A stretch of 64,000 nt of DNA from Marivirga atlantica (GTDB taxonomy: Bacteria > Bacteroidota > Bacteroidia > Cytophagales > Cyclobacteriaceae): the NCBI RefSeq assembly GCF_016734805.1, contig NZ_JAERQG010000002.1, positions 744,001 to 808,000 of the forward strand. The letters are read 5' to 3'. Below, piece by piece: positions 1-64,000 of this stretch. How positions within the stretch are numbered: the stretch's first letter is position 1; the number at the start of each line of letters is the position of its first letter. A model generated the notes under the pieces. That model did not search any database. It was not told where the DNA came from and saw only the letters and a list, made by a program, of their open reading frames with translations. A program made the position numbers and the translations under genes.

Positions 1-382
1 GATAGCCAATCCTAATAATGGAGCCAGAATTATCGCTGATGGAGGTCATAATAGTTCTGCTATTGCTCATATTGTTCAAATGTTAGAGAAGGAGACTTAT
101 GATCGATTACATATCGTCATTGGTACTGTGAATGATAAATCCATTGATAGTATGCTTGAACAGCTTCCAAACACTGCTAAATATTATTTTACCCAAGCGC
201 AAATTCCAAGAGCACTGGACTCAAATGAATTAAAACTTAAGGCTGCTAAATTTGAGCTCTATGGTGAATCATTTGAGACTGTTGATCAGGCATTTTCTTC
301 GGCAATTATGCATAGTTCGGAAAATGACCTTATTTTTGTCGGAGGATCAATATTTGTAATTGCAGAAATTCCGAGTTTATAA
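1..382 (+). CDS. folC: Bifunctional folylpolyglutamate/dihydrofolate synthase, C-terminal part
   Basis: This is the 3' end of a gene that begins before the window; the reading frame is open from base 2. It matches the C-terminal domain of the Mur-ligase-like FolC family, which adds glutamate to folates using ATP in the cytoplasm. The translated start contains NPN, then DGGHN, which corresponds to the family's DGAHN motif at the beginning of the C-terminal domain. The end (GGSIFVIAEIP) resembles the usual terminal GSxxxxGE stretch. The first in-frame ATG at 80 is internal to the domain and is not a real start. trmB follows after 3 bases, so the two are probably co-transcribed. About 126 residues are visible. 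Confidence 0.85.
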   Translation, partial: IANPNNGARIIADGGHNSSAIAHIVQMLEKETYDRLHIVIGTVNDKSIDSMLEQLPNTAKYYFTQAQIPRALDSNELKLKAAKFELYGESFETVDQAFSSAIMHSSENDLIFVGGSIFVIAEIPSL

Positions 383-385
383 TTA

Positions 386-1051
386 ATGAGTCGACAGAAG
401 AAAACACGCTTTAAAGAGATAGCAGATAGATATAATGTGATAGAGCGCCAAACAGAGCGTTTTGAAAAGCTTAGAGGTAATTGGAAAATTGATCATTTCA
501 AGAATAACAATCCTATCAATTTAGAGCTTGCTTGTGGAAGAGGCGAATACACAGTTGGATTGGCCAAGCATTTCCCTGATGAAAACTTTATCGGAATAGA
601 TATTAAAGGGGAGCGCTTATGGAAAGGTAGCACTGAATCGTTAAACCACAATTTAGAAAATACCGCATTCCTTCGAACCTTCGCTTTAGATTTAGAGCAG
701 AGTTTTGAATCTAATGAAATAAAAGACATCTGGATTATCCATCCTGATCCACGCCCAAGAGACAGAGATGAAAAGCGAAGATTGACACATGATCGTTTCC
801 TGGATATTTACAAAAAAATTCAAGAAAATGATGGGACTGTTTACTTCAAAACAGATAATACTGATTTGTTTCAATGGACGCTTGATGAGGTACTAAGTAA
901 AAGAGACGATATTAAAAATTTAGTTTATACCTTCGATTTAAAGAATTCTGAATTATTGGAAGAGCATTACGGCATTACCACTAAATATGAAAAGAAATTT
1001 GAGGCTGAGGGAGAAAAGATTAAATACATGAAGTTTCAATGGAAAGTATAA
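386..1051 (+). CDS. trmB: tRNA (guanine-N7-)-methyltransferase
   Basis: TrmB transfers a methyl group from S-adenosylmethionine to N7 of G46 in the variable loop of tRNAs. The 221-residue protein has the class I SAM motif LELACGRGEYTVGLA at about residues 46-60 and the TrmB signature IHPDPRPRDRDEKRRL from about 118, followed by a YFKTDN segment typical of the family. Length is normal. The ATG lies 3 bases after the folC stop. The 3' end overlaps the next gene by 13 bases, which points to translational coupling in one operon. Confidence 0.93.
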   Translation: MSRQKKTRFKEIADRYNVIERQTERFEKLRGNWKIDHFKNNNPINLELACGRGEYTVGLAKHFPDENFIGIDIKGERLWKGSTESLNHNLENTAFLRTFALDLEQSFESNEIKDIWIIHPDPRPRDRDEKRRLTHDRFLDIYKKIQENDGTVYFKTDNTDLFQWTLDEVLSKRDDIKNLVYTFDLKNSELLEEHYGITTKYEKKFEAEGEKIKYMKFQWKV

Positions 1052-1698
1052 AACATAAATTTCAAGGACCAGCATTTATCATGTTTGTCCTTTATATTTT
1101 AACAACACTTAGTATTTCTATATTTTGGGAAAAGGGTACCTTCTTACTTTGGCTAAATGATAGACATAATATTTATGGAGATGTGTTTTTTAAGTATGTT
1201 ACTTTCTTGGGTGATGGTTTAATGTACCTTATTGTAGCAATTATTTTTCTTTTCTATAGCTACTATAATATTATCATCTTAGCGATAATTGGCCTTTTTC
1301 AAACAATTTTAGTAACCATTGGTAAGCGATGGATTTTCAATTATCCGCGTCCAAAATCTTTCTTTGAAGATAGTGCTGAGGTATTCAACTTTGTTGATGG
1401 TGTAAAAGTATACGGAGCTCATAGCTTTCCAAGTGGACATACAGCATCGGCTTTTGCCATAGCGACCTTGCTCATTTGCTTAACAAAGAATAAACTGCTT
1501 CAAGTAATTTTTATGCTTGCTGCTATTTTAGTAGCTGTTTCAAGGGTGTATCTCTTACAACATTTCTTAATGGATACAGTAGCAGGAGCTCTAATAGGCA
1601 TGTTTTCAGCAGGGATTGTCTGGTGGTATTTTAGCGACAAAAGAACTTCATTACTCTATGATAAATCTAAATTACATAGAGGCTTATTGGTAAAATAA
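1039..1698 (+). CDS. PAP2-family membrane phosphatase
   Basis: This 219-residue integral membrane protein is a type 2 phosphatidic acid phosphatase. All three catalytic motifs are present: KRWIFNYPRP (KX6RP, about residues 96-105), PSGHT (about 131-135) and SRVYLLQHFLMD (SRX5HX3D, about 168-179). Several hydrophobic segments separate them. Homologues dephosphorylate phosphatidate, phosphatidylglycerol phosphate or undecaprenyl pyrophosphate; the substrate cannot be told from sequence. A polyprenyl-phosphate sugar transferase two genes downstream makes an undecaprenyl-pyrophosphate role attractive, but that is inference. The chosen start at 1039 overlaps trmB by 13 bases; ATG 1081 is an alternative that would shorten the first membrane segment. 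Confidence 0.88.
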   Translation: MESIKHKFQGPAFIMFVLYILTTLSISIFWEKGTFLLWLNDRHNIYGDVFFKYVTFLGDGLMYLIVAIIFLFYSYYNIIILAIIGLFQTILVTIGKRWIFNYPRPKSFFEDSAEVFNFVDGVKVYGAHSFPSGHTASAFAIATLLICLTKNKLLQVIFMLAAILVAVSRVYLLQHFLMDTVAGALIGMFSAGIVWWYFSDKRTSLLYDKSKLHRGLLVK

Positions 1699-1699
1699 T

Positions 1700-2635
1700 A
1701 TGGAAATAGCAGGTTATTATATAGCGCCAGGAACACAAAAGAAGGTAGATATTAACATCGCTAAATTACCTTCACGTTCTGATATAGATATTTCCATAAC
1801 CATTGCACGCTCTGAGCAGCCAGGGCCGGTTCTATTGCTTTCAGGAGGATTACACGGTGACGAAATCAATGGCTCAGAAATAGTTCGTAGATTAATAGAA
1901 TCGGATAAGCATATACCTTTAAAAGGTACCATTATTTGTATTCCAATTATCAACGTATACGGGTTTATTCATTTTTCAAGGTATGTGCCTGATGGTAAAG
2001 ATGTTAACCGCTCATTTCCAGGCAATAAAAACGGGTCGTTAGCTAGTAGAGTCGCCTATTTTTTAACTAAAAATATTATTCCGCTAATAGATTATGGAAT
2101 AGATTTTCATACTGGTGGTGCAGATAGAACTAATTATCCTCAAATAAGATGTGTTTTGAGAGATGATGTCAATAATGAGTTGGCCAATGTTTTTAATGCT
2201 CCTTTTACTTTAGATAGTAAATTTCGGCCTAAGTCTTTTAGGCAAACAGCTGGCAGATTCGGTAAAAGAATTTTGGTGTATGAAGGAGGAGAGTCTTCTC
2301 GTTTTGATGAACATGCTATAGAAGAGGGGATGGCTGGTGCGCTAAGGGTTATGAAGCATTTAGGAATGGTTGATGAAGCACCTAAAGCCAATAGCAAAAG
2401 TTTGCTGATCAATAGTTCTTCATGGGTAAGATCAAAAAAATCAGGGGTTTTCTTAACGGAAGTGAAAAGCGGTCAATTAGTTAAGAAAAATCAGGTTTTA
2501 GGAACCATTAATGACCCCTTTGGTGGGTTTAGTAATAAAATTAAGGCAACAGCTTCGGGCTACGTAATAGGATTAAATAATAACCCGATAGTTCATGAAG
2601 GTGATGCCCTAATCCATATTGGAGTTATCAAATGA
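1700..2635 (+). CDS. Succinylglutamate desuccinylase/aspartoacylase-like metallohydrolase
   Basis: This 311-residue protein belongs to the AstE/AspA branch of M14-like zinc hydrolases, which cleave N-acyl amino acids. Zinc ligands are recognisable as H52 and E55 in SGGLHGDE and H137 in [14 protein letters not shown] is the substrate-binding arginine region of the family. The last ~90 residues look like the beta-rich C-terminal domain ([17 protein letters not shown], resembling a biotinyl-lipoyl-like fold). It begins one base after the PAP2 stop and overlaps the next gene by four bases (ATGA), so it is in the same operon. Members of this group are often found near RimK-like ligases, but none is visible here, so the substrate is unknown. 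Confidence 0.82.
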
Positions 2636-3240
2636 TCTATTCTAAAGTTGTAAAGCCTTTTTTTGATAAACTCTTTGCACTATTAGCGCTTATTATTGCA
2701 AGCCCGGTATTTTTAATCGTAGCCTTATTACTAGCATTATTTCAGAATGGGAAGGTGTTTTTTACTCAGAAAAGGCCTGGTAGGAATGAAAAGATTTTCC
2801 TACTTATCAAATTTAAAACCATGAGAGATGATGTGGATGCTCACGGTAATTTATTAGCAGATAAAGATAGACTTACACCCGTTGGAAAATTTGTCAGGAA
2901 AACATCACTTGACGAGTTGCCACAATTACTTAATATTTTAATAGGAGATATGTCCTTTGTGGGGCCTCGACCACTGCTTATTGAGTATCTACCTTTATAT
3001 AATCCTTCTCAGAAAAAGCGACATAACGTAACGCCTGGTATTTCTGGCTGGGCTCAGGTAAATGGAAGAAATGCCATTAGCTGGCAAGAGAAGTTTAGCT
3101 TTGATGTTTGGTATGTGAATAACCAATCCTTTTGGTTAGACTTAAAAATAATCTTTCTGACTATAGCTAAGGTATTTAAAGCTGAAGGGATCAATGCATC
3201 AGGATCAGCAACCATTGAGAAATTTATTGGTAATGATTAA
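2632..3240 (+). CDS. Small polyprenyl-phosphate sugar-1-phosphate transferase
   Basis: This protein of 202 residues has the bacterial sugar transferase (PglC/WcaJ C-terminal) fold. It has one hydrophobic segment near residues 14-37, then RPGRNEKIF and KFKTMR. The catalytic Asp-Glu pair lies in TSLDELPQL (about residues 93-96), followed by [12 protein letters not shown]. Such enzymes move a sugar-1-phosphate from a UDP-sugar to undecaprenyl phosphate, the first step of EPS or O-antigen synthesis. It has only the minimal catalytic part and lacks the N-terminal membrane domain of WcaJ. It lies in the folC-trmB operon, 32 kb from the EPS cluster in this window. The stop overlaps the convergent PorP/SprF gene by four bases. 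Confidence 0.88.
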
Positions 3241-4262
3241 TTAAAAGTAGGGCAGGGTAGAAACTCTTCTTTTCTTTTCTTTCGGAACGTACCTACTATA
3301 TCCATAGAAATTGATACTTCATGAGCTCCACCAGAAATACCGCCAAATTCTGATATGGTGAAATCATAACTGTAACCTATTTGTGCTTTTAATTGAGGAA
3401 TTTCAAGTCCAAAGTGGAAAATCATAGCGTCACGATCAAAGTTGTTTTCTTGATTTTTAGCAAATGGAAAGCCTCGGTACCAAAAGCCTGCAGAAATAGG
3501 ATCATAATGCCAGTCAATGCCAACATCGAGTTGATCATTGTTCCCCTGTCTTTTGTATATAAAGGAAGGTGCAATGCTCGAAATATGATCAAATTCTTTT
3601 GGCCCTCGATATAATGGTATGCGTACGCCACCATGTACAGAAAACCTCATTTGCAGAGGGTTTGAATCTCCAATTAATGAGACATCGGGCTGAGTCAAAT
3701 GATGTAAAGAGACACCTCCCCATAGTGATTTACCATATACGAGTATTCCTGTTGCAAAATCGAAGTATTGAATTCGATTTACTTGTTGTAGTTCACTGTC
3801 AAATGAAACAGGCCTGTCACTGGCAAGCTGATCTCCTAACGTTAAACCGTTTGCATTTAATCCAGTGAAGTTGTAGCTAAAATGTGACCCAGCTGCGAAT
3901 ACTAATTTTTTATTGATTTGTGCTCTGAAAGCATACAGAAAACCCGCACTGGTATTTCCCAGATCGCCAGACCCGGCAACATCTCTAGTAGCCAACAAAC
4001 CAAAACCACTATTTAGCTCTGAAAGATTATAATCATATGAAAAAGCCATGGTTCTGTAAGCATTGGTATAACGCAAACCAGGCCATTGCAATCTATAGTT
4101 AAGATTAAATCTATGCATTTTACCGGAGCCCGTAAAGGCAGGATTCAGATAGAGTGGTGCAGCATAGTACTGAGATAGCTGAAAGTCCTGTGCAGTGAGC
4201 CGAGTCTTACTTAAAAGTAGTGCCGCAATGCTTATGAACGATATAATTACTATTTTCTTCAA
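3237..4262 (-). CDS. PorP/SprF family type IX secretion outer-membrane protein
   Basis: The 341-residue protein starts with a signal peptide ([18 protein letters not shown], cleavage likely after TAQ). It opens with the family hallmark [21 protein letters not shown], followed by beta-barrel-like repeats ([20 protein letters not shown]). PorP/SprF proteins sit in the outer membrane and are needed to secrete or attach specific type B substrates of the type IX system, such as SprB in Flavobacterium. The gene lies 6 bases downstream of a giant type B substrate gene on the same strand, the usual sprB-sprF arrangement, so it is probably dedicated to that protein. Confidence 0.92.
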
Positions 4263-4268
4263 ATCAGT

Positions 4269-7200
4269 TTACCTTATTAATGTTATATCACCCACTTTGG
4301 TCTCACGTCTACCATTTTCATAAACTAACTCAAGCCTATAAACATAAACTCCTTGAGGCATAAGCTGTCCTTTATAATAGCCATCCCATCCGATAGTTTT
4401 ATCGTTAGATTCGAAAAGCAGCTCACCCCACCTGTTATAAATTAACATGTTGAATTCGGAAACACCTTCAACCTGAGGGAGGAAAATGTCATTTGACTGT
4501 ACATTACTGCTGGCACTACCAGGACCGGCTCTGCTAGGGGTAAAAGCATTAGCAATTTTTGATTCTCCACCTAGTATAACTTTTACTTGAGCATCGAGGG
4601 CGAAGGAGTCTTCACACCCTGTTGTTGAGTTAATTGCAATTAGCGTAATGTCATATACCCCGCTGTCGCCATATACATGAACAGGATTTTCATCAAAGGA
4701 CTGGTTGCCATCACCGAATTTCCATACAAATTCATCTGCTCCAATGCTTGTATTAACGAATTGCACCTCTTCACCAGTAAACACTTGCCTGAACTCATCA
4801 GGAATGGTGAATGAAGATTGTGGGGTTTCATATACAGTAATATAAGCTTCCTTAGTTTCTGTCTGTTGATTTCTAGTTATGTTATCTGCGGTTAAGGTTA
4901 CTGTATAGGTACCTGGGGAAGTATATACATGTGTCGGGTTTTCTACGGCTCGTACTCTTTGGTTATCACCAAATTCCCATTGATAAGTACCAGGATCTGC
5001 AAATCTTGATAGATTCTCAAACTCAACAACTAATGGAAGACATCCTTCTAATGGAGTAGCTCTAAAATCAACAATTGGAGATACGGCATCAATAGAGATA
5101 ACAGCTTGATAAGTATCAGTACAAAGTCCGTTTGTTGCCGTCATTTTTAATACGAAATCTCCAAAATCTTCATAAGTATGAGGGGCAGGATCAACCTCAT
5201 TTGAAATAGTGCCGTCCCCAAAGTCCCACTCGTATTCCCAGCTATTTTTATTAGTGGTTGTATTGGTTATGGTAATGGTAGCATCATCAGGTTGTGAAGG
5301 CTGTTCTGGAGTAAAAGTAAAGGATGCTTCTAACTGCGGGTAAACAAATATTTGAGGATTTCCGGTAGTCGTTCCTGTACAGACTGGTGTATTGCTATCG
5401 GTAACAGAAATAATTGAATAAGTTCTGGTAGCAGTTGGTATGATAGGCTCAAAATGTCTGTTGAAAGAAGTTGTAAAAGTATTCTGATCAACCCCATCGG
5501 TATAAGTAACCGTCCATGGACCTCTACCTGTTAAATCAAAGATTAAGTTAGTTTCATCTCCATAACAAATGGTATCAGCTCCTGAGATTTCTGCAGTTGG
5601 TAAACTGTTTACCTGAACACTTACAGGACTTCCTAATATGTTACCAGTACATCCTCTGACATCAATTAATTCAATAATTCTATAAACCGTATTCACATCA
5701 GGGCTTACAGTTAGACTGCTACTCGCACTTAAATTATTAGCTGTTAAGGTATCTGAATTGGCTAAATAAGAAATACTGAATGGTCCATCTCCTGTAAACG
5801 ATAAATCAAGGTCGGTAGAAGAACCTAAGCATATAGCTGCATTACCGTTTAGGTCAACAGTAGGTAAATCGTTCGCCTCTAATACTGCACTTCCTTGTAT
5901 ATCTCCCAAACAATTATTGACATCTCTCACATCAATTAATGTGTAAGAAGTGGTTCCACTCGGAGGATTCACATTAAAGGAGTGGGTATATGTATCAGTT
6001 GAAGGATCGTAAGTTCCGGTAGGGCTAATATTGTTAAGTGTAAATGTATTAGTACCATCAGAATAACGCACTAACCATGGAGGATTTCCCGTTAGGTTTA
6101 ATCTAATTTCTGTTGGTGCGTTGGCACAAAGTTCATCTTGATCTCCGAATATTTCTGCAGTAGGTTTTGGATTAACGGTGATGGTGGCGCTACCATTTAC
6201 AGGTCCACTACATCTTGGAGTGTTATTATCCAAGACTGAAACTGGCGTATAAACAGTATTTTCGCTTGGTGTAACTGCTTCTAAATGAACTGGGCTATTA
6301 GTGGTAAAACTGAAAGTATTTGTGCCGTCAGTATATTCAACATCCCAAGGGCCAACACCTGTTAAGTTGAAGAATAAGTTGGTACTCACATCTTCACAAA
6401 TTGTAGCATCACCAGTTAGTGTTACACTTGGTTGAAGGTTAACTGAGACAAAAGCTGAACCTGATATGGCAGAAGGGGTACAGGCCGGATAATCATTATC
6501 AATTACGGAAAGTAAAAAATAATTGGTTGAAGCTGTTGGACTTACTGAATGGATGTAACCATCTGGGATATTTCTTAAAGTATCGTTCGATGTGCCATTA
6601 TTGTATACCACAGTAAAGTCATCACTGCTTCCGGGTCCACTCAGGTCAAATCTTAATGAAGTACTTTCTCCAGGGCAGATAACATTTGTGCCGTTTAAGC
6701 TTAATACACCTGTAGGCCCAGTTAATACAGTAATCGGTTTGATATTAGGATCGCTAATACAACCTTGGTCATTCAATTCAGAAACCTCTAGATTGCCACT
6801 AAATGAACTGAAGTTTACGGTAATCTCACTTCCATTTGCATTTTGACTAGATATAAACGCACCAAGTGGTAATGACCATAAATAATTAGAAGTAGCGTTT
6901 ACTTCAGTGGCAGGAATATTAAAATTAATACTTTGAGCAAAGGCACAAACCTCATCAGGTCCTTCAATACCAGGAGGAGCAATTTCTGGAAATACCGTGA
7001 TTTGAGCTACAGCTGATGTATCAGAACAGCCGCCAACAGAAGAGACAGCTATATGCCTTACATCATAAATTAAATCTGCAGCAGTTGTATTCGGAAAAGA
7101 AATGGTAGTCATTCCGGATGCAGATATGTCAGCTGAAGGCACATTAATCCAAGCTGCACTTGTTGCTTCTTTATATTGATAGATATGATTACCTGTTAAC

Positions 7201-10200
7201 CCCGTTCCTTGAGAGAAGCTTGTGAAATTTACTAAAAGAGGAGAGCAACCACTATTTTTGTCAGCAAAAAACTCAGCTCTTACTCTTGGGTTTAGCTCTA
7301 TACTTTTTGTGACTGTGGTAGTACATCCATTAGCACTTTCAGCAGTTAAGGATACCATATAGTTATCTGAACCAAAGAAACTTGCTCTGTTTACAAAAGT
7401 ATGTTGAATATTGTTAGGACTAGAAAGTGTTGTGTCTGTTCCATCATTCCAATTCCATGTTAAATCAGTATTTGGAGGAACATTATAGGTGATTACATCA
7501 AATTCAAAAGTATAGTCTCCCTCGCAAGCAGGGTTTGGTGATACTATATCGAAATCAATAACTGGTGTTTGATAAACTCTTACGTTATAAACACTATCAT
7601 CTATACAACCAAATTCATTTTCTCCTGTAAGGGTTATTTCATAATCATTATAACCTGTGCCATCATAAGTGGTGTATAATAAATCAAAAGGTATAATAGA
7701 GTTGAAATAATCAGCAGGTTCATTGTTGACAACGAGACTAAATGTGACTCCTGAAACCAAATTGGTCCATTGAAGCGTAATTTCATCTAAATCAGTTCCA
7801 TCCGGATTAAATGAAACATCAATTAAATCTAATTCTAGTGGAGAGCAACCTTCATCCTGAACAGGACGAAAACCCATTTGAGGGCTATTGTTAAAAGTTA
7901 AGCTTATTGGTGGATCTGATGCCAGGTCACAAGTACTTTCAAGCAAGGCAATTAGTCTGATTTCGTAATTGGCAGCCTGAGTAAATTCATAAACGAATCC
8001 TGCTGAAAAGTCTTTATTACTTGCCGGTAAAGTATCTGTATTTATAATAGTGGTTGAACCTAAGTTTACATTTGTAATGTGTAGTTCCCATTCAGTATTA
8101 GCCGGTATATCGGCAGGGATAGTATTGTTTGTAAAAGTATAGGTGTTAGGTAAACAGTTGCCCGTGCCGGAATATACAAGGTCTATATTGAAATTATCTT
8201 CTGGTTGTATATTAGCTGTAAAAGTTCCTGAGAGATCGCTTGGACAGCCAAAAACATTTTCAGTTTGTAAAGTGACATTAATAGTCAATGGAGGATCAGT
8301 ATCAGCCGGCCTTCCAAAGCTTACCCAGTATTCTGGCCCATTAATATTTTCAGCAATGAGGGTGTCAGCAATTGCATCACTATCAACTGGTGTCGCATTC
8401 CAAAAATAGTTCAACAAACCGGCTTGTTCAGCTTCAAAATAAAAGGTAACAGAATCACAGGTTACTACTGTATCTGTAGGAGCAAAGTTGCTAATGGGCT
8501 TGGGCAGTACCCTAACAGTATTTGACGAGCTGTTCACACAAAATCCATCAGAAAAAGGTTGTAATGTAATAGTGTAATTAATAGGAGCAATGCTGGGGAA
8601 ATCATTTTCAAACAAAAATGAAAAATCATAATCTGAAGCTGTTCCTGTTGAATATGCTATTGTATCTCCGCCTAATAGAGTAGCTCCATCAAATACCTCC
8701 CATACCACGGAATCACCTGGGTTCAGTAAATTGTTAGTCACATTGTTGATTTCGAAAGTGAATTCATGTGGAGAACAGTAGCTACTGGTAGGTTCATAAA
8801 CATTAGATTTAGTATTGTCCTCATAAATAGTAAAGCCCGAAGGACTACCTGGTAAAACTTCTACAACAATAGGGGCAGATAGCTCAACACAATCATTATC
8901 AGGATTTCCATCTGTAGGGTTGGCGGTGGCTATTAGCTGTACTGAATAATTTACATTGGAACCTGTGGTATTATAAAAAATATCAGGTGTTGCAAAGGTT
9001 CCCGAACCCCCTATAGCTCTGGTCACTGTTGTCCCAATACTATCGATTTCGAGGTAATACCCGACATCAACAACGGAAGGATCGTTACTGGCTTCATCGG
9101 AATTGTTAAAGAACTTTATTAGGGTTCCAGGACATATTGGATCTCCTGTGTAGGGATCATCTTCCACAAAAGTTTCATAGTCTTGACCATATAAAGCCTG
9201 TAAATCAGCATTAGGATTGGCGTAAACGCTAACGGTTGTAACAGTGGTGTCGCTGTAGCATCCTTTGTCAGTACGAGTAATTAAGGCTACTTCATAATCA
9301 TCGGCCGTACCAAGATTCCTTGTGAAGCTATTGTCATTTGTTCTGGTTAATTCAGTATTAAAAGTGACCCCATCGTACGAAAAGTCCCACAGCCATTGAT
9401 CAATAACTTCACCATTAATGGTTGTAGGTATATTAGAAGCTGATGGATCGAAGTCTGTGTCTTCTCCTTCACAAACACCAGTGGCACTGAAAAGAGCTTC
9501 TGGGGTGTCATAAACGTAAATGTCTAATTGATCAGATGTGGTACAATTAGTTGAGCCATCTAAAATATAAAGTTGAACTCGATAATGACCCGTATCACTA
9601 ATAATTAATGGATTTGAGGGATAGTCGAAAGCTGTAGCTCCACCACCTCCATCATCTATATTGTCGATTGTAGAACTATTTGGTGATACTTTTTCGATTA
9701 GCCATTCTGTAGTCAAGTTAACAGTTTTGCCAGGCGTCTCATCGGTTAGCTCTAAATTTAATGGTAAGCTTTCAGCACATATTTCGTATGATGTATCTGC
9801 TGTATTTGGCGAGCCAAAAGATCCGTCATCAAAGCCAATAGTAGCTGCTGGTGTTCCAATTATTTCATATTGTGCTGTAACCGAAGAGCTACATCCACCT
9901 GTAATATCGGAGCTGTTGTTAACTTTAATTACTTCTACAGTTTTGACTCCTGGTGCATTGAGGGCTGCAGCATCTGGCCCAGTTGTATTCTCAATATCTA
10001 ACGTTCTATTTTGATTAGGATAGCTTACGATTAAGGGGTCAGCTGTAGTTGGTCCGTCATAAATATTTATTGTCCAGGGTCCTGGTCCTAAGTCAGTTCC
10101 ATCATTGAAAATTCTAATAACTTCTTCTGGGCAGAACAGATTGCCGGGCTTAGGATTACTACTTGCATCAAGAATTTCAATAGGATCAAGAATGGGCTCA

Positions 10201-11207
10201 TCTATAATTAAAATTCTAACTGTGGTGAACTCTGGTAAAGAATCCGCATTTGCCGCAGAATTTAAATTAGGTGTGCTTGGGTTATCAGGATCGTCAAAAG
10301 GATTACATACATTCCATGCATTTAGTTGGATATCAAAATATTGACCTGCTACAGTATTGGTTCCATCAATAGTAATAGTACCAGTTGGCAACATATCGAT
10401 ATCTCCTGGTACCAAATTAGGACCAGGATCAATTTGGACTACTTCCTCAAAGTTTAAGTTAGATGCTACACCACCAGCATTGAAAGTTTGACTTCCTCCT
10501 AAATTAGGGCCGTTGATAACCACATCTGGTATTGGATTACCACCATCAATATTGTATATCCATTGAAACCATCGATCAGAGGTGTTGTTAGTCAATGGAC
10601 AATTATATAGACTTATATTATACAAAGGATTTATAGTAACAGTTTCTCCTTCGCAAATTCTTATAATAGGCGCTTCTTCAATAGCAAGATTGCCAGGAAG
10701 TATGTTGTCCTTTTCCCAATAAATTGTACTCGCACTATTAACCGTTCCAGGACAAATAATTGAACTTGGATGAGTTGCAGGGTCTTCACCGGCATCAACA
10801 AAGACTAAAAATACATCTACGTCATATGAACAGTCTTCTAAATTTTCCGGATAAACATGGTACGCATATCTATCATTTGCGAATAATGCCCCTGCTGGTG
10901 GTAAAACAGTTGGTGTATTATCGATTATGTAATTTCCAAATTCTAATACGGTAGGATAATAATCTGTAGCGCCTGGATATCCCCAATCAACCAAAATATA
11001 CACATCTGTTCCCGCTGGTACGTCAACATTTGAATAGCTTTTACCAGCCCAAACCTGCTTTTCACCGCCACAAAAATCTTCTTCAAGTGTCTGAAAACCA
11101 CCAACCCCACTACTCGCTCCACACTGTGCATACGACTTGCCTGAGATGCCTATTAAACTAATAAGCAACGTAATAAGACTTATGATATAATTTTTAGCCC
11201 CCTTCAC
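4269..11207 (-). CDS. Giant PKD/Ig-like surface protein with T9SS type B sorting domain (SprB-like adhesin class)
   Basis: This protein of 2312 residues begins with a signal peptide (hydrophobic residues about 8-25, cleavage near SYAQC). Most of its length is tandem Ig-like/PKD beta domains. The central part carries a repeat with motifs such as ICxGxxTxLxxxLTGxGPW, roughly every 90 residues. Near the C-terminus three clear PKD units contain WDFGDG, WEFGDN and WKFGDG. The last ~75 residues are the gliding-associated type B domain: FNMLIYNRWGELLFES, then GWDGYYKG, PQGVYVYRLE and a final GDITLIR. Such proteins go through the type IX system to the surface as adhesins or matrix components. The start codon is GTG, since an in-frame stop lies three codons upstream. 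PorP/SprF follows after 6 bases. The ligand is unknown. Confidence 0.9.
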   Translation of the reverse strand: MKGAKNYIISLITLLISLIGISGKSYAQCGASSGVGGFQTLEEDFCGGEKQVWAGKSYSNVDVPAGTDVYILVDWGYPGATDYYPTVLEFGNYIIDNTPTVLPPAGALFANDRYAYHVYPENLEDCSYDVDVFLVFVDAGEDPATHPSSIICPGTVNSASTIYWEKDNILPGNLAIEEAPIIRICEGETVTINPLYNISLYNCPLTNNTSDRWFQWIYNIDGGNPIPDVVINGPNLGGSQTFNAGGVASNLNFEEVVQIDPGPNLVPGDIDMLPTGTITIDGTNTVAGQYFDIQLNAWNVCNPFDDPDNPSTPNLNSAANADSLPEFTTVRILIIDEPILDPIEILDASSNPKPGNLFCPEEVIRIFNDGTDLGPGPWTINIYDGPTTADPLIVSYPNQNRTLDIENTTGPDAAALNAPGVKTVEVIKVNNSSDITGGCSSSVTAQYEIIGTPAATIGFDDGSFGSPNTADTSYEICAESLPLNLELTDETPGKTVNLTTEWLIEKVSPNSSTIDNIDDGGGGATAFDYPSNPLIISDTGHYRVQLYILDGSTNCTTSDQLDIYVYDTPEALFSATGVCEGEDTDFDPSASNIPTTINGEVIDQWLWDFSYDGVTFNTELTRTNDNSFTRNLGTADDYEVALITRTDKGCYSDTTVTTVSVYANPNADLQALYGQDYETFVEDDPYTGDPICPGTLIKFFNNSDEASNDPSVVDVGYYLEIDSIGTTVTRAIGGSGTFATPDIFYNTTGSNVNYSVQLIATANPTDGNPDNDCVELSAPIVVEVLPGSPSGFTIYEDNTKSNVYEPTSSYCSPHEFTFEINNVTNNLLNPGDSVVWEVFDGATLLGGDTIAYSTGTASDYDFSFLFENDFPSIAPINYTITLQPFSDGFCVNSSSNTVRVLPKPISNFAPTDTVVTCDSVTFYFEAEQAGLLNYFWNATPVDSDAIADTLIAENINGPEYWVSFGRPADTDPPLTINVTLQTENVFGCPSDLSGTFTANIQPEDNFNIDLVYSGTGNCLPNTYTFTNNTIPADIPANTEWELHITNVNLGSTTIINTDTLPASNKDFSAGFVYEFTQAANYEIRLIALLESTCDLASDPPISLTFNNSPQMGFRPVQDEGCSPLELDLIDVSFNPDGTDLDEITLQWTNLVSGVTFSLVVNNEPADYFNSIIPFDLLYTTYDGTGYNDYEITLTGENEFGCIDDSVYNVRVYQTPVIDFDIVSPNPACEGDYTFEFDVITYNVPPNTDLTWNWNDGTDTTLSSPNNIQHTFVNRASFFGSDNYMVSLTAESANGCTTTVTKSIELNPRVRAEFFADKNSGCSPLLVNFTSFSQGTGLTGNHIYQYKEATSAAWINVPSADISASGMTTISFPNTTAADLIYDVRHIAVSSVGGCSDTSAVAQITVFPEIAPPGIEGPDEVCAFAQSINFNIPATEVNATSNYLWSLPLGAFISSQNANGSEITVNFSSFSGNLEVSELNDQGCISDPNIKPITVLTGPTGVLSLNGTNVICPGESTSLRFDLSGPGSSDDFTVVYNNGTSNDTLRNIPDGYIHSVSPTASTNYFLLSVIDNDYPACTPSAISGSAFVSVNLQPSVTLTGDATICEDVSTNLFFNLTGVGPWDVEYTDGTNTFSFTTNSPVHLEAVTPSENTVYTPVSVLDNNTPRCSGPVNGSATITVNPKPTAEIFGDQDELCANAPTEIRLNLTGNPPWLVRYSDGTNTFTLNNISPTGTYDPSTDTYTHSFNVNPPSGTTSYTLIDVRDVNNCLGDIQGSAVLEANDLPTVDLNGNAAICLGSSTDLDLSFTGDGPFSISYLANSDTLTANNLSASSSLTVSPDVNTVYRIIELIDVRGCTGNILGSPVSVQVNSLPTAEISGADTICYGDETNLIFDLTGRGPWTVTYTDGVDQNTFTTSFNRHFEPIIPTATRTYSIISVTDSNTPVCTGTTTGNPQIFVYPQLEASFTFTPEQPSQPDDATITITNTTTNKNSWEYEWDFGDGTISNEVDPAPHTYEDFGDFVLKMTATNGLCTDTYQAVISIDAVSPIVDFRATPLEGCLPLVVEFENLSRFADPGTYQWEFGDNQRVRAVENPTHVYTSPGTYTVTLTADNITRNQQTETKEAYITVYETPQSSFTIPDEFRQVFTGEEVQFVNTSIGADEFVWKFGDGNQSFDENPVHVYGDSGVYDITLIAINSTTGCEDSFALDAQVKVILGGESKIANAFTPSRAGPGSASSNVQSNDIFLPQVEGVSEFNMLIYNRWGELLFESNDKTIGWDGYYKGQLMPQGVYVYRLELVYENGRRETKVGDITLIR

Positions 11208-11489
11208 TTTACAAAACTAGATAGTATTATTCATGCTTAAAAAACATTTGTTCATCGAAGATTACATTAGTCTCATAGGTTTAAAAATAAATATAGTTAA
11301 AATTAATATAAATATTATTATAAAAAATCAATTAAACAGAATTGTTTTCAATGCTTATTCAACTAAACCTTACAGTTAGGGTGTGACACAGTATTGTTTT
11401 GAAGTCTATACTTCACTTTTACAATATGTAGTTTATTAAATCAATTTATAATTGGAATTGAGCCAACAGTTAATACTATATTTGTCGAT
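11208..11489. other. AT-rich divergent intergenic region
   Basis: This 282-base gap separates the giant adhesin gene (minus) from a lipoprotein gene (plus). It must hold both promoters. TAnnTTTG-like boxes are present on each strand (TATATTTG at 11477-11484, plus; TAGTTTTG at 11212-11219, minus). Each lies only five bases from its start codon, so either the mRNAs are nearly leaderless or the boxes are fortuitous. I see no ORF, RNA gene or terminator here. Confidence 0.35.
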
Positions 11490-11975
11490 ATGTTTAGATC
11501 AGCAGCTTTAATATTGGTTATTTTACTACTTGCAGGCTCATGCATACCCAATGAGCCTAATTTTGAGGATTTCAGAAGAGTAGAATTACAGCGACTATTG
11601 TCAAATGCGAGTGAAAAGAAATGGCAGTTAACTGAGAGAAACAGAAATGGAGAAGCTGTTCAATATGATTCCTGTCAGGTAGCTAGACAATTGATATTTG
11701 AATTTACCGCTTCAACTAGTGACAAGGATAAGGCCTACTACATTAATCCTTCTGATTCATGTACATCAATAACGGATACGCTTGAAGGATCATGGTTTAT
11801 ACCAGCTACTGAAACCGCTTATATTCCAACAGATACATTAGGCGTATCTTGGGGAACTGACACGACTTACTTCTTGATAGAAGCCATTAATATTGAACTC
11901 CTTGAAATAAAAACCATTTTTTCTGACAGTCTATCTGAAAGATTCATTGAATTAGATACTGCTAATCTTAATTAA
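11490..11975 (+). CDS. Lipoprotein of unknown function
   Basis: This 161-residue protein has a type II signal peptide: MFRSAALILVILLLAGSC, with lipobox LAGSC and lipidated Cys18. The mature part is polar and threonine/serine-rich, with no domain I recognise. Sequences such as KKWQLTERNRNGEAVQYDSC followed by beta-like strands suggest a small lipocalin-like or META-type beta fold, as in many Bacteroidota lipoproteins that begin with a 'W-L-T' strand, but this is a guess. It stands alone between a divergent adhesin gene and convergent rsmE. Confidence 0.75.
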   Translation: MFRSAALILVILLLAGSCIPNEPNFEDFRRVELQRLLSNASEKKWQLTERNRNGEAVQYDSCQVARQLIFEFTASTSDKDKAYYINPSDSCTSITDTLEGSWFIPATETAYIPTDTLGVSWGTDTTYFLIEAINIELLEIKTIFSDSLSERFIELDTANLN

Positions 11976-12018
11976 TTTTACTTTTATGAGTAAACGGTAA
12001 TGCCAGAATGAAAATTTG

Positions 12019-12708
12019 CTAAGCTAAATTCATCAAATGACAAGCTACAATACCAGCGGTTTCAGTTCTTAATCTGCTATTGCCTAATCCTACTTTTTTA
12101 AAACCTGCTTCTTCTGCTAGTTTAACTTCTTGCTCACTAAAGTCACCTTCGGGCCCGATTAATACAAGGCTGTCTTGCTTACCGTCTAATAGATCCTTTA
12201 ATTGAACGGGGTTTTCGAAATCTACGAAAGCGATGGATTTCAACCCTCTATGTTTCAGTTGAAGGAAATCATTGTAAGGCTTTAGCTCATTGATTTTGGG
12301 CATCCAAAACTTATAAGATTGCTTCATAGCACTTACAGCTTTCTTCTCTAGTCTTTCTGGCTTTAATATTTTGCGCTCAGAATGATCGCATAATATAAAG
12401 CTAATTTCATCTATGCCGATTTCAACTGCTTTTTCAACAAACCATTCTATCCTGTCAATATTTTTAGTCGGTGCAATAGCAACGTGCTTCCGGAATGAAG
12501 ATTGCTCTGTGGTTATTTTTTCAAGTATGGAAAAACTACATTTCTTATGGTTCGCCTCGATAATTTCTGCCTTAAATAAGCTGCCCTTTCCATCAATAAC
12601 TTCAATAGAATCTCCTGCTTGCATTCTTAGTACCTTTATGCAATGCTTTGATTCTTCTGTATCTAAATAAGTAGCTTCGGGTAAGTTGGGCTGGTAAAAT
12701 AAATTCAT
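12019..12708 (-). CDS. rsmE: 16S rRNA (uracil1498-N3)-methyltransferase
   Basis: RsmE methylates N3 of U1498 in 16S rRNA using SAM. The 229-residue protein has the N-terminal PUA-like part (HCIKVLRMQAGD, IEVIDGKGSLF) and the C-terminal SPOUT knot with LIGPEGDFSEQEV and LGNSRLRTETAG, both family signatures. Length is typical (about 230-250). It is a single-gene unit converging on the lipoprotein gene. Confidence 0.94.
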   Translation of the reverse strand: MNLFYQPNLPEATYLDTEESKHCIKVLRMQAGDSIEVIDGKGSLFKAEIIEANHKKCSFSILEKITTEQSSFRKHVAIAPTKNIDRIEWFVEKAVEIGIDEISFILCDHSERKILKPERLEKKAVSAMKQSYKFWMPKINELKPYNDFLQLKHRGLKSIAFVDFENPVQLKDLLDGKQDSLVLIGPEGDFSEQEVKLAEEAGFKKVGLGNSRLRTETAGIVACHLMNLA

Positions 12709-12821
12709 AATGCTAAATAACTAATTGTTTCGCACAGCAACAATAGTTCACCTTTTTTAGAGACATTTTCAAGCGTTCAGCTATAACTCTTTATAAGGTT
12801 TTTATATTGAGGACTTTCCCT

Positions 12822-12829
12822 TATTTTTG
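12822..12829 (+). promoter_or_regulatory. Possible -7 promoter box for the nucleoside transporter
   Basis: TATTTTTG fits the Bacteroidota TAnnTTTG -7 consensus and lies 16 bases before the ATG at 12846. No clear TTG -33 box is found at the usual spacing. If real, it rules out the TTG start at 12807. Confidence 0.35.
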
Positions 12830-12845
12830 TGGCTTTGAAAAAATT

Positions 12846-14137
12846 ATGGACTACCTAAGAGGAATTATTGGACTGCTGGTTTTGATAGGTTTTGCTTATC
12901 TCTTTTCAGTTAATAGAAAAAAGATTGATTGGCGCCTGGTCATTACGGGTTTGGGGCTTCAAGTTGTTTTTGGCTTTCTAATAACGCAGGTGCCTTTCGT
13001 GGAGATGATTTTTATGAAAGTCTCTGAGGCATTTGTTGTATTCCTTTCCTTCTCAGGTGATGGAGCACGTTTCCTTTTTGGTGATCTAGCCTCCGACACC
13101 TTTGGATTTATTTTTGCTTTTCAGGTACTACCCACGGTTATATTCTTTTCTACCGTTACAGCTGGTCTTTATTATTTGGGAGTGCTACAAAAACTCGTGT
13201 ATGGTATAGCATGGATCATGTCGCGTACTATGCGTCTTTCTGGTGCAGAAAGTTTATCTGCAGCTGGTAATATCTTTTTAGGTCAAACGGAGGCACCTTT
13301 ATTGGTGAGACCTTTTGTTCCTAATATGACACGATCGGAATTGATGTGTTTAATGACAGGAGGTATGGCTACGATTGCAGGTGGCGTTCTCGCTGGATAT
13401 GTAGCATTTCTTGGTGGAGATGATCCGGCACAAAAAGCCATGTTTGCTTCTTATTTGTTAAGTGCTTCAATTATGAACGCACCAGCTGCCATTGTAATTT
13501 CTAAAATCTTGATCCCTGAGAATAATCCTGATGAGATTGATGATACCTTGCATGTAAGTAAGGATAAAATGGGGGTTAATTTAATTGATGCCCTTTCAAG
13601 AGGTGCTTCTGATGGTTTAAAGTTAGCAGTGAATATTGCAGGTATGTTATTGGCTTTTATAGCAGTTATTGCGGCCATTAATTATTTGTTAGGGGATCTA
13701 ATAGGTGATTGGACTGGTGTCTGAATGCGCTGATTATGGAATCCACTGGTGGCACATTTGATAAGTTCAGTCTGGAATATATTCTAGGTCAGATATTTAG
13801 AGTTTTTGCCTTTGCCATGGGAGTAGAGTGGTCTGATACTTTGGCAGTAGGAAGTCTGTTAGGGCAGAAGACTGCTATAAATGAGTTTGTTGCTTATTTG
13901 GATCTAGCTAAAATGAAAGCTGATGGTATTTTATCCTCCAAATCAATTGTAATAGCAACTTATGCACTATGCGGATTTTCTAACTTTAGCTCTATCGCCA
14001 TTCAGGTTGGTGGAATAGGAGGGATGGCCCCTAATCAACAAGGTAATCTTTCAAAATTAGGAATGCGTGCATTATTGGCAGCAACCTTAGCTTGTATGAT
14101 GACGGCTACAATTGCCGGAGCTTTAGTAGCCTCTTAA
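12846..14137 (+). pseudogene. Nucleoside transporter (CNT/NupC family), interrupted by one frameshift
   Basis: Two adjacent open frames together make one concentrative nucleoside transporter. The first (12846-13724) holds the N-terminal and gate domains with the NupC hallmark [12 protein letters not shown] and [14 protein letters not shown]. The second (coding from about 13716 to 14137) holds the C-terminal domain with GSLLGQKTAINEFVAY, CGFSNFSSIAIQVGGIGG and APNQQ. The break is at ...DWTGV-stop; inserting one base near 13720-13722 restores ...[16 protein letters not shown]. The joined protein would be about 430 residues, normal for the family. Both halves are well conserved, so the event is very recent or a sequencing error. 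The start at 12846 (MDYLRG) is preferred over an upstream TTG. Native function is ion-coupled nucleoside uptake across the inner membrane. Confidence 0.85.
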
Positions 14138-14793
14138 ATAAAGCTATAAGGGTTTAAGCAGATTTTCTGATAATGAGGTAGTTCTGACGGGGCACAAACG
14201 CCAGGAAAGTCGCCTCTTCTGCCTTCTAAATCAGTAATTACCTGAAAGTGTAGATGTGGTGGCCAGTCACCGTTCTCAGGATAATCTCCTAATTCGGAAA
14301 AAGCACTTCCTTTTTTGATGATATCACCTTCTTTTATGTCATTAAGGCTTTTTAAACTTAAATGACCATATAATGTATAAAGTTTTTTACCAACTAAGTC
14401 ATGCTCAAGTATGATGGTAGGTCCATAATCACCAAAATTATCATTGTCTTTAAAACTATGTACTACGCTATCGAATGGAGCAAATAAAGGATGATAGGCT
14501 TTAGTCCAAACATCCACACCTAAATGCATAGAGCGAGAATCTCCTTTCTGAAAGTGTTCACTTCTTCTATAAATCACCCGGTTTTCCAAATAGCCACCGT
14601 ATCCAAATTTCTTTTTGCCTAATTGCTTAAAAACGTAATCAGTGAACTTCTTGGTGTCAGAAAGATCAACCTTAGCTAGTTTTTTATTGTCTTCAGTAAA
14701 ATCCATTACCACACTATTGTTGGCATGTATCTTTTCACCCATTACAGGGTATATATCCAGTGAATCAAAGTTATGTTGATTTGCCATAGTCAA
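14134..14793 (-). CDS. M23 family metallopeptidase (LytM-like)
   Basis: This 219-residue protein has the zinc peptidase signatures of the M23 family: HLGVD (first His and Asp ligands) in the middle and PPHLHFQV near the end, with GYGGYLENRVIYRRS preceding. M23 enzymes cleave peptide cross-links in peptidoglycan. There is no signal peptide at the predicted N-terminus, so either it acts unusually in the cytoplasm or on another substrate, or it is exported by a route I cannot see. The start at 14793 (or 14787) directly abuts the T-tract of the pckA terminator, leaving no room for a normal leader. A later Met (MGEKIHANN) is possible. Its end overlaps the nucleoside transporter end by four bases. 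Confidence 0.8.
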   Translation of the reverse strand: MTMANQHNFDSLDIYPVMGEKIHANNSVVMDFTEDNKKLAKVDLSDTKKFTDYVFKQLGKKKFGYGGYLENRVIYRRSEHFQKGDSRSMHLGVDVWTKAYHPLFAPFDSVVHSFKDNDNFGDYGPTIILEHDLVGKKLYTLYGHLSLKSLNDIKEGDIIKKGSAFSELGDYPENGDWPPHLHFQVITDLEGRRGDFPGVCAPSELPHYQKICLNPYSFI

Positions 14794-14828
14794 AAAAAAG
14801 ACTGCTCTTAATGAAAAGGAGCAGTCTT
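14792..14828 (-). terminator. Rho-independent terminator of pckA
   Basis: Perfect 10-bp stem AAGACTGCTC (14798-14807) / GAGCAGTCTT (14819-14828) with an 11-base loop. On the minus strand it is followed by a run of about eight T (A tract 14792-14799). It lies 22 bases after the pckA stop and ends exactly at the start of the M23 gene. Confidence 0.85.
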
Positions 14829-14849
14829 AAAAATTATGTAAAACTAAAA

Positions 14850-16472
14850 TTATACTTTACTCAAATTTGGTTTTGGAGCTCCCGCCATAATCTCGTCATT
14901 GGCGAACTCTTCAAATTTCTTAAAGTTTTCGATAAATTCCGTTGCCAGCTTATTAGCCATTTCGTAATAGCCTTTATCGTTTTTCCATGTTTCCCTTGGG
15001 CTAAGTACCTCCGAAGGAACATCAGGACAAGTAGCCGGAATCGCACAGCCATAAATAGAGTGATTTCTGTAACCTACCTCATCTAAACCACCATTAAGTG
15101 CTGCGGTAATCATGGCTCTTGTATATTTAAGCTTCATTCTTGAGCCAACTCCGTAAGGACCACCAGACCAACCGGTGTTTACCAACCATACATTTACCTT
15201 GTTCTCATCCATTTTCTTACCTAGCATCTCAGCATAAACTGTTGGGTGTAATGGTAAAAATGGAGCTCCAAAACAAGCAGAGAATACTGTTTGTGGTTCA
15301 GTAACACCAGCTTCCGTACCAGCTACCTTAGCAGTATATCCTGAGATAAAATGATACATTGCCTGACCTTTATTCAACTTAGAAATAGGAGGTAAAACAC
15401 CGTAGGCATCACAGGTTAGGAAGAAAATATTCTTAGGTATTCCACCAATAGAAGGCTCAACAGCATTATTGATGTGGTGGATAGGGTAAGCAGTTCTTGT
15501 ATTTTCAGTAACCTCAGTATTGGTATAATCAACTTCTCTTGTACCAGGTATGAACCTTGTGTTTTCTACAATGGCACCAAATTTAATGGCTTTATAAATC
15601 TGAGGTTCTTTCTCCTCTGTAAGATCTATCGTTTTTGCATAACAACCACCTTCAAAATTGAATACACCATTTTCAGTCCAACCGTGCTCATCGTCACCTA
15701 TTAAACCTCTGTTTTCATCTGCTGAAAGTGTGGTTTTTCCTGTTCCTGATAGCCCGAAGAATACAGCTGTATCACCATCTCTATTCTCACTCATGTTAGC
15801 TGAACAGTGCATTGATAATACATTGTGGTCAGTAGGTAAAGTGAAATTAAGCACAGAGAAAATACCTTTCTTCATTTCACCAGCATAGCCAGTACCACCG
15901 ATTAATATGATATTTTTTGTGAAGTTGACAATCGCAAAATTTTTCTGTCTTGTTCCATCTACTTCAGGATCGGCCTCAAACTCAGGCGCATTAATAATAG
16001 TAAATGTTGGTTCAAAGTCTTTTAACTTATAAGTTTCAGGACGAAGGAACATGTTATAGCAGAAAAGGTTATGCCAAGCATGTGTATTTACAACTCTTAA
16101 TTTTAATCTATAAGTTTTATCAGCACCAGCGTAAGCATCTCTTACATACACTTTCTTGTCTTCTAAAAACTTCAACATTTTCTGATGAAGTGCATCAAAT
16201 TTATCCTCATCAAATGGGATGTTAATATTACCCCACCATACCTTATCGGCAGTTTTAGCATCTTTTACTATAAACTTGTCCTTAGGTGAACGACCTGTGA
16301 ACTTACCTGTATCGCACATTAAAGCGCCAGTACTTGTTAAAACTCCTTCTTTATTAGCAAGAGCATGTTCCGTTAATTCGGCAGGTGTTAAATTCCAGTG
16401 AGCTTCAGCAACTTTCTGGATACCAATACTTTCTAATCCGGCTTTTGAGGACTTCAATCCAAATTCCTTCAT
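14850..16472 (-). CDS. pckA: Phosphoenolpyruvate carboxykinase (ATP)
   Basis: PckA converts oxaloacetate and ATP to phosphoenolpyruvate, CO2 and ADP, the first committed step of gluconeogenesis. The 540-residue protein has the kinase-1a P-loop GLSGTGKTTLSAD (about residue 240), the PckA segment GDDEHGW, and MCDTGKFTGRSPKDKF near residue 53, all diagnostic of the ATP-dependent bacterial enzyme. Length is normal. It is monocistronic, with a good -7 box upstream and a strong terminator downstream. Confidence 0.97.
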   Translation of the reverse strand: MKEFGLKSSKAGLESIGIQKVAEAHWNLTPAELTEHALANKEGVLTSTGALMCDTGKFTGRSPKDKFIVKDAKTADKVWWGNINIPFDEDKFDALHQKMLKFLEDKKVYVRDAYAGADKTYRLKLRVVNTHAWHNLFCYNMFLRPETYKLKDFEPTFTIINAPEFEADPEVDGTRQKNFAIVNFTKNIILIGGTGYAGEMKKGIFSVLNFTLPTDHNVLSMHCSANMSENRDGDTAVFFGLSGTGKTTLSADENRGLIGDDEHGWTENGVFNFEGGCYAKTIDLTEEKEPQIYKAIKFGAIVENTRFIPGTREVDYTNTEVTENTRTAYPIHHINNAVEPSIGGIPKNIFFLTCDAYGVLPPISKLNKGQAMYHFISGYTAKVAGTEAGVTEPQTVFSACFGAPFLPLHPTVYAEMLGKKMDENKVNVWLVNTGWSGGPYGVGSRMKLKYTRAMITAALNGGLDEVGYRNHSIYGCAIPATCPDVPSEVLSPRETWKNDKGYYEMANKLATEFIENFKKFEEFANDEIMAGAPKPNLSKV

Positions 16473-16510
16473 TTATATAAGAATTTAATAGTTGATAAGA
16501 TTTAGGCTCA

Positions 16511-16518
16511 CAAAGTTA
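16511..16518 (-). promoter_or_regulatory. -7 promoter box of pckA
   Basis: Reading the minus strand, TAACTTTG matches TAnnTTTG exactly, 38 bases before the pckA ATG, giving a leader of about 30 bases. The expected -33 region is T-rich (CTTTTTCG) but lacks a clean TTG. Confidence 0.5.
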
Positions 16519-16624
16519 AGTAAATAATAGAGTCGAAAAAGATATTTTTTCAGTAAATGCAACCGTTTGCAAAGTGTAAAAACTACACTATCTACCTATT
16601 TAGAGGCCTATTTACATAATCAAC

Positions 16625-16655
16625 TTGTTTTAATCAACTGCTCATATTAGCTTTA
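16625..16655 (+). promoter_or_regulatory. Candidate promoter of the POT transporter
   Basis: TTG at 16625-16627, a 20-base spacer, then TAGCTTTA (16648-16655), one mismatch from the Bacteroidota -7 consensus. It would start transcription about 25-28 bases before the ATG at 16688. Confidence 0.4.
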
Positions 16656-16687
16656 GCCTTTTGTAAAATTGAGAAAAAGATAAATAT

Positions 16688-18190
16688 ATGAGTTCTACGA
16701 AAACGTTTTTTGGCCATCCTAGAGGATTAGCCACACTTTTCTTTACTGAAATGTGGGAAAGATTCAGCTACTATGGAATGCGCGCCATTTTGGTTTTATT
16801 TATGGTGGCAGCTATCGAGAAAGGTGGTCTAGGTATAGATGATAAGCAGGCTACAGCCATTTATGGTTTGTACACCATGTTTGTTTATCTACTAGCTTTA
16901 CCAGGTGGTTGGCTAGCCGATCGCTTTTTCGGTTTGCAAAAATCAGTATGGTACGGAGGTATCATAATTGCCCTAGGTCATTTTAGTATGGCACTACCTA
17001 TGACCGAGTTTTTCTTTATAGGTTTGATATTGATTGTAATAGGGACTGGTCTTTTAAAGCCTAATATTTCCAGTATAGTAGGAGGCTTGTACCCCGAGGA
17101 TCAACCTACAAAACGTGATGCAGGGTTTTCTGTTTTCTATATGGGTATTAATATAGGTGCTTTTATTTCGCCACTAATCGTAGGTACTTTAGGTGAGAAC
17201 GTTAATTGGCATTTAGGTTTTGGAATTGCTGGCTTTGGAATGTTAATTGGATTAATTCAATATAAAGCGACACAAAAGTATTTAGGAGATGTTGGAGCGG
17301 TGCCTGAAGGTTACGATGCTAAAGATGAAAAGCAATTAAAGTTCAGATCAAAAGTAAAAATAGGTATTACTATATTCTTAGTGGCACTGGTTGTCTTAGT
17401 ACTACTAACTACTTTAGGATATATAAACATAAACGCCTATTACATAGCTAGTATTTCTAAATATATTTTAGCTTCAGTATTAATATTATTCTTTTTAGCG
17501 ATTTTCTTATTTGGAAAACTGAATTCCGATGAGAAGAAGAAAGTCGGAGCTCTGGCAATTTTGTTAATATTTTCCGCCATTTTTTGGTCTGGTTTTGAAC
17601 AAGCAGGTAGTTCATTAAATCTATTTGCTAGTAGGTATGCTGACAGGTATATATTTGGTTATGAAATGGCAGCTAGCGTTCTGCAAAGTGCTAATCCAAT
17701 GTTCATCATTATATTGTCACCTGTTTTTGGATGGCTATGGGTAAAATTAGCTTCCAAGAATTTGAACCCAAATACTCCGATAAAATTCGCCTTTGGACTA
17801 ATTCTCCTTGGATTGGGTTTTGCCGTAATGATTATTGCTTCATTTATTGTGGTAGAGCATACTAAAGCTTCTTATGGCTGGTTATTATTAACTTATATGT
17901 TGCATACAGCTGGTGAGTTATTTTTAAGTCCTGTAGGACTGAGTGCTACTACAAAATTGGCCCCGAAAAGATTGGTTGGTCAGATGATGGGAGCATGGTT
18001 TATGTCAGTAGCTTTTGGTAATTTAATTGCAGGATTAGTGGCTGGAGAGTTTGATGAAAAGGCTATAGAAGCAAATCCATCTTTATTACCAGATATATTT
18101 ACATTTATTACACTGTTTACAGTAGGAGCAGGGTTGATACTTCTCATTTTTAGCCCGCTTATAAGAAAGCTAACAGGCAATGTGAAGTAA
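16688..18190 (+). CDS. Proton-dependent oligopeptide transporter (POT/PTR2 family)
   Basis: This 500-residue inner-membrane protein of the major facilitator superfamily has about 12-14 hydrophobic helices. POT signatures are plain: FFTEMWERFSYYGMRAILVL (the ExxER-type helix 1 motif), GGWLADRFFG, and GTGLLKPNISSIVGGLY on helix 5. A conserved WSGFEQAGSS occurs in the second half. It imports di- and tripeptides with protons. It is monocistronic, divergent from pckA, and ends about 95 bases before siaB. Confidence 0.93.
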   Translation: MSSTKTFFGHPRGLATLFFTEMWERFSYYGMRAILVLFMVAAIEKGGLGIDDKQATAIYGLYTMFVYLLALPGGWLADRFFGLQKSVWYGGIIIALGHFSMALPMTEFFFIGLILIVIGTGLLKPNISSIVGGLYPEDQPTKRDAGFSVFYMGINIGAFISPLIVGTLGENVNWHLGFGIAGFGMLIGLIQYKATQKYLGDVGAVPEGYDAKDEKQLKFRSKVKIGITIFLVALVVLVLLTTLGYININAYYIASISKYILASVLILFFLAIFLFGKLNSDEKKKVGALAILLIFSAIFWSGFEQAGSSLNLFASRYADRYIFGYEMAASVLQSANPMFIIILSPVFGWLWVKLASKNLNPNTPIKFAFGLILLGLGFAVMIIASFIVVEHTKASYGWLLLTYMLHTAGELFLSPVGLSATTKLAPKRLVGQMMGAWFMSVAFGNLIAGLVAGEFDEKAIEANPSLLPDIFTFITLFTVGAGLILLIFSPLIRKLTGNVK

Positions 18191-18285
18191 AATTGTCAAT
18201 TACAAATCACCGAATTGTTCTACAATAGTAAATTATTTATAAATTATAGTGTTTTAATTATGAATAAAAGCTATTTTAGCTCTGA

Positions 18286-18834
18286 ATGTTGAATACGGTC
18301 GATCAATATAATAAGCTTAAAGAAAGCGATAAGTTACTTTTTGGATATAAGGGTTTTATTGATGAAACTCTTATATCTAATCTGATGACAATAGTCGAAA
18401 ATAAGCTTGGTATGGTCGAGTATAATTCACGACTTAAGAAAAAAATCTTTAATATTCTGGTCGAAGTCGTTCAAAATGTCTACCACAGCAGCGAAGAAAA
18501 TACCAGGGTTTCTCAAGTCCTAAGAAATGTTTATATTCTTTTGGTTAAGAGAAATGATGGATACGAAGTGCTTTCCGGTAACTACATTAGGAATGAACAA
18601 ATAGATAAGCTCAAAGATACCATTGAAGAAGTAAATAAGATGGATGAAAATAGTTTAAGGGAAAGCTACAGAGATAGACTTGACAAAGGGGCTATTTCTG
18701 ACAATGGTAGAGCCGGCTTAGGTATTATGGATATGGTAAGAAAATCTGGAAACAGATTGGATTATGACTTTATTAATTTTGATAAGGAGTTCTCATTATT
18801 TAGCTTGAAAGTAAATATTAATAATAATCAATAA
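18286..18834 (+). CDS. siaB: SiaB family protein kinase
   Basis: This 182-residue protein resembles SiaB, the atypical GHKL-fold kinase that phosphorylates SiaC in Pseudomonas aeruginosa. Visible features are IFNILVEVVQNVYHSSEE near residue 55 (the N-box-like helix with conserved Glu and Asn), a middle LVKRNDGYEVLSGN, and GRAGLGIMDMVRKSGN near residue 144 (G-box-like). The next gene, 2 bases away, encodes the SiaC homologue, which makes the identification firm. In Pseudomonas the partner phosphatase SiaA and diguanylate cyclase SiaD lie in the same operon; neither is in this window. Confidence 0.85.
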   Translation: MLNTVDQYNKLKESDKLLFGYKGFIDETLISNLMTIVENKLGMVEYNSRLKKKIFNILVEVVQNVYHSSEENTRVSQVLRNVYILLVKRNDGYEVLSGNYIRNEQIDKLKDTIEEVNKMDENSLRESYRDRLDKGAISDNGRAGLGIMDMVRKSGNRLDYDFINFDKEFSLFSLKVNINNNQ

Positions 18835-18836
18835 CT

Positions 18837-19208
18837 ATGGAGGCTTATTATTTAGAAGCAACACCTAAAACACCGAAACTTGATTTTAATCCTGCAGCGG
18901 ATACTTTTTTGATATCCGGAAGATCAATCCCAGAGAATTCTATCGAGTTTTATAAGCCATTACTCGATTGGTTAGATGATTATGTAAATAACCCAAAGGA
19001 TTCTACTAATTTTGAAGTTAAATTAGAGTATTTTAATACTAGCTCCTCAAAGTGTTTGGTTGAAATATTCAGAAAACTTGAAAAAATACCTCAAACGGGT
19101 AAAGAATTAAGTGTTGACTGGTATTTTGATGAGGATATGCAGGAATCAGGAGAGGATTTTAAGGAAATTATTAAAGTTCCATTTCGAATGATTCAGATTA
19201 AAGACTAA
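18837..19208 (+). CDS. siaC: SiaC family regulatory phosphoprotein (DUF1987)
   Basis: This 123-residue DUF1987 protein has an anti-sigma-antagonist-like fold. The conserved loop YFNTSSSK puts threonine at residue 68, the number of the phospho-acceptor threonine reported for P. aeruginosa SiaC. It starts 2 bases after siaB and precedes the coiled-coil membrane gene by 8 bases. In Pseudomonas the dephosphorylated form activates the cyclase SiaD. Here no GGDEF gene is near, so the downstream partner must differ or lie elsewhere. Confidence 0.88.
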   Translation: MEAYYLEATPKTPKLDFNPAADTFLISGRSIPENSIEFYKPLLDWLDDYVNNPKDSTNFEVKLEYFNTSSSKCLVEIFRKLEKIPQTGKELSVDWYFDEDMQESGEDFKEIIKVPFRMIQIKD

Positions 19209-19216
19209 ATGAATTA

Positions 19217-19768
19217 ATGGCAAAAGCTGTAGCTCAATCAGATGTTTTTCAGGCAGAAATTGATTTTCTGAAGGAAGTTCGTAAGCTTTCGGAAGATGAT
19301 AATATACCTGCAGAAACAGTAAAGGAGAACTACAAAAAGCTTTGTGATAAGTATGAGCGCCTAATTGGTGAGGCGAAGCTGCTTACTTCTGTGAGTGATA
19401 GATTACATGCCAAATTAAATGAAGCCAATGAAAAGCTCAAAAAGCAGTCAGAAGAAATTAATAAGATAAATGATGACCTCAAGGTTAATAATCAACTTCT
19501 TCAAGACACAATCGATCAGCTCGTAAAAGCCAAAGTAGGTAGAAAGGCCTCATCTATCGTACTTTTAATAGCCATTATTTTATTCGTGATTTCAGAAGGC
19601 TTGCTAGAACCAATAGTAGAGCAAAAATTTGGGAACGAACAAGTGGGTTTCATATTCAAATTAGGTATAGCTATATTGCTAAAACCAATTGATGTGATAG
19701 TAGAGCGTTATATGATGCGACAAGCTTTAAAAGGTAAATCGACAGTTGCGGATAAATTATTTAAATAA
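19217..19768 (+). CDS. Coiled-coil protein with C-terminal membrane hairpin, siaBC-linked
   Basis: This 183-residue protein has two parts. Residues about 1-115 are charged and helical with long coiled-coil character (LNEANEKLKKQSEEINKIND). Residues about 120-140 (ASSIVLLIAIILFVISEGLL) and 148-168 (VGFIFKLGIAILLKPIDVIV) form two membrane segments. I recognise no named family. As the third gene of the siaBC unit it probably shares that pathway, perhaps as a membrane anchor or sensor. The N-terminus SDVFQAEIDFLKEV includes an 'FLKE' stretch like that of the two small coiled-coil proteins encoded convergently. Confidence 0.75.
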   Translation: MAKAVAQSDVFQAEIDFLKEVRKLSEDDNIPAETVKENYKKLCDKYERLIGEAKLLTSVSDRLHAKLNEANEKLKKQSEEINKINDDLKVNNQLLQDTIDQLVKAKVGRKASSIVLLIAIILFVISEGLLEPIVEQKFGNEQVGFIFKLGIAILLKPIDVIVERYMMRQALKGKSTVADKLFK

Positions 19769-19780
19769 GACCTACCTCTT

Positions 19781-20068
19781 TCATTTCTTATCCTCCTTAA
19801 TAGCCACATTCATGTTATTTACTTGATTTTCAAGTCTCTCCATGTATTCTATGGTTTGGGCGATCATAGTGTTCTGAGCATCAATTTGTTCTTTTAAGAA
19901 ATCAACCTCAGAAGTTAAAGAATCTATTTTGAACTGATATTTCTTTTTTAGCTCTTCTTTCTGCCTGGTTATTTTTGAAAGTAGCTCCCTATATATGTAA
20001 AACGACTCCGGTATCTTTTTCTCCATCTCTTTCAATTTAGAAATGTCGCCCGAAGGCGACAATTTCAT
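19781..20068 (-). CDS. Small coiled-coil protein, paralogue A
   Basis: This 95-residue protein is almost wholly alpha-helical and charged. Its second half, KKYQFKIDSLTSEVDFLKEQ followed by IDAQNTMIAQTIEYMERLE, aligns closely with the next gene's KEKYDSDIVDMQKEIKYLKE... LMAQQGMLNNAITYATKLE; the shared core is KY-x3-I-x5-E-[IV]-x2-LKEQ-x2-AQ-x2-M. The two are tandem duplicates. The N-terminal ~25 residues differ. Stop and start codons of the two genes share one base (TAATG), indicating translational coupling. No family name is known to me. Confidence 0.7.
   Translation of the reverse strand: MKLSPSGDISKLKEMEKKIPESFYIYRELLSKITRQKEELKKKYQFKIDSLTSEVDFLKEQIDAQNTMIAQTIEYMERLENQVNNMNVAIKEDKK
20045..20060 (-). 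other. Stable UUCG-tetraloop hairpin inside the start of coiled-coil gene A
   Basis: On the minus strand GTCGCC-TTCG-GGCGAC forms a perfect 6-bp stem closed by a C(UUCG)G loop, the very stable tetraloop. It occupies codons 3-8 of the reading frame. It is GC-rich in an AT-rich setting and has no T-tract, so it is not a terminator. It may control translation or stabilise processed mRNA between the two coupled genes. Confidence 0.6.
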
Positions 20069-20316
20069 TAATGTATACTTTCAAAATTACCAGAATCGAT
20101 TTCTTTTTTCAAGCCTTTAAAATCTGACTCTAACTTTGTGGCATAAGTAATGGCATTGTTTAACATTCCTTGCTGCGCCATTAACTGCTCTTTCAAGTAT
20201 TTAATTTCCTTTTGCATATCAACAATGTCAGAATCATACTTCTCCTTAAGATGAGATATCTCTTTCTTTGCTAATGCTAACTCCTTCTTTAATTCTTCAA
20301 CTGTCTTCTCTGCCAT
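20068..20316 (-). CDS. Small coiled-coil protein, paralogue B
   Basis: This 82-residue protein is predicted to be a single long helix (VEELKKELALAKKEISHLKE and onward). It is paralogous to the protein encoded immediately downstream, sharing the core KY-x3-I-x5-EI-x2-LKEQ-x2-AQ-x2-M-x3-I-x-Y-x3-LE. It has no signal peptide or membrane segment. It begins 4 bases after the stop of the upstream gene at 20321-20761. The three minus-strand genes form one unit converging on siaBC. Confidence 0.7.
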   Translation of the reverse strand: MAEKTVEELKKELALAKKEISHLKEKYDSDIVDMQKEIKYLKEQLMAQQGMLNNAITYATKLESDFKGLKKEIDSGNFESIH

Positions 20317-20320
20317 AGGA

Positions 20321-20761
20321 TTAGCTGTCTATTGCTGACTGTAGATCATCTTTATACTGAATATCCATTTGATTGAACTTCAAATTAGGATTCTCATTTT
20401 TGATTTTTTCTCGGCCTATCTTAACACTTTGTTGAAAAACTTTATTGTCAGGTAAAATCTTTCTATGAGTTTTCAAACCCTTATCCCACATTTTTTCTTT
20501 CCACTCAGTAAAGTACCACTCCATTGATGGTTGATGAAAAACTGTTAGCGCACGTTTGTCAAAAATAAGCTTAGTAAGTTGATGCTTTTCAACTAAGTCC
20601 CCAATACGCTTAAAAATACTTTGAAATTCTTCAATAGGTATATAGGTACTGGTTGCTGTTACAATTGCGATAGGTTTACCTTCCACCTTTTCAATAGTGG
20701 CATGCTCATGTGTGTGTATCAATTCTAATTTATCTGTAATGTTCTCTTTTGTATTACTCAT
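20321..20761 (-). CDS. Conserved small alpha/beta protein, possibly STAS/SpoIIAA-like
   Basis: This 146-residue cytoplasmic protein has no signal peptide. The pattern IAIVTATSTYIPIEEFQSIF, then a helix and LTKLIFDKRALTVFHQ, followed by MEWYFTEWKEKMW and a KILPDNKVFQ strand, resembles small STAS/SpoIIAA-like proteins of Bacteroidota. I have no decisive motif. If correct, it is a second possible anti-anti-sigma-fold protein beside SiaC. It heads the minus-strand unit with the two coiled-coil paralogues. Confidence 0.6.
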   Translation of the reverse strand: MSNTKENITDKLELIHTHEHATIEKVEGKPIAIVTATSTYIPIEEFQSIFKRIGDLVEKHQLTKLIFDKRALTVFHQPSMEWYFTEWKEKMWDKGLKTHRKILPDNKVFQQSVKIGREKIKNENPNLKFNQMDIQYKDDLQSAIDS

Positions 20762-20821
20762 TTCTTATTTGATGTTATTATATGAAAGTATATTGTTAAC
20801 TGGCACATAGCCCTAATGTTA

Positions 20822-21532
20822 TTAAATGTTTCTTATTCTTTCCATTCCTCCATCTACTCCAATAATTTGGCCTGTTATCCACGAATTATCATCGTTTAGC
20901 AGAAATTTGGCGGCATTAGAAATGTCATTAGCAGTTCCATATCTACCTATTGGATGACGTTTGTTAGAGGCTTCCTTTTTATCGTCATTTGATAATAAGT
21001 TGCTGGCAAGTGGTGTATCGGTAAGACTTGGCGCCACTACATTTACACGAACTTTCTTTTGAGCTAGCTCAGATGCTAAGCTTAATGCCAGGCCTTGTAG
21101 TGCACCCTTTGCCGAGGCAATTGATGCATGAAAAGATAGCCCAGTATTAGCAGCAACTGTACTGAACAGCACAATGCTTGAACCTTCTGCTGAGGTTAGT
21201 TTTTTGAGGCATTTTTGGATTACAGTAGCAGCTCCTAATGTGTTAAGTTTAAAATCATCTATAAAATCATCTGATTTTAAACTCCTGAAAGGTTTTAGAT
21301 TGATAGAGCCAGGACAATAAGCAAGCCCATGAAGTTCATCAGGTAGGCTGTCAAGTTCATCTGAAATATCCAGTACATCCAATTCTATGTAAGTGAAATC
21401 GCCAGATATATCAGGTTTTGATCTTGAAGCAAGAAATAACTTTGCATCTTCCTTTATTAGACTTTCAGCTAATGATTTTCCGATGCCTGAACTGGCTCCA
21501 ACGATTAATATATTTTTTCCTTTTAATGACAT
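20822..21532 (-). CDS. SDR family oxidoreductase with non-canonical active site
   Basis: This 236-residue protein has a classical short-chain dehydrogenase fold: GASSGIGKSLAE (NAD(P)-binding TGxxxGxG equivalent, residues 12-23), YCPGSI in place of NAG, an S near VLFSTVAA, a VNVVAPSLTDT strand and terminal GQIIGVDGGM. In the YxxxK motif the position four before the lysine is Ile (SIASAKGAL), so the catalytic tyrosine is missing. Some SDR subfamilies have this variation. The reaction is therefore unknown. It is monocistronic, upstream on the same strand as the Sia-linked genes. Confidence 0.85.
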   Translation of the reverse strand: MSLKGKNILIVGASSGIGKSLAESLIKEDAKLFLASRSKPDISGDFTYIELDVLDISDELDSLPDELHGLAYCPGSINLKPFRSLKSDDFIDDFKLNTLGAATVIQKCLKKLTSAEGSSIVLFSTVAANTGLSFHASIASAKGALQGLALSLASELAQKKVRVNVVAPSLTDTPLASNLLSNDDKKEASNKRHPIGRYGTANDISNAAKFLLNDDNSWITGQIIGVDGGMERIRNI

Positions 21533-21587
21533 ATTATTTTTTCTTGGCTAACAGAATGTTTAACAATATGTTTTGAAAGTTAAACAT

Positions 21588-21613
21588 AAAAAAAGGGAGC
21601 CATAGCTCCCTTT
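21588..21613 (-). terminator. Rho-independent terminator of folE
   Basis: Perfect stem AAAGGGAGC (21592-21600) / GCTCCCTTT (21605-21613) with a four-base loop. On the minus strand it is followed by a T-run (A tract 21588-21594), 20 bases after the folE stop. Confidence 0.85.
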
Positions 21614-21633
21614 CATCTAAAAGTTTGTCCCGG

Positions 21634-22332
21634 TCAATCTTTACTTGGCGTATTTACATAGTTTAAGAATTCTCTTCTGGTAGCATCATCATTAAATTTA
21701 CCACCAAAATATGAGGTTCCTGTTCTGCTGTTAGTATCTCCAACGCCTCTTGAGGAAACACACATATGTGAAGCATCCATCACTACTGCTACATCTTCAG
21801 TTTCCAATACCTTTTTTAATTCTTCTGCAATTTGCACAGTTAAGCGTTCCTGAACTTGAGGCCGCTTGGAATAATACTGTACTATTCTATTGATTTTAGA
21901 TAACCCTATAACTTTTCCGCTTGATATATAAGCAACGTGGGCTTTACCGTAAATAGGAACAAAATGATGCTCACAATGAGAGTAGAAGGTAATGTCTTTC
22001 TCCACTAACATTTGATCGTACTTGTATTTGTTCTCAAATAGCTTCGGTTGGGGCTTGTTTTCTGGGTTTAGCCCACTAAACACCTCTTTAACATACATTT
22101 TAGCAACTCTGGCAGGTGTGCCTTTCAAGCTATCATCAGTTAAGTCCATTCCTAAAACGTGCATTATTTCTTTGAAATGCTTGGCTATAAGCTCCATTTT
22201 AAGCTCATCATCCATTTCAAAAGCATCAGCTCTTAGAGGAGTTTCTGCTTGAGAGCCTACATGGTCATCTCCGATGTCGTCTATATTATCCAGGTCATTC
22301 AAATTTTTATGATTCTGCGGGGTATTCAACAT
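21634..22332 (-). CDS. folE: GTP cyclohydrolase I
   Basis: FolE converts GTP to 7,8-dihydroneopterin triphosphate, the entry to folate and pterin synthesis. The 232-residue protein has the zinc-binding FYSHCEHHFVPIYGKAHVAY and the second Cys in ASHMCVSSRGV; LSKINRIVQYYSKRPQVQER is the family core. An acidic N-terminal arm (DIGDDHVGSQAETPLRADAF) is seen in many Bacteroidota FolE proteins. The gene overlaps the upstream pterin synthase gene by 26 bases, so the two are translationally coupled. Confidence 0.95.
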   Translation of the reverse strand: MLNTPQNHKNLNDLDNIDDIGDDHVGSQAETPLRADAFEMDDELKMELIAKHFKEIMHVLGMDLTDDSLKGTPARVAKMYVKEVFSGLNPENKPQPKLFENKYKYDQMLVEKDITFYSHCEHHFVPIYGKAHVAYISSGKVIGLSKINRIVQYYSKRPQVQERLTVQIAEELKKVLETEDVAVVMDASHMCVSSRGVGDTNSRTGTSYFGGKFNDDATRREFLNYVNTPSKD

Positions 22333-22720
22333 AATTTCTTTCAGTTTCGTACAGTGTGATTTTTAAGTCCAGCTTTTTATCAATTTCTGGCCTTATCAAA
22401 TTGAATATCACTATTGCTATATTTTCAGCCGTAGGATTTAATTGGGCGAATTCTTCGGTGTCAAGGTTTAAATTTTTATGATCAAACCTGTCAAGTATTT
22501 TGCTTTCAATTAAATCACTTAGAACTTTTACATCCATCACATAGCCTGTATCAGGATCTACCTCTCCGGTAACTTTTACAGTTAAATAATAGTTGTGGCC
22601 GTGGTAATTTGGATTATTACATTTGCCAAATACTTTCGTATTCTTTTCGTCTGACCAGTTAGGATTATGTAATCTGTGGGCTGCGTTAAAATGTTCCTTT
22701 CTAAAAACGGATACTCTCAT
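22307..22720 (-). CDS. queD: 6-pyruvoyl-tetrahydropterin/6-carboxytetrahydropterin synthase family protein
   Basis: This 137-residue protein has the PTPS/QueD fold: zinc-binding HFNAAHRLHN near the start and NPNYHGHNYYLTVKV, then DYVMDVK-like GYVMDVKVL and a late YETERNYVEY with the conserved glutamate. QueD acts on dihydroneopterin triphosphate, the FolE product, to make 6-carboxytetrahydropterin for queuosine. It precedes folE and overlaps it, consistent with a shared pathway. I cannot exclude a true PTPS function (tetrahydrobiopterin) from sequence alone. Confidence 0.88.
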   Translation of the reverse strand: MRVSVFRKEHFNAAHRLHNPNWSDEKNTKVFGKCNNPNYHGHNYYLTVKVTGEVDPDTGYVMDVKVLSDLIESKILDRFDHKNLNLDTEEFAQLNPTAENIAIVIFNLIRPEIDKKLDLKITLYETERNYVEYPAES

Positions 22721-22822
22721 TAATTAGTTTATTCGAAATTGATATACGGTTATGAACCCTTTATGTTGTTTTATGTTTAACATTCTTTTATAAATATTAA
22801 ACAAATTTATTTGACTATATAC

Positions 22823-23383
22823 TCAGTCATTAAATTCACTCATTGTTCTATTGATGCCTATGGTAGAAAAGCCTAGTACCATATCGGCTGCTTTGTCCAT
22901 TAAGAAAGGTAACTCATCAAATTGCTGTTGTGTAAAAGGAGAAAGTACATAGTCGACCTGTTGACCTTTATGGAAGTCGTTTCCTACACCAAACTTTAGT
23001 CGTGCATAGTTTTGGCCGCCAGTTAAATCTTCAATGTTTTTAAGTCCATTATGTCCGGCAGCTGATCCTTTCGCTCGCATTCTTAATTTGCCAAAAGGGA
23101 TAGCAATATCATCTGTAATCACCAGAATATTTTCTTTAGGGATTTTGAGCTCTTGCATCCAATAATTAACTGCTTTACCCGATAGGTTCATATAAGTAGT
23201 AGGCTTTATCAAATGAATTTGACGTCCTTTATGCTTAAATTCAGCCTTCATAGCTAATTTGAGTGTTTCAAATTGAGCACCTTGCTTATCGGCAATTCTG
23301 TCTAGCGTTAAGAAGCCTATGTTATGTCTTGTTAGCTCATATTCCGGACCAATGTTTCCTAGTCCTACGATTAGATACTTCAT
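22823..23383 (-). CDS. pth: Peptidyl-tRNA hydrolase
   Basis: Pth frees tRNA from peptidyl-tRNA that drops off ribosomes. The 186-residue protein shows the family signatures GLGNIGPEYELTRHNIGF (with catalytic His), KPTTYMNLSGKAV and DDIAIPFGKLRMR, then GSAAGHNGLKNI. Length is normal. It is separate from rplY-prs here, although in many bacteria pth sits beside rplY. Confidence 0.96.
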   Translation of the reverse strand: MKYLIVGLGNIGPEYELTRHNIGFLTLDRIADKQGAQFETLKLAMKAEFKHKGRQIHLIKPTTYMNLSGKAVNYWMQELKIPKENILVITDDIAIPFGKLRMRAKGSAAGHNGLKNIEDLTGGQNYARLKFGVGNDFHKGQQVDYVLSPFTQQQFDELPFLMDKAADMVLGFSTIGINRTMSEFND

Positions 23384-23439
23384 CTATTAAGTAAAAGGTA
23401 TTTATAATTTAAAATAACAGCTTCAAAGTTAAGTATTTA

Positions 23440-24108
23440 TTATTCATGTCTGTAATCCATTTTTTCCTGAGCTTTAAAAAGTAGAGAGGATCCCGTACCC
23501 ATGCCAACAATTGATTTCATTGCTTTTTCAGATTCAATATCAAGAAATTTGAGTTGTTTTTTAGGCACGTGATATATGTTTCCATTCATTGGATTAGGTG
23601 CGGTAGGAACAAATATAGTATACAGATCATCAGTAATTTCCTCAGTTACAAAGCCTGTTAAGAACACTTCTGTGCCATAGGCGTCAACAAGGACAACTTG
23701 TGAAAAAGGCATCTTTTTTACTCCCGAGAACTGAGTAACCGTTTCTTTTATGGAAGTATAGAGAGGAATTTGTACCAGGTATCTTCTTTCAAATTTGTTA
23801 AAGTATAGCTGACCTCTTCTATTTCTTAACACTAATCCGAAGATGAAAATGAATAATACTAAAATTAGTAATGCGAGTATGTTGATAAACCAAGTATGTG
23901 ATTCTGCATTTTGATCTAACAATGCACTTAAAGGTGCTATAACATTAAATAACAGCTTGAATATTAGAGATAATAAGAACAGTACTATAATAATAGGAAG
24001 TATTAAAAGTAATCCGTTTAAGAGCGTTTTTATAAAAAACTGCTTGGACCAAAAGCTTTCCTTTTCATTATCGTAATTCTGAGGGCTTAAACTGGTGTTA
24101 TTATTCAT
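23440..24108 (-). CDS. DUF502 family membrane protein
   Basis: This 222-residue protein has two membrane segments (about residues 28-56 and 70-92) and a cytoplasmic beta-rich domain with the DUF502 signature YTIFVPTAPNPMNGNIYHVP. It also has the segment RYLVQIPLYTSIKETVTQF. The family is widespread and has no settled function. It is divergent from the sigma-54 response regulator, with 150 bases between. Confidence 0.87.
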   Translation of the reverse strand: MNNNTSLSPQNYDNEKESFWSKQFFIKTLLNGLLLILPIIIVLFLLSLIFKLLFNVIAPLSALLDQNAESHTWFINILALLILVLFIFIFGLVLRNRRGQLYFNKFERRYLVQIPLYTSIKETVTQFSGVKKMPFSQVVLVDAYGTEVFLTGFVTEEITDDLYTIFVPTAPNPMNGNIYHVPKKQLKFLDIESEKAMKSIVGMGTGSSLLFKAQEKMDYRHE

Positions 24109-24258
24109 GTAAGTTTGAGATTAATTCTTTACCGTAAATTTCAATTTATTCGGCTTATTTAGAAAATAATACGGTTGTTTTATTAGAACACTTTTGAACA
24201 GCTAAAGGTATTTTGATTCAAATATTTTACTTACATTAAAGGACCAAAATCCTAAAAC

Positions 24259-25617
24259 ATGGTATTTTCTATATATTTAGTTGAGGACGATCCCTGGTAC
24301 GGGGAATTGCTTAAGCATCATTTAAGCCTCAATCCTGATTATGAAGTAACTCTTTTTGACAATGCATCTGATTGCCTGAAGAATCTTTATCAAAAACCTG
24401 ATGTAGTTTGTATAGACTTTGGTTTACCCGATTTGAGTGGTGATAAACTTTTGACCAAAATTAAGGCGGTAGATATAAATATGCCTGTAATTGTAATCAG
24501 TGGTCAGGAGGATATTAGTGTAGCGGTATCATTATTGAAAAATGGAGCTCGGGATTATATTATAAAGGATGATCATACAAAAGATGTGCTATGGAAATCC
24601 ATTATAAATGTTCGTGAGAATACTGAGTTAAAAAAGGAGGTTGAAGAGCTAAGAGAGCAGATAGAAGACAATTATTTATTCGATAATTCTATCATAGGTC
24701 AAAGTAAGGCGATTAAAACCGTTTTTAAGCATTTAGAAAAAGCTATAAAGTCTAACATCAATATTTCTATTACCGGTGAAACGGGAACGGGTAAGGAGCT
24801 TGTTGCAAAGGCTATTCATTATAATAGTAGCAGGAAAAGGAAACCTTTTATAGCAGTTAATATGGCAGCCATGCCTGCCGAATTAGTGGAAAGTGAGTTA
24901 TTTGGCCATGAAAAAGGTGCGTTTACCGGAGCAGTTTCACAAAAGATAGGAAAGTTTGAGGCTGCAAACGGAGGGACTATTTTTTTGGATGAAATTGCCG
25001 AACTAGATCTTAATATTCAAAGTAAAATACTAAGAGTAATTCAGGAACGTGAAGTAGTTCGAGTAGGAGGTAATAAAACAATTAGTTTCGATGCCAGGCT
25101 TATAACAGCCACTCATAAGGATTTAGCAACAGAAGTAAAGGAAGGAAGATTCAGGGAAGATCTTTACTACAGAATTGTTGGCTTACCTGTAGAGCTACCG
25201 CCATTACGTAATAGGGATCAGGATATCATTTTATTAGCAGATCATTTTGTAGGAGAATATGCTAAGGATAATAAGATAAAAAAGTTCAGTTTAGAAGAAA
25301 GTGCTAGACAAAAGCTACTCGATTATCACTATCCTGGTAATGTTAGAGAACTAAAAGCTGTAATAGATTTGGCATGTGCTATGGCTGATGGAAGCAAGAT
25401 TACAGGAGAAGACATTACTTTCAGAAGTATTGGGAAAGAGAGCAGTTTTTTAGATGGTGGAGAAAAGACTTTAAAAGAGTATCAAGTAGATATTATTACT
25501 CATTACCTTAAAAAATACAATGGTAACGTTATTAAGGTTGCCAATAAACTTGATATAGGCAAATCTACAGTTTATAATATGATTAAATCAGAGGATATAA
25601 ATATCAAAGAGTTGTAA
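24259..25617 (+). CDS. Sigma-54-dependent response regulator (NtrC family)
   Basis: The 452-residue protein has three parts. The receiver domain (about 1-125) has acidic EDD near residue 9, phospho-acceptor Asp near 53 (VCIDFGLPD) and Lys in IIKDD. The AAA+ domain (about 145-375) has Walker A GETGTGKE near 173, GAFTGA near 220 (the loop that contacts sigma-54) and Walker B IFLDEIAEL. The C-terminal Fis-type helix-turn-helix (about 410-450) includes VANKLDIGKSTVYNMI. It activates RpoN promoters by remodelling closed complexes. Eight bases later comes a hybrid kinase, its likely partner. Its probable targets are the dyads upstream of 30585, 35360, 42509 and 48049 (inference). Confidence 0.94.
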   Translation: MVFSIYLVEDDPWYGELLKHHLSLNPDYEVTLFDNASDCLKNLYQKPDVVCIDFGLPDLSGDKLLTKIKAVDINMPVIVISGQEDISVAVSLLKNGARDYIIKDDHTKDVLWKSIINVRENTELKKEVEELREQIEDNYLFDNSIIGQSKAIKTVFKHLEKAIKSNINISITGETGTGKELVAKAIHYNSSRKRKPFIAVNMAAMPAELVESELFGHEKGAFTGAVSQKIGKFEAANGGTIFLDEIAELDLNIQSKILRVIQEREVVRVGGNKTISFDARLITATHKDLATEVKEGRFREDLYYRIVGLPVELPPLRNRDQDIILLADHFVGEYAKDNKIKKFSLEESARQKLLDYHYPGNVRELKAVIDLACAMADGSKITGEDITFRSIGKESSFLDGGEKTLKEYQVDIITHYLKKYNGNVIKVANKLDIGKSTVYNMIKSEDINIKEL

Positions 25618-25624
25618 TCCGCCT

Positions 25625-28600
25625 ATGAAAAAATATTTGGACAGTTTTGATTTTAATTTCTTTGAATCTGTTGTTGAAGATGGAAGTGATATGGTACTTA
25701 TCACAGACTTATCTTTTAAACTTATTTATGCCAACCCATCTGCCTTAAATCAGCTCGGATATACTAAAGAAGAAATCCTCAATCTGGAAATATTTAATTT
25801 GATCAGACCTGATAAGGTGAGCCAATTCAAAGAAGATTTAAACCTTATCAGTACTAAGCAATCACTAACTAATCTTGAATCAGTTTTTCAAGCTAAAAAC
25901 CAGACAATTATTTATATCTCTTACAACCTTATTAACCTAAAGAATAAGGAGGGTGTTGATGCTATTATATTTGATTGCAGAGATGTTACAGAACAGATAC
26001 AGGATTTAAAGCAGTTAAAAAGAGCCCAAAATATGCTTAAGGGCATTGCACAAGCAACTGAAGAGTTACTTGTGAATAAGAGGCTTGATGTAGCACTTAT
26101 GAATGCCATAACAGAGGTGGGTAAAGCTGTTGATATTGATAGATCGTATTTATTTGAGAATTCGGTTATAAATGGAGAAAGAGTTACTTCTCAGAGGTTT
26201 GAGTGGACTAAAGGCAATATAAAACCGCAAATAAATAATCCGGATTTACAGCTTCAACCGCTAGCTGTTTTTGGTGAGTTTTTGCCAAAGTTGGAAAATA
26301 AAGGAATCTTCAAAATGTTGGTGAAAAATCTGCCTGATGATTCTGACATAAAACCATTGCTTTTAGCCCAGCAAATTAAATCTATTCTTCTTTTACCCGT
26401 TTTTAAGTATGATGAATTTTGGGGTTTTATTGGTTTTGATGATTGCACTGATGAAAGAATCTGGCGGGATGAAGAAGTGTTTATTCTTAAAAGCTTATCG
26501 TCAAATATTCAATCTGCTATAGAAAAGGCAGAGCAGGAAAAAGAAATTAAGAAAATAGCTTCACTCAGTTTAGAGCATCCTGATCCAATACTTAGAATAA
26601 ATTATGAGGGGCAAATACTGTTACAAAACAATGCGGCTAAGCAAATAAAATCGCCCTTAGCTCTAAATGTTGACTTCCATGAAAAAGATTGGTTAAGCTT
26701 CATCATCGAACACATTGATGAGCGAGCATCTGGATTGACTTTCGAGATTCTGGAAGGAAGAAAATATTATGCTGTTTCTGCCATTCAGTCTGATGAAGAA
26801 GATTATATCAATATCTATCTTAACAATATATCAAGTCAGAAAATAGCTGAGAAAACAATTACCAAGGCAACCGAGGAACTAGGTTTATTTAAAATCCTGA
26901 TCAACTATTCATCTGATGCTGTTCAGGTTTCTCATAGCGATGGCCAACTGTTCTACATTAATAATGAAGCTGCCAGAAGACTTGCCATTGACCCGGAAAG
27001 GGTACAACATTATCATGTGAAAGATTTTGAGACCATTTTTCAAGAAGAAGGGACTTGGGACGCACATGTGGAAGAATTAAAAAAGATAGATTTTATTACG
27101 ATAGATGGTGAGAATGTTAATCTAAAAACTGGTGAGTCAATTCCGGTTGAAGTTACTGCCAAGTATTTTGAAGCTGGTGGTAAAGGTTATGTAATAGCTA
27201 ATTCGCGTGATATTTCAGATAGAAAGCAAAGAGAAGACCAACTAAAGCGGCAAGAAGCAAGGTACCGAAATATCATCTCCAACATGAACCTAGGATTGAT
27301 GGAGGTTGATAAGGATGATAGGATTAGGTACTTCAATAGAAGCTTTGAGCTCATGAGTGGCTATACCATAGATGAAGTAATAGGTAAGAAAGCATCAGAA
27401 ATATTTCTCAAAGGCGATAGCATTGATTTTATGGAGTCGAAGAATTCCGAAAGACTTAGTGAAACTGCTGATAGCTATGAGATAATGGTACGCAACAAAA
27501 GTGGACATCCTAAATGGTGGTTGATATCCGGTGCACCCAATTATAATGATGAAGGTGAAGTAGTAGGTTCAATTGGAATTCATTTAGATATTACCGAAGA
27601 AAAGGAAACCAAGCTTAAACTTGATGACGAAAAGCAACGATTAGATTATGTTATTAGAGGTACTAACCTCGGTACTTACGAATGGAATATTAAAAGTGGA
27701 TTACATTTTATAAATGAGAGGTTTGCTGAGATACTGGGTTATGAAAAGGAGGAGCTAAATCCATTAGATTTTAACACATGGTGGAATTTAATACACCCTC
27801 AAGATATTGGTAAGGAGCATGATAACTTGGAAAAGCATTTTCAAGGTCATTTAGAATTTTATGATGCCGAGCTGCGATTAAAGCATAAAAAAGGTCATTG
27901 GGTTTGGGTATTAAAAAGAGGGAAAGTTTTGAGCTTTGAGGATGACGAACCGTCTTTTATGTATGGTACGGTGCAGGAAATCTCTCATTTTAAAGAATTA
28001 GAAGATGCCCTTAAAGTTAATGTTGAGAAATTTCAGAAAATATATGATTTAAGTCCGATAGGGATAGGTTTAACAGATTTCAATACTGCTCAGTTTATTG
28101 ATGCTAACGCTGCATTATTGGCACCAACAGGGTATACAAAAGAAGAGTTTCTCAAACTTGACTATTATGATTTAACACCCAAAGAATATAAAGCTGCCGA
28201 AAACGAGCAGATGGTGTCGTTGCAATTAACAGGAAAGTATGGTCCTTATGAAAAGGAACTTATCAAGAAAAATGGAGAGTGCTATCCTGTAATTTGTAAT
28301 GGAATTTTATATACAGATATACAAGGAAAGGATCTGTTGCTTTCTGTAATTCAAGATGTTACTGATATAAAAGAGGCAGAACAACAGAGCAATAATCAAC
28401 TTGAAGCGCTTAGAGCATTAAATGAAATAAATGCCATTACTGATGCCTCATATAAACTACAACTAGGCGAAGCTCTTAAGTTGGGAACTAAATTTCTTGG
28501 AATGGAAATGGCGATTATGAGCCGCATTAATCTAGAAAATAATCAGTACTTGGTAGTTAATCATTTTCAAGAGGGCGAAGGACTTCATGATGGAATGGAA

Positions 28601-30445
28601 TTCGACCTTGAAGATACCTATTGCGATATAACTATAAAAGAGGATGATCTGGTGGCTATTGAGGACATGAAAGCTTCAAAATATAAAAGCCACACCTGTT
28701 ACGAGAAATTTAATCTTGAATCTTATATAGGTATTCCACTTTACAGCGAAGGTAGACTGTTAGGAACCGTTAATTTTTCTTCAACCAAGAAAAGAAATAG
28801 AGATTTTTATGACAGTGAGTTAGAGTTTATAAGACTTTTGGCTAAGTGGATTAACACCATGATGGAAAGAGATAGGTTTATTAGAAACTTAGAAACTTCT
28901 AAGTTAAAAGCAGAAGAGGCCGGCAAAGCTAAAGAGTCGTTTCTTACTAATATGAGCCATGAAATAAGAACACCATTAAATGGTATTATTGGTATGATGC
29001 GCGAATTGAAGAGGGAGGAATTAAGCCTAAAACAAAGTGATTATCTTAATAAAGCTTCTAAAGCAAGTAATCATTTGTTGGAAGTGGTTAACAACATCTT
29101 GGATATTGCCAAAATTGAATCCAACCAACTTAAACTCGAAAATAGAGACTTTAGCCTGATTGATTTAATACATGATGTGGCTAGTATATTAAAGGTTCCG
29201 GCCGATGAGAAAAATAACAAAATCATCATTGATATAGACCGTAATATTGCTGATTACCATATAGGTGATGAATCTAGAATAAAGCAGGTTCTTATAAATC
29301 TGGCGGGTAATTCAATCAAGTTTACAGAGAATGGCGAGGTAGCTATCTATGCTAAAGTTATTGAGAACGCATCTAATAAGCAAAAGCTTGAAATTAGAGT
29401 GAAAGATACTGGCATTGGAATGGAGAAGAGTTATTTATCCAGAATATTTGAGAAATTTCAGCAAGAGGACGTAAGTACAAGTAGAAAGTTTGGTGGTACC
29501 GGATTAGGAATGGTTATTACTAAAGAAATTGTAGAGCTGATGAAAGGTGAAATTCATGTTGATAGTGTTAAAAACGTTGGCACTGAAGTCAACATTATAT
29601 TGAATCTTCCAGTTGGTGCCAAGCCAGTAGGAGAAGAGGTAATTGACCTAACACAGATAAGCTCGGAAGGAGACATCCTAAAGATTTTATTGGTAGAGGA
29701 TAATGAGATGAATCGCTTAGTTGCAACAAACAGTTTAGAAAGACTAAATGTAGAAATAACCGAAGCAGTTAATGGCAAGGAGGCAGTTAAAACACTCAAA
29801 GAAAATTCAAATTATGATCTTATTTTAATGGATATTCAAATGCCTGTGATGGACGGATTACAGGCTGCCACAATGATTAGAAAAGTACTTAAAATTAACA
29901 TACCAATTATAGCACTTTCTGCAAATGCCTTTAAAACAGAAATTGATGAAAGTTTAGCGGTTGGTATGAACGACTACATCACCAAACCTTATGTTGAAGA
30001 AGAATTCATTAGAAAAGTATTGAAGTACACGAATCAAAAGATACTTATAGAACCAAATAATAAAAAGAAGGTAGCTTCAGTTGCTGAGGCTAATGATGAA
30101 TATACTAAACCTACTGCCTTATATGATTTAAGTACACTAGACGAAATGAGTCGCGGTAATAAGAGTTTCTATAATAAAATGATCAACATCTTTATTGATA
30201 GTTCAGCTAGTACAATTACTGATATTCAAAAAGCAATAGAAGCTAATGACTATGAAAAGGTAGCCAAATTGGTACATAGAATGAAACCTAGCATACTTAA
30301 TTTAAATATCAAGAGCATAGTTGATGAAGTAAAATACCTGGAACAAATAAATACTTCAGCAAATCAGGAAAAAGTAAACAAGGCTATTGCTAAGCTTTTT
30401 AGCACCCTAAATTCTGTTAGAGAATCTCTTTTAAAACTAAAATAA
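25625..30445 (+). CDS. Multi-PAS/GAF hybrid sensor histidine kinase with receiver and HPt
   Basis: This 1606-residue protein has no clear membrane segment, so it is probably cytoplasmic. Domain order, judged from motifs: PAS (about 15-130), GAF (140-305), a PAS-like part (310-405), PAS (415-530), PAS (545-660), PAS_3 (670-790), PAS (800-920), GAF (930-1090), HisKA with MSHEIRTPLNG (His near 1113), HATPase with NLAGNSIKFTENG and GTGLGM, receiver with LMDIQMPVMDG (Asp near 1402), and C-terminal HPt with KLVHRMKPS (His near 1550). This gives a full His-Asp-His relay, whose HPt could pass phosphate to the NtrC-type regulator encoded 8 bases upstream or to the orphan receiver at 35360. The signal is unknown. 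Confidence 0.92.
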   Translation: MKKYLDSFDFNFFESVVEDGSDMVLITDLSFKLIYANPSALNQLGYTKEEILNLEIFNLIRPDKVSQFKEDLNLISTKQSLTNLESVFQAKNQTIIYISYNLINLKNKEGVDAIIFDCRDVTEQIQDLKQLKRAQNMLKGIAQATEELLVNKRLDVALMNAITEVGKAVDIDRSYLFENSVINGERVTSQRFEWTKGNIKPQINNPDLQLQPLAVFGEFLPKLENKGIFKMLVKNLPDDSDIKPLLLAQQIKSILLLPVFKYDEFWGFIGFDDCTDERIWRDEEVFILKSLSSNIQSAIEKAEQEKEIKKIASLSLEHPDPILRINYEGQILLQNNAAKQIKSPLALNVDFHEKDWLSFIIEHIDERASGLTFEILEGRKYYAVSAIQSDEEDYINIYLNNISSQKIAEKTITKATEELGLFKILINYSSDAVQVSHSDGQLFYINNEAARRLAIDPERVQHYHVKDFETIFQEEGTWDAHVEELKKIDFITIDGENVNLKTGESIPVEVTAKYFEAGGKGYVIANSRDISDRKQREDQLKRQEARYRNIISNMNLGLMEVDKDDRIRYFNRSFELMSGYTIDEVIGKKASEIFLKGDSIDFMESKNSERLSETADSYEIMVRNKSGHPKWWLISGAPNYNDEGEVVGSIGIHLDITEEKETKLKLDDEKQRLDYVIRGTNLGTYEWNIKSGLHFINERFAEILGYEKEELNPLDFNTWWNLIHPQDIGKEHDNLEKHFQGHLEFYDAELRLKHKKGHWVWVLKRGKVLSFEDDEPSFMYGTVQEISHFKELEDALKVNVEKFQKIYDLSPIGIGLTDFNTAQFIDANAALLAPTGYTKEEFLKLDYYDLTPKEYKAAENEQMVSLQLTGKYGPYEKELIKKNGECYPVICNGILYTDIQGKDLLLSVIQDVTDIKEAEQQSNNQLEALRALNEINAITDASYKLQLGEALKLGTKFLGMEMAIMSRINLENNQYLVVNHFQEGEGLHDGMEFDLEDTYCDITIKEDDLVAIEDMKASKYKSHTCYEKFNLESYIGIPLYSEGRLLGTVNFSSTKKRNRDFYDSELEFIRLLAKWINTMMERDRFIRNLETSKLKAEEAGKAKESFLTNMSHEIRTPLNGIIGMMRELKREELSLKQSDYLNKASKASNHLLEVVNNILDIAKIESNQLKLENRDFSLIDLIHDVASILKVPADEKNNKIIIDIDRNIADYHIGDESRIKQVLINLAGNSIKFTENGEVAIYAKVIENASNKQKLEIRVKDTGIGMEKSYLSRIFEKFQQEDVSTSRKFGGTGLGMVITKEIVELMKGEIHVDSVKNVGTEVNIILNLPVGAKPVGEEVIDLTQISSEGDILKILLVEDNEMNRLVATNSLERLNVEITEAVNGKEAVKTLKENSNYDLILMDIQMPVMDGLQAATMIRKVLKINIPIIALSANAFKTEIDESLAVGMNDYITKPYVEEEFIRKVLKYTNQKILIEPNNKKKVASVAEANDEYTKPTALYDLSTLDEMSRGNKSFYNKMINIFIDSSASTITDIQKAIEANDYEKVAKLVHRMKPSILNLNIKSIVDEVKYLEQINTSANQEKVNKAIAKLFSTLNSVRESLLKLK

Positions 30446-30468
30446 AGAATCCATTATTAAGAAATATA

Positions 30469-30483
30469 TTCCATTTTTTGGAA
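30469..30483. promoter_or_regulatory. Dyad TTCCA-N5-TGGAA (site 1), candidate activator binding site
   Basis: Perfect 5-bp inverted repeat with a T-rich 5-base centre, 109 bases (centre to ATG) upstream of the VCBS protein gene. It is one of four copies found only in the gaps of this gene region. It lacks a longer stem, so it is not a convincing terminator here. Confidence 0.6.
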
Positions 30484-30518
30484 ATTTACTTTAACTAGTT
30501 TCTTATTAACTATCACAA

Positions 30519-30553
30519 AATCAGTTAGTTAAAATTTAGGTATACCTATTGAT
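30519..30553 (+). promoter_or_regulatory. IHF-like site and sigma-54-like promoter of the VCBS gene
   Basis: AATCAGTTAGTTA (30519-30531) fits the IHF consensus WATCARNNNNTTR at every defined base. It is followed by AGGTATACCTATTGAT (30538-30553), which has GG and TTG at the -24/-12 spacing of sigma-54 promoters (consensus TGGCACGNNNNTTGCA), though not the terminal GC. The GG lies 64 bases after the dyad centre. Transcription would start near 30563. Confidence 0.5.
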
Positions 30554-30584
30554 ACATGCGTAATGTATCATAAAATAGGTTACC

Positions 30585-33500
30585 ATGAGAAAAGTATTAT
30601 TATCGATTATTATTCTGTTTTGCACCTTCTTTAATCTTATAGCCGGAGGTGAACCTAGTACTTACTTTAATATTTATGTTCCGCCTAATAATGATGCTGT
30701 TAGGAGAGATGTTGCACTTATAGTGACAGCCATTAATGATAGCACTTATTTTTCCATTAATGATGATGGAGCTGATGGAGACACTGATGATACAGTTTCC
30801 GGATGGCTTATGGCGGGTCAGTCTTACATTTTATACATAAGAGACAATGGTATTAATGATGATGCCAGGTATGCCTCTGGTGGAGAGCTCAAAAGTGATG
30901 GTGACTATTTTACTATAGAAAGCAGCAAATTGGTGTATGCTTCTATGTCTACTAATAGTGACTGGCAGCATGATTTTGTCGCATCTGTCAATAAAAAATC
31001 AGTAGGTTCTAAATTTATTATTTATTCACCTGCAACCTCTTTCTCAAACAGAGATTTAAATGTATTTGCCTATGAAGATGATACACGGGTAACCATCTCT
31101 AAAATATCTAATTCAGCTACCAATCAAACCGGATATACCGATGTAGATATAAATAATTCTCAAATTGTCGCACAACAAACTTTAGATATTGGCCAAGATA
31201 TCATTCACTTTTTTACTGATGGACGAGATATAATGGCTTCAGGTGAAACATTTCTGATTGAATCAAACAAAGACATTAGCGTGCAATATGGCGCCTTGTG
31301 GACTAATGCAAGAGATGGTGGTGGCTATGTGCCAAGTGCGAATGGAAGTTCTTCAGGAGAATTATTCTATTTTGCTGTACCTTATCAAGCAGGTGGTGAG
31401 CAAGAAATAAGAATCGTTTCCTGGGATGATGATAATGATGTGGTACTCGAGCGATATGTTAATGGTAGCTGGGTAGAAATAAATAATTGGAATTTGAATA
31501 CATACAACCCTGCGGATTGGGTAGGTAAGCAAAACGGAAATGTTACTTACAATACTGTGTTCAGAGTTACGTGTTCAATAGGAAAGAGGGTGTCTGTTTT
31601 TGAAGCCAACTGGATGGAAACTGGTTCAATAGGTACCTCAGATATGGCTACCATGTTATCTTCAGCAAATGGTACTACTTCCGGAACGGAGTTTCTGGCT
31701 TACATAGCGCCTCCTGGTAACGAACAGAATGTAGTTGATCCATTTACGGGTAATAAAATAGGTCAAAGTCTTACACATCTCTATCTCTTTGCAAGCACAA
31801 CTCAGGCCACAGTGAATGTTGTTGATGCTAAAACGCAAGGACAGGTTTTTAATAAGACCTTTGCAGTTGATGCTGAGAGATATGCGGATGTGCAAATTAC
31901 AGCAAACGAATGGAAAAGTATTTATAACGGAACAGGTACTAATTCAGGATCTGACAGACCATATTTATTCATTTCTTCCAATCAGAATATTGCGGTACTC
32001 AATACTAACTTTAACGATAACTGGATGACCTATTTCGGGTCTTCTTTACCTCATGCCTTTAAGCTATCAGCTAATGAAACTACCAATTCAGCCATACCAG
32101 GCGATACTTTAAGGCTATCTTCAAAAATAGTAATTGAGGGAAACTCTACGCTTGAAAATGCAAACCTTACTGTAAAAGTAGGTTCTGGAGCTGTACCAGT
32201 AAGTAGTGTTTTAAGTAACAATACTGATGGAACGAGCATCAGTGGTGATATAAGCATATCAGATAACAATAGTATTATTTCTTTCCAAGATGTTCCAGAT
32301 ATAAAAGCAACGGATGATTATGAGGTAGTTACTGAGCTAGTGCTAAGTACTGCCTATAATAATGGAGAATTAATTGAAGATAATACGGTAATAACTGTTG
32401 AAAATATCTTGTCTGGTGAAATTGACAACTACCAGCAGGAGAGCATAATTACACAGGGTATTCAGAATAATTCGAGTAATGCTAGCTTGTTATTAATGAA
32501 TGATTGTTCATCAGAATTATTTGATAATACCTTAACAAATAGCTGGAATTCAGTCTGGTTAGATTATAATAATGATGGCTGGGATGACTTATTCCTTACA
32601 GACAAAAATGAGAATTCTCCTAACAGACTTTATAAGAATGAGTCTGGTTCTTTAACCGAAGTAACAAGTGGCCAGCCTGTACTAAACAGCTTAAGCAAAA
32701 CAGTATCTGCTATAGCTGCTGATATAAATAATGATGGCTGGGAAGATTTATTTATTGTAAACGCTACAAATGCTAATAGCTCAATATACCTTAGCAATAA
32801 TGGAATCTTTAGTGAATTAGAGAATAGTGGTTTATCAATTCACCCTGAGTATTTCCATGGAGCAAGCTTCGCAGATTTCAATAATGATGGCTATGTAGAT
32901 TTATTAGTGACCAACTTTTTCATTACCAAATTTCACCAACTTTATAAAAATAATGGTGACAATACCTTTACGCTCATTACTGAGAATGAAATTGCTATTA
33001 CGAGTGCACGCTCAACAGCACCCGTATTAGCAGATTACGATCATGATGGATTAATCGATGTTTTTATACCTAACGGAGATAGTAAACCTAATAGCCTTTT
33101 CAAGAATTTAGGTAATTTTCAATTTACTGCAGTAACCAATGAAATAACGACAGAAGCTAAAAATTCTGTAAGTGCTGCTTGGGGCGATTACGATAATGAT
33201 GGTGATCTTGATCTATTTGTTGGAAATGCTTCGGCTCAAAATAATGACTTTTATGTGAACAATGGTGATGGCAGTTTCACGAAGTTAGATATAACTACAA
33301 TTACGAATAATGGGGGGCACAGTCATGGAGCTAAATGGGTGGATTTAAACAATGATACCCATTTAGATCTCCTGGTGAATAATGATCAAGGTCGAAATTT
33401 TGTTTACCTAAATAATGGAACAGGTAACTTTATCTTAAAGAATGATGAAATCATTAGTGCTGATTTCGGGAATGCCTATGGAATGGCCATTTCCGATTAT

Positions 33501-35195
33501 AATCATGATGGTATGCAAGATGCGTTTATTTCTACTCATGGTAATGAAGCAAATAAGTTGTTTTGCGGTAACTCAAATGATAATCACTGGATAGCCTTTA
33601 AGTTGGAGGGAGTTATAAGTAATGCCTCTGCTATTGGAGCAAAATTATACTTAAAAGCTGGAGGCAACTGGTATTATAAAGAGCTTTTGCCTGTTTCCGG
33701 ATTTGGTAGTCAAAGTAGTTTAATTCAGCACTTTGGATTGGCGGAAAATACTGTTGTAGATTCTTTAAAGGTTGAATGGCCATCGGGCATTACGCAACAT
33801 ATTACCACAGGTTTAATAGTTGATGCCACCAATGTTATTACAGAAGAAGCTCAGGTAACGCTGAAATTAATCAGCTTTCATGATCAAAATGGAAATAGCG
33901 TACAAGATGCATCAGAAGCTGGAATTGAGAATATAAGAATTACAGTTTCAAATCAGACGAATTACGTGGTGAGTGGACCGAATGGCGAGACATTCGTCAA
34001 TTTAGAAGCAGGTAATTATGATATTTCGCTGGCACCAAATGATTATTGGCAACTTGCCAATTCCATTAATCAGCCACTAGATGGATCGGAGGAATTCCTA
34101 ACGGTATATTTACCATTAGAGGCTAAGCAGTTGGGCAATGATGTATCTATAAACGTAGTTCAAACTCCTTGGAGAAGAGGATTTAAAAATAGCACTATAG
34201 TTCAGGTGAAAAATGAAGGAACAACAACTGCTTACCCTACTGATATCACTCTGAATTATCCTGATGGAGTTTATATTGTAGATTCCGAAAGAGCCTATGC
34301 GGAATTTGGTGCAGATTATGTTTTTACTGTAGACTCATTGGCACCAGGAGAAATAATAAGTTTTAGTTTAATGGACAGTGTTGGCTTGGAAACCGTGGTA
34401 GGTGAGTTCTTGGCTTTTGAAGCTCACGTATATCTAGAAACTCAAGACTTAAATCCAGCTAATAATTCAATTTATGCAAATATAGAAATAGTTGGAGCCA
34501 TTGACCCTAACGATATTGTGGTTTCACCTAGAGGTGAAGGCACAGATGGATGGGTTTCGGCTGATCAATGGTTAACATACACTATAAGATTTCAAAATGT
34601 AGGCAGTTATTATGCAACTCATGTGTTTTTAGAGAGTGAAATAGATGAAGATTTGGATATAAATGCGTTAGAATTGATTAGTTCAAGTCATCCGGTATCC
34701 GTAAAACTCGTTGGTGATTCACTTAAAGCTGCCTTTTACAATATTATGCTAATGGATAGCTCGACAAATGAAGTAGAAAGTCATGGTTATCTTCAGTACA
34801 GAATTAAACCTACGAGCAGGTTTAATGGAGGAGAACCAATTTATAATCAAGCAGCTATCATTTTCGACTATGAAGCTCCTGTGATTACCAATAAGCTAAG
34901 AAATACCATTAAATACGATGGTAATGGTAGCATAGGACGACTTAATGTATACCCAAATCCTGCTGATAATTACTGTATCATTAATACGGACATGGATTAT
35001 ATTAAGTATAACGAAGGTGAATTTCTTAAGAGTTACAGCATCAAAGATATTTACGGAAATGAAATTAGGAAAGGTGATTTTGAACCCATAAAAGAGGCTA
35101 CACTTCAATTAGAGAACATCCCATCAGGTATGTATTTCATTGAAGCTAAGGAATTGAGTGGTAAGCGATATGTCGCAAAAATTCTGATTAACTAA
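30585..35195 (+). CDS. Secreted FG-GAP/VCBS-ASPIC repeat protein with T9SS sorting domain
   Basis: This protein of 1536 residues has a signal peptide (MRKVLLSIIILFCTFFNLIA). Residues about 25-640 form a beta-rich region of uncertain family. About 660-980 holds seven FG-GAP/VCBS calcium-type repeats (DYNNDGWDDLFL, DFNNDGYVDLLV, DYDNDGDLDLFV and so on). Next come an ASPIC/UnbV-like domain (about 1000-1080, LKVEWPSGITQH), a SdrD/Cna B-like domain (HDQNGNSVQDASEAGIENI), a CARDB-like part and a repeat with PNDI-VVSPRGEG. The last ~85 residues are a type A-like T9SS signal: LNVYPNPADNY to MYFIEAKELSGKRYVAKI. Expected location is the cell surface or matrix. It is monocistronic, between the kinase and the EPS cluster. 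Confidence 0.88.
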   Translation: MRKVLLSIIILFCTFFNLIAGGEPSTYFNIYVPPNNDAVRRDVALIVTAINDSTYFSINDDGADGDTDDTVSGWLMAGQSYILYIRDNGINDDARYASGGELKSDGDYFTIESSKLVYASMSTNSDWQHDFVASVNKKSVGSKFIIYSPATSFSNRDLNVFAYEDDTRVTISKISNSATNQTGYTDVDINNSQIVAQQTLDIGQDIIHFFTDGRDIMASGETFLIESNKDISVQYGALWTNARDGGGYVPSANGSSSGELFYFAVPYQAGGEQEIRIVSWDDDNDVVLERYVNGSWVEINNWNLNTYNPADWVGKQNGNVTYNTVFRVTCSIGKRVSVFEANWMETGSIGTSDMATMLSSANGTTSGTEFLAYIAPPGNEQNVVDPFTGNKIGQSLTHLYLFASTTQATVNVVDAKTQGQVFNKTFAVDAERYADVQITANEWKSIYNGTGTNSGSDRPYLFISSNQNIAVLNTNFNDNWMTYFGSSLPHAFKLSANETTNSAIPGDTLRLSSKIVIEGNSTLENANLTVKVGSGAVPVSSVLSNNTDGTSISGDISISDNNSIISFQDVPDIKATDDYEVVTELVLSTAYNNGELIEDNTVITVENILSGEIDNYQQESIITQGIQNNSSNASLLLMNDCSSELFDNTLTNSWNSVWLDYNNDGWDDLFLTDKNENSPNRLYKNESGSLTEVTSGQPVLNSLSKTVSAIAADINNDGWEDLFIVNATNANSSIYLSNNGIFSELENSGLSIHPEYFHGASFADFNNDGYVDLLVTNFFITKFHQLYKNNGDNTFTLITENEIAITSARSTAPVLADYDHDGLIDVFIPNGDSKPNSLFKNLGNFQFTAVTNEITTEAKNSVSAAWGDYDNDGDLDLFVGNASAQNNDFYVNNGDGSFTKLDITTITNNGGHSHGAKWVDLNNDTHLDLLVNNDQGRNFVYLNNGTGNFILKNDEIISADFGNAYGMAISDYNHDGMQDAFISTHGNEANKLFCGNSNDNHWIAFKLEGVISNASAIGAKLYLKAGGNWYYKELLPVSGFGSQSSLIQHFGLAENTVVDSLKVEWPSGITQHITTGLIVDATNVITEEAQVTLKLISFHDQNGNSVQDASEAGIENIRITVSNQTNYVVSGPNGETFVNLEAGNYDISLAPNDYWQLANSINQPLDGSEEFLTVYLPLEAKQLGNDVSINVVQTPWRRGFKNSTIVQVKNEGTTTAYPTDITLNYPDGVYIVDSERAYAEFGADYVFTVDSLAPGEIISFSLMDSVGLETVVGEFLAFEAHVYLETQDLNPANNSIYANIEIVGAIDPNDIVVSPRGEGTDGWVSADQWLTYTIRFQNVGSYYATHVFLESEIDEDLDINALELISSSHPVSVKLVGDSLKAAFYNIMLMDSSTNEVESHGYLQYRIKPTSRFNGGEPIYNQAAIIFDYEAPVITNKLRNTIKYDGNGSIGRLNVYPNPADNYCIINTDMDYIKYNEGEFLKSYSIKDIYGNEIRKGDFEPIKEATLQLENIPSGMYFIEAKELSGKRYVAKILIN
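32562..33530 (+). repeat. Seven FG-GAP/VCBS repeats within the secreted protein
   Basis: Seven copies of D-x-[ND]-x-D-[GT]-x2-D (calcium-loop type) occur about every 50 residues, for example at 32562 (DYNNDGWDDLFL) and 33495 (DYNHDGMQDAFI). These blades normally build a beta-propeller. Confidence 0.8.
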
Positions 35196-35215
35196 ATTAT
35201 TTAAACATCTCTCTT

Positions 35216-35257
35216 AAAGAGTTTATTTCCATATTTTGGAAATAAACTCTTTTTTTT
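35216..35257 (+). terminator. Terminator of the VCBS gene containing dyad site 2 (TTCCA-N5-TGGAA)
   Basis: A perfect 16-bp stem, 35216-35231 paired with 35237-35252, has a five-base loop and runs into eight T (35250-35257), 20 bases after the stop: a textbook rho-independent terminator. Its apex is TTCCA-N5-TGGAA (35227-35241), identical in form to the dyads at 30469, 42380 and 47929, and lies 126 bases upstream of the next ATG. The same bases may therefore also serve as an activator site. Confidence 0.85.
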
Positions 35258-35295
35258 GGATAAAAATTTATTGGCACAATAGTTATAATATTGAA

Positions 35296-35330
35296 AATCA
35301 GTAAGTTATAAATTTGGTTTGATTTTGAAC
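35296..35330 (+). promoter_or_regulatory. IHF-like site and sigma-54-like promoter of the EPS operon
   Basis: AATCAGTAAGTTA (35296-35308) fits WATCARNNNNTTR fully. TGGTTTGATTTTGAAC (35315-35330) has TGG and TTG, one base closer than the ideal sigma-54 spacing. An overlapping TAAATTTG (35309-35316) also fits the ordinary -7 box, so the promoter class is ambiguous. The GG lies 83 bases after the dyad centre. An alternative -24-like TGGCAC occurs at 35272. Confidence 0.45.
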
Positions 35331-35359
35331 ATGTCTGGTAAAACATAAATACTCAAGAC

Positions 35360-35794
35360 ATGAAAAATTTACCTAATATCAAGACTTTTGTAGTGGACGA
35401 TGATCCATTCTTTCTTCAAATCATGGAGCAGGTTCTTCTAAACCTGGGGATTGATGATGTTACCTGTTTCGATAATGGGTTTGACATACAGAACAGCTTA
35501 CATCAAAAACCTGAAATCATCTTTCTTGACTATAACCTGGAAGGCATAACAGGATATGATGTCCTTAAAAAAATCAAAAGATACGATCCTGACATTTACG
35601 TAATTCTTATTTCAGCACAAGATGAAATAAAGCCTGCGGTAGATGCGCTTAAGCACGGAGCATTTGATTATTTACAAAAATCAAATGACACGATGAATCA
35701 GGTGGAGGCAATCATAGGAAAAGTGCTTGCTGTAAAAGAAGCTTTGGAAAAGAATAAGCCAACACTTCTAAAAAGAATCTTTCAAATAAAGTAG
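35360..35794 (+). CDS. Stand-alone receiver-domain response regulator
   Basis: This 144-residue protein is a single receiver domain with no output domain. It has acidic VDDDPF near residue 12, phospho-acceptor Asp in IIFLDYNLEG (about residue 57) and Lys in DYLQKSND. It is the first gene of the EPS transcription unit, two bases before the export lipoprotein gene. It could take phosphate from the nearby hybrid kinase's HPt and control EPS assembly by protein contact, as CheY-like proteins do (inference). Its receiver resembles that of the NtrC-type protein at 24259 (KPEIIFLDYNLEGITG versus KPDVVCIDFGLPDLSG), so they may be paralogues. Confidence 0.88.
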   Translation: MKNLPNIKTFVVDDDPFFLQIMEQVLLNLGIDDVTCFDNGFDIQNSLHQKPEIIFLDYNLEGITGYDVLKKIKRYDPDIYVILISAQDEIKPAVDALKHGAFDYLQKSNDTMNQVEAIIGKVLAVKEALEKNKPTLLKRIFQIK

Positions 35795-35795
35795 C

Positions 35796-36548
35796 ATGAA
35801 GAAGTCATTTCACATATTACTCTCATTTATGCTTTTGCTAGTACTTCTTAGTTCGTGCAAAACGCAGAACTTATTTGAATCACAAAAGCCTGATGATTAT
35901 ATAGCCACGCTTGACAGTGTTTTCTATAATAATCAGGATTATGAATACAGAATCAAAAAGGATGATAAGGTAAGCATAAGTTTATGGGGACAAGATGAAT
36001 TAAGTATCGGCTCAGTTTACGGTATTTATAATTCAAATGAGGTATATGGGAAATGGCTTTTGGTTGATGCGCAAGGAATGATTTCTCTACCGAAGATTGG
36101 CCCTTTTTATGTTGAAGGTAAATCGGTCATAGAAATGAAGGACACCCTAAAAAACGTATTTAGCAAATGGGTGCAAAACCCAGTAGTTGATGTAAAAATC
36201 CTTAATAAGGAGATAACCATTTTGGGAGAGGTGAGAACTCCGGGAGTTGTAAAAATAGACAAAGACCGAAACCAATTGATGGAGTTGATCGCCAAATGTA
36301 GTGGATTTGAATTCTACGCAAATCTGAAGAAGATAAAAGTGTTAAGACAAGTTGGTGCGGATGTAGCTGTTACCAACATTGATTTAACCAAAGCTGATCA
36401 CCTTTCACAAAGAAATCTTTACCTCTTACCGGGCGATGTTGTAATAATCCCTTCTAAGAGATATAAGGAGTTCGACAAGCGTATTTCTGTAATTATACCA
36501 TTAACTACCACAGTTTCTGCTGCGGCAATCATAATGGGATTATTCTAA
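35796..36548 (+). CDS. Polysaccharide export lipoprotein (Wza/PES family)
   Basis: This protein of 250 residues has a lipoprotein signal peptide with lipobox LLSSC (Cys near residue 22). It has a polysaccharide biosynthesis/export N-terminal domain (YRIKKDDKVSISLWGQDEL) and one SLBB domain (ITILGEVRTPGVVKI). A hydrophobic C-terminal segment (IPLTTTVSAAAIIMGLF) resembles the C-terminal membrane helix of Wza. Wza proteins form the outer-membrane pore for EPS. The next gene, the co-polymerase, begins 5 bases on. Confidence 0.92.
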   Translation: MKKSFHILLSFMLLLVLLSSCKTQNLFESQKPDDYIATLDSVFYNNQDYEYRIKKDDKVSISLWGQDELSIGSVYGIYNSNEVYGKWLLVDAQGMISLPKIGPFYVEGKSVIEMKDTLKNVFSKWVQNPVVDVKILNKEITILGEVRTPGVVKIDKDRNQLMELIAKCSGFEFYANLKKIKVLRQVGADVAVTNIDLTKADHLSQRNLYLLPGDVVIIPSKRYKEFDKRISVIIPLTTTVSAAAIIMGLF

Positions 36549-36553
36549 ATTCT

Positions 36554-38740
36554 ATGAAAGATACGCTCATCATATTCAGACCATACCTTAGAGGCTTACC
36601 TATCATTCTTTTTATGATGATTGGCGGGTACATGCTCGCTTCAAAGTACCTCAATTATGTTACGCCAATGTATGAGAGTACAACTAAAGTTAAGCTGGCA
36701 GATATTTCAGAGGGTATAACCAATAGCAATCTTTTTAAGGATTTTGATGTATTCGCTACATCTAACAAGGTAGCTGGTGAAATTGAAGTTCTTAAATCCG
36801 AAGTATTATTAAATAAGGCTTTGGATCAGCTAGACTTTGATTTAGAAATTTACAGAAAGGGCAAAATCAGATCTGTAGAGCTTTATCATGAAAGTCCTGT
36901 TAAGATTCACTTTGGTGAACTGACGGAAAATATTGAGAATAAAGAAATTGATTTTCAGATAGATGCGGATAACCTCATCAAGTTAGTAAACCAGAATGGT
37001 GTATATGCCAGCGGCCAATTAGGAGACACAATAACAGCTCCTTTTGGCAGAGTGCTTTTTACTAAGAATGAAGAAGCATTTTCTGGAAATACCCACTTGA
37101 AAGTTGTGGATAATTATAGCTTCAAATTCTTAAAAAGAAGTAGCCTAATAAGCACGGTTAAAAAGAACCTGGATATAACAGCTGTTGATAAAGATGTTGC
37201 TGTAATTAGGATTATCTTCAAATCACCAAATCCTGAAAAGGCAGCTAAATTAGCGGCAACCTTGGCAGAGGTTTATATCCACGATTATATAGATTCAAAA
37301 TACAAAGTTGCCAACATCACTGCTAACTTTTTAGAAAAGCAGATTGATGCTGTAAATACAAAGTTGATTGAGTCTGAAAATAATATCCAAAACTTCAGAG
37401 ATAGAAATGGTATCACCAACATCAGACAAGAAACTGAAACAGAGTTAAGAAGGATTTCGCAGCTTAAAATTCAACAAACTAATTTGAAGATGAGCCTTCA
37501 GGCAATTGAGGAGCTTGAGGCCTATGTGAAAGCCGGCAAAGATAACTTCCTTGAATTGGCTCCCAATTTTGAGGCCTTTACGGATTTATTATCAACAGAG
37601 ATTGTCAAAAACATCAAAGCATTACAAGCAGAGAAAAAGGATCTTCTTTTAGTTTATACCGAAGAGGAGGAATCTGTTCAGATTATTGATAAAAAGATCG
37701 AGGACTTGAAGCTTTACCTCATCGAAAGTATTTCCAACACAAGAAAAAACTTACAGACAAAATATGAGCTTCTCTCGAGTCAGATTACTGAATCGGAAAA
37801 GGTATTTATTAAGGTGCCCGCTCATGAAAAAATGCTGACTATTCTTAATAGAGAATTCAACATTTATGAGAAATCTTTCAACTTTCTGAATGAAAAGAAA
37901 ATAGAGGCAGAAATTGCTCAAGCTGCTAAAATAGCCTTCCATAGAGTGATCAGTCCTGCGGCTGTTCCTCAGGTTCCTGTTTCACCCAATAGAACCATTA
38001 TTAAAATTGTAGCAGCAATGCTAGGGATGTTTGGGGCTATTGCTTTCATATTTGTGATTCATGCTTTAAAGGCCAGAGTTAATAACAGAAAGACTATTGA
38101 AGACAACTCTTTAATTCCTTTAGCGGTAGAAACACCCAAGTTAAAAATGGCAGAAGATGAAATCACTCATTTTCAACGCTTGGTTACTCAGCTTGAAATT
38201 AAAGGACTTATTCAGCCTAATGCCATCATTAGCATTAGTGATTTTAAAAAGAATGAAGGTGCTCTATACAACGGACTTCATTTAGCTAAAACATTATCTA
38301 AACAAGGTGCTAGAGTAATGGTACTAGATGTTGCCGATCAGGCAGCCTCTTTTCCTGACAAGTTTCAGTCAATATTAGAAGATGGTACGGGTGTAGATAT
38401 CATGAACTTGAAAGACTCGGGCTTTGAGCTGATGTCAAAAGACAACGCAAGACAATATATTTTGAATATGGCTGAGCAATATGATTATACTTTAATACTT
38501 AATGACTATTTGGGTAGCAGAAATTCACTGCTTATGCTGGCATTCTCGAATGTGAATTTTATTTCATTAGATGCACGCTTAACACTGGCAAGTAAGATAA
38601 CTGAAGCCAATTTATTGATTGAGGAGTATGAAGTGAAGGATACTCATTTCATTCTGAATAGAGCTCATTATAATCCAAATATTGTGGTTGAAGTATATAG
38701 CTACCTCAAGAAACTAATCAAAAAGTTCATTAAGAAATGA
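36554..38740 (+). CDS. Wzc-like polysaccharide co-polymerase with degenerate kinase domain
   Basis: This 728-residue inner-membrane protein controls EPS chain length and links to the export pore. It has an N-terminal Wzz segment with a membrane helix (about 14-33), a long periplasmic coiled-coil (about 250-450), the PxxP region FHRVISPAAVPQVPVSPNRT and a second helix (about 480-505). A cytoplasmic BY-kinase-like domain follows. In that domain the Walker A site is lost: SISDFKKNEGALYNGLHLAK lacks GKS/T, and the A' motif reads VLDVADQA instead of DxDxR. There is no C-terminal tyrosine cluster. It is therefore a pseudokinase, probably acting structurally. Confidence 0.9.
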   Translation: MKDTLIIFRPYLRGLPIILFMMIGGYMLASKYLNYVTPMYESTTKVKLADISEGITNSNLFKDFDVFATSNKVAGEIEVLKSEVLLNKALDQLDFDLEIYRKGKIRSVELYHESPVKIHFGELTENIENKEIDFQIDADNLIKLVNQNGVYASGQLGDTITAPFGRVLFTKNEEAFSGNTHLKVVDNYSFKFLKRSSLISTVKKNLDITAVDKDVAVIRIIFKSPNPEKAAKLAATLAEVYIHDYIDSKYKVANITANFLEKQIDAVNTKLIESENNIQNFRDRNGITNIRQETETELRRISQLKIQQTNLKMSLQAIEELEAYVKAGKDNFLELAPNFEAFTDLLSTEIVKNIKALQAEKKDLLLVYTEEEESVQIIDKKIEDLKLYLIESISNTRKNLQTKYELLSSQITESEKVFIKVPAHEKMLTILNREFNIYEKSFNFLNEKKIEAEIAQAAKIAFHRVISPAAVPQVPVSPNRTIIKIVAAMLGMFGAIAFIFVIHALKARVNNRKTIEDNSLIPLAVETPKLKMAEDEITHFQRLVTQLEIKGLIQPNAIISISDFKKNEGALYNGLHLAKTLSKQGARVMVLDVADQAASFPDKFQSILEDGTGVDIMNLKDSGFELMSKDNARQYILNMAEQYDYTLILNDYLGSRNSLLMLAFSNVNFISLDARLTLASKITEANLLIEEYEVKDTHFILNRAHYNPNIVVEVYSYLKKLIKKFIKK

Positions 38741-39984
38741 AGTCTTCTGTGCTAAAAATATTGAATAACAAGAAGTTACTTCTCATCGCAGATCAAGGTC
38801 TGTTTAGTGGCATGAGTTTTTTGATGACAATTGTAATTGCCAGACTATTTTCTCCTGAGCTTTTCGGGCAATATGCAGCCATTATGATTGCTATTTATTT
38901 TGTAATGAATTTGACTAATTCATTGGTGATACAACCTCTACAGGTAATTATCGCTAAAACAAGTAATAAAAGTAATTACTTGCTATTTAACCTTGTACAG
39001 CTATGCGTCATCATCAGCTTAATAGTAGTTATTTCCTTTATTGCTGCGGAGTTTATTTTTTCTTCGTTTTCGTTTTACAACTATTATAAACAAGTGCTTG
39101 CACTATTAGCTGCTTTCTTATTACATGATTACTTCAGAAAGATTTCTTTAGCGAATAGTGAAGTTATAAAAGCATTGGTATTAGATATTGCCTACGTATT
39201 CTCAACTGCCACGATATTGGCATTTACCTTTTATGCTGATATCTCTTTTTCATACTTCATCTTATTACTCGCCTTGGCTTATGTTCCGGCTATTGCTTTG
39301 GGCCTATTCACAACTAAATTAATTAATGTAAGAGTAAGTGATTGGACTCAGTATATGAGGGAACACCTCAATCACGGAAAATGGTTATTAATGAGCGCTA
39401 CTATACAGTGGTGGTCAAGTAATTTATTTGTGGTAATGTCGGGTTTGTATTTGGGCGTGGAGGCTTTAGGTGCTTTTAGGTTAGTGCAATCACTTTTTGG
39501 CGTTATCAATGTCTTCCTGCAAACCTTTGAAAATTATGTATTACCGAATGCCTCACGTATCTATGAAGTTTCTGCAGAGCAGGCAAGTAGCTATTTATAT
39601 AATCTTAATGTTAAGTCAATTTTAGCTTTCGGAACTGTACTGATCGGTATATTCAGCTTTGCTGAATTATTACTTAAAATATCAGTAGGTCAGGATTATG
39701 TGCCGTATGCTTTTGTTGTTAGAGGTATGGTTATTCTTTACTTTATCATCATTGCTGCATACCCAATACGCTTGGGTATAAGATTATTACTTCTAAACAA
39801 GATTTATTTAATAGGCTATGTGTTTACACTGATCTTTAGTCTTATCAGTTTCAAATTTTTACTTCAACAGTTTGAGCTAACTGGTGCCATAGCTGGCTTA
39901 ATTGTTTCGCAATTAATTCTCGCAGGCTTTTGGTACTCACGCTTAATCAAAAACAACTTTAGAATATGGAAATCATTCATGTAG
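38737..39984 (+). CDS. Oligosaccharide flippase (Wzx/MATE-like)
   Basis: This 415-residue polytopic membrane protein has about 12 predicted helices and the N-terminal pattern of the polysaccharide transporter family: LIADQGLFSGMSFLMTIVIA, then LFGQYAAIMIA. It would flip undecaprenyl-linked repeat units to the periplasmic face. It overlaps the co-polymerase by four bases (ATGA) and the next glycosyltransferase by 19 bases. Confidence 0.85.
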   Translation: MKSSVLKILNNKKLLLIADQGLFSGMSFLMTIVIARLFSPELFGQYAAIMIAIYFVMNLTNSLVIQPLQVIIAKTSNKSNYLLFNLVQLCVIISLIVVISFIAAEFIFSSFSFYNYYKQVLALLAAFLLHDYFRKISLANSEVIKALVLDIAYVFSTATILAFTFYADISFSYFILLLALAYVPAIALGLFTTKLINVRVSDWTQYMREHLNHGKWLLMSATIQWWSSNLFVVMSGLYLGVEALGAFRLVQSLFGVINVFLQTFENYVLPNASRIYEVSAEQASSYLYNLNVKSILAFGTVLIGIFSFAELLLKISVGQDYVPYAFVVRGMVILYFIIIAAYPIRLGIRLLLLNKIYLIGYVFTLIFSLISFKFLLQQFELTGAIAGLIVSQLILAGFWYSRLIKNNFRIWKSFM

Positions 39985-41069
39985 TACTCGGAAAAGCTAA
40001 CCCAGCACGTATGAACGGGGTAAATAAAGTGGTCTATCAGTTGGCAACTAATCAAGCTGAAAGTGGCAGAAGGGTAGCAGTTTGGGGCATAACTAAAGAT
40101 ACTGTTCAAAACTATGGTGAACGTAATTTTGAAACCAGATTGTTTTTGGCTCAAAGAAATCCATTCAAACTGAATAAATTTTTAAAAGAAGCCATTATGC
40201 TAAAAAATAAGCAGGCAGTATTTCATCTTCATGGTGGATGGATTCCCGTATTTTTTGGTTTAGCCAGTTTTTTAAAACGAAACAAAATACCTTATGTAAT
40301 AACCGGACATGGTGCTTACAATACGGTAGCAATGGAAAAAAGTAAATGGACGAAAAAAATGTACTTCCATCTATTTGAGAAGCATTTACTACGTGGTGCT
40401 GAAAAGGTACACTCCATTGGTGAGTCAGAGGTTAAGGGCTTGCAACGAATCTTTAAAAAAGATAAAAACTTTTTGATGCCATATGGTTTTGAAGTAGCTA
40501 AGTCAGAAATTCAGGTAAACAAAGGAGATGATTTTATAATTGGTTTCGTAGGCAGATTAACTGCCTATACCAAAGGTCTTGATTTGCTTTTGACAGCCTT
40601 TAAAAATTTCAATAACAAATATCCGGAAAGTAAACTATGGTTGGTGGGAGACGGTGATGATAGACAGAGTTTGGAGCACATGATAATTGATATTCAGATT
40701 GAAAACGTAATCTTTTATGGTGCAAAGTACGGAGAAGAGAAAGATACACTGATTAAACAAATGGATGTTTTCGCACATCCTTCAAGAAATGAAGGCTTAC
40801 CTAGTTCAGTTTTGGAAGCTGCCAGTCTTTCTGTTCCGTCCGTTGTTTCAGAATTTACAAATGTTGGCAACTACCTTGAAGAATTTAGCGCGGGTATAAA
40901 GATCAAAAGGAATGATGCGAAACATCTGGAACTAGCCTTTGAACAGTTATATACAAAAAAAGAGGCGGGAAATTTAAAAGAGCTTGGTCATAATGCCAGA
41001 AATATGGTGCAAGAAGCTTTTTCATGGAATAGAATAATCCAACAGTTTGACGCTTTATATGCGGTATGA
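39966..41069 (+). CDS. Glycosyltransferase family 4 protein
   Basis: This 367-residue GT-B enzyme of the GT4 family has an N-terminal acceptor domain (FHLHGGWIPVFFG, YVITGHGAYN) and a C-terminal donor domain with GFVGRLTAYTKGLDLLL, LWLVGDGDD and the EX7E-type DVFAHPSRNEGLPSSVLEA. It adds a sugar during EPS repeat synthesis; donor and acceptor are unknown. Its start lies inside the flippase gene, and its stop overlaps the polymerase start by four bases. Confidence 0.9.
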   Translation: MEIIHVVLGKANPARMNGVNKVVYQLATNQAESGRRVAVWGITKDTVQNYGERNFETRLFLAQRNPFKLNKFLKEAIMLKNKQAVFHLHGGWIPVFFGLASFLKRNKIPYVITGHGAYNTVAMEKSKWTKKMYFHLFEKHLLRGAEKVHSIGESEVKGLQRIFKKDKNFLMPYGFEVAKSEIQVNKGDDFIIGFVGRLTAYTKGLDLLLTAFKNFNNKYPESKLWLVGDGDDRQSLEHMIIDIQIENVIFYGAKYGEEKDTLIKQMDVFAHPSRNEGLPSSVLEAASLSVPSVVSEFTNVGNYLEEFSAGIKIKRNDAKHLELAFEQLYTKKEAGNLKELGHNARNMVQEAFSWNRIIQQFDALYAV

Positions 41070-42361
41070 AGACTATTACTTCAAATATTGACCATAGCCA
41101 ATTTTATAAGAAGGTCAACTTTCAGCTTTTCTTAATCCTTCTTTTAATGGTAGCCTGCTTTTTTACCTGGAGCGAAAATGTAGTCATTACTCGGGGGATA
41201 AAGGTAGTTGGGAGAATGGGTGTACTTTTTAGTTCTTATTTGGTATACAAGAAAATTATCAACTACGGAGCTGTAGACAACTTAAAGTGGAATAATGTAA
41301 TGTCTATATTTTTCTATGGCACTTATTTATTTTTAGGTTTCGCTTCTTTTATGTGGAGTACCAATGTAGGATATAGTGCACTGCAATGGTTTATGACTAC
41401 TCAAACCTTAGTGTTTTGCTACTATTTTGTGAAATGTCTTTTCTTATTGGATAAGTTCTTCCCTGAACATCCTATCAGGTTGTATAATTTATTGGGTGAT
41501 GCCTGCTTCGTTTTGCTAAGTATTTTTGTGGTTGGCATGTGGGTGAACCCTGATGTTTTTTTCCGAATGACACATGGAGGAGAAGAAGCCAGACTAGGAG
41601 GTTATATGATGAATCCTAATGAATTAGGAATGTTAGCAGGGGTTGGTGTAGCAGGCTTGATATTCGATTTAAGAAGAAACCATAAAAGATGGTGGACCAT
41701 TTTTAAGTTGGCTGTGATGTTTTATGCTCTTTATGCAACTGGATCAAGGTCTTCATTAATTGGTGCTTTACTTATTATCGGTTTTCATGTTAAGCAGTCT
41801 TCAAATGCCAAACTTAAAATTTTAATAATAACAGGTATGATAGTGGTAGCACCAGTGGCTATCTGGAAAGTTGTTTTGAAAGATGGCGATACCGAAAGGC
41901 TTGAAGAAGTAATGAGTATGACTGGCCGTTTACCTTTCTGGACAGCTTTGATCAATGAAGGTTTGCCAAGAGAGCCTCTTCTAGGTTTCGGCTTTATGCG
42001 GATTGATTATAAAGAATATTTTCAAAGTACGCATACTTATCCTGGTAAGATGACACATAATACATTTATGCAAGTGCTGATGAATTTAGGGTTTATTGGT
42101 ATCACGGTCATCATTTTTCAGATGATCTTTACTTTTAAAGGAATAGCCAAAGAAAATGATGAAAAACGCTTGATGCTGTATTGTATTTTAATACCCCTCA
42201 TTATTAATTCACTTACTGAGTTTGGCATTTATGGTGAATCTAACTATGGCATTTTATTCTATCAACTTATTATACTCTACATATCCTTTAGGGATAACCA
42301 CATCTTGAGTCCGGCCGGCAGATTATACCTTAAAAAGAGACGTCCCGACTTAGCTGTCTAA
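41066..42361 (+). CDS. O-antigen ligase/polymerase-like protein (Wzy family)
   Basis: This 431-residue multi-spanning membrane protein shows the Wzy_C/O-antigen ligase core: GGYMMNPNELGMLAGVGVAG, ATGSRSSLIGALLI and, in the periplasmic loop, MTHNTFMQVLMNLGFIG. It most likely polymerises EPS repeat units. It is the last gene of the first EPS unit; a 147-base gap with a regulatory dyad follows. Confidence 0.85.
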   Translation: MKTITSNIDHSQFYKKVNFQLFLILLLMVACFFTWSENVVITRGIKVVGRMGVLFSSYLVYKKIINYGAVDNLKWNNVMSIFFYGTYLFLGFASFMWSTNVGYSALQWFMTTQTLVFCYYFVKCLFLLDKFFPEHPIRLYNLLGDACFVLLSIFVVGMWVNPDVFFRMTHGGEEARLGGYMMNPNELGMLAGVGVAGLIFDLRRNHKRWWTIFKLAVMFYALYATGSRSSLIGALLIIGFHVKQSSNAKLKILIITGMIVVAPVAIWKVVLKDGDTERLEEVMSMTGRLPFWTALINEGLPREPLLGFGFMRIDYKEYFQSTHTYPGKMTHNTFMQVLMNLGFIGITVIIFQMIFTFKGIAKENDEKRLMLYCILIPLIINSLTEFGIYGESNYGILFYQLIILYISFRDNHILSPAGRLYLKKRRPDLAV

Positions 42362-42379
42362 TTCCATTTCTCAAACATG

Positions 42380-42464
42380 TTCCAAAATATGGAATATGTG
42401 TTTGCGTCAAACCTGTCCCCAGTTCATTTAAATGCTGTTTTCCGCAGATGGCATCACTGTTGTC
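42380..42464 (+). promoter_or_regulatory. Dyad site 3 and sigma-54-like promoter
   Basis: TTCCA-N5-TGGAA at 42380-42394 is the same dyad as sites 1, 2 and 4. TGGCATCACTGTTGTC (42449-42464) is the best sigma-54-type element in the window (consensus TGGCACGNNNNTTGCA). Its GG lies 64 bases after the dyad centre. Only a weak IHF-like match lies between (42417-42429). A hairpin (42468-42499) comes just before the gene start. Confidence 0.55.
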
Positions 42465-42508
42465 AATGTTTTACAGCCTTAGTAGGCTAAATGTAAAACT
42501 TAAAATGT

Positions 42509-44920
42509 ATGTCAATGAATAAGCTATTTGATGAATTAGGATACACCGGGTCAAGCATTACAGATGGTGGAAAAGAACTCAAGCTATTAGTTGTAAATAA
42601 CCCTGATGGAAGTATTAGATGGGTTGTTCCTGCAACTGCGCGCAAAGCTTATTTCTTAAAATTTTATAATACATCAAGCCTGAAGGCCAAGCTGATGGCA
42701 CTATGTTTTAAGCTTGTTTTTCTATTAAGGCTTCAGCATGTAATCTTGAAATCGAAACTTGTAGTCATTAAACCGAATAGCCAGCTAAATCAAATTATTG
42801 ACTTATGGGGTAATAAAGCTTGGGCAATCTTTACAGGCACGCCTGGCCCTAACAATAAAAAGATACTTTATTACATAAGGGGCAGAAGAAGCTTCTTTGT
42901 GAAGTTTTCAAGTAAATTTAATAGTGTTAGACTCATTCAGAATGAGTCAAAAACAATCGATCTTTTAACTAAAAATAACATCTGCACTTTTGAATTTCCT
43001 GATGTATATAAGAATAACGGTACTTCCTTAACATTAACAGACATTTCAGAAAATAGTGCCAGATCAACTGAATTAAGTCGACATCATTTTCTGGCCCTGC
43101 AAGAGATATCCCTTATTAAACCCACTAAAATTCAGACATTTAATTTTGATGAGTTAGTAAAATCATTCGAAAGAAAATTGGGTCAGCTTTCTGAACAAGG
43201 TGACGAAAGAGTATCTCAGGCACTTTACAAGAAGCTTAGAATGTTATTAGCCAATCTTAAGGAGCAGAATCTTACTACAGGTCTAATACATGGTGACTTT
43301 ACACCATGGAATACTTATTACAAAAATGGACAGCTTGGAATATACGACTGGGAGCTAAGTAGCTTTAATGTACAAGGGTATGATTTCTTTCATTTTGTTA
43401 TTCAGAAGGGGATTCTTTTGGAAAGAAAAACCTGGAAGGAGATTTACGCAGAATTACGCTATTATGCATCCAAACCATATTTTTCCTCTTGTTTCCCAGA
43501 GGTGGCAAAGAGTTTTAACGAATACCTGGCTGCTTATTTACTTTTTAATACAATTGAAAACCTTTCGTTATTCCAAAAACAGGAAAAATGGCATATTCAG
43601 GTTAATTGGCTTTTGAGCACCTGGAATCAGGCAATTAGCCAACTACTTGCTGAATTTATAGGTGATAGAAAAGTATTACTGATTGATGCATTTAGTTATT
43701 TCAATAAGTTCGAATATGCAGGAATTAAAGTGCCTAACATAGCCGTAGACTTTATCTCAGAGGAATCGGACGTTGACTTATGCATTAAAAAAGCTGATGC
43801 GAGCCAATTCGTGAATTATTTACAAGATCATCCTTTAGTGGCTAAGTTAAGAGTGCTAAGAAAAAGCTACATGTTTGAAGTAAAAGCAATTCTTAGCAAT
43901 GGTCAACAGCTTGATTTTGATTTGTTGTGGAATCTTAAAGTAAAAGAACTATCAGTATTAAGCTTTAAAGAATTACTGCATGATTATCAGATAAACGATT
44001 ATGGCGTAAAGGTGACTTCCGTTTTAAATACTGCCAGGTTTATAGGATTGTTTTATGGTATGAACGGAGCCAATGTGCCTAAAAAGTATAATAACCTGAT
44101 GCTTAACCTGAAAAGCTCATCACAACTTCTCGATAGAATTATTTTTGATTCAGCTATTAATGGTTCCATTCCAAGGTACAAACTCAAATTGCTTAAATCA
44201 GGCGATCCGGAGAATAGCGGTATTAATTATGTTAAAAACTTATTCCTTTATGTGCTTGATACCTTAAAAACACTACTGAAATACAAAGGCTTTGTAGTCA
44301 CTTTCAGTGGAGTTGATGGAGCAGGAAAGAGCACTGTGATAGATAATCTTAAGCACAGACTTGAAAAGAAATATAGAAGGAGAGTGGTTGTATTAAGACA
44401 CAGACCTTCGCTACTTCCTATTTTGAGTGTCTGGACAAAAGGGAAAAAGAAAGCCCAGGAGGATGTCATCAACGCTTTACCTCGCCAAGGAAACAACAAG
44501 AGTACAATTGGCTCATTAGTCCGATTCGCCTATTACTATATAGATTATTTAATCGGACAGTTCTACGTGCATATACGATATGTAAGTTTAGGAGTGGTGG
44601 TTTTATATGACAGATATTATTTCGACTTTATAAATGACGGAAAGAGAAGTAATATCAATTTACCTGAAAAATGGGTAAAGCCTTGGTATAAGTTACTCTT
44701 AAAACCAGATGTGAACTTCTTTTTATATGCCGATCCTCAGGAAATTCTGAGAAGAAAGCAAGAGTTGAATGAAGAAGATATTAAGTCTTTGACTTCAAAA
44801 TACCTCAATCTATTTAAAAGTCTTAACAAGGGTAAGCGTTCGCGCTATATCCCTGTAGAAAATAAGAATCTTGATGATACACTCAATCTGATTGAAAAGA
44901 GAACAGCTTTAAGTATGTGA
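42509..44920 (+). CDS. Three-part protein: APH-like kinase, nucleotidyltransferase-like middle, thymidylate-kinase-like P-loop domain
   Basis: This protein of 803 residues has an unusual arrangement. Residues about 100-380 resemble aminoglycoside/choline phosphotransferases, with a Brenner-type LIHGDFTPWNTYY near 260 and GIYDWELSS as the metal site. The middle (about 395-560) has DFISEESDVDLCI and LDFDLLWN, which look like a nucleotidyltransferase acidic core. Residues about 595-800 form a P-loop kinase with TFSGVDGAGKSTVIDNL near 600, LYDRYYFD as the DRY-like motif and a lid with RRKQEL. EPS loci sometimes carry TMP-kinase-like proteins of unknown role. The small-molecule substrate is unknown. 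The start could be ATG 42509 or 42515. Confidence 0.7.
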   Translation: MSMNKLFDELGYTGSSITDGGKELKLLVVNNPDGSIRWVVPATARKAYFLKFYNTSSLKAKLMALCFKLVFLLRLQHVILKSKLVVIKPNSQLNQIIDLWGNKAWAIFTGTPGPNNKKILYYIRGRRSFFVKFSSKFNSVRLIQNESKTIDLLTKNNICTFEFPDVYKNNGTSLTLTDISENSARSTELSRHHFLALQEISLIKPTKIQTFNFDELVKSFERKLGQLSEQGDERVSQALYKKLRMLLANLKEQNLTTGLIHGDFTPWNTYYKNGQLGIYDWELSSFNVQGYDFFHFVIQKGILLERKTWKEIYAELRYYASKPYFSSCFPEVAKSFNEYLAAYLLFNTIENLSLFQKQEKWHIQVNWLLSTWNQAISQLLAEFIGDRKVLLIDAFSYFNKFEYAGIKVPNIAVDFISEESDVDLCIKKADASQFVNYLQDHPLVAKLRVLRKSYMFEVKAILSNGQQLDFDLLWNLKVKELSVLSFKELLHDYQINDYGVKVTSVLNTARFIGLFYGMNGANVPKKYNNLMLNLKSSSQLLDRIIFDSAINGSIPRYKLKLLKSGDPENSGINYVKNLFLYVLDTLKTLLKYKGFVVTFSGVDGAGKSTVIDNLKHRLEKKYRRRVVVLRHRPSLLPILSVWTKGKKKAQEDVINALPRQGNNKSTIGSLVRFAYYYIDYLIGQFYVHIRYVSLGVVVLYDRYYFDFINDGKRSNINLPEKWVKPWYKLLLKPDVNFFLYADPQEILRRKQELNEEDIKSLTSKYLNLFKSLNKGKRSRYIPVENKNLDDTLNLIEKRTALSM

Positions 44921-44922
44921 TT

Positions 44923-45615
44923 ATGAAAGGGCTTTTAACAAAAATTATCAGGTTAAGAAATCCAAATTTTAAACTTGACAGCCAGCTTAATAATGGGGCT
45001 ATAGTTGAATTTGTATGGGTGCAATTTTGGAGCTTGATGCGCTCACTAAAAATGCTACTTAGGGGTAAAGCACCAAAGTTTGCACTTCTTGGTAAGAGGG
45101 TGAGTTTCTTCAACTTATCAAAAATACATTTTGGTAAGTTCATGAAGCTTGGCGATCAGGTATATATCAGTGCCCTTGCTAAAGAAGGTGTGTTTATTGG
45201 TAATAATGTAGGAATTGGTGCACACAGCAGAGTGGTGGTTTCCACTTCTCTCAATCAACTCGGTGAATTTATCAAAATAGGTGATAATGTTGGTATAGGT
45301 GAGTTTGCCTATTTAGGTGGAGCAGGAGGATTAGAAATTGGAGATGGCTGTATTATAGGCCAATATTTAAGTTGTCATCCTGAGAATCATAATTATCAAT
45401 CATTAGAAAAGGAAATACGGCATCAGGGTGTTAGCCGCAAAGGAATTAAAATCGGTGCCAACTGCTGGATTGGCAGTAAAGTAAGCATACTCGATGGTGT
45501 GTCCATAGGTGAAGGATCTATTATTGCCGCAGGTGCTGTGGTGAACAAGTCATTTCCGGATAACTCAATAATAGGTGGTGTACCTGCCAAATTAATAAAA
45601 TCACGATTAGACTGA
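44923..45615 (+). CDS. Hexapeptide-repeat acyltransferase (WcaF/WbbJ-like)
   Basis: This left-handed beta-helix acetyltransferase is about 230 residues long. Imperfect hexapeptides run from VYISALAKEGVFIGNNVGIG to SIGEGSIIAAGAVVNKSFPD, ending in the family signature GGVPAKLIK. The likely catalytic His is in SCHPENHNY. It probably acetylates a sugar of the EPS using acetyl-CoA. The ATG at 44923 is preferred to the GTG at 44917, which overlaps the preceding stop. Confidence 0.88.
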   Translation: MKGLLTKIIRLRNPNFKLDSQLNNGAIVEFVWVQFWSLMRSLKMLLRGKAPKFALLGKRVSFFNLSKIHFGKFMKLGDQVYISALAKEGVFIGNNVGIGAHSRVVVSTSLNQLGEFIKIGDNVGIGEFAYLGGAGGLEIGDGCIIGQYLSCHPENHNYQSLEKEIRHQGVSRKGIKIGANCWIGSKVSILDGVSIGEGSIIAAGAVVNKSFPDNSIIGGVPAKLIKSRLD

Positions 45616-45619
45616 ACCA

Positions 45620-46846
45620 ATGAAAACAATTTTAGCTACTGCCTATGCGGTAAATCCTTACAAAGGATCAGAAGATGGAATGGGATGGAATATGATTTTG
45701 CAAATCGCCAGATTCCAAAAAGTGATTGCAGTCACTCGTGAAAATAATGAACCCAAAATAGCTCAGTATATGAAGGAGAATCCTTCAAAGCTTTATGACA
45801 ATATTCAGTTTGAATATTTTGATTTGCCTTACTGGATGCGTTTCTGGAAGAAAGGTGGAAGAGGAGCTATGCTGTATTATTGGATGTGGCAAAGGGGAAT
45901 TGTTGGCTTCATTCAAAAGAAGGGATTTGTTTTTGATATTGCTCACAACCTTAATTTTCATAATGACTGGACACCCAGCTATCTCTGGAAACTGAATAAG
46001 CCTTTTGTATGGGGGCCAGTTGGTCATCATCCTAAAATACCTACGCAGTACCTTAAAGATTATAACCGTCTTCAGCATTTAAAGGATTTGCTTACCTGGA
46101 GAATCAAGCAATTTTTTTGGAATAGCTCTACAGATTTATCTAAAGCTATTAATAAGGCGGATCACATATTTTGTATGAATTCAGAAGTGCATCAAGTGCT
46201 CGAATTTGATAAGGAAAAATCATCGATAATGCCTTCAGTTGCTACGCAGGATTTTGGTTTTATTTCCAACTATAAGCCTGAAATGTTCTCAGTAATATCA
46301 GCCGGTAGATTAGTTGCATTAAAAGGATTTGATCTTACCATTAAAGCTTTTGCCAGCTTCATTAACCAATTAAATGCAGAAGAAAGGAAGATGACTGAAC
46401 TCACTATTGTGGGGTGCGGACCTGAACTTAGCAACTATAAGGAACTTGTTCTGGAGTTGAATATAGAAGAAAATGTGCAATTTATTGAGTGGATTGACCG
46501 AGTAGACCTCATGAGGAAATTTAAAGTTTCATCAGCTTTCTTGTTTCCTTCTCATGAAGGGGCAGGTATGGTAGTTGCTGAAGCATTATCCTTTGGTGTG
46601 CCTGTAGTTTGTCTGGACAATGCCGGACCTGGTGAATTTATTGATGATAAATGTGGCATAGCAGTTAAGCATCAGGATTATGATGATACGGTTACTGAAC
46701 TAGCTAAAGGTTTAAAAAAGCTTTACACTGATAAAGAAACATTTGCAGAAATGAGGATTAATGCTAGAAAGAGGTTTGAATCTCATTTCAACTGGCAAAT
46801 TAGAGGGAAGCAGTTAAAAGAAGTTTATCAAAAGGTTGTATCATGA
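45620..46846 (+). CDS. Glycosyltransferase family 4 protein
   Basis: This 408-residue GT-B enzyme starts with MKTILATAYAVNPYKGSEDG, a GT4 subtype seen in EPS loci, followed by WGPVGHH. The donor domain has ISAGRLVALKGFDLTIKAF, LTIVGCGPEL and the EX7E motif SHEGAGMVVAEALSFGVPVV. Sugar specificity is unknown. It begins 4 bases after the acyltransferase and overlaps the next gene by four bases. Confidence 0.9.
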   Translation: MKTILATAYAVNPYKGSEDGMGWNMILQIARFQKVIAVTRENNEPKIAQYMKENPSKLYDNIQFEYFDLPYWMRFWKKGGRGAMLYYWMWQRGIVGFIQKKGFVFDIAHNLNFHNDWTPSYLWKLNKPFVWGPVGHHPKIPTQYLKDYNRLQHLKDLLTWRIKQFFWNSSTDLSKAINKADHIFCMNSEVHQVLEFDKEKSSIMPSVATQDFGFISNYKPEMFSVISAGRLVALKGFDLTIKAFASFINQLNAEERKMTELTIVGCGPELSNYKELVLELNIEENVQFIEWIDRVDLMRKFKVSSAFLFPSHEGAGMVVAEALSFGVPVVCLDNAGPGEFIDDKCGIAVKHQDYDDTVTELAKGLKKLYTDKETFAEMRINARKRFESHFNWQIRGKQLKEVYQKVVS

Positions 46847-47916
46847 GAATCATTGCTGCTCACCTATTTAATGACTTTAGCGGAAGCCCTAAAGTGTTAA
46901 TGCAGTTGATCAAAGGTTGGTTAGCTCATGATTTTGATGTTGAGGTTTACACCTGCGGTGGTAGAGAAGGTTTTCTGTCAGATATACCCGGAGCCAAAAA
47001 ATTTAATTATTGGTACAAACTAGCATCTAATCCTTATATCCGCTTTGTTTTTCTGTTTATAAGCCAAATGCTTCTTTTTTTTAAGCTTGTGTTTAAGATA
47101 GAAAAATCGGATATTATATATGTAAATACCGTACTACCTTTTGGCGCTGCCTTGGCAGGTAAATTAAGAGGTGCAAAAGTAATTTATCATATACATGAAA
47201 CCAGCCTAAAACCATTAATATTTAAAAAATTAATGTTTGCCTTGGTTAAACTTTGCGCTGCCAAAGTAATTTATGTATCTAAGTATTTGGCAGCGGAGGA
47301 GCCTATCAATTCTGTTGAGCAACACATTTTATATAATGCAATTCCTGATGACTTCTTAAAAGAAGCCTCAAATAACCAACGTTCGCACCAGGAGCCGAGA
47401 AATGTACTTATGGTTTGCTCTTTAAAGGACTACAAAGGTGTAAAAGAGTTTGTAGAATTGGCTCTAATGAATGATCACTTCCAATTTAGGTTGATCTTGA
47501 ATGCATCTGAAACTGAAAAATCGAACTACTTTAAAAATATTATTATACCTAATAATTGTGAAATCTATACCACGCAAACAAACTTACATCCGCACTATCA
47601 ATGGGCAGATATTATCCTAAACTTATCGCGACCTGATGGTTGGATTGAAACCTTCGGTCTAACCATTATTGAAGGTATGGCTTACAGATTACCTGCTATA
47701 ATTCCACCTATCGGAGGTATTACTGAGTTGGTAGAAGATGCTGTGAATGGTTATCAGGTTGACAGTAGAAAAAGAATTCAATTAAGTGAAGCACTTAGTG
47801 CCATTATGAGTAATACTTATACACATAATGCTATGAGTGCTGCTGCGCAATTAAAACTTATGCAGTTTACTGAGGCTCAATTTATTGAATCCAGCTTAGC
47901 CATATTAAAGTGCTAA
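46843..47916 (+). CDS. Glycosyltransferase family 4 protein
   Basis: This 357-residue GT4-like enzyme has an N-terminal domain with FNDFSGSPKVLMQLIKGWL and YVNTVLPFGAALAG. Its donor domain has VLMVCSLKDYKGVKEFV, then WADIILNLSRPDGWIETFGL and TIIEGMAYRLPAIIPPIGGI. The terminal part is well conserved, though the acidic motif is spread out (ETFGLTIIE). It is the last gene of the second EPS unit; a gap with dyad site 4 follows. Confidence 0.88.
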   Translation: MRIIAAHLFNDFSGSPKVLMQLIKGWLAHDFDVEVYTCGGREGFLSDIPGAKKFNYWYKLASNPYIRFVFLFISQMLLFFKLVFKIEKSDIIYVNTVLPFGAALAGKLRGAKVIYHIHETSLKPLIFKKLMFALVKLCAAKVIYVSKYLAAEEPINSVEQHILYNAIPDDFLKEASNNQRSHQEPRNVLMVCSLKDYKGVKEFVELALMNDHFQFRLILNASETEKSNYFKNIIIPNNCEIYTTQTNLHPHYQWADIILNLSRPDGWIETFGLTIIEGMAYRLPAIIPPIGGITELVEDAVNGYQVDSRKRIQLSEALSAIMSNTYTHNAMSAAAQLKLMQFTEAQFIESSLAILKC

Positions 47917-47928
47917 TCATGGATTTAT

Positions 47929-48012
47929 TTCCAATTTCTGGAAATAATTTCAAACAAAAATATTATAAGTATCTGGTAATCAGTTGTTAAAAAATTAGGT
48001 ACGTTTTTTCAT
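47929..48012 (+). promoter_or_regulatory. Dyad site 4, IHF-like site and sigma-54-like promoter of galE
   Basis: TTCCA-N5-TGGAA at 47929-47943 extends to 9-bp arms (47925-47947). AATCAGTTGTTAA (47978-47990) is one base off the IHF consensus. AGGTACGTTTTTTCAT (47997-48012) has a good -24 half (GG-x-ACG) but TTC at -12. The GG lies 63 bases after the dyad centre. The 23 bases 47978-48000 match those at 30519-30541 and 35296-35318 in 16 positions shared by all three. Confidence 0.5.
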
Positions 48013-48048
48013 AGTAGATGTATAAGGTAATAAACTAAATCCAGTACT

Positions 48049-49083
48049 ATGAAACATCTTAAAAATATACTAGTAACCGGAGGAGCAGGATATATTGGCT
48101 CACATACTGTAACCAAGCTTAGTGAAGCTGGATTCAGAGCCATCGTTGTTGATGATTTCCGAAACAGTTATCAATCAGTTATTGAGAATTTAAACGAGCT
48201 TTGTTTAATCAAGCCACTATTTTTTAATGTTGACTGTACTAATAGGGTAGTATTGAAGAGGATATTTGAAACGCACCACATTTACGGTGTTATTCACTTT
48301 GCTGCCTATAAATCTGTTGAGGACTCCATAAACAAACCAGCCGCATATTTTCAAAACAACATCAACTCATTAGTCACCATAACTGAATTAATGAATGAAT
48401 TTAATGTTGATAAACTGGTTTTTTCTTCCTCGTGCACTGTATATGGTGAGCCCGATTCTATTATGGTTTCAGAAGACAGTCCACTTCAGGAAGCCAAAAC
48501 ACCCTACGGTTATTCTAAACAAGTAGGGGAGGATTTCTTAAAATTTTTGGTTAAGTCTGAAGATAATATCATCAAACCAATCATCTTAAGATATTTCAAT
48601 CCGGTTGGTGCACATCCAAGTGGGCTGATAGGTGAATTGCCTATCAATAAACCAAGAAACCTGATGCCATTAGTTTGCCAAAGTGCTGCTGAAATGATTG
48701 GCCCCATTAAGGTTTTCGGAACCGATTACGACACACCAGACGGAAGCTGCATACGAGATTTTATTCATGTTTTAGATTTAGCGGACGCGCATATTAAGTC
48801 GTTAGATTATGCCAAACAAATGGATGAGCCTTTGGAAGTATTCAATGTAGGTACTGGTAGAGGTACCTCTGTATTAGAGCTGATCAATTCATTTCAAGCT
48901 ATCAATCATATTGAAGTGCCACATGTGCTTGGCGAAAGGAGGGATGGAGATATTGTGAAGATTTATGCAGATACCACAAAAATTAACAACAAACTCAACT
49001 GGAGTAGTCAGTATTCTATGGAAGATGCAATAGCGCATAGCTGGAATTGGCAACAAAATTTATTATCACAAAAAGTATTTTAA
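48049..49083 (+). CDS. galE: UDP-glucose 4-epimerase
   Basis: GalE interconverts UDP-glucose and UDP-galactose, supplying sugar donors for EPS. The 344-residue extended SDR has NAD-binding GGAGYIGSHT (residues 11-20), FSSSCTVYGEPD with the catalytic Ser/Thr, YGYSK with catalytic Tyr and Lys near 152-156, and ILRYFNPVGAHPSG. Length is normal. It leads a three-gene unit with a glycosyltransferase (4 bases on) and a WecA-like enzyme. Confidence 0.93.
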   Translation: MKHLKNILVTGGAGYIGSHTVTKLSEAGFRAIVVDDFRNSYQSVIENLNELCLIKPLFFNVDCTNRVVLKRIFETHHIYGVIHFAAYKSVEDSINKPAAYFQNNINSLVTITELMNEFNVDKLVFSSSCTVYGEPDSIMVSEDSPLQEAKTPYGYSKQVGEDFLKFLVKSEDNIIKPIILRYFNPVGAHPSGLIGELPINKPRNLMPLVCQSAAEMIGPIKVFGTDYDTPDGSCIRDFIHVLDLADAHIKSLDYAKQMDEPLEVFNVGTGRGTSVLELINSFQAINHIEVPHVLGERRDGDIVKIYADTTKINNKLNWSSQYSMEDAIAHSWNWQQNLLSQKVF

Positions 49084-49087
49084 GATC

Positions 49088-50296
49088 ATGAAAACTAGAA
49101 TTTCAATTATAGGAACAGTTGGGCTTCCGGCTAATTATGGAGGCTTTGAAACTCTTACTGAGCACCTGGTTACTAAACTTTCTGATGAATACGACATCAA
49201 CGTATATTGTTCGGGTAAAAAGTACAGCAAGGAAGAAAGAAAGTCGCACTATAAAGGCGCTAAACTTACTTATTTACCCTTTAATGCAAACGGCATACAA
49301 AGTATCATTTATGATAGTTTGTCTATCGTGCATTCAGTATTCAAAAGTGATGTATTACTTATTTTAGGAGTTGCCGGAGCCTGGTTATTACCTTTCGTGA
49401 AACTTTTCACCAAGAAGCGTATCATCATATCAATTGATGGAATTGAATGGAAACGAGATAAGTGGAATACTCTTGCTAAGTGGTACTTATTTTGGGCTGA
49501 GAGTTTAGCCGTTAAATTTTCACACATCGATATTTCAGACAATGAAGCCATTCAGGATTATACCGCACAGCGTTATAATTCATTAAGCAGAATAATTGAA
49601 TATGGAGCCGATCATGTTTTAAAAGTGAATCCTACTATTGAAGATGAATATGATTATCCATTTTTATTAGATGATTATGCAGTTAAGGTATGCCGAATTG
49701 AACCTGAAAATCATGTGCATACAGTTCTTGAAGCTTTTTCAGTTTTTCAAGACATGTCGTTGGTCTTTATAGGCAATTGGGATAACAGCGAATATGGTCG
49801 AGAACTTAAGGCTAAATATCGGGATGTAAAAAATATTACCATTTTAGACCCTATATATGATCAGAAAAAACTAGATCTGATTAGAGGAAATGCTTCGTTA
49901 TATATCCACGGACATTCAGCAGGAGGAACCAACCCTTCTCTTGTGGAAGCCATGTTTCTAGGTTTGCCAATTATCGCTAATGGAGTCTCTTACAATCGAG
50001 TGACTACAGAAGATTCAGCAATTTATTTTAATAACCTTGATCAATTGGTAAAAGCACTTATGGAATTAGATATGCAACATTTGCCTAAGCTTGGTAGTAA
50101 GATGGCTGAAATTGCTAATAGAAGATACAACTGGAAGCTCATTGCCGAAAAGTATAAATTACTTGTTGTTGAGGCTTTACAGATACCCGTAAAAAAGGCT
50201 GTTGGCGGCAAGCTTTCGTCACTTACGCTGAGTGATTTAGAGCAATATGAACTTGCACACCTATTTAATCAGGATCAGTTTTACGTAAAAAGATAA
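49088..50296 (+). CDS. DUF1972/GT4 family glycosyltransferase
   Basis: This 402-residue protein starts with IIGTVGLPANYGGFETLTEH, the signature of DUF1972-type glycosyltransferases (rhamnosyltransferase-like). The middle has IISIDGIEWKRDKW and the donor part YIHGHSAGGTNPSLVEAMF with the conserved glutamate. It probably adds a deoxyhexose or hexose to the lipid-linked EPS unit; the sugar is unknown. Confidence 0.9.
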   Translation: MKTRISIIGTVGLPANYGGFETLTEHLVTKLSDEYDINVYCSGKKYSKEERKSHYKGAKLTYLPFNANGIQSIIYDSLSIVHSVFKSDVLLILGVAGAWLLPFVKLFTKKRIIISIDGIEWKRDKWNTLAKWYLFWAESLAVKFSHIDISDNEAIQDYTAQRYNSLSRIIEYGADHVLKVNPTIEDEYDYPFLLDDYAVKVCRIEPENHVHTVLEAFSVFQDMSLVFIGNWDNSEYGRELKAKYRDVKNITILDPIYDQKKLDLIRGNASLYIHGHSAGGTNPSLVEAMFLGLPIIANGVSYNRVTTEDSAIYFNNLDQLVKALMELDMQHLPKLGSKMAEIANRRYNWKLIAEKYKLLVVEALQIPVKKAVGGKLSSLTLSDLEQYELAHLFNQDQFYVKR

Positions 50297-50306
50297 TTCA
50301 CGAGCT

Positions 50307-51374
50307 ATGTTGACCTACACAAATATAATAATCGCTATTATGATGCCGGCAGTCATTTTTCTGGCACTTTTCCAGCCTGCTAGAAAGGTAGCTATCAGAC
50401 TAGGCCTGGTTGATAAACCCAATGCACGAAAGCAGCATAAAGGCACTGTGCCTTTAATAGGAGGCATATTAATTTTTCTTTCTGTGCTTATTACACAGCT
50501 ATTAATGGAAGATGTACTAAGAGACTTCTCTTTTTTAAAAGTGATATTTATTTCTGGAGGGTTATTGACGATGATGGGCGTTTTAGATGACCGATTTGAT
50601 ATCAGAGCTACTATTAAATTATTTATACAATTAGTATTAGCACACCTGGCCATTAATAATGGTTTTATGATCACTTCATTTTTCGGGATTCTTGGTATTC
50701 ATGAATTAAGTTATCCTTTACAATATGTAATTTCTCTTTTGGCGATAGTCGGTTTTGTAAATGCCTTCAATTTAATGGATGGTATAGATGGACTAGCAGG
50801 AAGTTTCGCTTTGTTTTCAATAGCTATATTAGCTGCATTGGCTTATACAGCGGGAGCTAATTTTCTGTTTCTGGTACTGCTATCATTTATACCGGCAATC
50901 GTAGTCTTTTTAGTTTTTAATACAGGTAAAAAGTACAAGATTTTCATGGGTGATGCCGGTTCACTTTTTCTTGGCTACTTAATTATACTTTCAGGGATTC
51001 ACTTAATGGGAGTCATAGCTATAGATGAGAAGTCACTTAATAATATTGCAATCCTTCTTTGCATATTGTTTATCCCAATTATGGACTCGCTTAGAGTTTA
51101 TCTGCTAAGGATCAATAAAGGAGGAAGCCCATTTAAAGCGGATAGAAATCATTTACATCATTTGTTTCTGGCAGGAGGATATAGCCCTCTAAAAAGTACT
51201 ATATACATAGTTTCAACGGCTGTTCTGTTTATATTAATAGTTGTATTCTCTGGCGATAGATTTGATATTAATTGGACTATTTTTATCCTTTTAGGATGCT
51301 TTATAACACTAATCGCCTTACTGAGGTATAACGCTTATATAAAGGAATGGACTGAAAAGATTAAAAAGTTTTAG
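50307..51374 (+). CDS. WecA/MraY-like polyprenyl-phosphate sugar-1-phosphate transferase
   Basis: This 355-residue membrane protein has about 10-11 helices. It belongs to the glycosyltransferase 4 (MraY/WecA) family: GLVDKPNARKQHKGTVPLIG, MMGVLDDRFDI with the DD motif, NAFNLMDGIDGLAG, GDAGSLFLGYL and the HHLFL (HxHH-type) loop ADRNHLHHLF. It starts EPS or teichoic-like lipid intermediates by transferring GlcNAc-1-P or a similar sugar to undecaprenyl phosphate. Its stop overlaps the convergent topoisomerase gene by four bases. Confidence 0.93.
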   Translation: MLTYTNIIIAIMMPAVIFLALFQPARKVAIRLGLVDKPNARKQHKGTVPLIGGILIFLSVLITQLLMEDVLRDFSFLKVIFISGGLLTMMGVLDDRFDIRATIKLFIQLVLAHLAINNGFMITSFFGILGIHELSYPLQYVISLLAIVGFVNAFNLMDGIDGLAGSFALFSIAILAALAYTAGANFLFLVLLSFIPAIVVFLVFNTGKKYKIFMGDAGSLFLGYLIILSGIHLMGVIAIDEKSLNNIAILLCILFIPIMDSLRVYLLRINKGGSPFKADRNHLHHLFLAGGYSPLKSTIYIVSTAVLFILIVVFSGDRFDINWTIFILLGCFITLIALLRYNAYIKEWTEKIKKF

Positions 51375-52369
51375 TCCAGAATTGTAAGTACTATTTTTTC
51401 AGCTTCATCTAATTCCATTTTCTGGAACTTAGGTGAAGCCTTTTTAGGTAATTCATGATGCTCGGCAGCTTTAAGCACATCTGGATGAATATAATACTCT
51501 CTACAGGTACTTAAATTGTTGCCCAGCTTCTTTGCCACCAACCTCACTAATGTTGGTTCAAATTGTAGCCTTTTGTTCTCTTTTAACTTTTGTTCAGCAT
51601 CATTGTATAAAGCTATTGTAAGCTTGGTGCCACCCCATGTTCTGAAATCCTTGGCGCTAAAATCTTCACCCATATGCTGCTCAATATATTCATTGACATC
51701 AGCACTTTCTACATTTTGCCAATTTCTGTAACCCTCTTTGTATCTGAAAATCTCATATCCAGGGAGATCACTTATTTCACGAACCAGCTTGGCTAATCTT
51801 TTATTGGAAATATTTACTTTTCTAATTTTATTGCTCTTGGCCTGATATTCTAAGCGTAAGCTTTTTTCACTGTCTGCAATATGCTTTCTTCTAAGTGTGG
51901 TAATGCCATACGATTCATTGTTTTCAGTATAGTACTGGTTGCCAATTCTTAGATAATACTCATCCAACAGATGTACGATTAGCGCAACAACTTTAGCCTT
52001 GTTCCATTCTGTTGAGGCAAGATCTTTCTCAATTTGATTTCTTAGAGGACCAAGACTTTTGCCAAACTCAGCGAGCTTACTAAATTTATTGTGCTGGTTA
52101 TAGGCAGTCCAGTCAGGGTGATAGATGTATTGTTTCCTGTTTTTTAGATCTCGGCCTGTACTTTGTAAATGGCCGTTTTCTTTTTTGCAAATCCAAACAT
52201 CTTTCCAAATAGGGGGGATGACTAAATTTTGAATACGCTTAAGAGTTTCTTCTTCAGAAAGTTCTAACTCTTTTTCATCTATATATACAAATGAATCTCC
52301 ACGTTTAATCCTTGTATAACCAGGTTCTTCATCTGTTACGTAGACTAAATTCGGTTTTTTTTCAGGCAT
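51371..52369 (-). CDS. Type IB DNA topoisomerase (bacterial)
   Basis: This 332-residue enzyme of the poxvirus-like bacterial topoisomerase IB family relaxes supercoils through a 3'-phosphotyrosine link. It shows YTRIKRGDSFVYIDEKE at the start, IPPIWKDVWIC, the core GITTLRRKHI with a catalytic Arg, FRTWGGTKL and TCREYYIHP, where the catalytic Tyr (about residue 291) precedes IHP. Length is usual for the bacterial form. Confidence 0.92.
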   Translation of the reverse strand: MPEKKPNLVYVTDEEPGYTRIKRGDSFVYIDEKELELSEEETLKRIQNLVIPPIWKDVWICKKENGHLQSTGRDLKNRKQYIYHPDWTAYNQHNKFSKLAEFGKSLGPLRNQIEKDLASTEWNKAKVVALIVHLLDEYYLRIGNQYYTENNESYGITTLRRKHIADSEKSLRLEYQAKSNKIRKVNISNKRLAKLVREISDLPGYEIFRYKEGYRNWQNVESADVNEYIEQHMGEDFSAKDFRTWGGTKLTIALYNDAEQKLKENKRLQFEPTLVRLVAKKLGNNLSTCREYYIHPDVLKAAEHHELPKKASPKFQKMELDEAEKIVLTILD

Positions 52370-52399
52370 GTATTATATACCTGAATCGGTATAAAATGT

Positions 52400-53131
52400 T
52401 TATGGATTATAAGTTTTGCTAGAGTCTTCAGTCATTTTGTGTATTACTTTAAGCTCTGAAGCCGTTAGTTCTCTCCATTTACCTGAAGGTATATCAAGCT
52501 GCACATTCATGATTCTAACTCTTTTCAGTCGGGCTACTTTGTAATCAAAGTGTTCACACATCCTTCTGATTTGTCTGTTCAGACCTTGAGTAAGAATTAT
52601 CCGGAACTGTTTATCACCTAATTGCTCCACAAAACACTTTTTTGTGACAGTTTCTAAAATAGGAACTCCATCGCCCATTTTCTTTATGAAATCACCTTTG
52701 ATCGGCTTATTCAAAGTCACTATATATTCTTTCTCGTGATGATTTCTGGCTCTTAAGATTTTATTTACAATGTCACCATCGTTGGTCATAAAAATCAGAC
52801 CTTCACTATATTTATCCAATCGGCCAATGGGGAATATTCTTTCAGGATAATTGATGTAATCAACAATGTTATCCTTTTCTCTCCTGGTATCAGTTGTGCA
52901 AACAATACCTCTGGGTTTGTTGAAAGCCAGGTAAATCTGCTTTTGATTTTTAGCAGAAACAATCTTCCCATCAACCCGAACAACATCTCCCTCAGCTATT
53001 TTGGTACCCATTTCTGGGATTTTGCCGTTGATGGTCACTAATCCCATTTCAATGAGTTTATCAGCCTCTCTTCTGGAACAGTAACCAGCCTCACTTAAGT
53101 ATTTATTAATCCTTGTTAGTTCTGCTGCCAC
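52400..53131 (-). CDS. rluF: 23S rRNA pseudouridine synthase, RluF-like
   Basis: This 243-residue protein has an N-terminal S4 RNA-binding domain (TRINKYLSEAGYCSRREADK) and an RsuA-type catalytic domain. The latter has GRLDKYSEGLIFMTNDG (catalytic Asp near residue 104) and LTQGLNRQIRRMCEHF. The N-terminus and the CxTDTRREKDN loop fit RluF, which makes pseudouridine 2604 in 23S rRNA (and U35 of tRNA-Tyr in E. coli). It ends 30 bases before topIB and begins 2 bases after the glutaminase stop. Confidence 0.9.
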   Translation of the reverse strand: MAAELTRINKYLSEAGYCSRREADKLIEMGLVTINGKIPEMGTKIAEGDVVRVDGKIVSAKNQKQIYLAFNKPRGIVCTTDTRREKDNIVDYINYPERIFPIGRLDKYSEGLIFMTNDGDIVNKILRARNHHEKEYIVTLNKPIKGDFIKKMGDGVPILETVTKKCFVEQLGDKQFRIILTQGLNRQIRRMCEHFDYKVARLKRVRIMNVQLDIPSGKWRELTASELKVIHKMTEDSSKTYNP

Positions 53132-53133
53132 TT

Positions 53134-54048
53134 TTAAAATATTGAATGTTTAGTCATAGTAGTAAACTGCTCAAGAAAGTCAATGCCACGCACGGAATTA
53201 CCTTGTTTGTTCAATCTGGGGCTCCATACCGCAATGGTATATTCTCCCGGAAGTACTGCTGCAATGCCACCACCAACTCCACTTTTACCGGGTAGTCCTA
53301 TTTTGAAAGAGAAATCACCGGCCTGGTCATAAAAGCCGCATAGCTGCATAATAGCATTTATTCTTTTGGCTTTACTTGGGTTAATAATTTTTTCACCTGT
53401 AGTGGTAAGTTTTCCCTTGTTTGCCAAAAATAGAAAAGACTTGGAGAGTACTTCACAATCCATTTCAATGGAACAAAGATGAAAGTAAAAGTCCATCACT
53501 TCATCAATATCATTATTAATGTTGTTGAAGTATTTCATTACATTAATAAGGGCATTATTCACATAAGACATTTCTTTTTCGGATGAGGCAATTCTGCTTG
53601 AATAATCTATAGAAGCGTTACCTGAGATTAACCGTACAAATTCAAGAAATTCCTTTTTTGGATTGTCAAGTTGGGTAATTAAAATATCAGAGATTACTAA
53701 TGCACCGGCATTTAGCATCGGATTTCTGGGAATTCCATCATCGTGCTCTAATTGAACAATAGAGTTAAATGATGTGCCTGATGGTTCAACGCCAACTCTT
53801 TTCCAAATCCTTTCACCAACTAATTCGTAGGCTAATGATAAAGAAAATACTTTTGCAATACTTTGAATTGAAAATGGTGTGCTGGCATCACCAAAAGAAA
53901 AACCGCTATTTGTTACAGTTTCCAGATGAACACCAAACTGCTCAGGATTTACTTTTGCTAATTCAGGAATATAATCCGCTACCTTTCCATGGCTAGTTTT
54001 TGATTGTATTTCCTTGCACGCACTTGCAAATATATCTTGGTAATCCAT
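53134..54048 (-). CDS. glsA: Glutaminase
   Basis: Glutaminase A hydrolyses glutamine to glutamate and ammonia with a serine-dependent, beta-lactamase-like active site. The 304-residue protein has GKVADYIPELAKVNPEQFGV at the start, the SxxK motif in PFSIQSIAKVFS (about residue 62-65), NPMLNAGALV and LPGKSGVGGGIAAVLPGEY near the end. Length is normal. It shares its strand and a two-base gap with the rluF-like gene. Confidence 0.95.
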   Translation of the reverse strand: MDYQDIFASACKEIQSKTSHGKVADYIPELAKVNPEQFGVHLETVTNSGFSFGDASTPFSIQSIAKVFSLSLAYELVGERIWKRVGVEPSGTSFNSIVQLEHDDGIPRNPMLNAGALVISDILITQLDNPKKEFLEFVRLISGNASIDYSSRIASSEKEMSYVNNALINVMKYFNNINNDIDEVMDFYFHLCSIEMDCEVLSKSFLFLANKGKLTTTGEKIINPSKAKRINAIMQLCGFYDQAGDFSFKIGLPGKSGVGGGIAAVLPGEYTIAVWSPRLNKQGNSVRGIDFLEQFTTMTKHSIF

Positions 54049-54084
54049 TAGTTGGTTTTATGTTGAGATTACTAATTTAAGGAC

Positions 54085-54116
54085 AAAAAAAATCCTGTAC
54101 ATATTGCACAGGATTT
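54085..54116 (-). terminator. Rho-independent terminator of rplY
   Basis: Stem AAATCCTGT (54090-54098) / ACAGGATTT (54108-54116) with a nine-base loop, followed on the minus strand by a T-run (A tract 54085-54092), 23 bases after the rplY stop and upstream of the glutaminase gene. Confidence 0.85.
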
Positions 54117-54138
54117 AATTCTTAAATTTGAGTTTAGC

Positions 54139-54774
54139 TTATTCAGCTGCACCTTCTGCTGGTGCTTCTTCGCCTTCAGCTCCCTCTTCATCTTCAGCTC
54201 CTTCTTCATCATCAGTTTGTTTACCTCTAAGTGCTCTAGGTATTTCAACCACAGCAATTGATGCTTGTGGTGTATCTAACACCTGGCAATTTTCGATTTC
54301 TACTGATTCAACTTTAATTGCTTTACCAAAGTCAAGTCCGGAAATATCTACTTCGATATATTCTGGCATATCTTTAGGCAATGCTCTAAGTCTTAAGGCT
54401 CTTCTTTTGTGAATTAAAGTACCACCCTTAGTAACGCCTGGTGCCGTACCAGTAAGGTGTACAGGAATATCCATTTTAATGTTTGTTCCTCTGTGTAATT
54501 CTAAGAAGTCAGCGTGTAATATGATTTCACTTACAGGGTGAAATGATACATCCTGTAAAATTGCTTCGTATTCATCACCTTCGATGTTTAACTTTACAAA
54601 GTGTGCATCTGAGGTGTAAACTAGTGGACGGAAAAGAATCATTGGTGCGTAAAAGTGAATTTGCTTTTCACCACCATAAAGTACAGCAGGAACCATTGCT
54701 TCTGCTCTTAACTTTTTTGCTTCTTTCTTGCCAAGATTTGCTCTTTTATACCCTATAATCTCAACTGTTTTCAT
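54139..54774 (-). CDS. rplY: 50S ribosomal protein L25 (general stress protein Ctc type)
   Basis: This 211-residue protein binds 5S rRNA. It has the L25 N-terminal domain (KRANLGKKEAKKLRAEAMVP, AVLYGG) and the TL5/Ctc C-terminal beta domain (IPVHLTGTAPGVTKGG, ALPKDMPEYIEVDISGL). A very acidic Ala/Glu-rich tail (about 30 residues) follows, common in Bacteroidota. It starts 24 bases after prs on the same strand, so the two form an operon. Confidence 0.95.
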   Translation of the reverse strand: MKTVEIIGYKRANLGKKEAKKLRAEAMVPAVLYGGEKQIHFYAPMILFRPLVYTSDAHFVKLNIEGDEYEAILQDVSFHPVSEIILHADFLELHRGTNIKMDIPVHLTGTAPGVTKGGTLIHKRRALRLRALPKDMPEYIEVDISGLDFGKAIKVESVEIENCQVLDTPQASIAVVEIPRALRGKQTDDEEGAEDEEGAEGEEAPAEGAAE

Positions 54775-54798
54775 AATATATAATTGTTAAATTGTTAC

Positions 54799-55725
54799 TT
54801 ATATAAATAGTGAACTGATAGATTCATGATCGTGAATCTTTCTGATTGCTTTGGCAAACATATCAGCCACGGTTAGTACTTTTATTTTGTCAGACTTTTC
54901 TCTTAACGGAAGCGTATCAGTCGTAATTAACTCATCTAGTGTAGATCCTGCTATGTTCTCATACGCCTTTCCTGAAAGTACAGGGTGCGTTATAACTGCT
55001 CTTACAGATTTAGCTCCTTTTTCTTTTAATACATCAGCAGCTTTGCAAAGTGTACCGGCTGTATCTACTAAATCGTCAAATAAAATAACGTCCTTTCCCT
55101 TTACATCACCAATTACTTGCATAGCAGCAACTTCATTGGCTTTTTGACGATGTTTGTCACAAACTACCATATCCACTTTAAAATGCTTCGCGTATCTTCT
55201 CGCTCTTGCAGTTCCACCCACATCTGGTGAGGCAAAAATCGTTTCCTTGGTAATGCTTTCTTTCAAATAAGGAACAAAAATGGCTGAAGCATCAAGATGA
55301 TCTAGGGGGATATTGAAAAACCCTTGAATTTGCCCTGCATGTAAGTCGCAGGTTACAATTCTATCAACTCCTGCCGCTTCCAAAATATTGGCAATCATTT
55401 TAGCACCGATAGCCACTCTTGGCTTATCTTTTCTATCTTGCCTAGCATATCCAAAATAAGGAACTACAACTGTTACGTTTTCAGCACTTGCTCTTTTGGC
55501 TGCATCAATCATTAGGAGTAACTCCATGAGATTATCAGCAGGAGGGAAGGTGGATTGGATTAAGAATACATGATGTCCTCTTATTGATTCTGTATAATAT
55601 GGAGATAATTCTCCATCACTAAACTTTTGAAGTTCAACATCACCAAGTGGAGTTCCATAGCTTGAAGCTATCTTATCTGCAAGATATTTCGATGCTGATC
55701 CTGAGAATATTTTAACTGAGGACAT
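54799..55725 (-). CDS. prs: Ribose-phosphate pyrophosphokinase
   Basis: Prs makes PRPP from ribose-5-phosphate and ATP for nucleotide, His and Trp synthesis. The 308-residue protein has the N-terminal GDVELQKFSDGE, VVPYFGYARQDRK, the catalytic VTCDLHAGQIQGFF and the PRPP-binding loop FDDLVDTAGTL. Length is normal. It lies 76 bases downstream of a tRNA-Gln gene and upstream of rplY on the same strand. Confidence 0.97.
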   Translation of the reverse strand: MSSVKIFSGSASKYLADKIASSYGTPLGDVELQKFSDGELSPYYTESIRGHHVFLIQSTFPPADNLMELLLMIDAAKRASAENVTVVVPYFGYARQDRKDKPRVAIGAKMIANILEAAGVDRIVTCDLHAGQIQGFFNIPLDHLDASAIFVPYLKESITKETIFASPDVGGTARARRYAKHFKVDMVVCDKHRQKANEVAAMQVIGDVKGKDVILFDDLVDTAGTLCKAADVLKEKGAKSVRAVITHPVLSGKAYENIAGSTLDELITTDTLPLREKSDKIKVLTVADMFAKAIRKIHDHESISSLFI

Positions 55726-55754
55726 GTTTGCTTAACGTTTAGCTTTAAATAAAT

Positions 55755-55798
55755 AATCCCGATCCCGTCACGATAAAAACCGAAACTGGAGCGGGATT
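55755..55798 (-). terminator. Possible terminator after tRNA-Gln
   Basis: AATCCCG (55755-55761) and CGGGATT (55792-55798) can pair on the minus strand around a long loop and run into ATTTATTT. The stem is short and a second ATCCCG (55762-55767) can compete, so this is a weak call. Confidence 0.3.
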
Positions 55799-55801
55799 TT
55801 G

Positions 55802-55874
55802 TTGCCCGACTAGGGCTCGAACCTAGACTCTTCTGGACCAAAACCAGACGTGTTGCCAGTTACACCATCGGGCA
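55802..55874 (-). tRNA. tRNA-Gln (anticodon UUG)
   Basis: A full cloverleaf folds on the minus strand in 73 bases. The acceptor stem TGCCCGA / TCGGGCA has discriminator A. The D-arm GTG...CAC is present. The anticodon stem TCTGG/CCAGA has the seven-base loop TTTTGGT, giving anticodon TTG (Gln). The T-arm CTAGG-TTCGAGC-CCTAG is perfect. The CCA end is not encoded. Confidence 0.95.
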
Positions 55875-55902
55875 ATTTTAACCCCCTCTTGCAAAGGGAA
55901 TA

Positions 55903-55933
55903 CAAAGGTAAAAACGAATTTATTTTAAGCAAA
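55903..55933 (-). promoter_or_regulatory. Promoter of tRNA-Gln
   Basis: On the minus strand TTTG (CAAA at 55930-55933), a 19-base spacer and TACCTTTG (55903-55910) match both boxes of the Bacteroidota housekeeping promoter, about 22 bases before the mature tRNA 5' end after allowing for the start site. Confidence 0.6.
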
Positions 55934-55966
55934 CAGATGGCCTAAAAAAAACTGTAAAAAATGAAA

Positions 55967-56518
55967 TTAATTTAGGTCAGGCAGGTAAACGTAATTTTTT
56001 AGGATGCTAAGAACAGCTACTCTTGTTTTACGAGGGTCAGATTGAATATCTTCTTTATACAAATCTGTTGTATAACCTTGCCATATCATGCTATAGTTTT
56101 CCTGCTCAATAAAGGAAATCACAAAAGTTCCAGAATTCATAGAATGTTTTTTCTCTTTGTATTCCTCTTTCTTTTTATCTTTATCATCCCTGATTTTCAC
56201 AAAGCTTAGCATTTCTGGTTGTTCATATCCCTTATAGGAAAGCGTATCAGACATGTAAAAGTAATTAATTCTAAAAGTTGGATTATCATCGTCATATTTA
56301 TACCCCAAAACTTCCATATAATTTTTTACTGTAGCTTCAACAATTTCTTTCGACAAACCAAGGTCATCCTGATTTTTAGAAATAAAAGAGAATGTTGGGT
56401 AATTCTTAAAATCTCCTAAATAGTTATAATCATATTCTACAGGATATTCCCTAAATGAAAAGCATGATGTTAATGAAAGGCTAACAACAACAGTAAGAAT
56501 TAAGTAGAATTTTTTCAT
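55967..56518 (-). CDS. DUF4136-like lipoprotein
   Basis: This 183-residue protein has a type II signal peptide ending LSLTSC (Cys near residue 19). The sequence YDYNYLGDFKNYPTFSF, NPTFRINYFY and GTFVISFIEQENYSMIWQGY fits the DUF4136 lipoprotein pattern (strand, 'NPDF-NY', then a 'G-hhh-D-hhWxG' strand). A lysine/glutamate-rich insert (residues about 126-142) is unusual. The function of the family is unknown; it is expected to be an envelope protein. It stands alone between tRNA-Gln and purL. Confidence 0.78.
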   Translation of the reverse strand: MKKFYLILTVVVSLSLTSCFSFREYPVEYDYNYLGDFKNYPTFSFISKNQDDLGLSKEIVEATVKNYMEVLGYKYDDDNPTFRINYFYMSDTLSYKGYEQPEMLSFVKIRDDKDKKKEEYKEKKHSMNSGTFVISFIEQENYSMIWQGYTTDLYKEDIQSDPRKTRVAVLSILKNYVYLPDLN

Positions 56519-56603
56519 AACATTTAAGTGTTAGATTACAATGATTTCTAATATTAATTATATATGTGCTGTAATCCAACTACTTACATCTAATTCTGTT
56601 TTG

Positions 56604-56620
56604 AAGTTATTAAATAACTT
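56604..56620. repeat. 17-base perfect inverted repeat downstream of purL
   Basis: AAGTTATT-A-AATAACTT, 24 bases past the purL stop. It lacks a T-run on the purL strand, so it is either a weak terminator or a small operator-like dyad. A longer-range pair GATTACA/TGTAATC (56533 and 56570) also occurs in this gap. Confidence 0.4.
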
Positions 56621-56643
56621 GGCAGAAAGTCTTCTAGTTTACT

Positions 56644-59600
56644 TTATAGAGGTTTGTTTAGTTTGACCCAATTAAAAGCATTTACTAAGGCCTCCACCCA
56701 AGGAGAAAACTCATCTGCTTTTCTTTCTGCTGGATAATGTGCCCAGTTCCACGGAAAAATGCTTCTTTCCAAATGCGGCATAATTGCCAGATGACGGCCA
56801 TCTTTAGTACAGATCGCAGCTGCATTGAAATCAGAACCGTTTGGATTAGCAGGATATTGTTCATAACCGTAACGTGCCACAATGTTGAAATCCCTTTCTT
56901 TGCCTTGAATGCTAAACTTTCCTTCTCCATGAGCTAACCATATGCCTAATCTACTTTTTGACAAGCTATTGAGCATGATAGAATTATTCTCAGGTATTTC
57001 CAGGTTAACAAATCCACATTCAAATTTATGTGAATCATTATGTTCCATTTTGATAGCGCTTGGTTTATCAGGATAAAGCAGGTCTAAAGCGACCATTAAT
57101 TGACAGCCATTACAAACGCCCATGCTTAGGGTGTCTTCTCTTGCATAAAAGTTATCTAAGGCATTTTTGGCATTCTCGTTATATTTAAATGCTCCTGCCC
57201 AGCCTTTGGCAGAGCCCAATACATCTGAATTAGAAAAGCCTCCTGTGAAAACTATAAAGTTAACATCTGTCAAATCTTCCTCACCACTCATAAGGTCTGT
57301 CATGTGGATGTCTTTCACATCAAAACCGACCATATGCATCATATAAGCCATTTCACGGTCGCTGTTAACACCCTTCTCGCGGATAATAGCCGCTTTAACA
57401 CCTGAAGGTGTATTTCTTTTTGGATCAAGCCCTAAAGATTCGAAGGTTCCATTAAAATGATCAGGGAAGCGATAATTTAACGACTGTGCTTTGTAATTAT
57501 CGAAACGCTCTTTAGCTAGTTTCTCACCACTTTGCTTTTGATCTAACAAATAAGAAGTTTCAAACCATAAATCTCTATATGAAGAGACATCAAACGATAG
57601 ATTTGAATTGGAGATGTTAACAGCCCCTTCTTCGTTTATATGTCCAATAATATGATGTTCAATGTCATGAGCTTTCAAAGTTTCGATAACAGAATTATCA
57701 GCAACTTGAAGTAGGAGAGCAGGCTGCTCACTAAAAAGCACCTTAACGATATCTTTTTCATCTAATCCTGAAAGATCAATATTAAGACCTAGTTCTTTAG
57801 TTGGGAAGCACATTTCCAGTAAAGAGGTGATTAATCCGCCTGAACCTATATCGTGACCTGCTAAGATTTTTCCTTCTTCTATTAATTGTTGAACAGTTTC
57901 AAAAGCTTTGGCAAAATGCTTGACATCCTTGATTTCCGGAGCAGTATTTCCTAATTGATTTCTGGTTTGAGCAAATGAAGAACCACCCAATTCGAATGAA
58001 TCTTTAGCCATATTGATATAGATTAGCTGGCTGGCCATTTCCGGTTTGAGCGTTGGCTCTAATACTTTTCTTATATCCTTAGCTTCTCCGGCAGCAGAAA
58101 TAATAACTGTACCAGGGGCGAATACCTTTTCACCATCAGGGTATTTTTGAACCATTGAAAGGGAATCCTTTCCAGTTGGGATATTTATGCCTAACTCAAT
58201 TGCAAAATCGCTTACAGCTTCAACTGCATCATATAATCTTGAATTCTCACCCTCGTTTTTTGCCGGCCACATCCAGTTGGCACTTAATGAAACGCCCTTC
58301 AAGCCTTGCTCAATAGGAGCCCAGACTAAATTGGTTAATGCTTCAGCTATGGATAACTGCGATCCGGATTTCGGTTTAATCAATGCACTCACTGGTGCAT
58401 GCCCAATAGAAGTAGCAATGCCCTTCTTGCCATTAAAGTCAAGCGCCATTACAGCAACATTATTTAATGGGAGCTGTATTTCACCCGTAGTTTGCTGTTT
58501 AGCCACTTTACCGGTAACACATCTATCTACTTTATTGGTTAACCAGTCTTTACAAGCAACTGCCTCTAATTTTAGAATATCTTTTACATAGGCCTCAATT
58601 TCCGAAGCTTCATATATTATATCGCTGAACTGAGTATTTTGCTTTTTATCTTCAAGGATGGTTTTGGGCGAGTTGCCGAACATAGCGGTTAATGGCCAAT
58701 CGACCGGGTTCTTCTTTTCAGGAGCATTAACGAAACTAAAGTGATGGTCTCCAGTTATTTCACCAACTACATAAAAAGGAGCTCGCTCGCGCTTGCTCAT
58801 TTTTTTCAATAATGGAACATCTTTCTCCTTAATGACAAGCCCCATGCGTTCTTGTGACTCATTGCCGATAATTTCTTTTGCCGATAAAGTTGAATCACCT
58901 ACCGGAAGCTTCTGTAAATCAATTTTTCCACCCGTATCTTCAACTAATTCAGAAAGACAGTTTAAGTGACCACCTGCTCCGTGGTCATGAATAGAAACAA
59001 TAGGGTTGTTGCCTAACTCCGCCATGGCTCTAATCACATTAGCTACACGCTTTTGCATTTCAGGATTAGCTCTTTGAACAGCATTTAGCTCGAGCTCATT
59101 ACTTAACTCACCTGTGTCTACTGAACTAACAGCACTACCGCCCATTCCAATGCGGTAATTATCGCCACCCATAACTACAATTTTGTCGCCCTTTTCAGGT
59201 GTGTCTTTTTGGGCTTCTTCTTTTACGCCATAGCCAATACCTCCGGCTTGCATAATTACCTTATCGTAACCATATTTTTTATCCTTATAGTTATGTTCAA
59301 AAGTGAGGACAGAACCTGCAATCAAAGGCTGGCCAAACTTATTTCCAAAATCAGAAGCACCATTCGAGGCCTTTATAAGGATATCCATTGGTGTCTGATA
59401 AAGCCATGGTCTTTCTTTAATTTGCTGTTCCCAGTTTCTGTCATTCTTTAGGCGAGAGTAGCTTGTCATATAAACAGCAGTGCCCGCCAAAGGAATACCA
59501 GCTTTTCCACCAGCCATTCTATCTCGTATTTCACCACCAGAACCTGTTGCTGCTCCATAAAAAGGTTCAACCGTAGTAGGGAAGTTATGAGTTTCCGCTT

Positions 59601-60333
59601 TTAGCGAAATTGTACTATTAATTTTACGCTTGGTAAAATAGCTTGCTTTATCTTGCTGCTCGGGTGCAAACTGTTCAATGCTTGGGCCATCTAAATAAGC
59701 AACATTATCTTTATAAGCCGAGATGATTCGATTGGGATTTTCTTTAGAGGTCTTTTTTATAAGTTGAAATAGGGTAGAAGGCATTTCCTTACCATCTACC
59801 ACGAATGTTCCATTAAATATTTTGTGCCTGCAATGCTCAGAGTTTACCTGTGAAAATCCGAAAACTTCACTGTCAGTAAGCTTTCTGCCCAATTGCTCAC
59901 TAACACCTTTTAAGTACTCAATTTCTTCATTACTAAGCGCCAATCCTTCTTGCTCATTGTAGGTTGATATATCATCAATCTCTAAAACCTTATCTGGTAC
60001 TTTATTTACTTGAAATATTTCTTCATTCAAACCAACATATTTTGCCTGTAGCATAGGGTCAAAAGATGCTGCTACTTGCTCCTCAGGAAAGAATTCTTCT
60101 ATTCTGTTGATTTTATTAATCCCCATGGTTTGGGTAATTTCAACAGCATTTGTGCTCCAAGGTGTTACTAACTCTTTTCTTGGTCCTACGAAGTTACCTT
60201 TCAGATCCGATTCCTGCGCCAATTGGTCGGTGTCAAACAGCCATTTGAGTTTTTCGAGTGCTTCCTTATCAAAATTATTTTGATGGTCTACTGCAAATAA
60301 CTGCTGAGATTTACCAATAAAGAAGGTGAGCAT
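56644..60333 (-). CDS. purL: Phosphoribosylformylglycinamidine synthase (large single-chain PurL)
   Basis: PurL makes FGAM from FGAR, glutamine and ATP in purine synthesis. The 1229-residue protein is the large, single-chain type. Its N-terminal part leads to FSQVNSEHCRHKIFNG; the ATP domain has LKAETHNFPTTVEPFYGAAT and GGEIRDRMAGGKAG; a C-terminal glutaminase domain has MGVCNGCQLM (catalytic Cys near 1074) and MPHLERSIFPWNWA. Length is slightly under the E. coli enzyme (1295). It is monocistronic and divergent from a surface protein gene. The start MLTFFIGKSQQ is the natural one. Confidence 0.96.
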   Translation of the reverse strand: MLTFFIGKSQQLFAVDHQNNFDKEALEKLKWLFDTDQLAQESDLKGNFVGPRKELVTPWSTNAVEITQTMGINKINRIEEFFPEEQVAASFDPMLQAKYVGLNEEIFQVNKVPDKVLEIDDISTYNEQEGLALSNEEIEYLKGVSEQLGRKLTDSEVFGFSQVNSEHCRHKIFNGTFVVDGKEMPSTLFQLIKKTSKENPNRIISAYKDNVAYLDGPSIEQFAPEQQDKASYFTKRKINSTISLKAETHNFPTTVEPFYGAATGSGGEIRDRMAGGKAGIPLAGTAVYMTSYSRLKNDRNWEQQIKERPWLYQTPMDILIKASNGASDFGNKFGQPLIAGSVLTFEHNYKDKKYGYDKVIMQAGGIGYGVKEEAQKDTPEKGDKIVVMGGDNYRIGMGGSAVSSVDTGELSNELELNAVQRANPEMQKRVANVIRAMAELGNNPIVSIHDHGAGGHLNCLSELVEDTGGKIDLQKLPVGDSTLSAKEIIGNESQERMGLVIKEKDVPLLKKMSKRERAPFYVVGEITGDHHFSFVNAPEKKNPVDWPLTAMFGNSPKTILEDKKQNTQFSDIIYEASEIEAYVKDILKLEAVACKDWLTNKVDRCVTGKVAKQQTTGEIQLPLNNVAVMALDFNGKKGIATSIGHAPVSALIKPKSGSQLSIAEALTNLVWAPIEQGLKGVSLSANWMWPAKNEGENSRLYDAVEAVSDFAIELGINIPTGKDSLSMVQKYPDGEKVFAPGTVIISAAGEAKDIRKVLEPTLKPEMASQLIYINMAKDSFELGGSSFAQTRNQLGNTAPEIKDVKHFAKAFETVQQLIEEGKILAGHDIGSGGLITSLLEMCFPTKELGLNIDLSGLDEKDIVKVLFSEQPALLLQVADNSVIETLKAHDIEHHIIGHINEEGAVNISNSNLSFDVSSYRDLWFETSYLLDQKQSGEKLAKERFDNYKAQSLNYRFPDHFNGTFESLGLDPKRNTPSGVKAAIIREKGVNSDREMAYMMHMVGFDVKDIHMTDLMSGEEDLTDVNFIVFTGGFSNSDVLGSAKGWAGAFKYNENAKNALDNFYAREDTLSMGVCNGCQLMVALDLLYPDKPSAIKMEHNDSHKFECGFVNLEIPENNSIMLNSLSKSRLGIWLAHGEGKFSIQGKERDFNIVARYGYEQYPANPNGSDFNAAAICTKDGRHLAIMPHLERSIFPWNWAHYPAERKADEFSPWVEALVNAFNWVKLNKPL

Positions 60334-60641
60334 ATATTAATGTTTTAGAGTTGTGCTTTAATGAAGTAGCAAAGTTAGAAAAACTTATAAATCTTGGGCA
60401 TACATTTCTTGTCTCTTATTTTAAGATGGATAAAATTATTAACCCATTTATAATTTACTGATTAGTGTGTAACCCTTTATTAGATTTCATTATTTAAAGC
60501 GAATTTGATTATGCAGTATTCATTTTATTACTACTGAAATTCTATTGTTCAGAAAATGAATGGTTTAGGTGGAAATTTGTTCAATAAAATCACAGTATTA
60601 TTAAAATTAATCGTATAATTGTTATATAATTTAACTGTTTT
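60334..60641. other. 308-base divergent intergenic region
   Basis: This AT-rich gap lies between purL (minus) and the BspA-like gene (plus). It contains a purL -7 box (listed separately). I find no convincing promoter for the plus-strand gene, no purine riboswitch-like fold that I can recognise by eye, and no ORF. Confidence 0.4.
60370..60377 (-). promoter_or_regulatory. -7 promoter box of purL
   Basis: TAACTTTG on the minus strand, identical to the pckA box, 36 bases before the purL ATG. No clear -33 TTG is seen. Confidence 0.4.
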
Positions 60642-63600
60642 ATGCGATTTCTTTTATTCCAGCTAGTCATCACCGTCTTATTTAGTACTAATGCCTTTAC
60701 CCAAGCCTTTGTAACCACTTGGCAAGTTGACAATGATGGCGACCAGATAACCATTCCGACAACAGGCACAGGATATGATTATAATGTAGATTGGGGAGAT
60801 GGCGATGATGACATTAATTTAAGTGGCAATATTTCGCATACATATGCAGTTGCTGGTACTTATACTGTCACCATTACAGGGCAGTTTCCCAGAATATATT
60901 TCAATGCTGGCGTTAGTAGGAACCAGATACTAAGTATTGAACAATGGGGAAGCCAGGTATGGACTTCCATGGCAAATGCCTTTAGGGGTTGTTCTAATTT
61001 GGTCATAAATGCTCCTGATATGCCTAATTTAACTGGTGTAACAGATATGAGCGGTATGTTCAGAGGAGCATCTTCTTTAAATCAGTCTTTAGCAGGATGG
61101 AATACTAGCAATGTAACAGATATGAGTTTCCTTTTTAGTGGTGCATCTTCATTTGATCAGCCATTAGATAGCTGGGATGTGAGCAATGTAGAAAATATGC
61201 AGTCCATGTTTCAGAATGCTTCAGTATTCAATCAGCCTTTAGCTTCATGGGATGTTCGGAAAGTTACAACCATGCAATCTATGTTTCAGAATGCTTCTGA
61301 TTTCAACGGAGATATATCAACCTGGCAACCAGAGAGTGTTACTTCTATGAGGCTCATGTTTAGGGTAGCTAGTGATTTCGATCAGCCTATTGGTGGATGG
61401 AATACAAGTAATGTTACCGATATGCGTCAAATGTTTGATTTTGCACAATCATTCAATCAAGCACTTGATGGTTGGGATGTAAGCAAAGTTACTGATATGT
61501 ACCGCATGTTTGCATCCGCAGTTGAGTTCAACCAGAATATTAATAACTGGGAAGTAGGAGAGGTTACAAACATGTCTCAGATGTTCAACTTTGCCTTGGT
61601 TTTCAATCAACCCCTCGATAACTGGGATGTCAGCAAGGTTACCAATATGTCGGGTATGTTCAATATCACCAATGAATTTAATCAGAATATTGATGCCTGG
61701 GAAACTATTTCGGTGACCAATATGAGCTCTATGTTTAATAGTGCTCGTGTTTTTAATAGTCCTTTAGATTCTTGGAATGTAGAAAATGTTACAGATATGT
61801 CCTCGATGTTCAGGGATGCCAATCTTTTTAATCAACCTTTAGACAGTTGGAATGTAAGCAATGTGACGGACATGGGAAATATGTTTCAGAACACCAGTTT
61901 TAATCAAGAATTAAATAGTTGGGATGTTAGTAATGTTACAGATATGTCTTTCATGTTTGCATCCTCAGGCTTTAATGGTGATATATCTGCTTGGACTCCC
62001 GTAAGCGTAACTACTATGCGAAGTATGTTTAGTTTAAATGATGTATTTAACAGAGATATTGGTGAGTGGGATGTTAGTAACGTAACAAATATGAGTGGTA
62101 TGTTTAATTCAGCTGATGCCTTTAATCAAGACATCAGTGAATGGAATGTTGAGAATGTTGTTAATATGGGTGATATGTTTACGCGTGCCACTACTTTTAA
62201 CCAGGATATAAGCGACTGGAATACCGCAAGCTTACAGTTCGCCTTCAGAACGTTTAGAGGAGCAACAGCTTTTAATTATCAGCTAGGTGATTGGGATGTT
62301 TCTAATGCCATAAATCTTTCAAATATGTTAGATGATTCGGGCTTATCAGTCGAAAATTATGATAGTACATTAATAGGATGGAATGGGTTGCCATCTTTGC
62401 CGTCTGGTTTATCTTTTAGTGCAGAGGGCTTATCTTATTGCACAGCCGAAACAGCCAGAAATAATATTATATCTACTTATTCTTGGACTATCAATGATGC
62501 AGGAATTAACTGTCCTGCCGCTGAAATAGCGGTTTATGATGGGGCGTCTAATTCTGACCCAGAAATATTCGATGCGCAAACGGCAGCCATTGATTTTGGA
62601 AATCAGGTAGCAGGATCTACCATCACAAGAACATTTGCTATTGAAAATCAAGGTGGAGTTGATCTCACTATTAGCAATATAAGTGTTACAGGAACGGCCT
62701 TTTCTATTAGTTCTTTACCGAGTACATTAATATCTTCTGGAGCAGTTGAAACTTTCACTATTGATCAATTCTCATCAACTGATGGCACATTTACCGAAAC
62801 AGTTACTATTGAAAGTGACGATGCTGATGAAGCGAGCTTTACCTTTCCAGTAACGGTGGTAGTTACGCTTAATCCTGAGCCCGAAATAGTATTGCTTGAA
62901 GGGGCGGACAGTACACAAATACTCTCAGGTCAAACCGATGCTATTGATTTTGGCGCAACCGAAGCTGATACTGATAACATATTGCAATTTATCATAGCAA
63001 ATATTGGTAATGAGGATTTGAGCATTAATGATATTAGTTTTTCTGGTTCAGCTTTTAGTTTAGTATCAACTGCACCTTCATTTGTCAATATAGCTGATTC
63101 GGTAGCTTTCGAAGTAAATTTCAGAAGTTCAACAGTGGGAACCTACACTGAAACTATCACCATTCTAAATGATGATACAAATGAAGGAACATTTACTTTT
63201 ACATTAACAGGTGAAATAGTGCCTCCTCCATCTGCAGAAATAGCGGTATTCCTAGGTTCTTCTTCTGGTCCTGAAATAATTAATAACCAGACCACAGCTA
63301 TTGATTTAGGCACCATATTTCAAGGTGATAACCTTACCCAGACTTTTAATCTTCAGAACAGTGGCAATGCTGATTTAGTGGTGAGTGATATTACTTTTTC
63401 CGAAGATAATTTCGCTTTGCTGAGCAGTTTACCTATCATCACTGTGGTCGATGGTTCTGTAGAAGTAATTTTCGAAATAGCACTAAATCAGTCATCACTA
63501 GGTTTTTTTAATGATACCATTACTATTACAAGTAACGATCCTGATGATACAAATTTCTCATTTCCAATTACAGCTGAAATTGTGAGTTTGCCTGAGCCGG

Positions 63601-64000
63601 AAATTGAAGTCTATTTTGATAGCTCAACTGGGGGTGAAATATTTGATGAACAAACAAATGTTATCAATTTGGGTCAGGTGATTGAAGGAGATAATTTTAC
63701 CCAAAGCTTTAATATTCAGAATGCAGGAGATGCTGATTTAGTTATTGATGATATTTTCTTATCAGAAGGTACTTTTTCAGTATTAACAGCCTTGCCAATA
63801 ACAGTAAATAGTAGTAATGCAGCTGGCATGCAATTCGATATTGAACTTAGTGAAACAGTTGTGGGTGTTTACTCTGATACCGTTACTATTGTTAATAATG
63901 ATTCTGATGAGCAAGATTTCACCTTTCCTATATTCGTAGAAATTATTCCATCTCCAGCGCCTGAAATTTTAGTATACCTGGGTGCTTCAACCGACACTGA
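60642..64000 (+). CDS. Large BspA/DUF285-repeat surface protein with choice-of-anchor-D-like repeats, 3' end outside the window
   Basis: The reading frame stays open from ATG 60642 to the window edge, 1119 codons. A signal peptide (MRFLLFQLVITVLFSTNAF, cleavage near TQA) is followed by a PKD-like unit (YNVDWGDGDDDI, SHTYAVAGTYTVTITG). Then come 17 tandem 25-residue DUF285/BspA repeats (61038-62306). From about 62515 there are Ig-like choice-of-anchor-D repeats of 118-121 residues: four complete and one cut. No C-terminal sorting domain can be seen, but T9SS export is expected. Such proteins are adhesins or structural surface proteins in other bacteria; the ligand is unknown. Confidence 0.9.
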   Translation, partial: MRFLLFQLVITVLFSTNAFTQAFVTTWQVDNDGDQITIPTTGTGYDYNVDWGDGDDDINLSGNISHTYAVAGTYTVTITGQFPRIYFNAGVSRNQILSIEQWGSQVWTSMANAFRGCSNLVINAPDMPNLTGVTDMSGMFRGASSLNQSLAGWNTSNVTDMSFLFSGASSFDQPLDSWDVSNVENMQSMFQNASVFNQPLASWDVRKVTTMQSMFQNASDFNGDISTWQPESVTSMRLMFRVASDFDQPIGGWNTSNVTDMRQMFDFAQSFNQALDGWDVSKVTDMYRMFASAVEFNQNINNWEVGEVTNMSQMFNFALVFNQPLDNWDVSKVTNMSGMFNITNEFNQNIDAWETISVTNMSSMFNSARVFNSPLDSWNVENVTDMSSMFRDANLFNQPLDSWNVSNVTDMGNMFQNTSFNQELNSWDVSNVTDMSFMFASSGFNGDISAWTPVSVTTMRSMFSLNDVFNRDIGEWDVSNVTNMSGMFNSADAFNQDISEWNVENVVNMGDMFTRATTFNQDISDWNTASLQFAFRTFRGATAFNYQLGDWDVSNAINLSNMLDDSGLSVENYDSTLIGWNGLPSLPSGLSFSAEGLSYCTAETARNNIISTYSWTINDAGINCPAAEIAVYDGASNSDPEIFDAQTAAIDFGNQVAGSTITRTFAIENQGGVDLTISNISVTGTAFSISSLPSTLISSGAVETFTIDQFSSTDGTFTETVTIESDDADEASFTFPVTVVVTLNPEPEIVLLEGADSTQILSGQTDAIDFGATEADTDNILQFIIANIGNEDLSINDISFSGSAFSLVSTAPSFVNIADSVAFEVNFRSSTVGTYTETITILNDDTNEGTFTFTLTGEIVPPPSAEIAVFLGSSSGPEIINNQTTAIDLGTIFQGDNLTQTFNLQNSGNADLVVSDITFSEDNFALLSSLPIITVVDGSVEVIFEIALNQSSLGFFNDTITITSNDPDDTNFSFPITAEIVSLPEPEIEVYFDSSTGGEIFDEQTNVINLGQVIEGDNFTQSFNIQNAGDADLVIDDIFLSEGTFSVLTALPITVNSSNAAGMQFDIELSETVVGVYSDTVTIVNNDSDEQDFTFPIFVEIIPSPAPEILVYLGASTDT
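61038..62306 (+). repeat. 17 tandem 25-residue BspA/DUF285 repeats
   Basis: Each unit follows VTDMSxMFxxAxxFNQPLDSWDVSN. Fifteen units are 25 residues and two (MGNMFQNTS... and MSFMFASSG...) are 24; the total of 423 codons matches the coordinates exactly. The repeats are diverged in DNA sequence, so they are old rather than freshly copied. Confidence 0.88.
62515..64000 (+). repeat. Choice-of-anchor-D-like Ig repeats, four full and one partial
   Basis: Units start with P-x-[AP]-EI-x-V near 62517, 62877, 63231, 63594 and 63957, spaced 354-363 bases. Each holds AIDFG or a variant, then F-x-IxNxGxxDLxIxDI and a TxTITSNDxD-like strand. The array continues past the window. Confidence 0.8.

Follow-up and report, generated by a model that had tools for sequence, protein, structure and literature searches.

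Four exact copies of the dyad TTCCA-N5-TGGAA occupy the intergenic gaps of an EPS gene region in the 64,000-nucleotide stretch of Marivirga atlantica DNA analysed here (the window). They are very probably the upstream activating sequences of the NtrC-type response regulator encoded beside them, which would give coordinated sigma-54-dependent expression of the EPS operons and a surface protein. The first-pass annotation had proposed that this regulator binds the dyads and switches on all four units, and the proposal is favoured by the intergenic exclusivity of the dyads, their presence in relatives, their clustering at orthologues of the regulator, the helically phased -24 elements and the presence of rpoN. 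The features are collected in Table 1.

Table 1. Regulatory and coding features of the EPS region (window coordinates; regulatory roles are predicted)
Feature	Position	Strand	Basis or remark
NtrC-type response regulator, proposed activator	24259..25617	+	Pfam: receiver, sigma-54 AAA+, Fis-like HTH
Hybrid histidine kinase, proposed partner	25625..30445	+	Pfam: PAS/GAF sensor modules, HisKA, HATPase, receiver, Hpt
Dyad 1 (putative enhancer)	30469..30483	+	Motif match; equivalent dyad in Marivirga sericea and Aquiflexum lacus
IHF-like element 1, AATCAGTTAGTTA, without TGAT half	30519..30531	+	Positional class
-24/-12-like element 1, AGGTATACCTATTGAT	30538..30553	+	Sequence inspection
T9SS-exported FG-GAP/UnbV_ASPIC (VCBS-like) surface protein	30585..35195	+	Pfam, including Por_Secre_tail
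Dyad 2 (putative enhancer)	35227..35241	+	Doubles as stem of long terminator-like perfect hairpin, then T8
Secondary half-site TGGAT, in phase	35257..35261	+	+23 from dyad 2 centre; belongs to class of secondary half-sites
IHF-like element 2, TGAAAATCAGTAAGTTA	35292..35308	+	58 bp from dyad centre
-24/-12-like element 2, TGGTTTGATTTTGAAC, weak	35315..35330	+	Alternative -24 TGGCAC at 35272
EPS operon 1: stand-alone receiver protein, Poly_export, Wzc/GNVR, Wzx-like, GT4, Wzy/ligase	35360..42361	+	Pfam
Dyad 3 (putative enhancer)	42380..42394	+	Motif match
-24/-12-like element 3, TGGCATCACTGTTGTC, best of window	42449..42464	+	Sequence inspection
EPS operon 2: 803-aa kinase-like protein, hexapeptide transferase, two GT4	42509..47916	+	Pfam
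Dyad 4 (putative enhancer)	47929..47943	+	Motif match
IHF-like element 4, TGGTAATCAGTTGTTAA	47974..47990	+	38 bp from dyad centre
-24/-12-like element 4, AGGTACGTTTTTTCAT, weak -12	47997..48012	+	Sequence inspection
Operon 3: galE-like epimerase, DUF1972 glycosyltransferase, WecA-like transferase	48049..51374	+	Pfam
Fifth exact dyad	51413..51427	+	Within topoisomerase IB gene (minus strand 51371-52369)

Distribution of the dyad and its proposed link to the regulator

Motif search of the window reproduced all four dyad positions claimed earlier, and the window total of five exact dyads compares with a shuffle mean of 0.12. In the interval from 30.4 to 51.4 kb, only four gaps are longer than 100 bp (139, 164, 147 and 132 bp), and they contain one dyad each, as claimed, all remaining gaps there being at most 10 bp long; the distances from dyad centre to ATG (109, 126, 122 and 113 for sites 1-4) were likewise correct. 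The earlier finding of no further copy in the gaps inspected was upheld; the fifth dyad, judged to be a chance copy with no part in the regulon, is located in coding sequence. Genome-wide search found 14 exact copies, the only intergenic ones being the four EPS-gap dyads, while a dyad with one mismatch occurs at 28 places in this genome versus 37 for the reversed control pattern.

The domains of the response regulator and hybrid kinase, previously assigned as a pair at 24.3-30.4 kb, were confirmed by Pfam, the HTH_8 match of the regulator (19.8 bits) falling just below the cut-off of 22. The regulator possesses GAFTGA at residue 220 and the recognition helix IGKSTVYNMIK; GAFTGA is exact in 68 of 80 orthologues, and the helix is near-invariant. 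The genome contains rpoN (one Sigma54_DBD match, E 1.4e-56).

An unbiased ranking of all 5-mer dyads around the 80 orthologues placed this dyad first. It was intergenic and exact in 47/80 orthologue loci versus 1/31 loci of paralogous NtrC-type regulators (Fisher p 1.9e-8), with a corresponding difference in dyad density between orthologue and control loci (p 5.6e-9). Thirteen of the 33 discovery loci without an exact intergenic dyad have a one-mismatch dyad together with a phased -24 or IHF-like element. More distant orthologue loci contain the exact dyad in 7/35 cases (versus controls, p 0.058 by locus and 0.023 by density), comprising 5/8 loci at identities of at least 60% and 2/27 below.

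The genome encodes six strong Sigma54_activat proteins, and another of these activators, or a repressor, might bind the dyad in place of the adjacent regulator, the proposed binder. Dyad-like sequences are also present in genomes without this orthologue: the AT-spacer form was found in 115/296 genomes of the phylum and the orthologue in 19/296, the association being weak at best (11/19 orthologue genomes versus 104/277 others), and eight same-genus genomes without the orthologue contain 19-21 dyad copies each. Neither the AT-spacer form nor the whole-genome dyad count was retained as a marker of the regulator. Against a different factor, intergenic dyads cluster at this regulator's orthologues and not at its paralogues, the control loci dividing into 0/20 in orthologue-bearing genomes and 1/11 in genomes without the orthologue, and a dyad lies in the gap upstream of 19/87 NtrC-class genes (divergent gaps included, each being counted once for each of its two genes). 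We consider a different factor unlikely and the adjacent regulator the preferred candidate.

The expectation that homologous loci keep the dyads was borne out in part. Dyads occupy the equivalent four gaps in Marivirga sericea (same genus) and Aquiflexum lacus (another genus) and two of the equivalent gaps in relative G044, but none was found at the equivalent locus in G042, G047 and G048, which make up half of the six related genomes compared. Within the discovery loci, the dyad was found upstream of 7/8 surface-protein homologues, 15/23 receiver-protein homologues and 7/12 members of the 803-aa kinase class, and before none of six GalE homologues, only one of which has an upstream gap of at least 60 bp. 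Counts of zero dyads are informative for, with members having a gap in brackets, HK (12/61), weak HK (29/48), GT3 (3/10) and GalE (1/6); most inner-operon classes (Poly_export, Wzc, Wzx, Wzy, GT1, GT2, Hexapep and WecA) lack upstream gaps of at least 60 bp, so zero counts there carry little information. Genes were called by ORF length, so some starts will be wrong and the gap counts are approximate. Since L047 and L099 correspond to contigs of G003 and G010, L126 and L128 were left out of the positional counts.

Putative promoter and bend elements downstream of the dyads

The GG of the putative -24 element lies 64, 83, 64 and 63 bases past the dyad centre at sites 1-4, exactly as previously reported, its WGG starting at the first base of each element in Table 1. 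The -24/-12 layout assigned to every site was upheld for the GG (4/4), but a TTG at canonical spacing is present only at sites 1 and 3, sites 2 and 4 being weak. The reported absence of a perfect -12 GC was reproduced (0/4 window elements), and even among relatives the -12 position C15 shows weak conservation. The alternative -24 of site 2 is 38 bp from the dyad centre.

Site 2 also has a sigma-A-like TAAATTTG (TAnnTTTG-like) box at 35309, which, with the weak -12 in two of the four window promoters, would fit ordinary sigma-A promoters, the dyad being a class I/II activator or repressor site and the -24-like elements arising by chance. That box is not conserved at the corresponding site of Marivirga sericea, and TAnnTTTG is rarer in dyad promoters than in others (0.84 versus 2.14 per kb), although the length-matched depletion (4/49 dyad versus 89/454 other promoters) reaches only p 0.053. 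The -24 motif TGGYAY, in contrast, is about 3.5 times denser in dyad promoters (5.4 versus 1.6 per kb) and, among promoters of at least 70 bases, occurs in 26/49 with a dyad versus 62/454 others (p 1.6e-9). The -24 elements are moreover helically phased to the dyad in the pooled set of window and relatives (R 0.63 at 10.5 bp, n=46 after removal of near-duplicates), none of 20,000 random sets being as strong; the -24 classes (61, 73, 82, 92 and 104) were read off the discovery set, but the Rayleigh test is independent of them. Sigma-A promoters are accordingly judged very unlikely, and sigma-54 promoters remain the preferred reading.

A whole or partial IHF-like element was found at three of the four window sites, none being seen at site 3. 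Across the pooled set, 21/29 de-duplicated hits lie 37-41 or 57-59 bp from the dyad, versus a mean of 0.6 and a maximum of 4 in 200 shuffles. The IHF consensus is WATCARNNNNTTR. A single HU/IHF-family gene (PF00216) was found in this genome, making a true IHF heterodimer doubtful.

The hairpin at site 2 raises a further alternative, in which the dyads are intrinsic-terminator stems closing the preceding operons and resemble one another by coincidence. In Marivirga sericea, the site that corresponds to site 2 (L047 20952) likewise ends in a T-run, and a T5 run lies at most 22 nt downstream of 12/58 single-direction dyads versus 3/58 on the other side, suggesting that part of the dyads probably double as terminators. 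As the main explanation this is highly improbable, since the T-run is missing at 46/58 single-direction dyads, perfect stems end at 5 bp in 36/75, and 17/75 of the dyads counted lie between divergent genes; nor does it predict phased -24 and IHF-like elements. Termination is therefore assigned a minor role only, beside the enhancer function that we favour.

In the mechanism we propose, the hybrid kinase would phosphorylate the regulator via a receiver/Hpt relay, and the active regulator would bind the dyad, with weaker half-sites at a distance of 20 bp assisting in a subset of promoters. An HU/IHF-family bending protein may loop the DNA at the TGATWWTCA/IHF-like element, after which the AAA+ ring would open sigma-54 polymerase bound to a -24/-12 element that shares the helical face of the dyad. 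The predicted outcome is coordinated expression of the T9SS-exported surface protein and three EPS operons.

Comparison with known systems and a possible ancestral input

The regulon most likely operates in the manner of the Vibrio fischeri SypG/syp system, with one enhancer-binding regulator, several sigma-54 promoters and one polysaccharide locus. Passages of PMC10162802 and PMC12369376 describe SypG/SypF as an NtrC-type regulator and an Hpt-containing hybrid kinase working with sigma-54, SypG activating all four syp operons of one polysaccharide locus through an upstream enhancer motif (TTCTCANNNTGMDWN, quoted in PMC10162802) and the pathway being fed by an H-NOX-controlled kinase. The system described here resembles it, as far as those passages go, in its regulator and Hpt hybrid kinase, predicted use of sigma-54, several polysaccharide operons and putative upstream enhancer motif; four gaps with four dyads, equivalent in two relatives, reproduce the SypG/syp-type layout, sigma-54 dependence being predicted. 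It differs in phylum, in its enhancer (TTCCA-N5-TGGAA rather than the quoted TTCTCANNNTGMDWN), in including a T9SS surface protein in the same set, in the IHF-like element at two fixed registers and in the lack of an H-NOX or FIST protein in this genome. Window matches to the SypG enhancer form TTCTCANNNTG are confined to 31157, 45376 and 52026, all within ORFs.

In the floc formers Zoogloea and Aquincola, which carry an EPS cluster, passages of PMC9850573 describe an exported PEP-CTERM protein as the RpoN target shown, with PrsK-PrsR as the probable two-component system and a predicted enhancer, while RpoN control does not seem to extend to the EPS biosynthesis genes. The likeness is an exported protein as proposed RpoN target in an EPS-cluster bacterium; unlike that described system, the EPS operons themselves bear sites here, and a T9SS signal is present in the surface protein, whose Pfam hits include Por_Secre_tail and no PEP-CTERM match. 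Flavobacterium psychrophilum, of the same phylum as our host, has mapped sigma-54 -24/-12 promoters, and the selected targets given in the relevant passages of PMC9723704 comprise chaperones, a gliding operon and exported proteins, with neither an EPS cluster nor an enhancer motif among them. Neither this enhancer nor an EPS sigma-54 regulon in Bacteroidota appeared among the literature matches listed, which mostly exclude subscription papers.

An H-NOX or FIST gene accompanies the regulator in 36/80 orthologue loci, an undercount because each family was sought with a single query protein and the FIST gene of L130 was missed. FIST proteins include NosP-type nitric-oxide sensors. No HNOB (H-NOX) or FIST domain was found in the Marivirga atlantica genome, and nitric-oxide sensing through either family was rejected as the signal in this organism.

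More tentatively, and with rather less confidence than doubt, these loci may represent a Bacteroidota biofilm switch spanning several orders. One sigma-54 activator clade with a conserved recognition helix would read TTCCA-N5-TGGAA as part of a fixed three-part enhancer code, consisting of the dyad, a bend element at 38 or 58 bp and a -24 in whole helical turns. The ancestral input would be nitric-oxide sensors (H-NOX or FIST/NosP-like) encoded beside the activator, the gas sensor having been lost in the window's Marivirga lineage and a large PAS/GAF kinase having taken its place. Targets would comprise EPS operons together with T9SS surface proteins, stand-alone receivers and the nitric-oxide sensors, joined in one genome by five putative small RNA genes in a tandem array; for the L205 array, Rfam gave nothing beyond a sub-threshold tmRNA match on the opposite strand, which was attributed to chance.

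The dyad most likely serves as the site where a single regulator docks to activate a sugar coat and a secreted surface protein jointly, and the regulon would link EPS synthesis and T9SS surface display under one activator. Little was found in the literature on the regulation of EPS and biofilm genes in Bacteroidota, and a readable enhancer code would allow regulons to be predicted from sequence across related genomes, with the relatives pointing to nitric oxide as an input, as is known for Vibrio fischeri.

An intergenic dyad at a single locus of the genome

The first-pass annotation had placed TTCCA-N5-TGGAA dyads in four gaps of the EPS region as candidate sigma-54 enhancers, and each was confirmed at its coordinate (table). 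The EPS stretch has just four gaps longer than 100 bp (139, 164, 147 and 132 bp), each holding one dyad, and sites 1, 2 and 4 share an AATCAG...GG stretch. The window contains five exact dyads against a shuffle mean of 0.12. The genome-wide motif search proposed with that claim was run on the M. atlantica genome (4.19 Mb, 14 contigs; window at C7:744001-808000) and returned 14 exact copies versus 3 for the reversed control pattern; ORF calling assigned the four EPS-gap copies to intergenic DNA and the other ten to coding sequence. A search tolerating one mismatch, with an AT-only spacer, matched 28 places, not above the 37 of the reversed control, and examination of all 28 revealed, beyond the four, a sole intergenic place, a terminator-like hairpin. 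Because the other exact copies are coding and this extra place is such a hairpin, the intergenic dyad marks one locus in this genome.

Conservation at homologous loci, also proposed as a check, was found in part. Marivirga sericea has dyads at all four equivalent places; two of them run into the end of the preceding gene and were for that reason scored as coding by the ORF mask. In Aquiflexum lacus there are four, the last of which follows an extra 197-aa ORF and precedes a DUF1972 transferase, with no recognised galE. Genome G044 has two at equivalent places, and the loci compared in G042, G047 and G048 have none. Among genomes of the genus, only M. atlantica and M. sericea, the two that bear the regulator, yielded the Wzc-like protein; the EPS cluster and the regulator therefore travel together.

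Features of the window and of related loci
Feature	Position or loci	Strand	Remark
Dyad 1	30469		exact
Dyad 2	35227		exact
Dyad 3	42380		exact
Dyad 4	47929		exact
Dyad 5	51413		exact; within topoisomerase IB gene
PKD/Ig-like protein	4269-11207	minus	2312 aa; CHU_C T9SS signal
DUF6272 protein adjoining SiaC-family phosphoprotein	18286-19208		5 kb upstream of regulator
Stand-alone receiver domain	35360-35794		first gene of EPS operon
803-aa EPS-operon protein	42509-44920		APH-like kinase half; other half weak P-loop kinase match
FIST genes with intergenic exact dyad upstream	L063, L064, L075, L077, L083, L085, L088, L115, L121
H-NOX genes with intergenic exact dyad upstream	L096, L097
Five tandem units, ~290 nt each	L205 (G075:C9) 9240-6995	minus	divergent from regulator orthologue

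Dyads and promoter anatomy at regulator orthologues

When every 5-mer dyad with a spacer of 0-12 was scanned in the intergenic DNA of 80 regulator-orthologue loci, TTCCA with spacer 5 came top, with 63 copies lying entirely in intergenic DNA, spread over 44 loci, and 11 others; a looser mask gave 66 copies in 47 of the 80. The control set, 31 loci with paralogous NtrC-type regulators (11 from orthologue-less and 20 from orthologue-bearing genomes), yielded one intergenic copy. Dyads precede the T9SS surface protein in 7/8 cases, the stand-alone receiver protein in 15/23 (weaker homologues 7/17), the 803-aa kinase class, whose homologues occur in related loci, in 7/12, NtrC-class genes in 19/87, the DUF1972 transferase in 3/14 and other genes in 20/629. 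None precedes GalE (0/6), GT3 (0/10), HK (0/61) or weaker HK (0/48) genes; the remaining inner-operon classes also have none, though gaps able to hold a dyad are almost never present there. The stand-alone receiver could possibly act as feedback or a phosphate sink in the relay. The DUF6272 and SiaC-family pair is presumably a biofilm-linked partner-switch module.

The 6-mers most enriched 3' of the dyads were TGGCAC (17/77 versus 19/454 other promoters) and TGGCAT (18 versus 22), which we read as the predicted sigma-54 -24 element; TGGYAY density is 5.4 per kb in dyad promoters versus 1.6 elsewhere. Measured from the centre of the dyad, the first WGGYAY base falls near 61, 73, 82, 92 and 104 bp, a helical phasing (R 0.63, n=46 without near-duplicates) matched in strength by 0 of 20,000 random sets. 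At canonical -12 spacing, T12 was present in 34/41 and G14 in 24/41, with C15 weak. A second element, TGATWWTCA, overlaps the IHF-like WATCARNNNNTTR; after de-duplication, 21 of its 29 matches begin 37-41 or 57-59 bp from the dyad centre (shuffled mean 0.6). A minority of 75 dyads carry secondary half-sites 20 bp up- and downstream (TGGAA at -17 in 10 and +23 in 5; TTCCA at +13 in 7 and -27 in 5), an arrangement that would be as expected for cooperative dimers.

Each unit of the L205 array comprises a dyad (one exact, four one-mismatch), an IHF-like element, a TGGCAC sigma-54 element, a non-coding-looking putative transcript and a terminator-like stem, in which 4 pairs are changed on both sides. 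The units may be small RNAs present in several copies, and in this recall Qrr of Vibrio; Rfam assigned the array no family at threshold.

Reach of the proposed code and possible signal input

Exact GAFTGA occurs in 68 of the 80 orthologues and near variants in the others, and the recognition helix IGKS[TK]IY is almost invariant, the window regulator having V for I; M. atlantica encodes six strong sigma-54 activator proteins. A held-out set of 35 further loci, with regulators <90% identical to the discovery set, was inspected afterwards (32 new loci plus L132-L134, already seen in an earlier comparison). Exact intergenic dyads occur in 7/35 (versus the 31 controls, p 0.058 when counted by locus, 0.023 for density): 5/8 at >=60% regulator identity, 2/20 at 55-60% and 0/7 below. 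All three elements, with the dyad at <=1 mismatch, occur in 3 held-out loci versus 0/31 controls. This concentration at >=60% places the enhancer code in the closer clade, with apparent drift or loss in distant orthologues. The split is less sharp in the discovery set (28/47, 19/31 and 0/2, respectively).

An H-NOX or FIST gene is present in 36/80 orthologue loci, in 31 of them directly 3' of the regulator gene, and in none of the 31 controls; in 8/35 held-out loci one adjoins the regulator. The gene order in A. lacus is regulator, H-NOX and a kinase with an HNOBA domain. In eleven loci an intergenic exact dyad lies upstream of the sensor gene, so these presumed NO sensors may themselves be regulon members; L118 was also flagged, and its copy proved to be coding sequence. 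Neither family was found in M. atlantica, whose window kinase has only PAS and GAF sensor modules. Since the sensors adjoin orthologues and M. atlantica has neither family, nitric oxide may plausibly serve as an input, ancestral or alternative, in M. atlantica not via H-NOX/FIST.

The system probably works in a mode like that of SypG/syp of Vibrio fischeri without being a member of that regulon type, as the enhancer differs and H-NOX was not found in this genome; it also resembles PrsK-PrsR/RpoN systems, from which its target differs by the T9SS signal. Judged from sequence, we consider it real and ordinary in kind, following sigma-54 enhancer logic; as far as our searches reach, it is new in its code, in the phylum of its host and in its set of targets.
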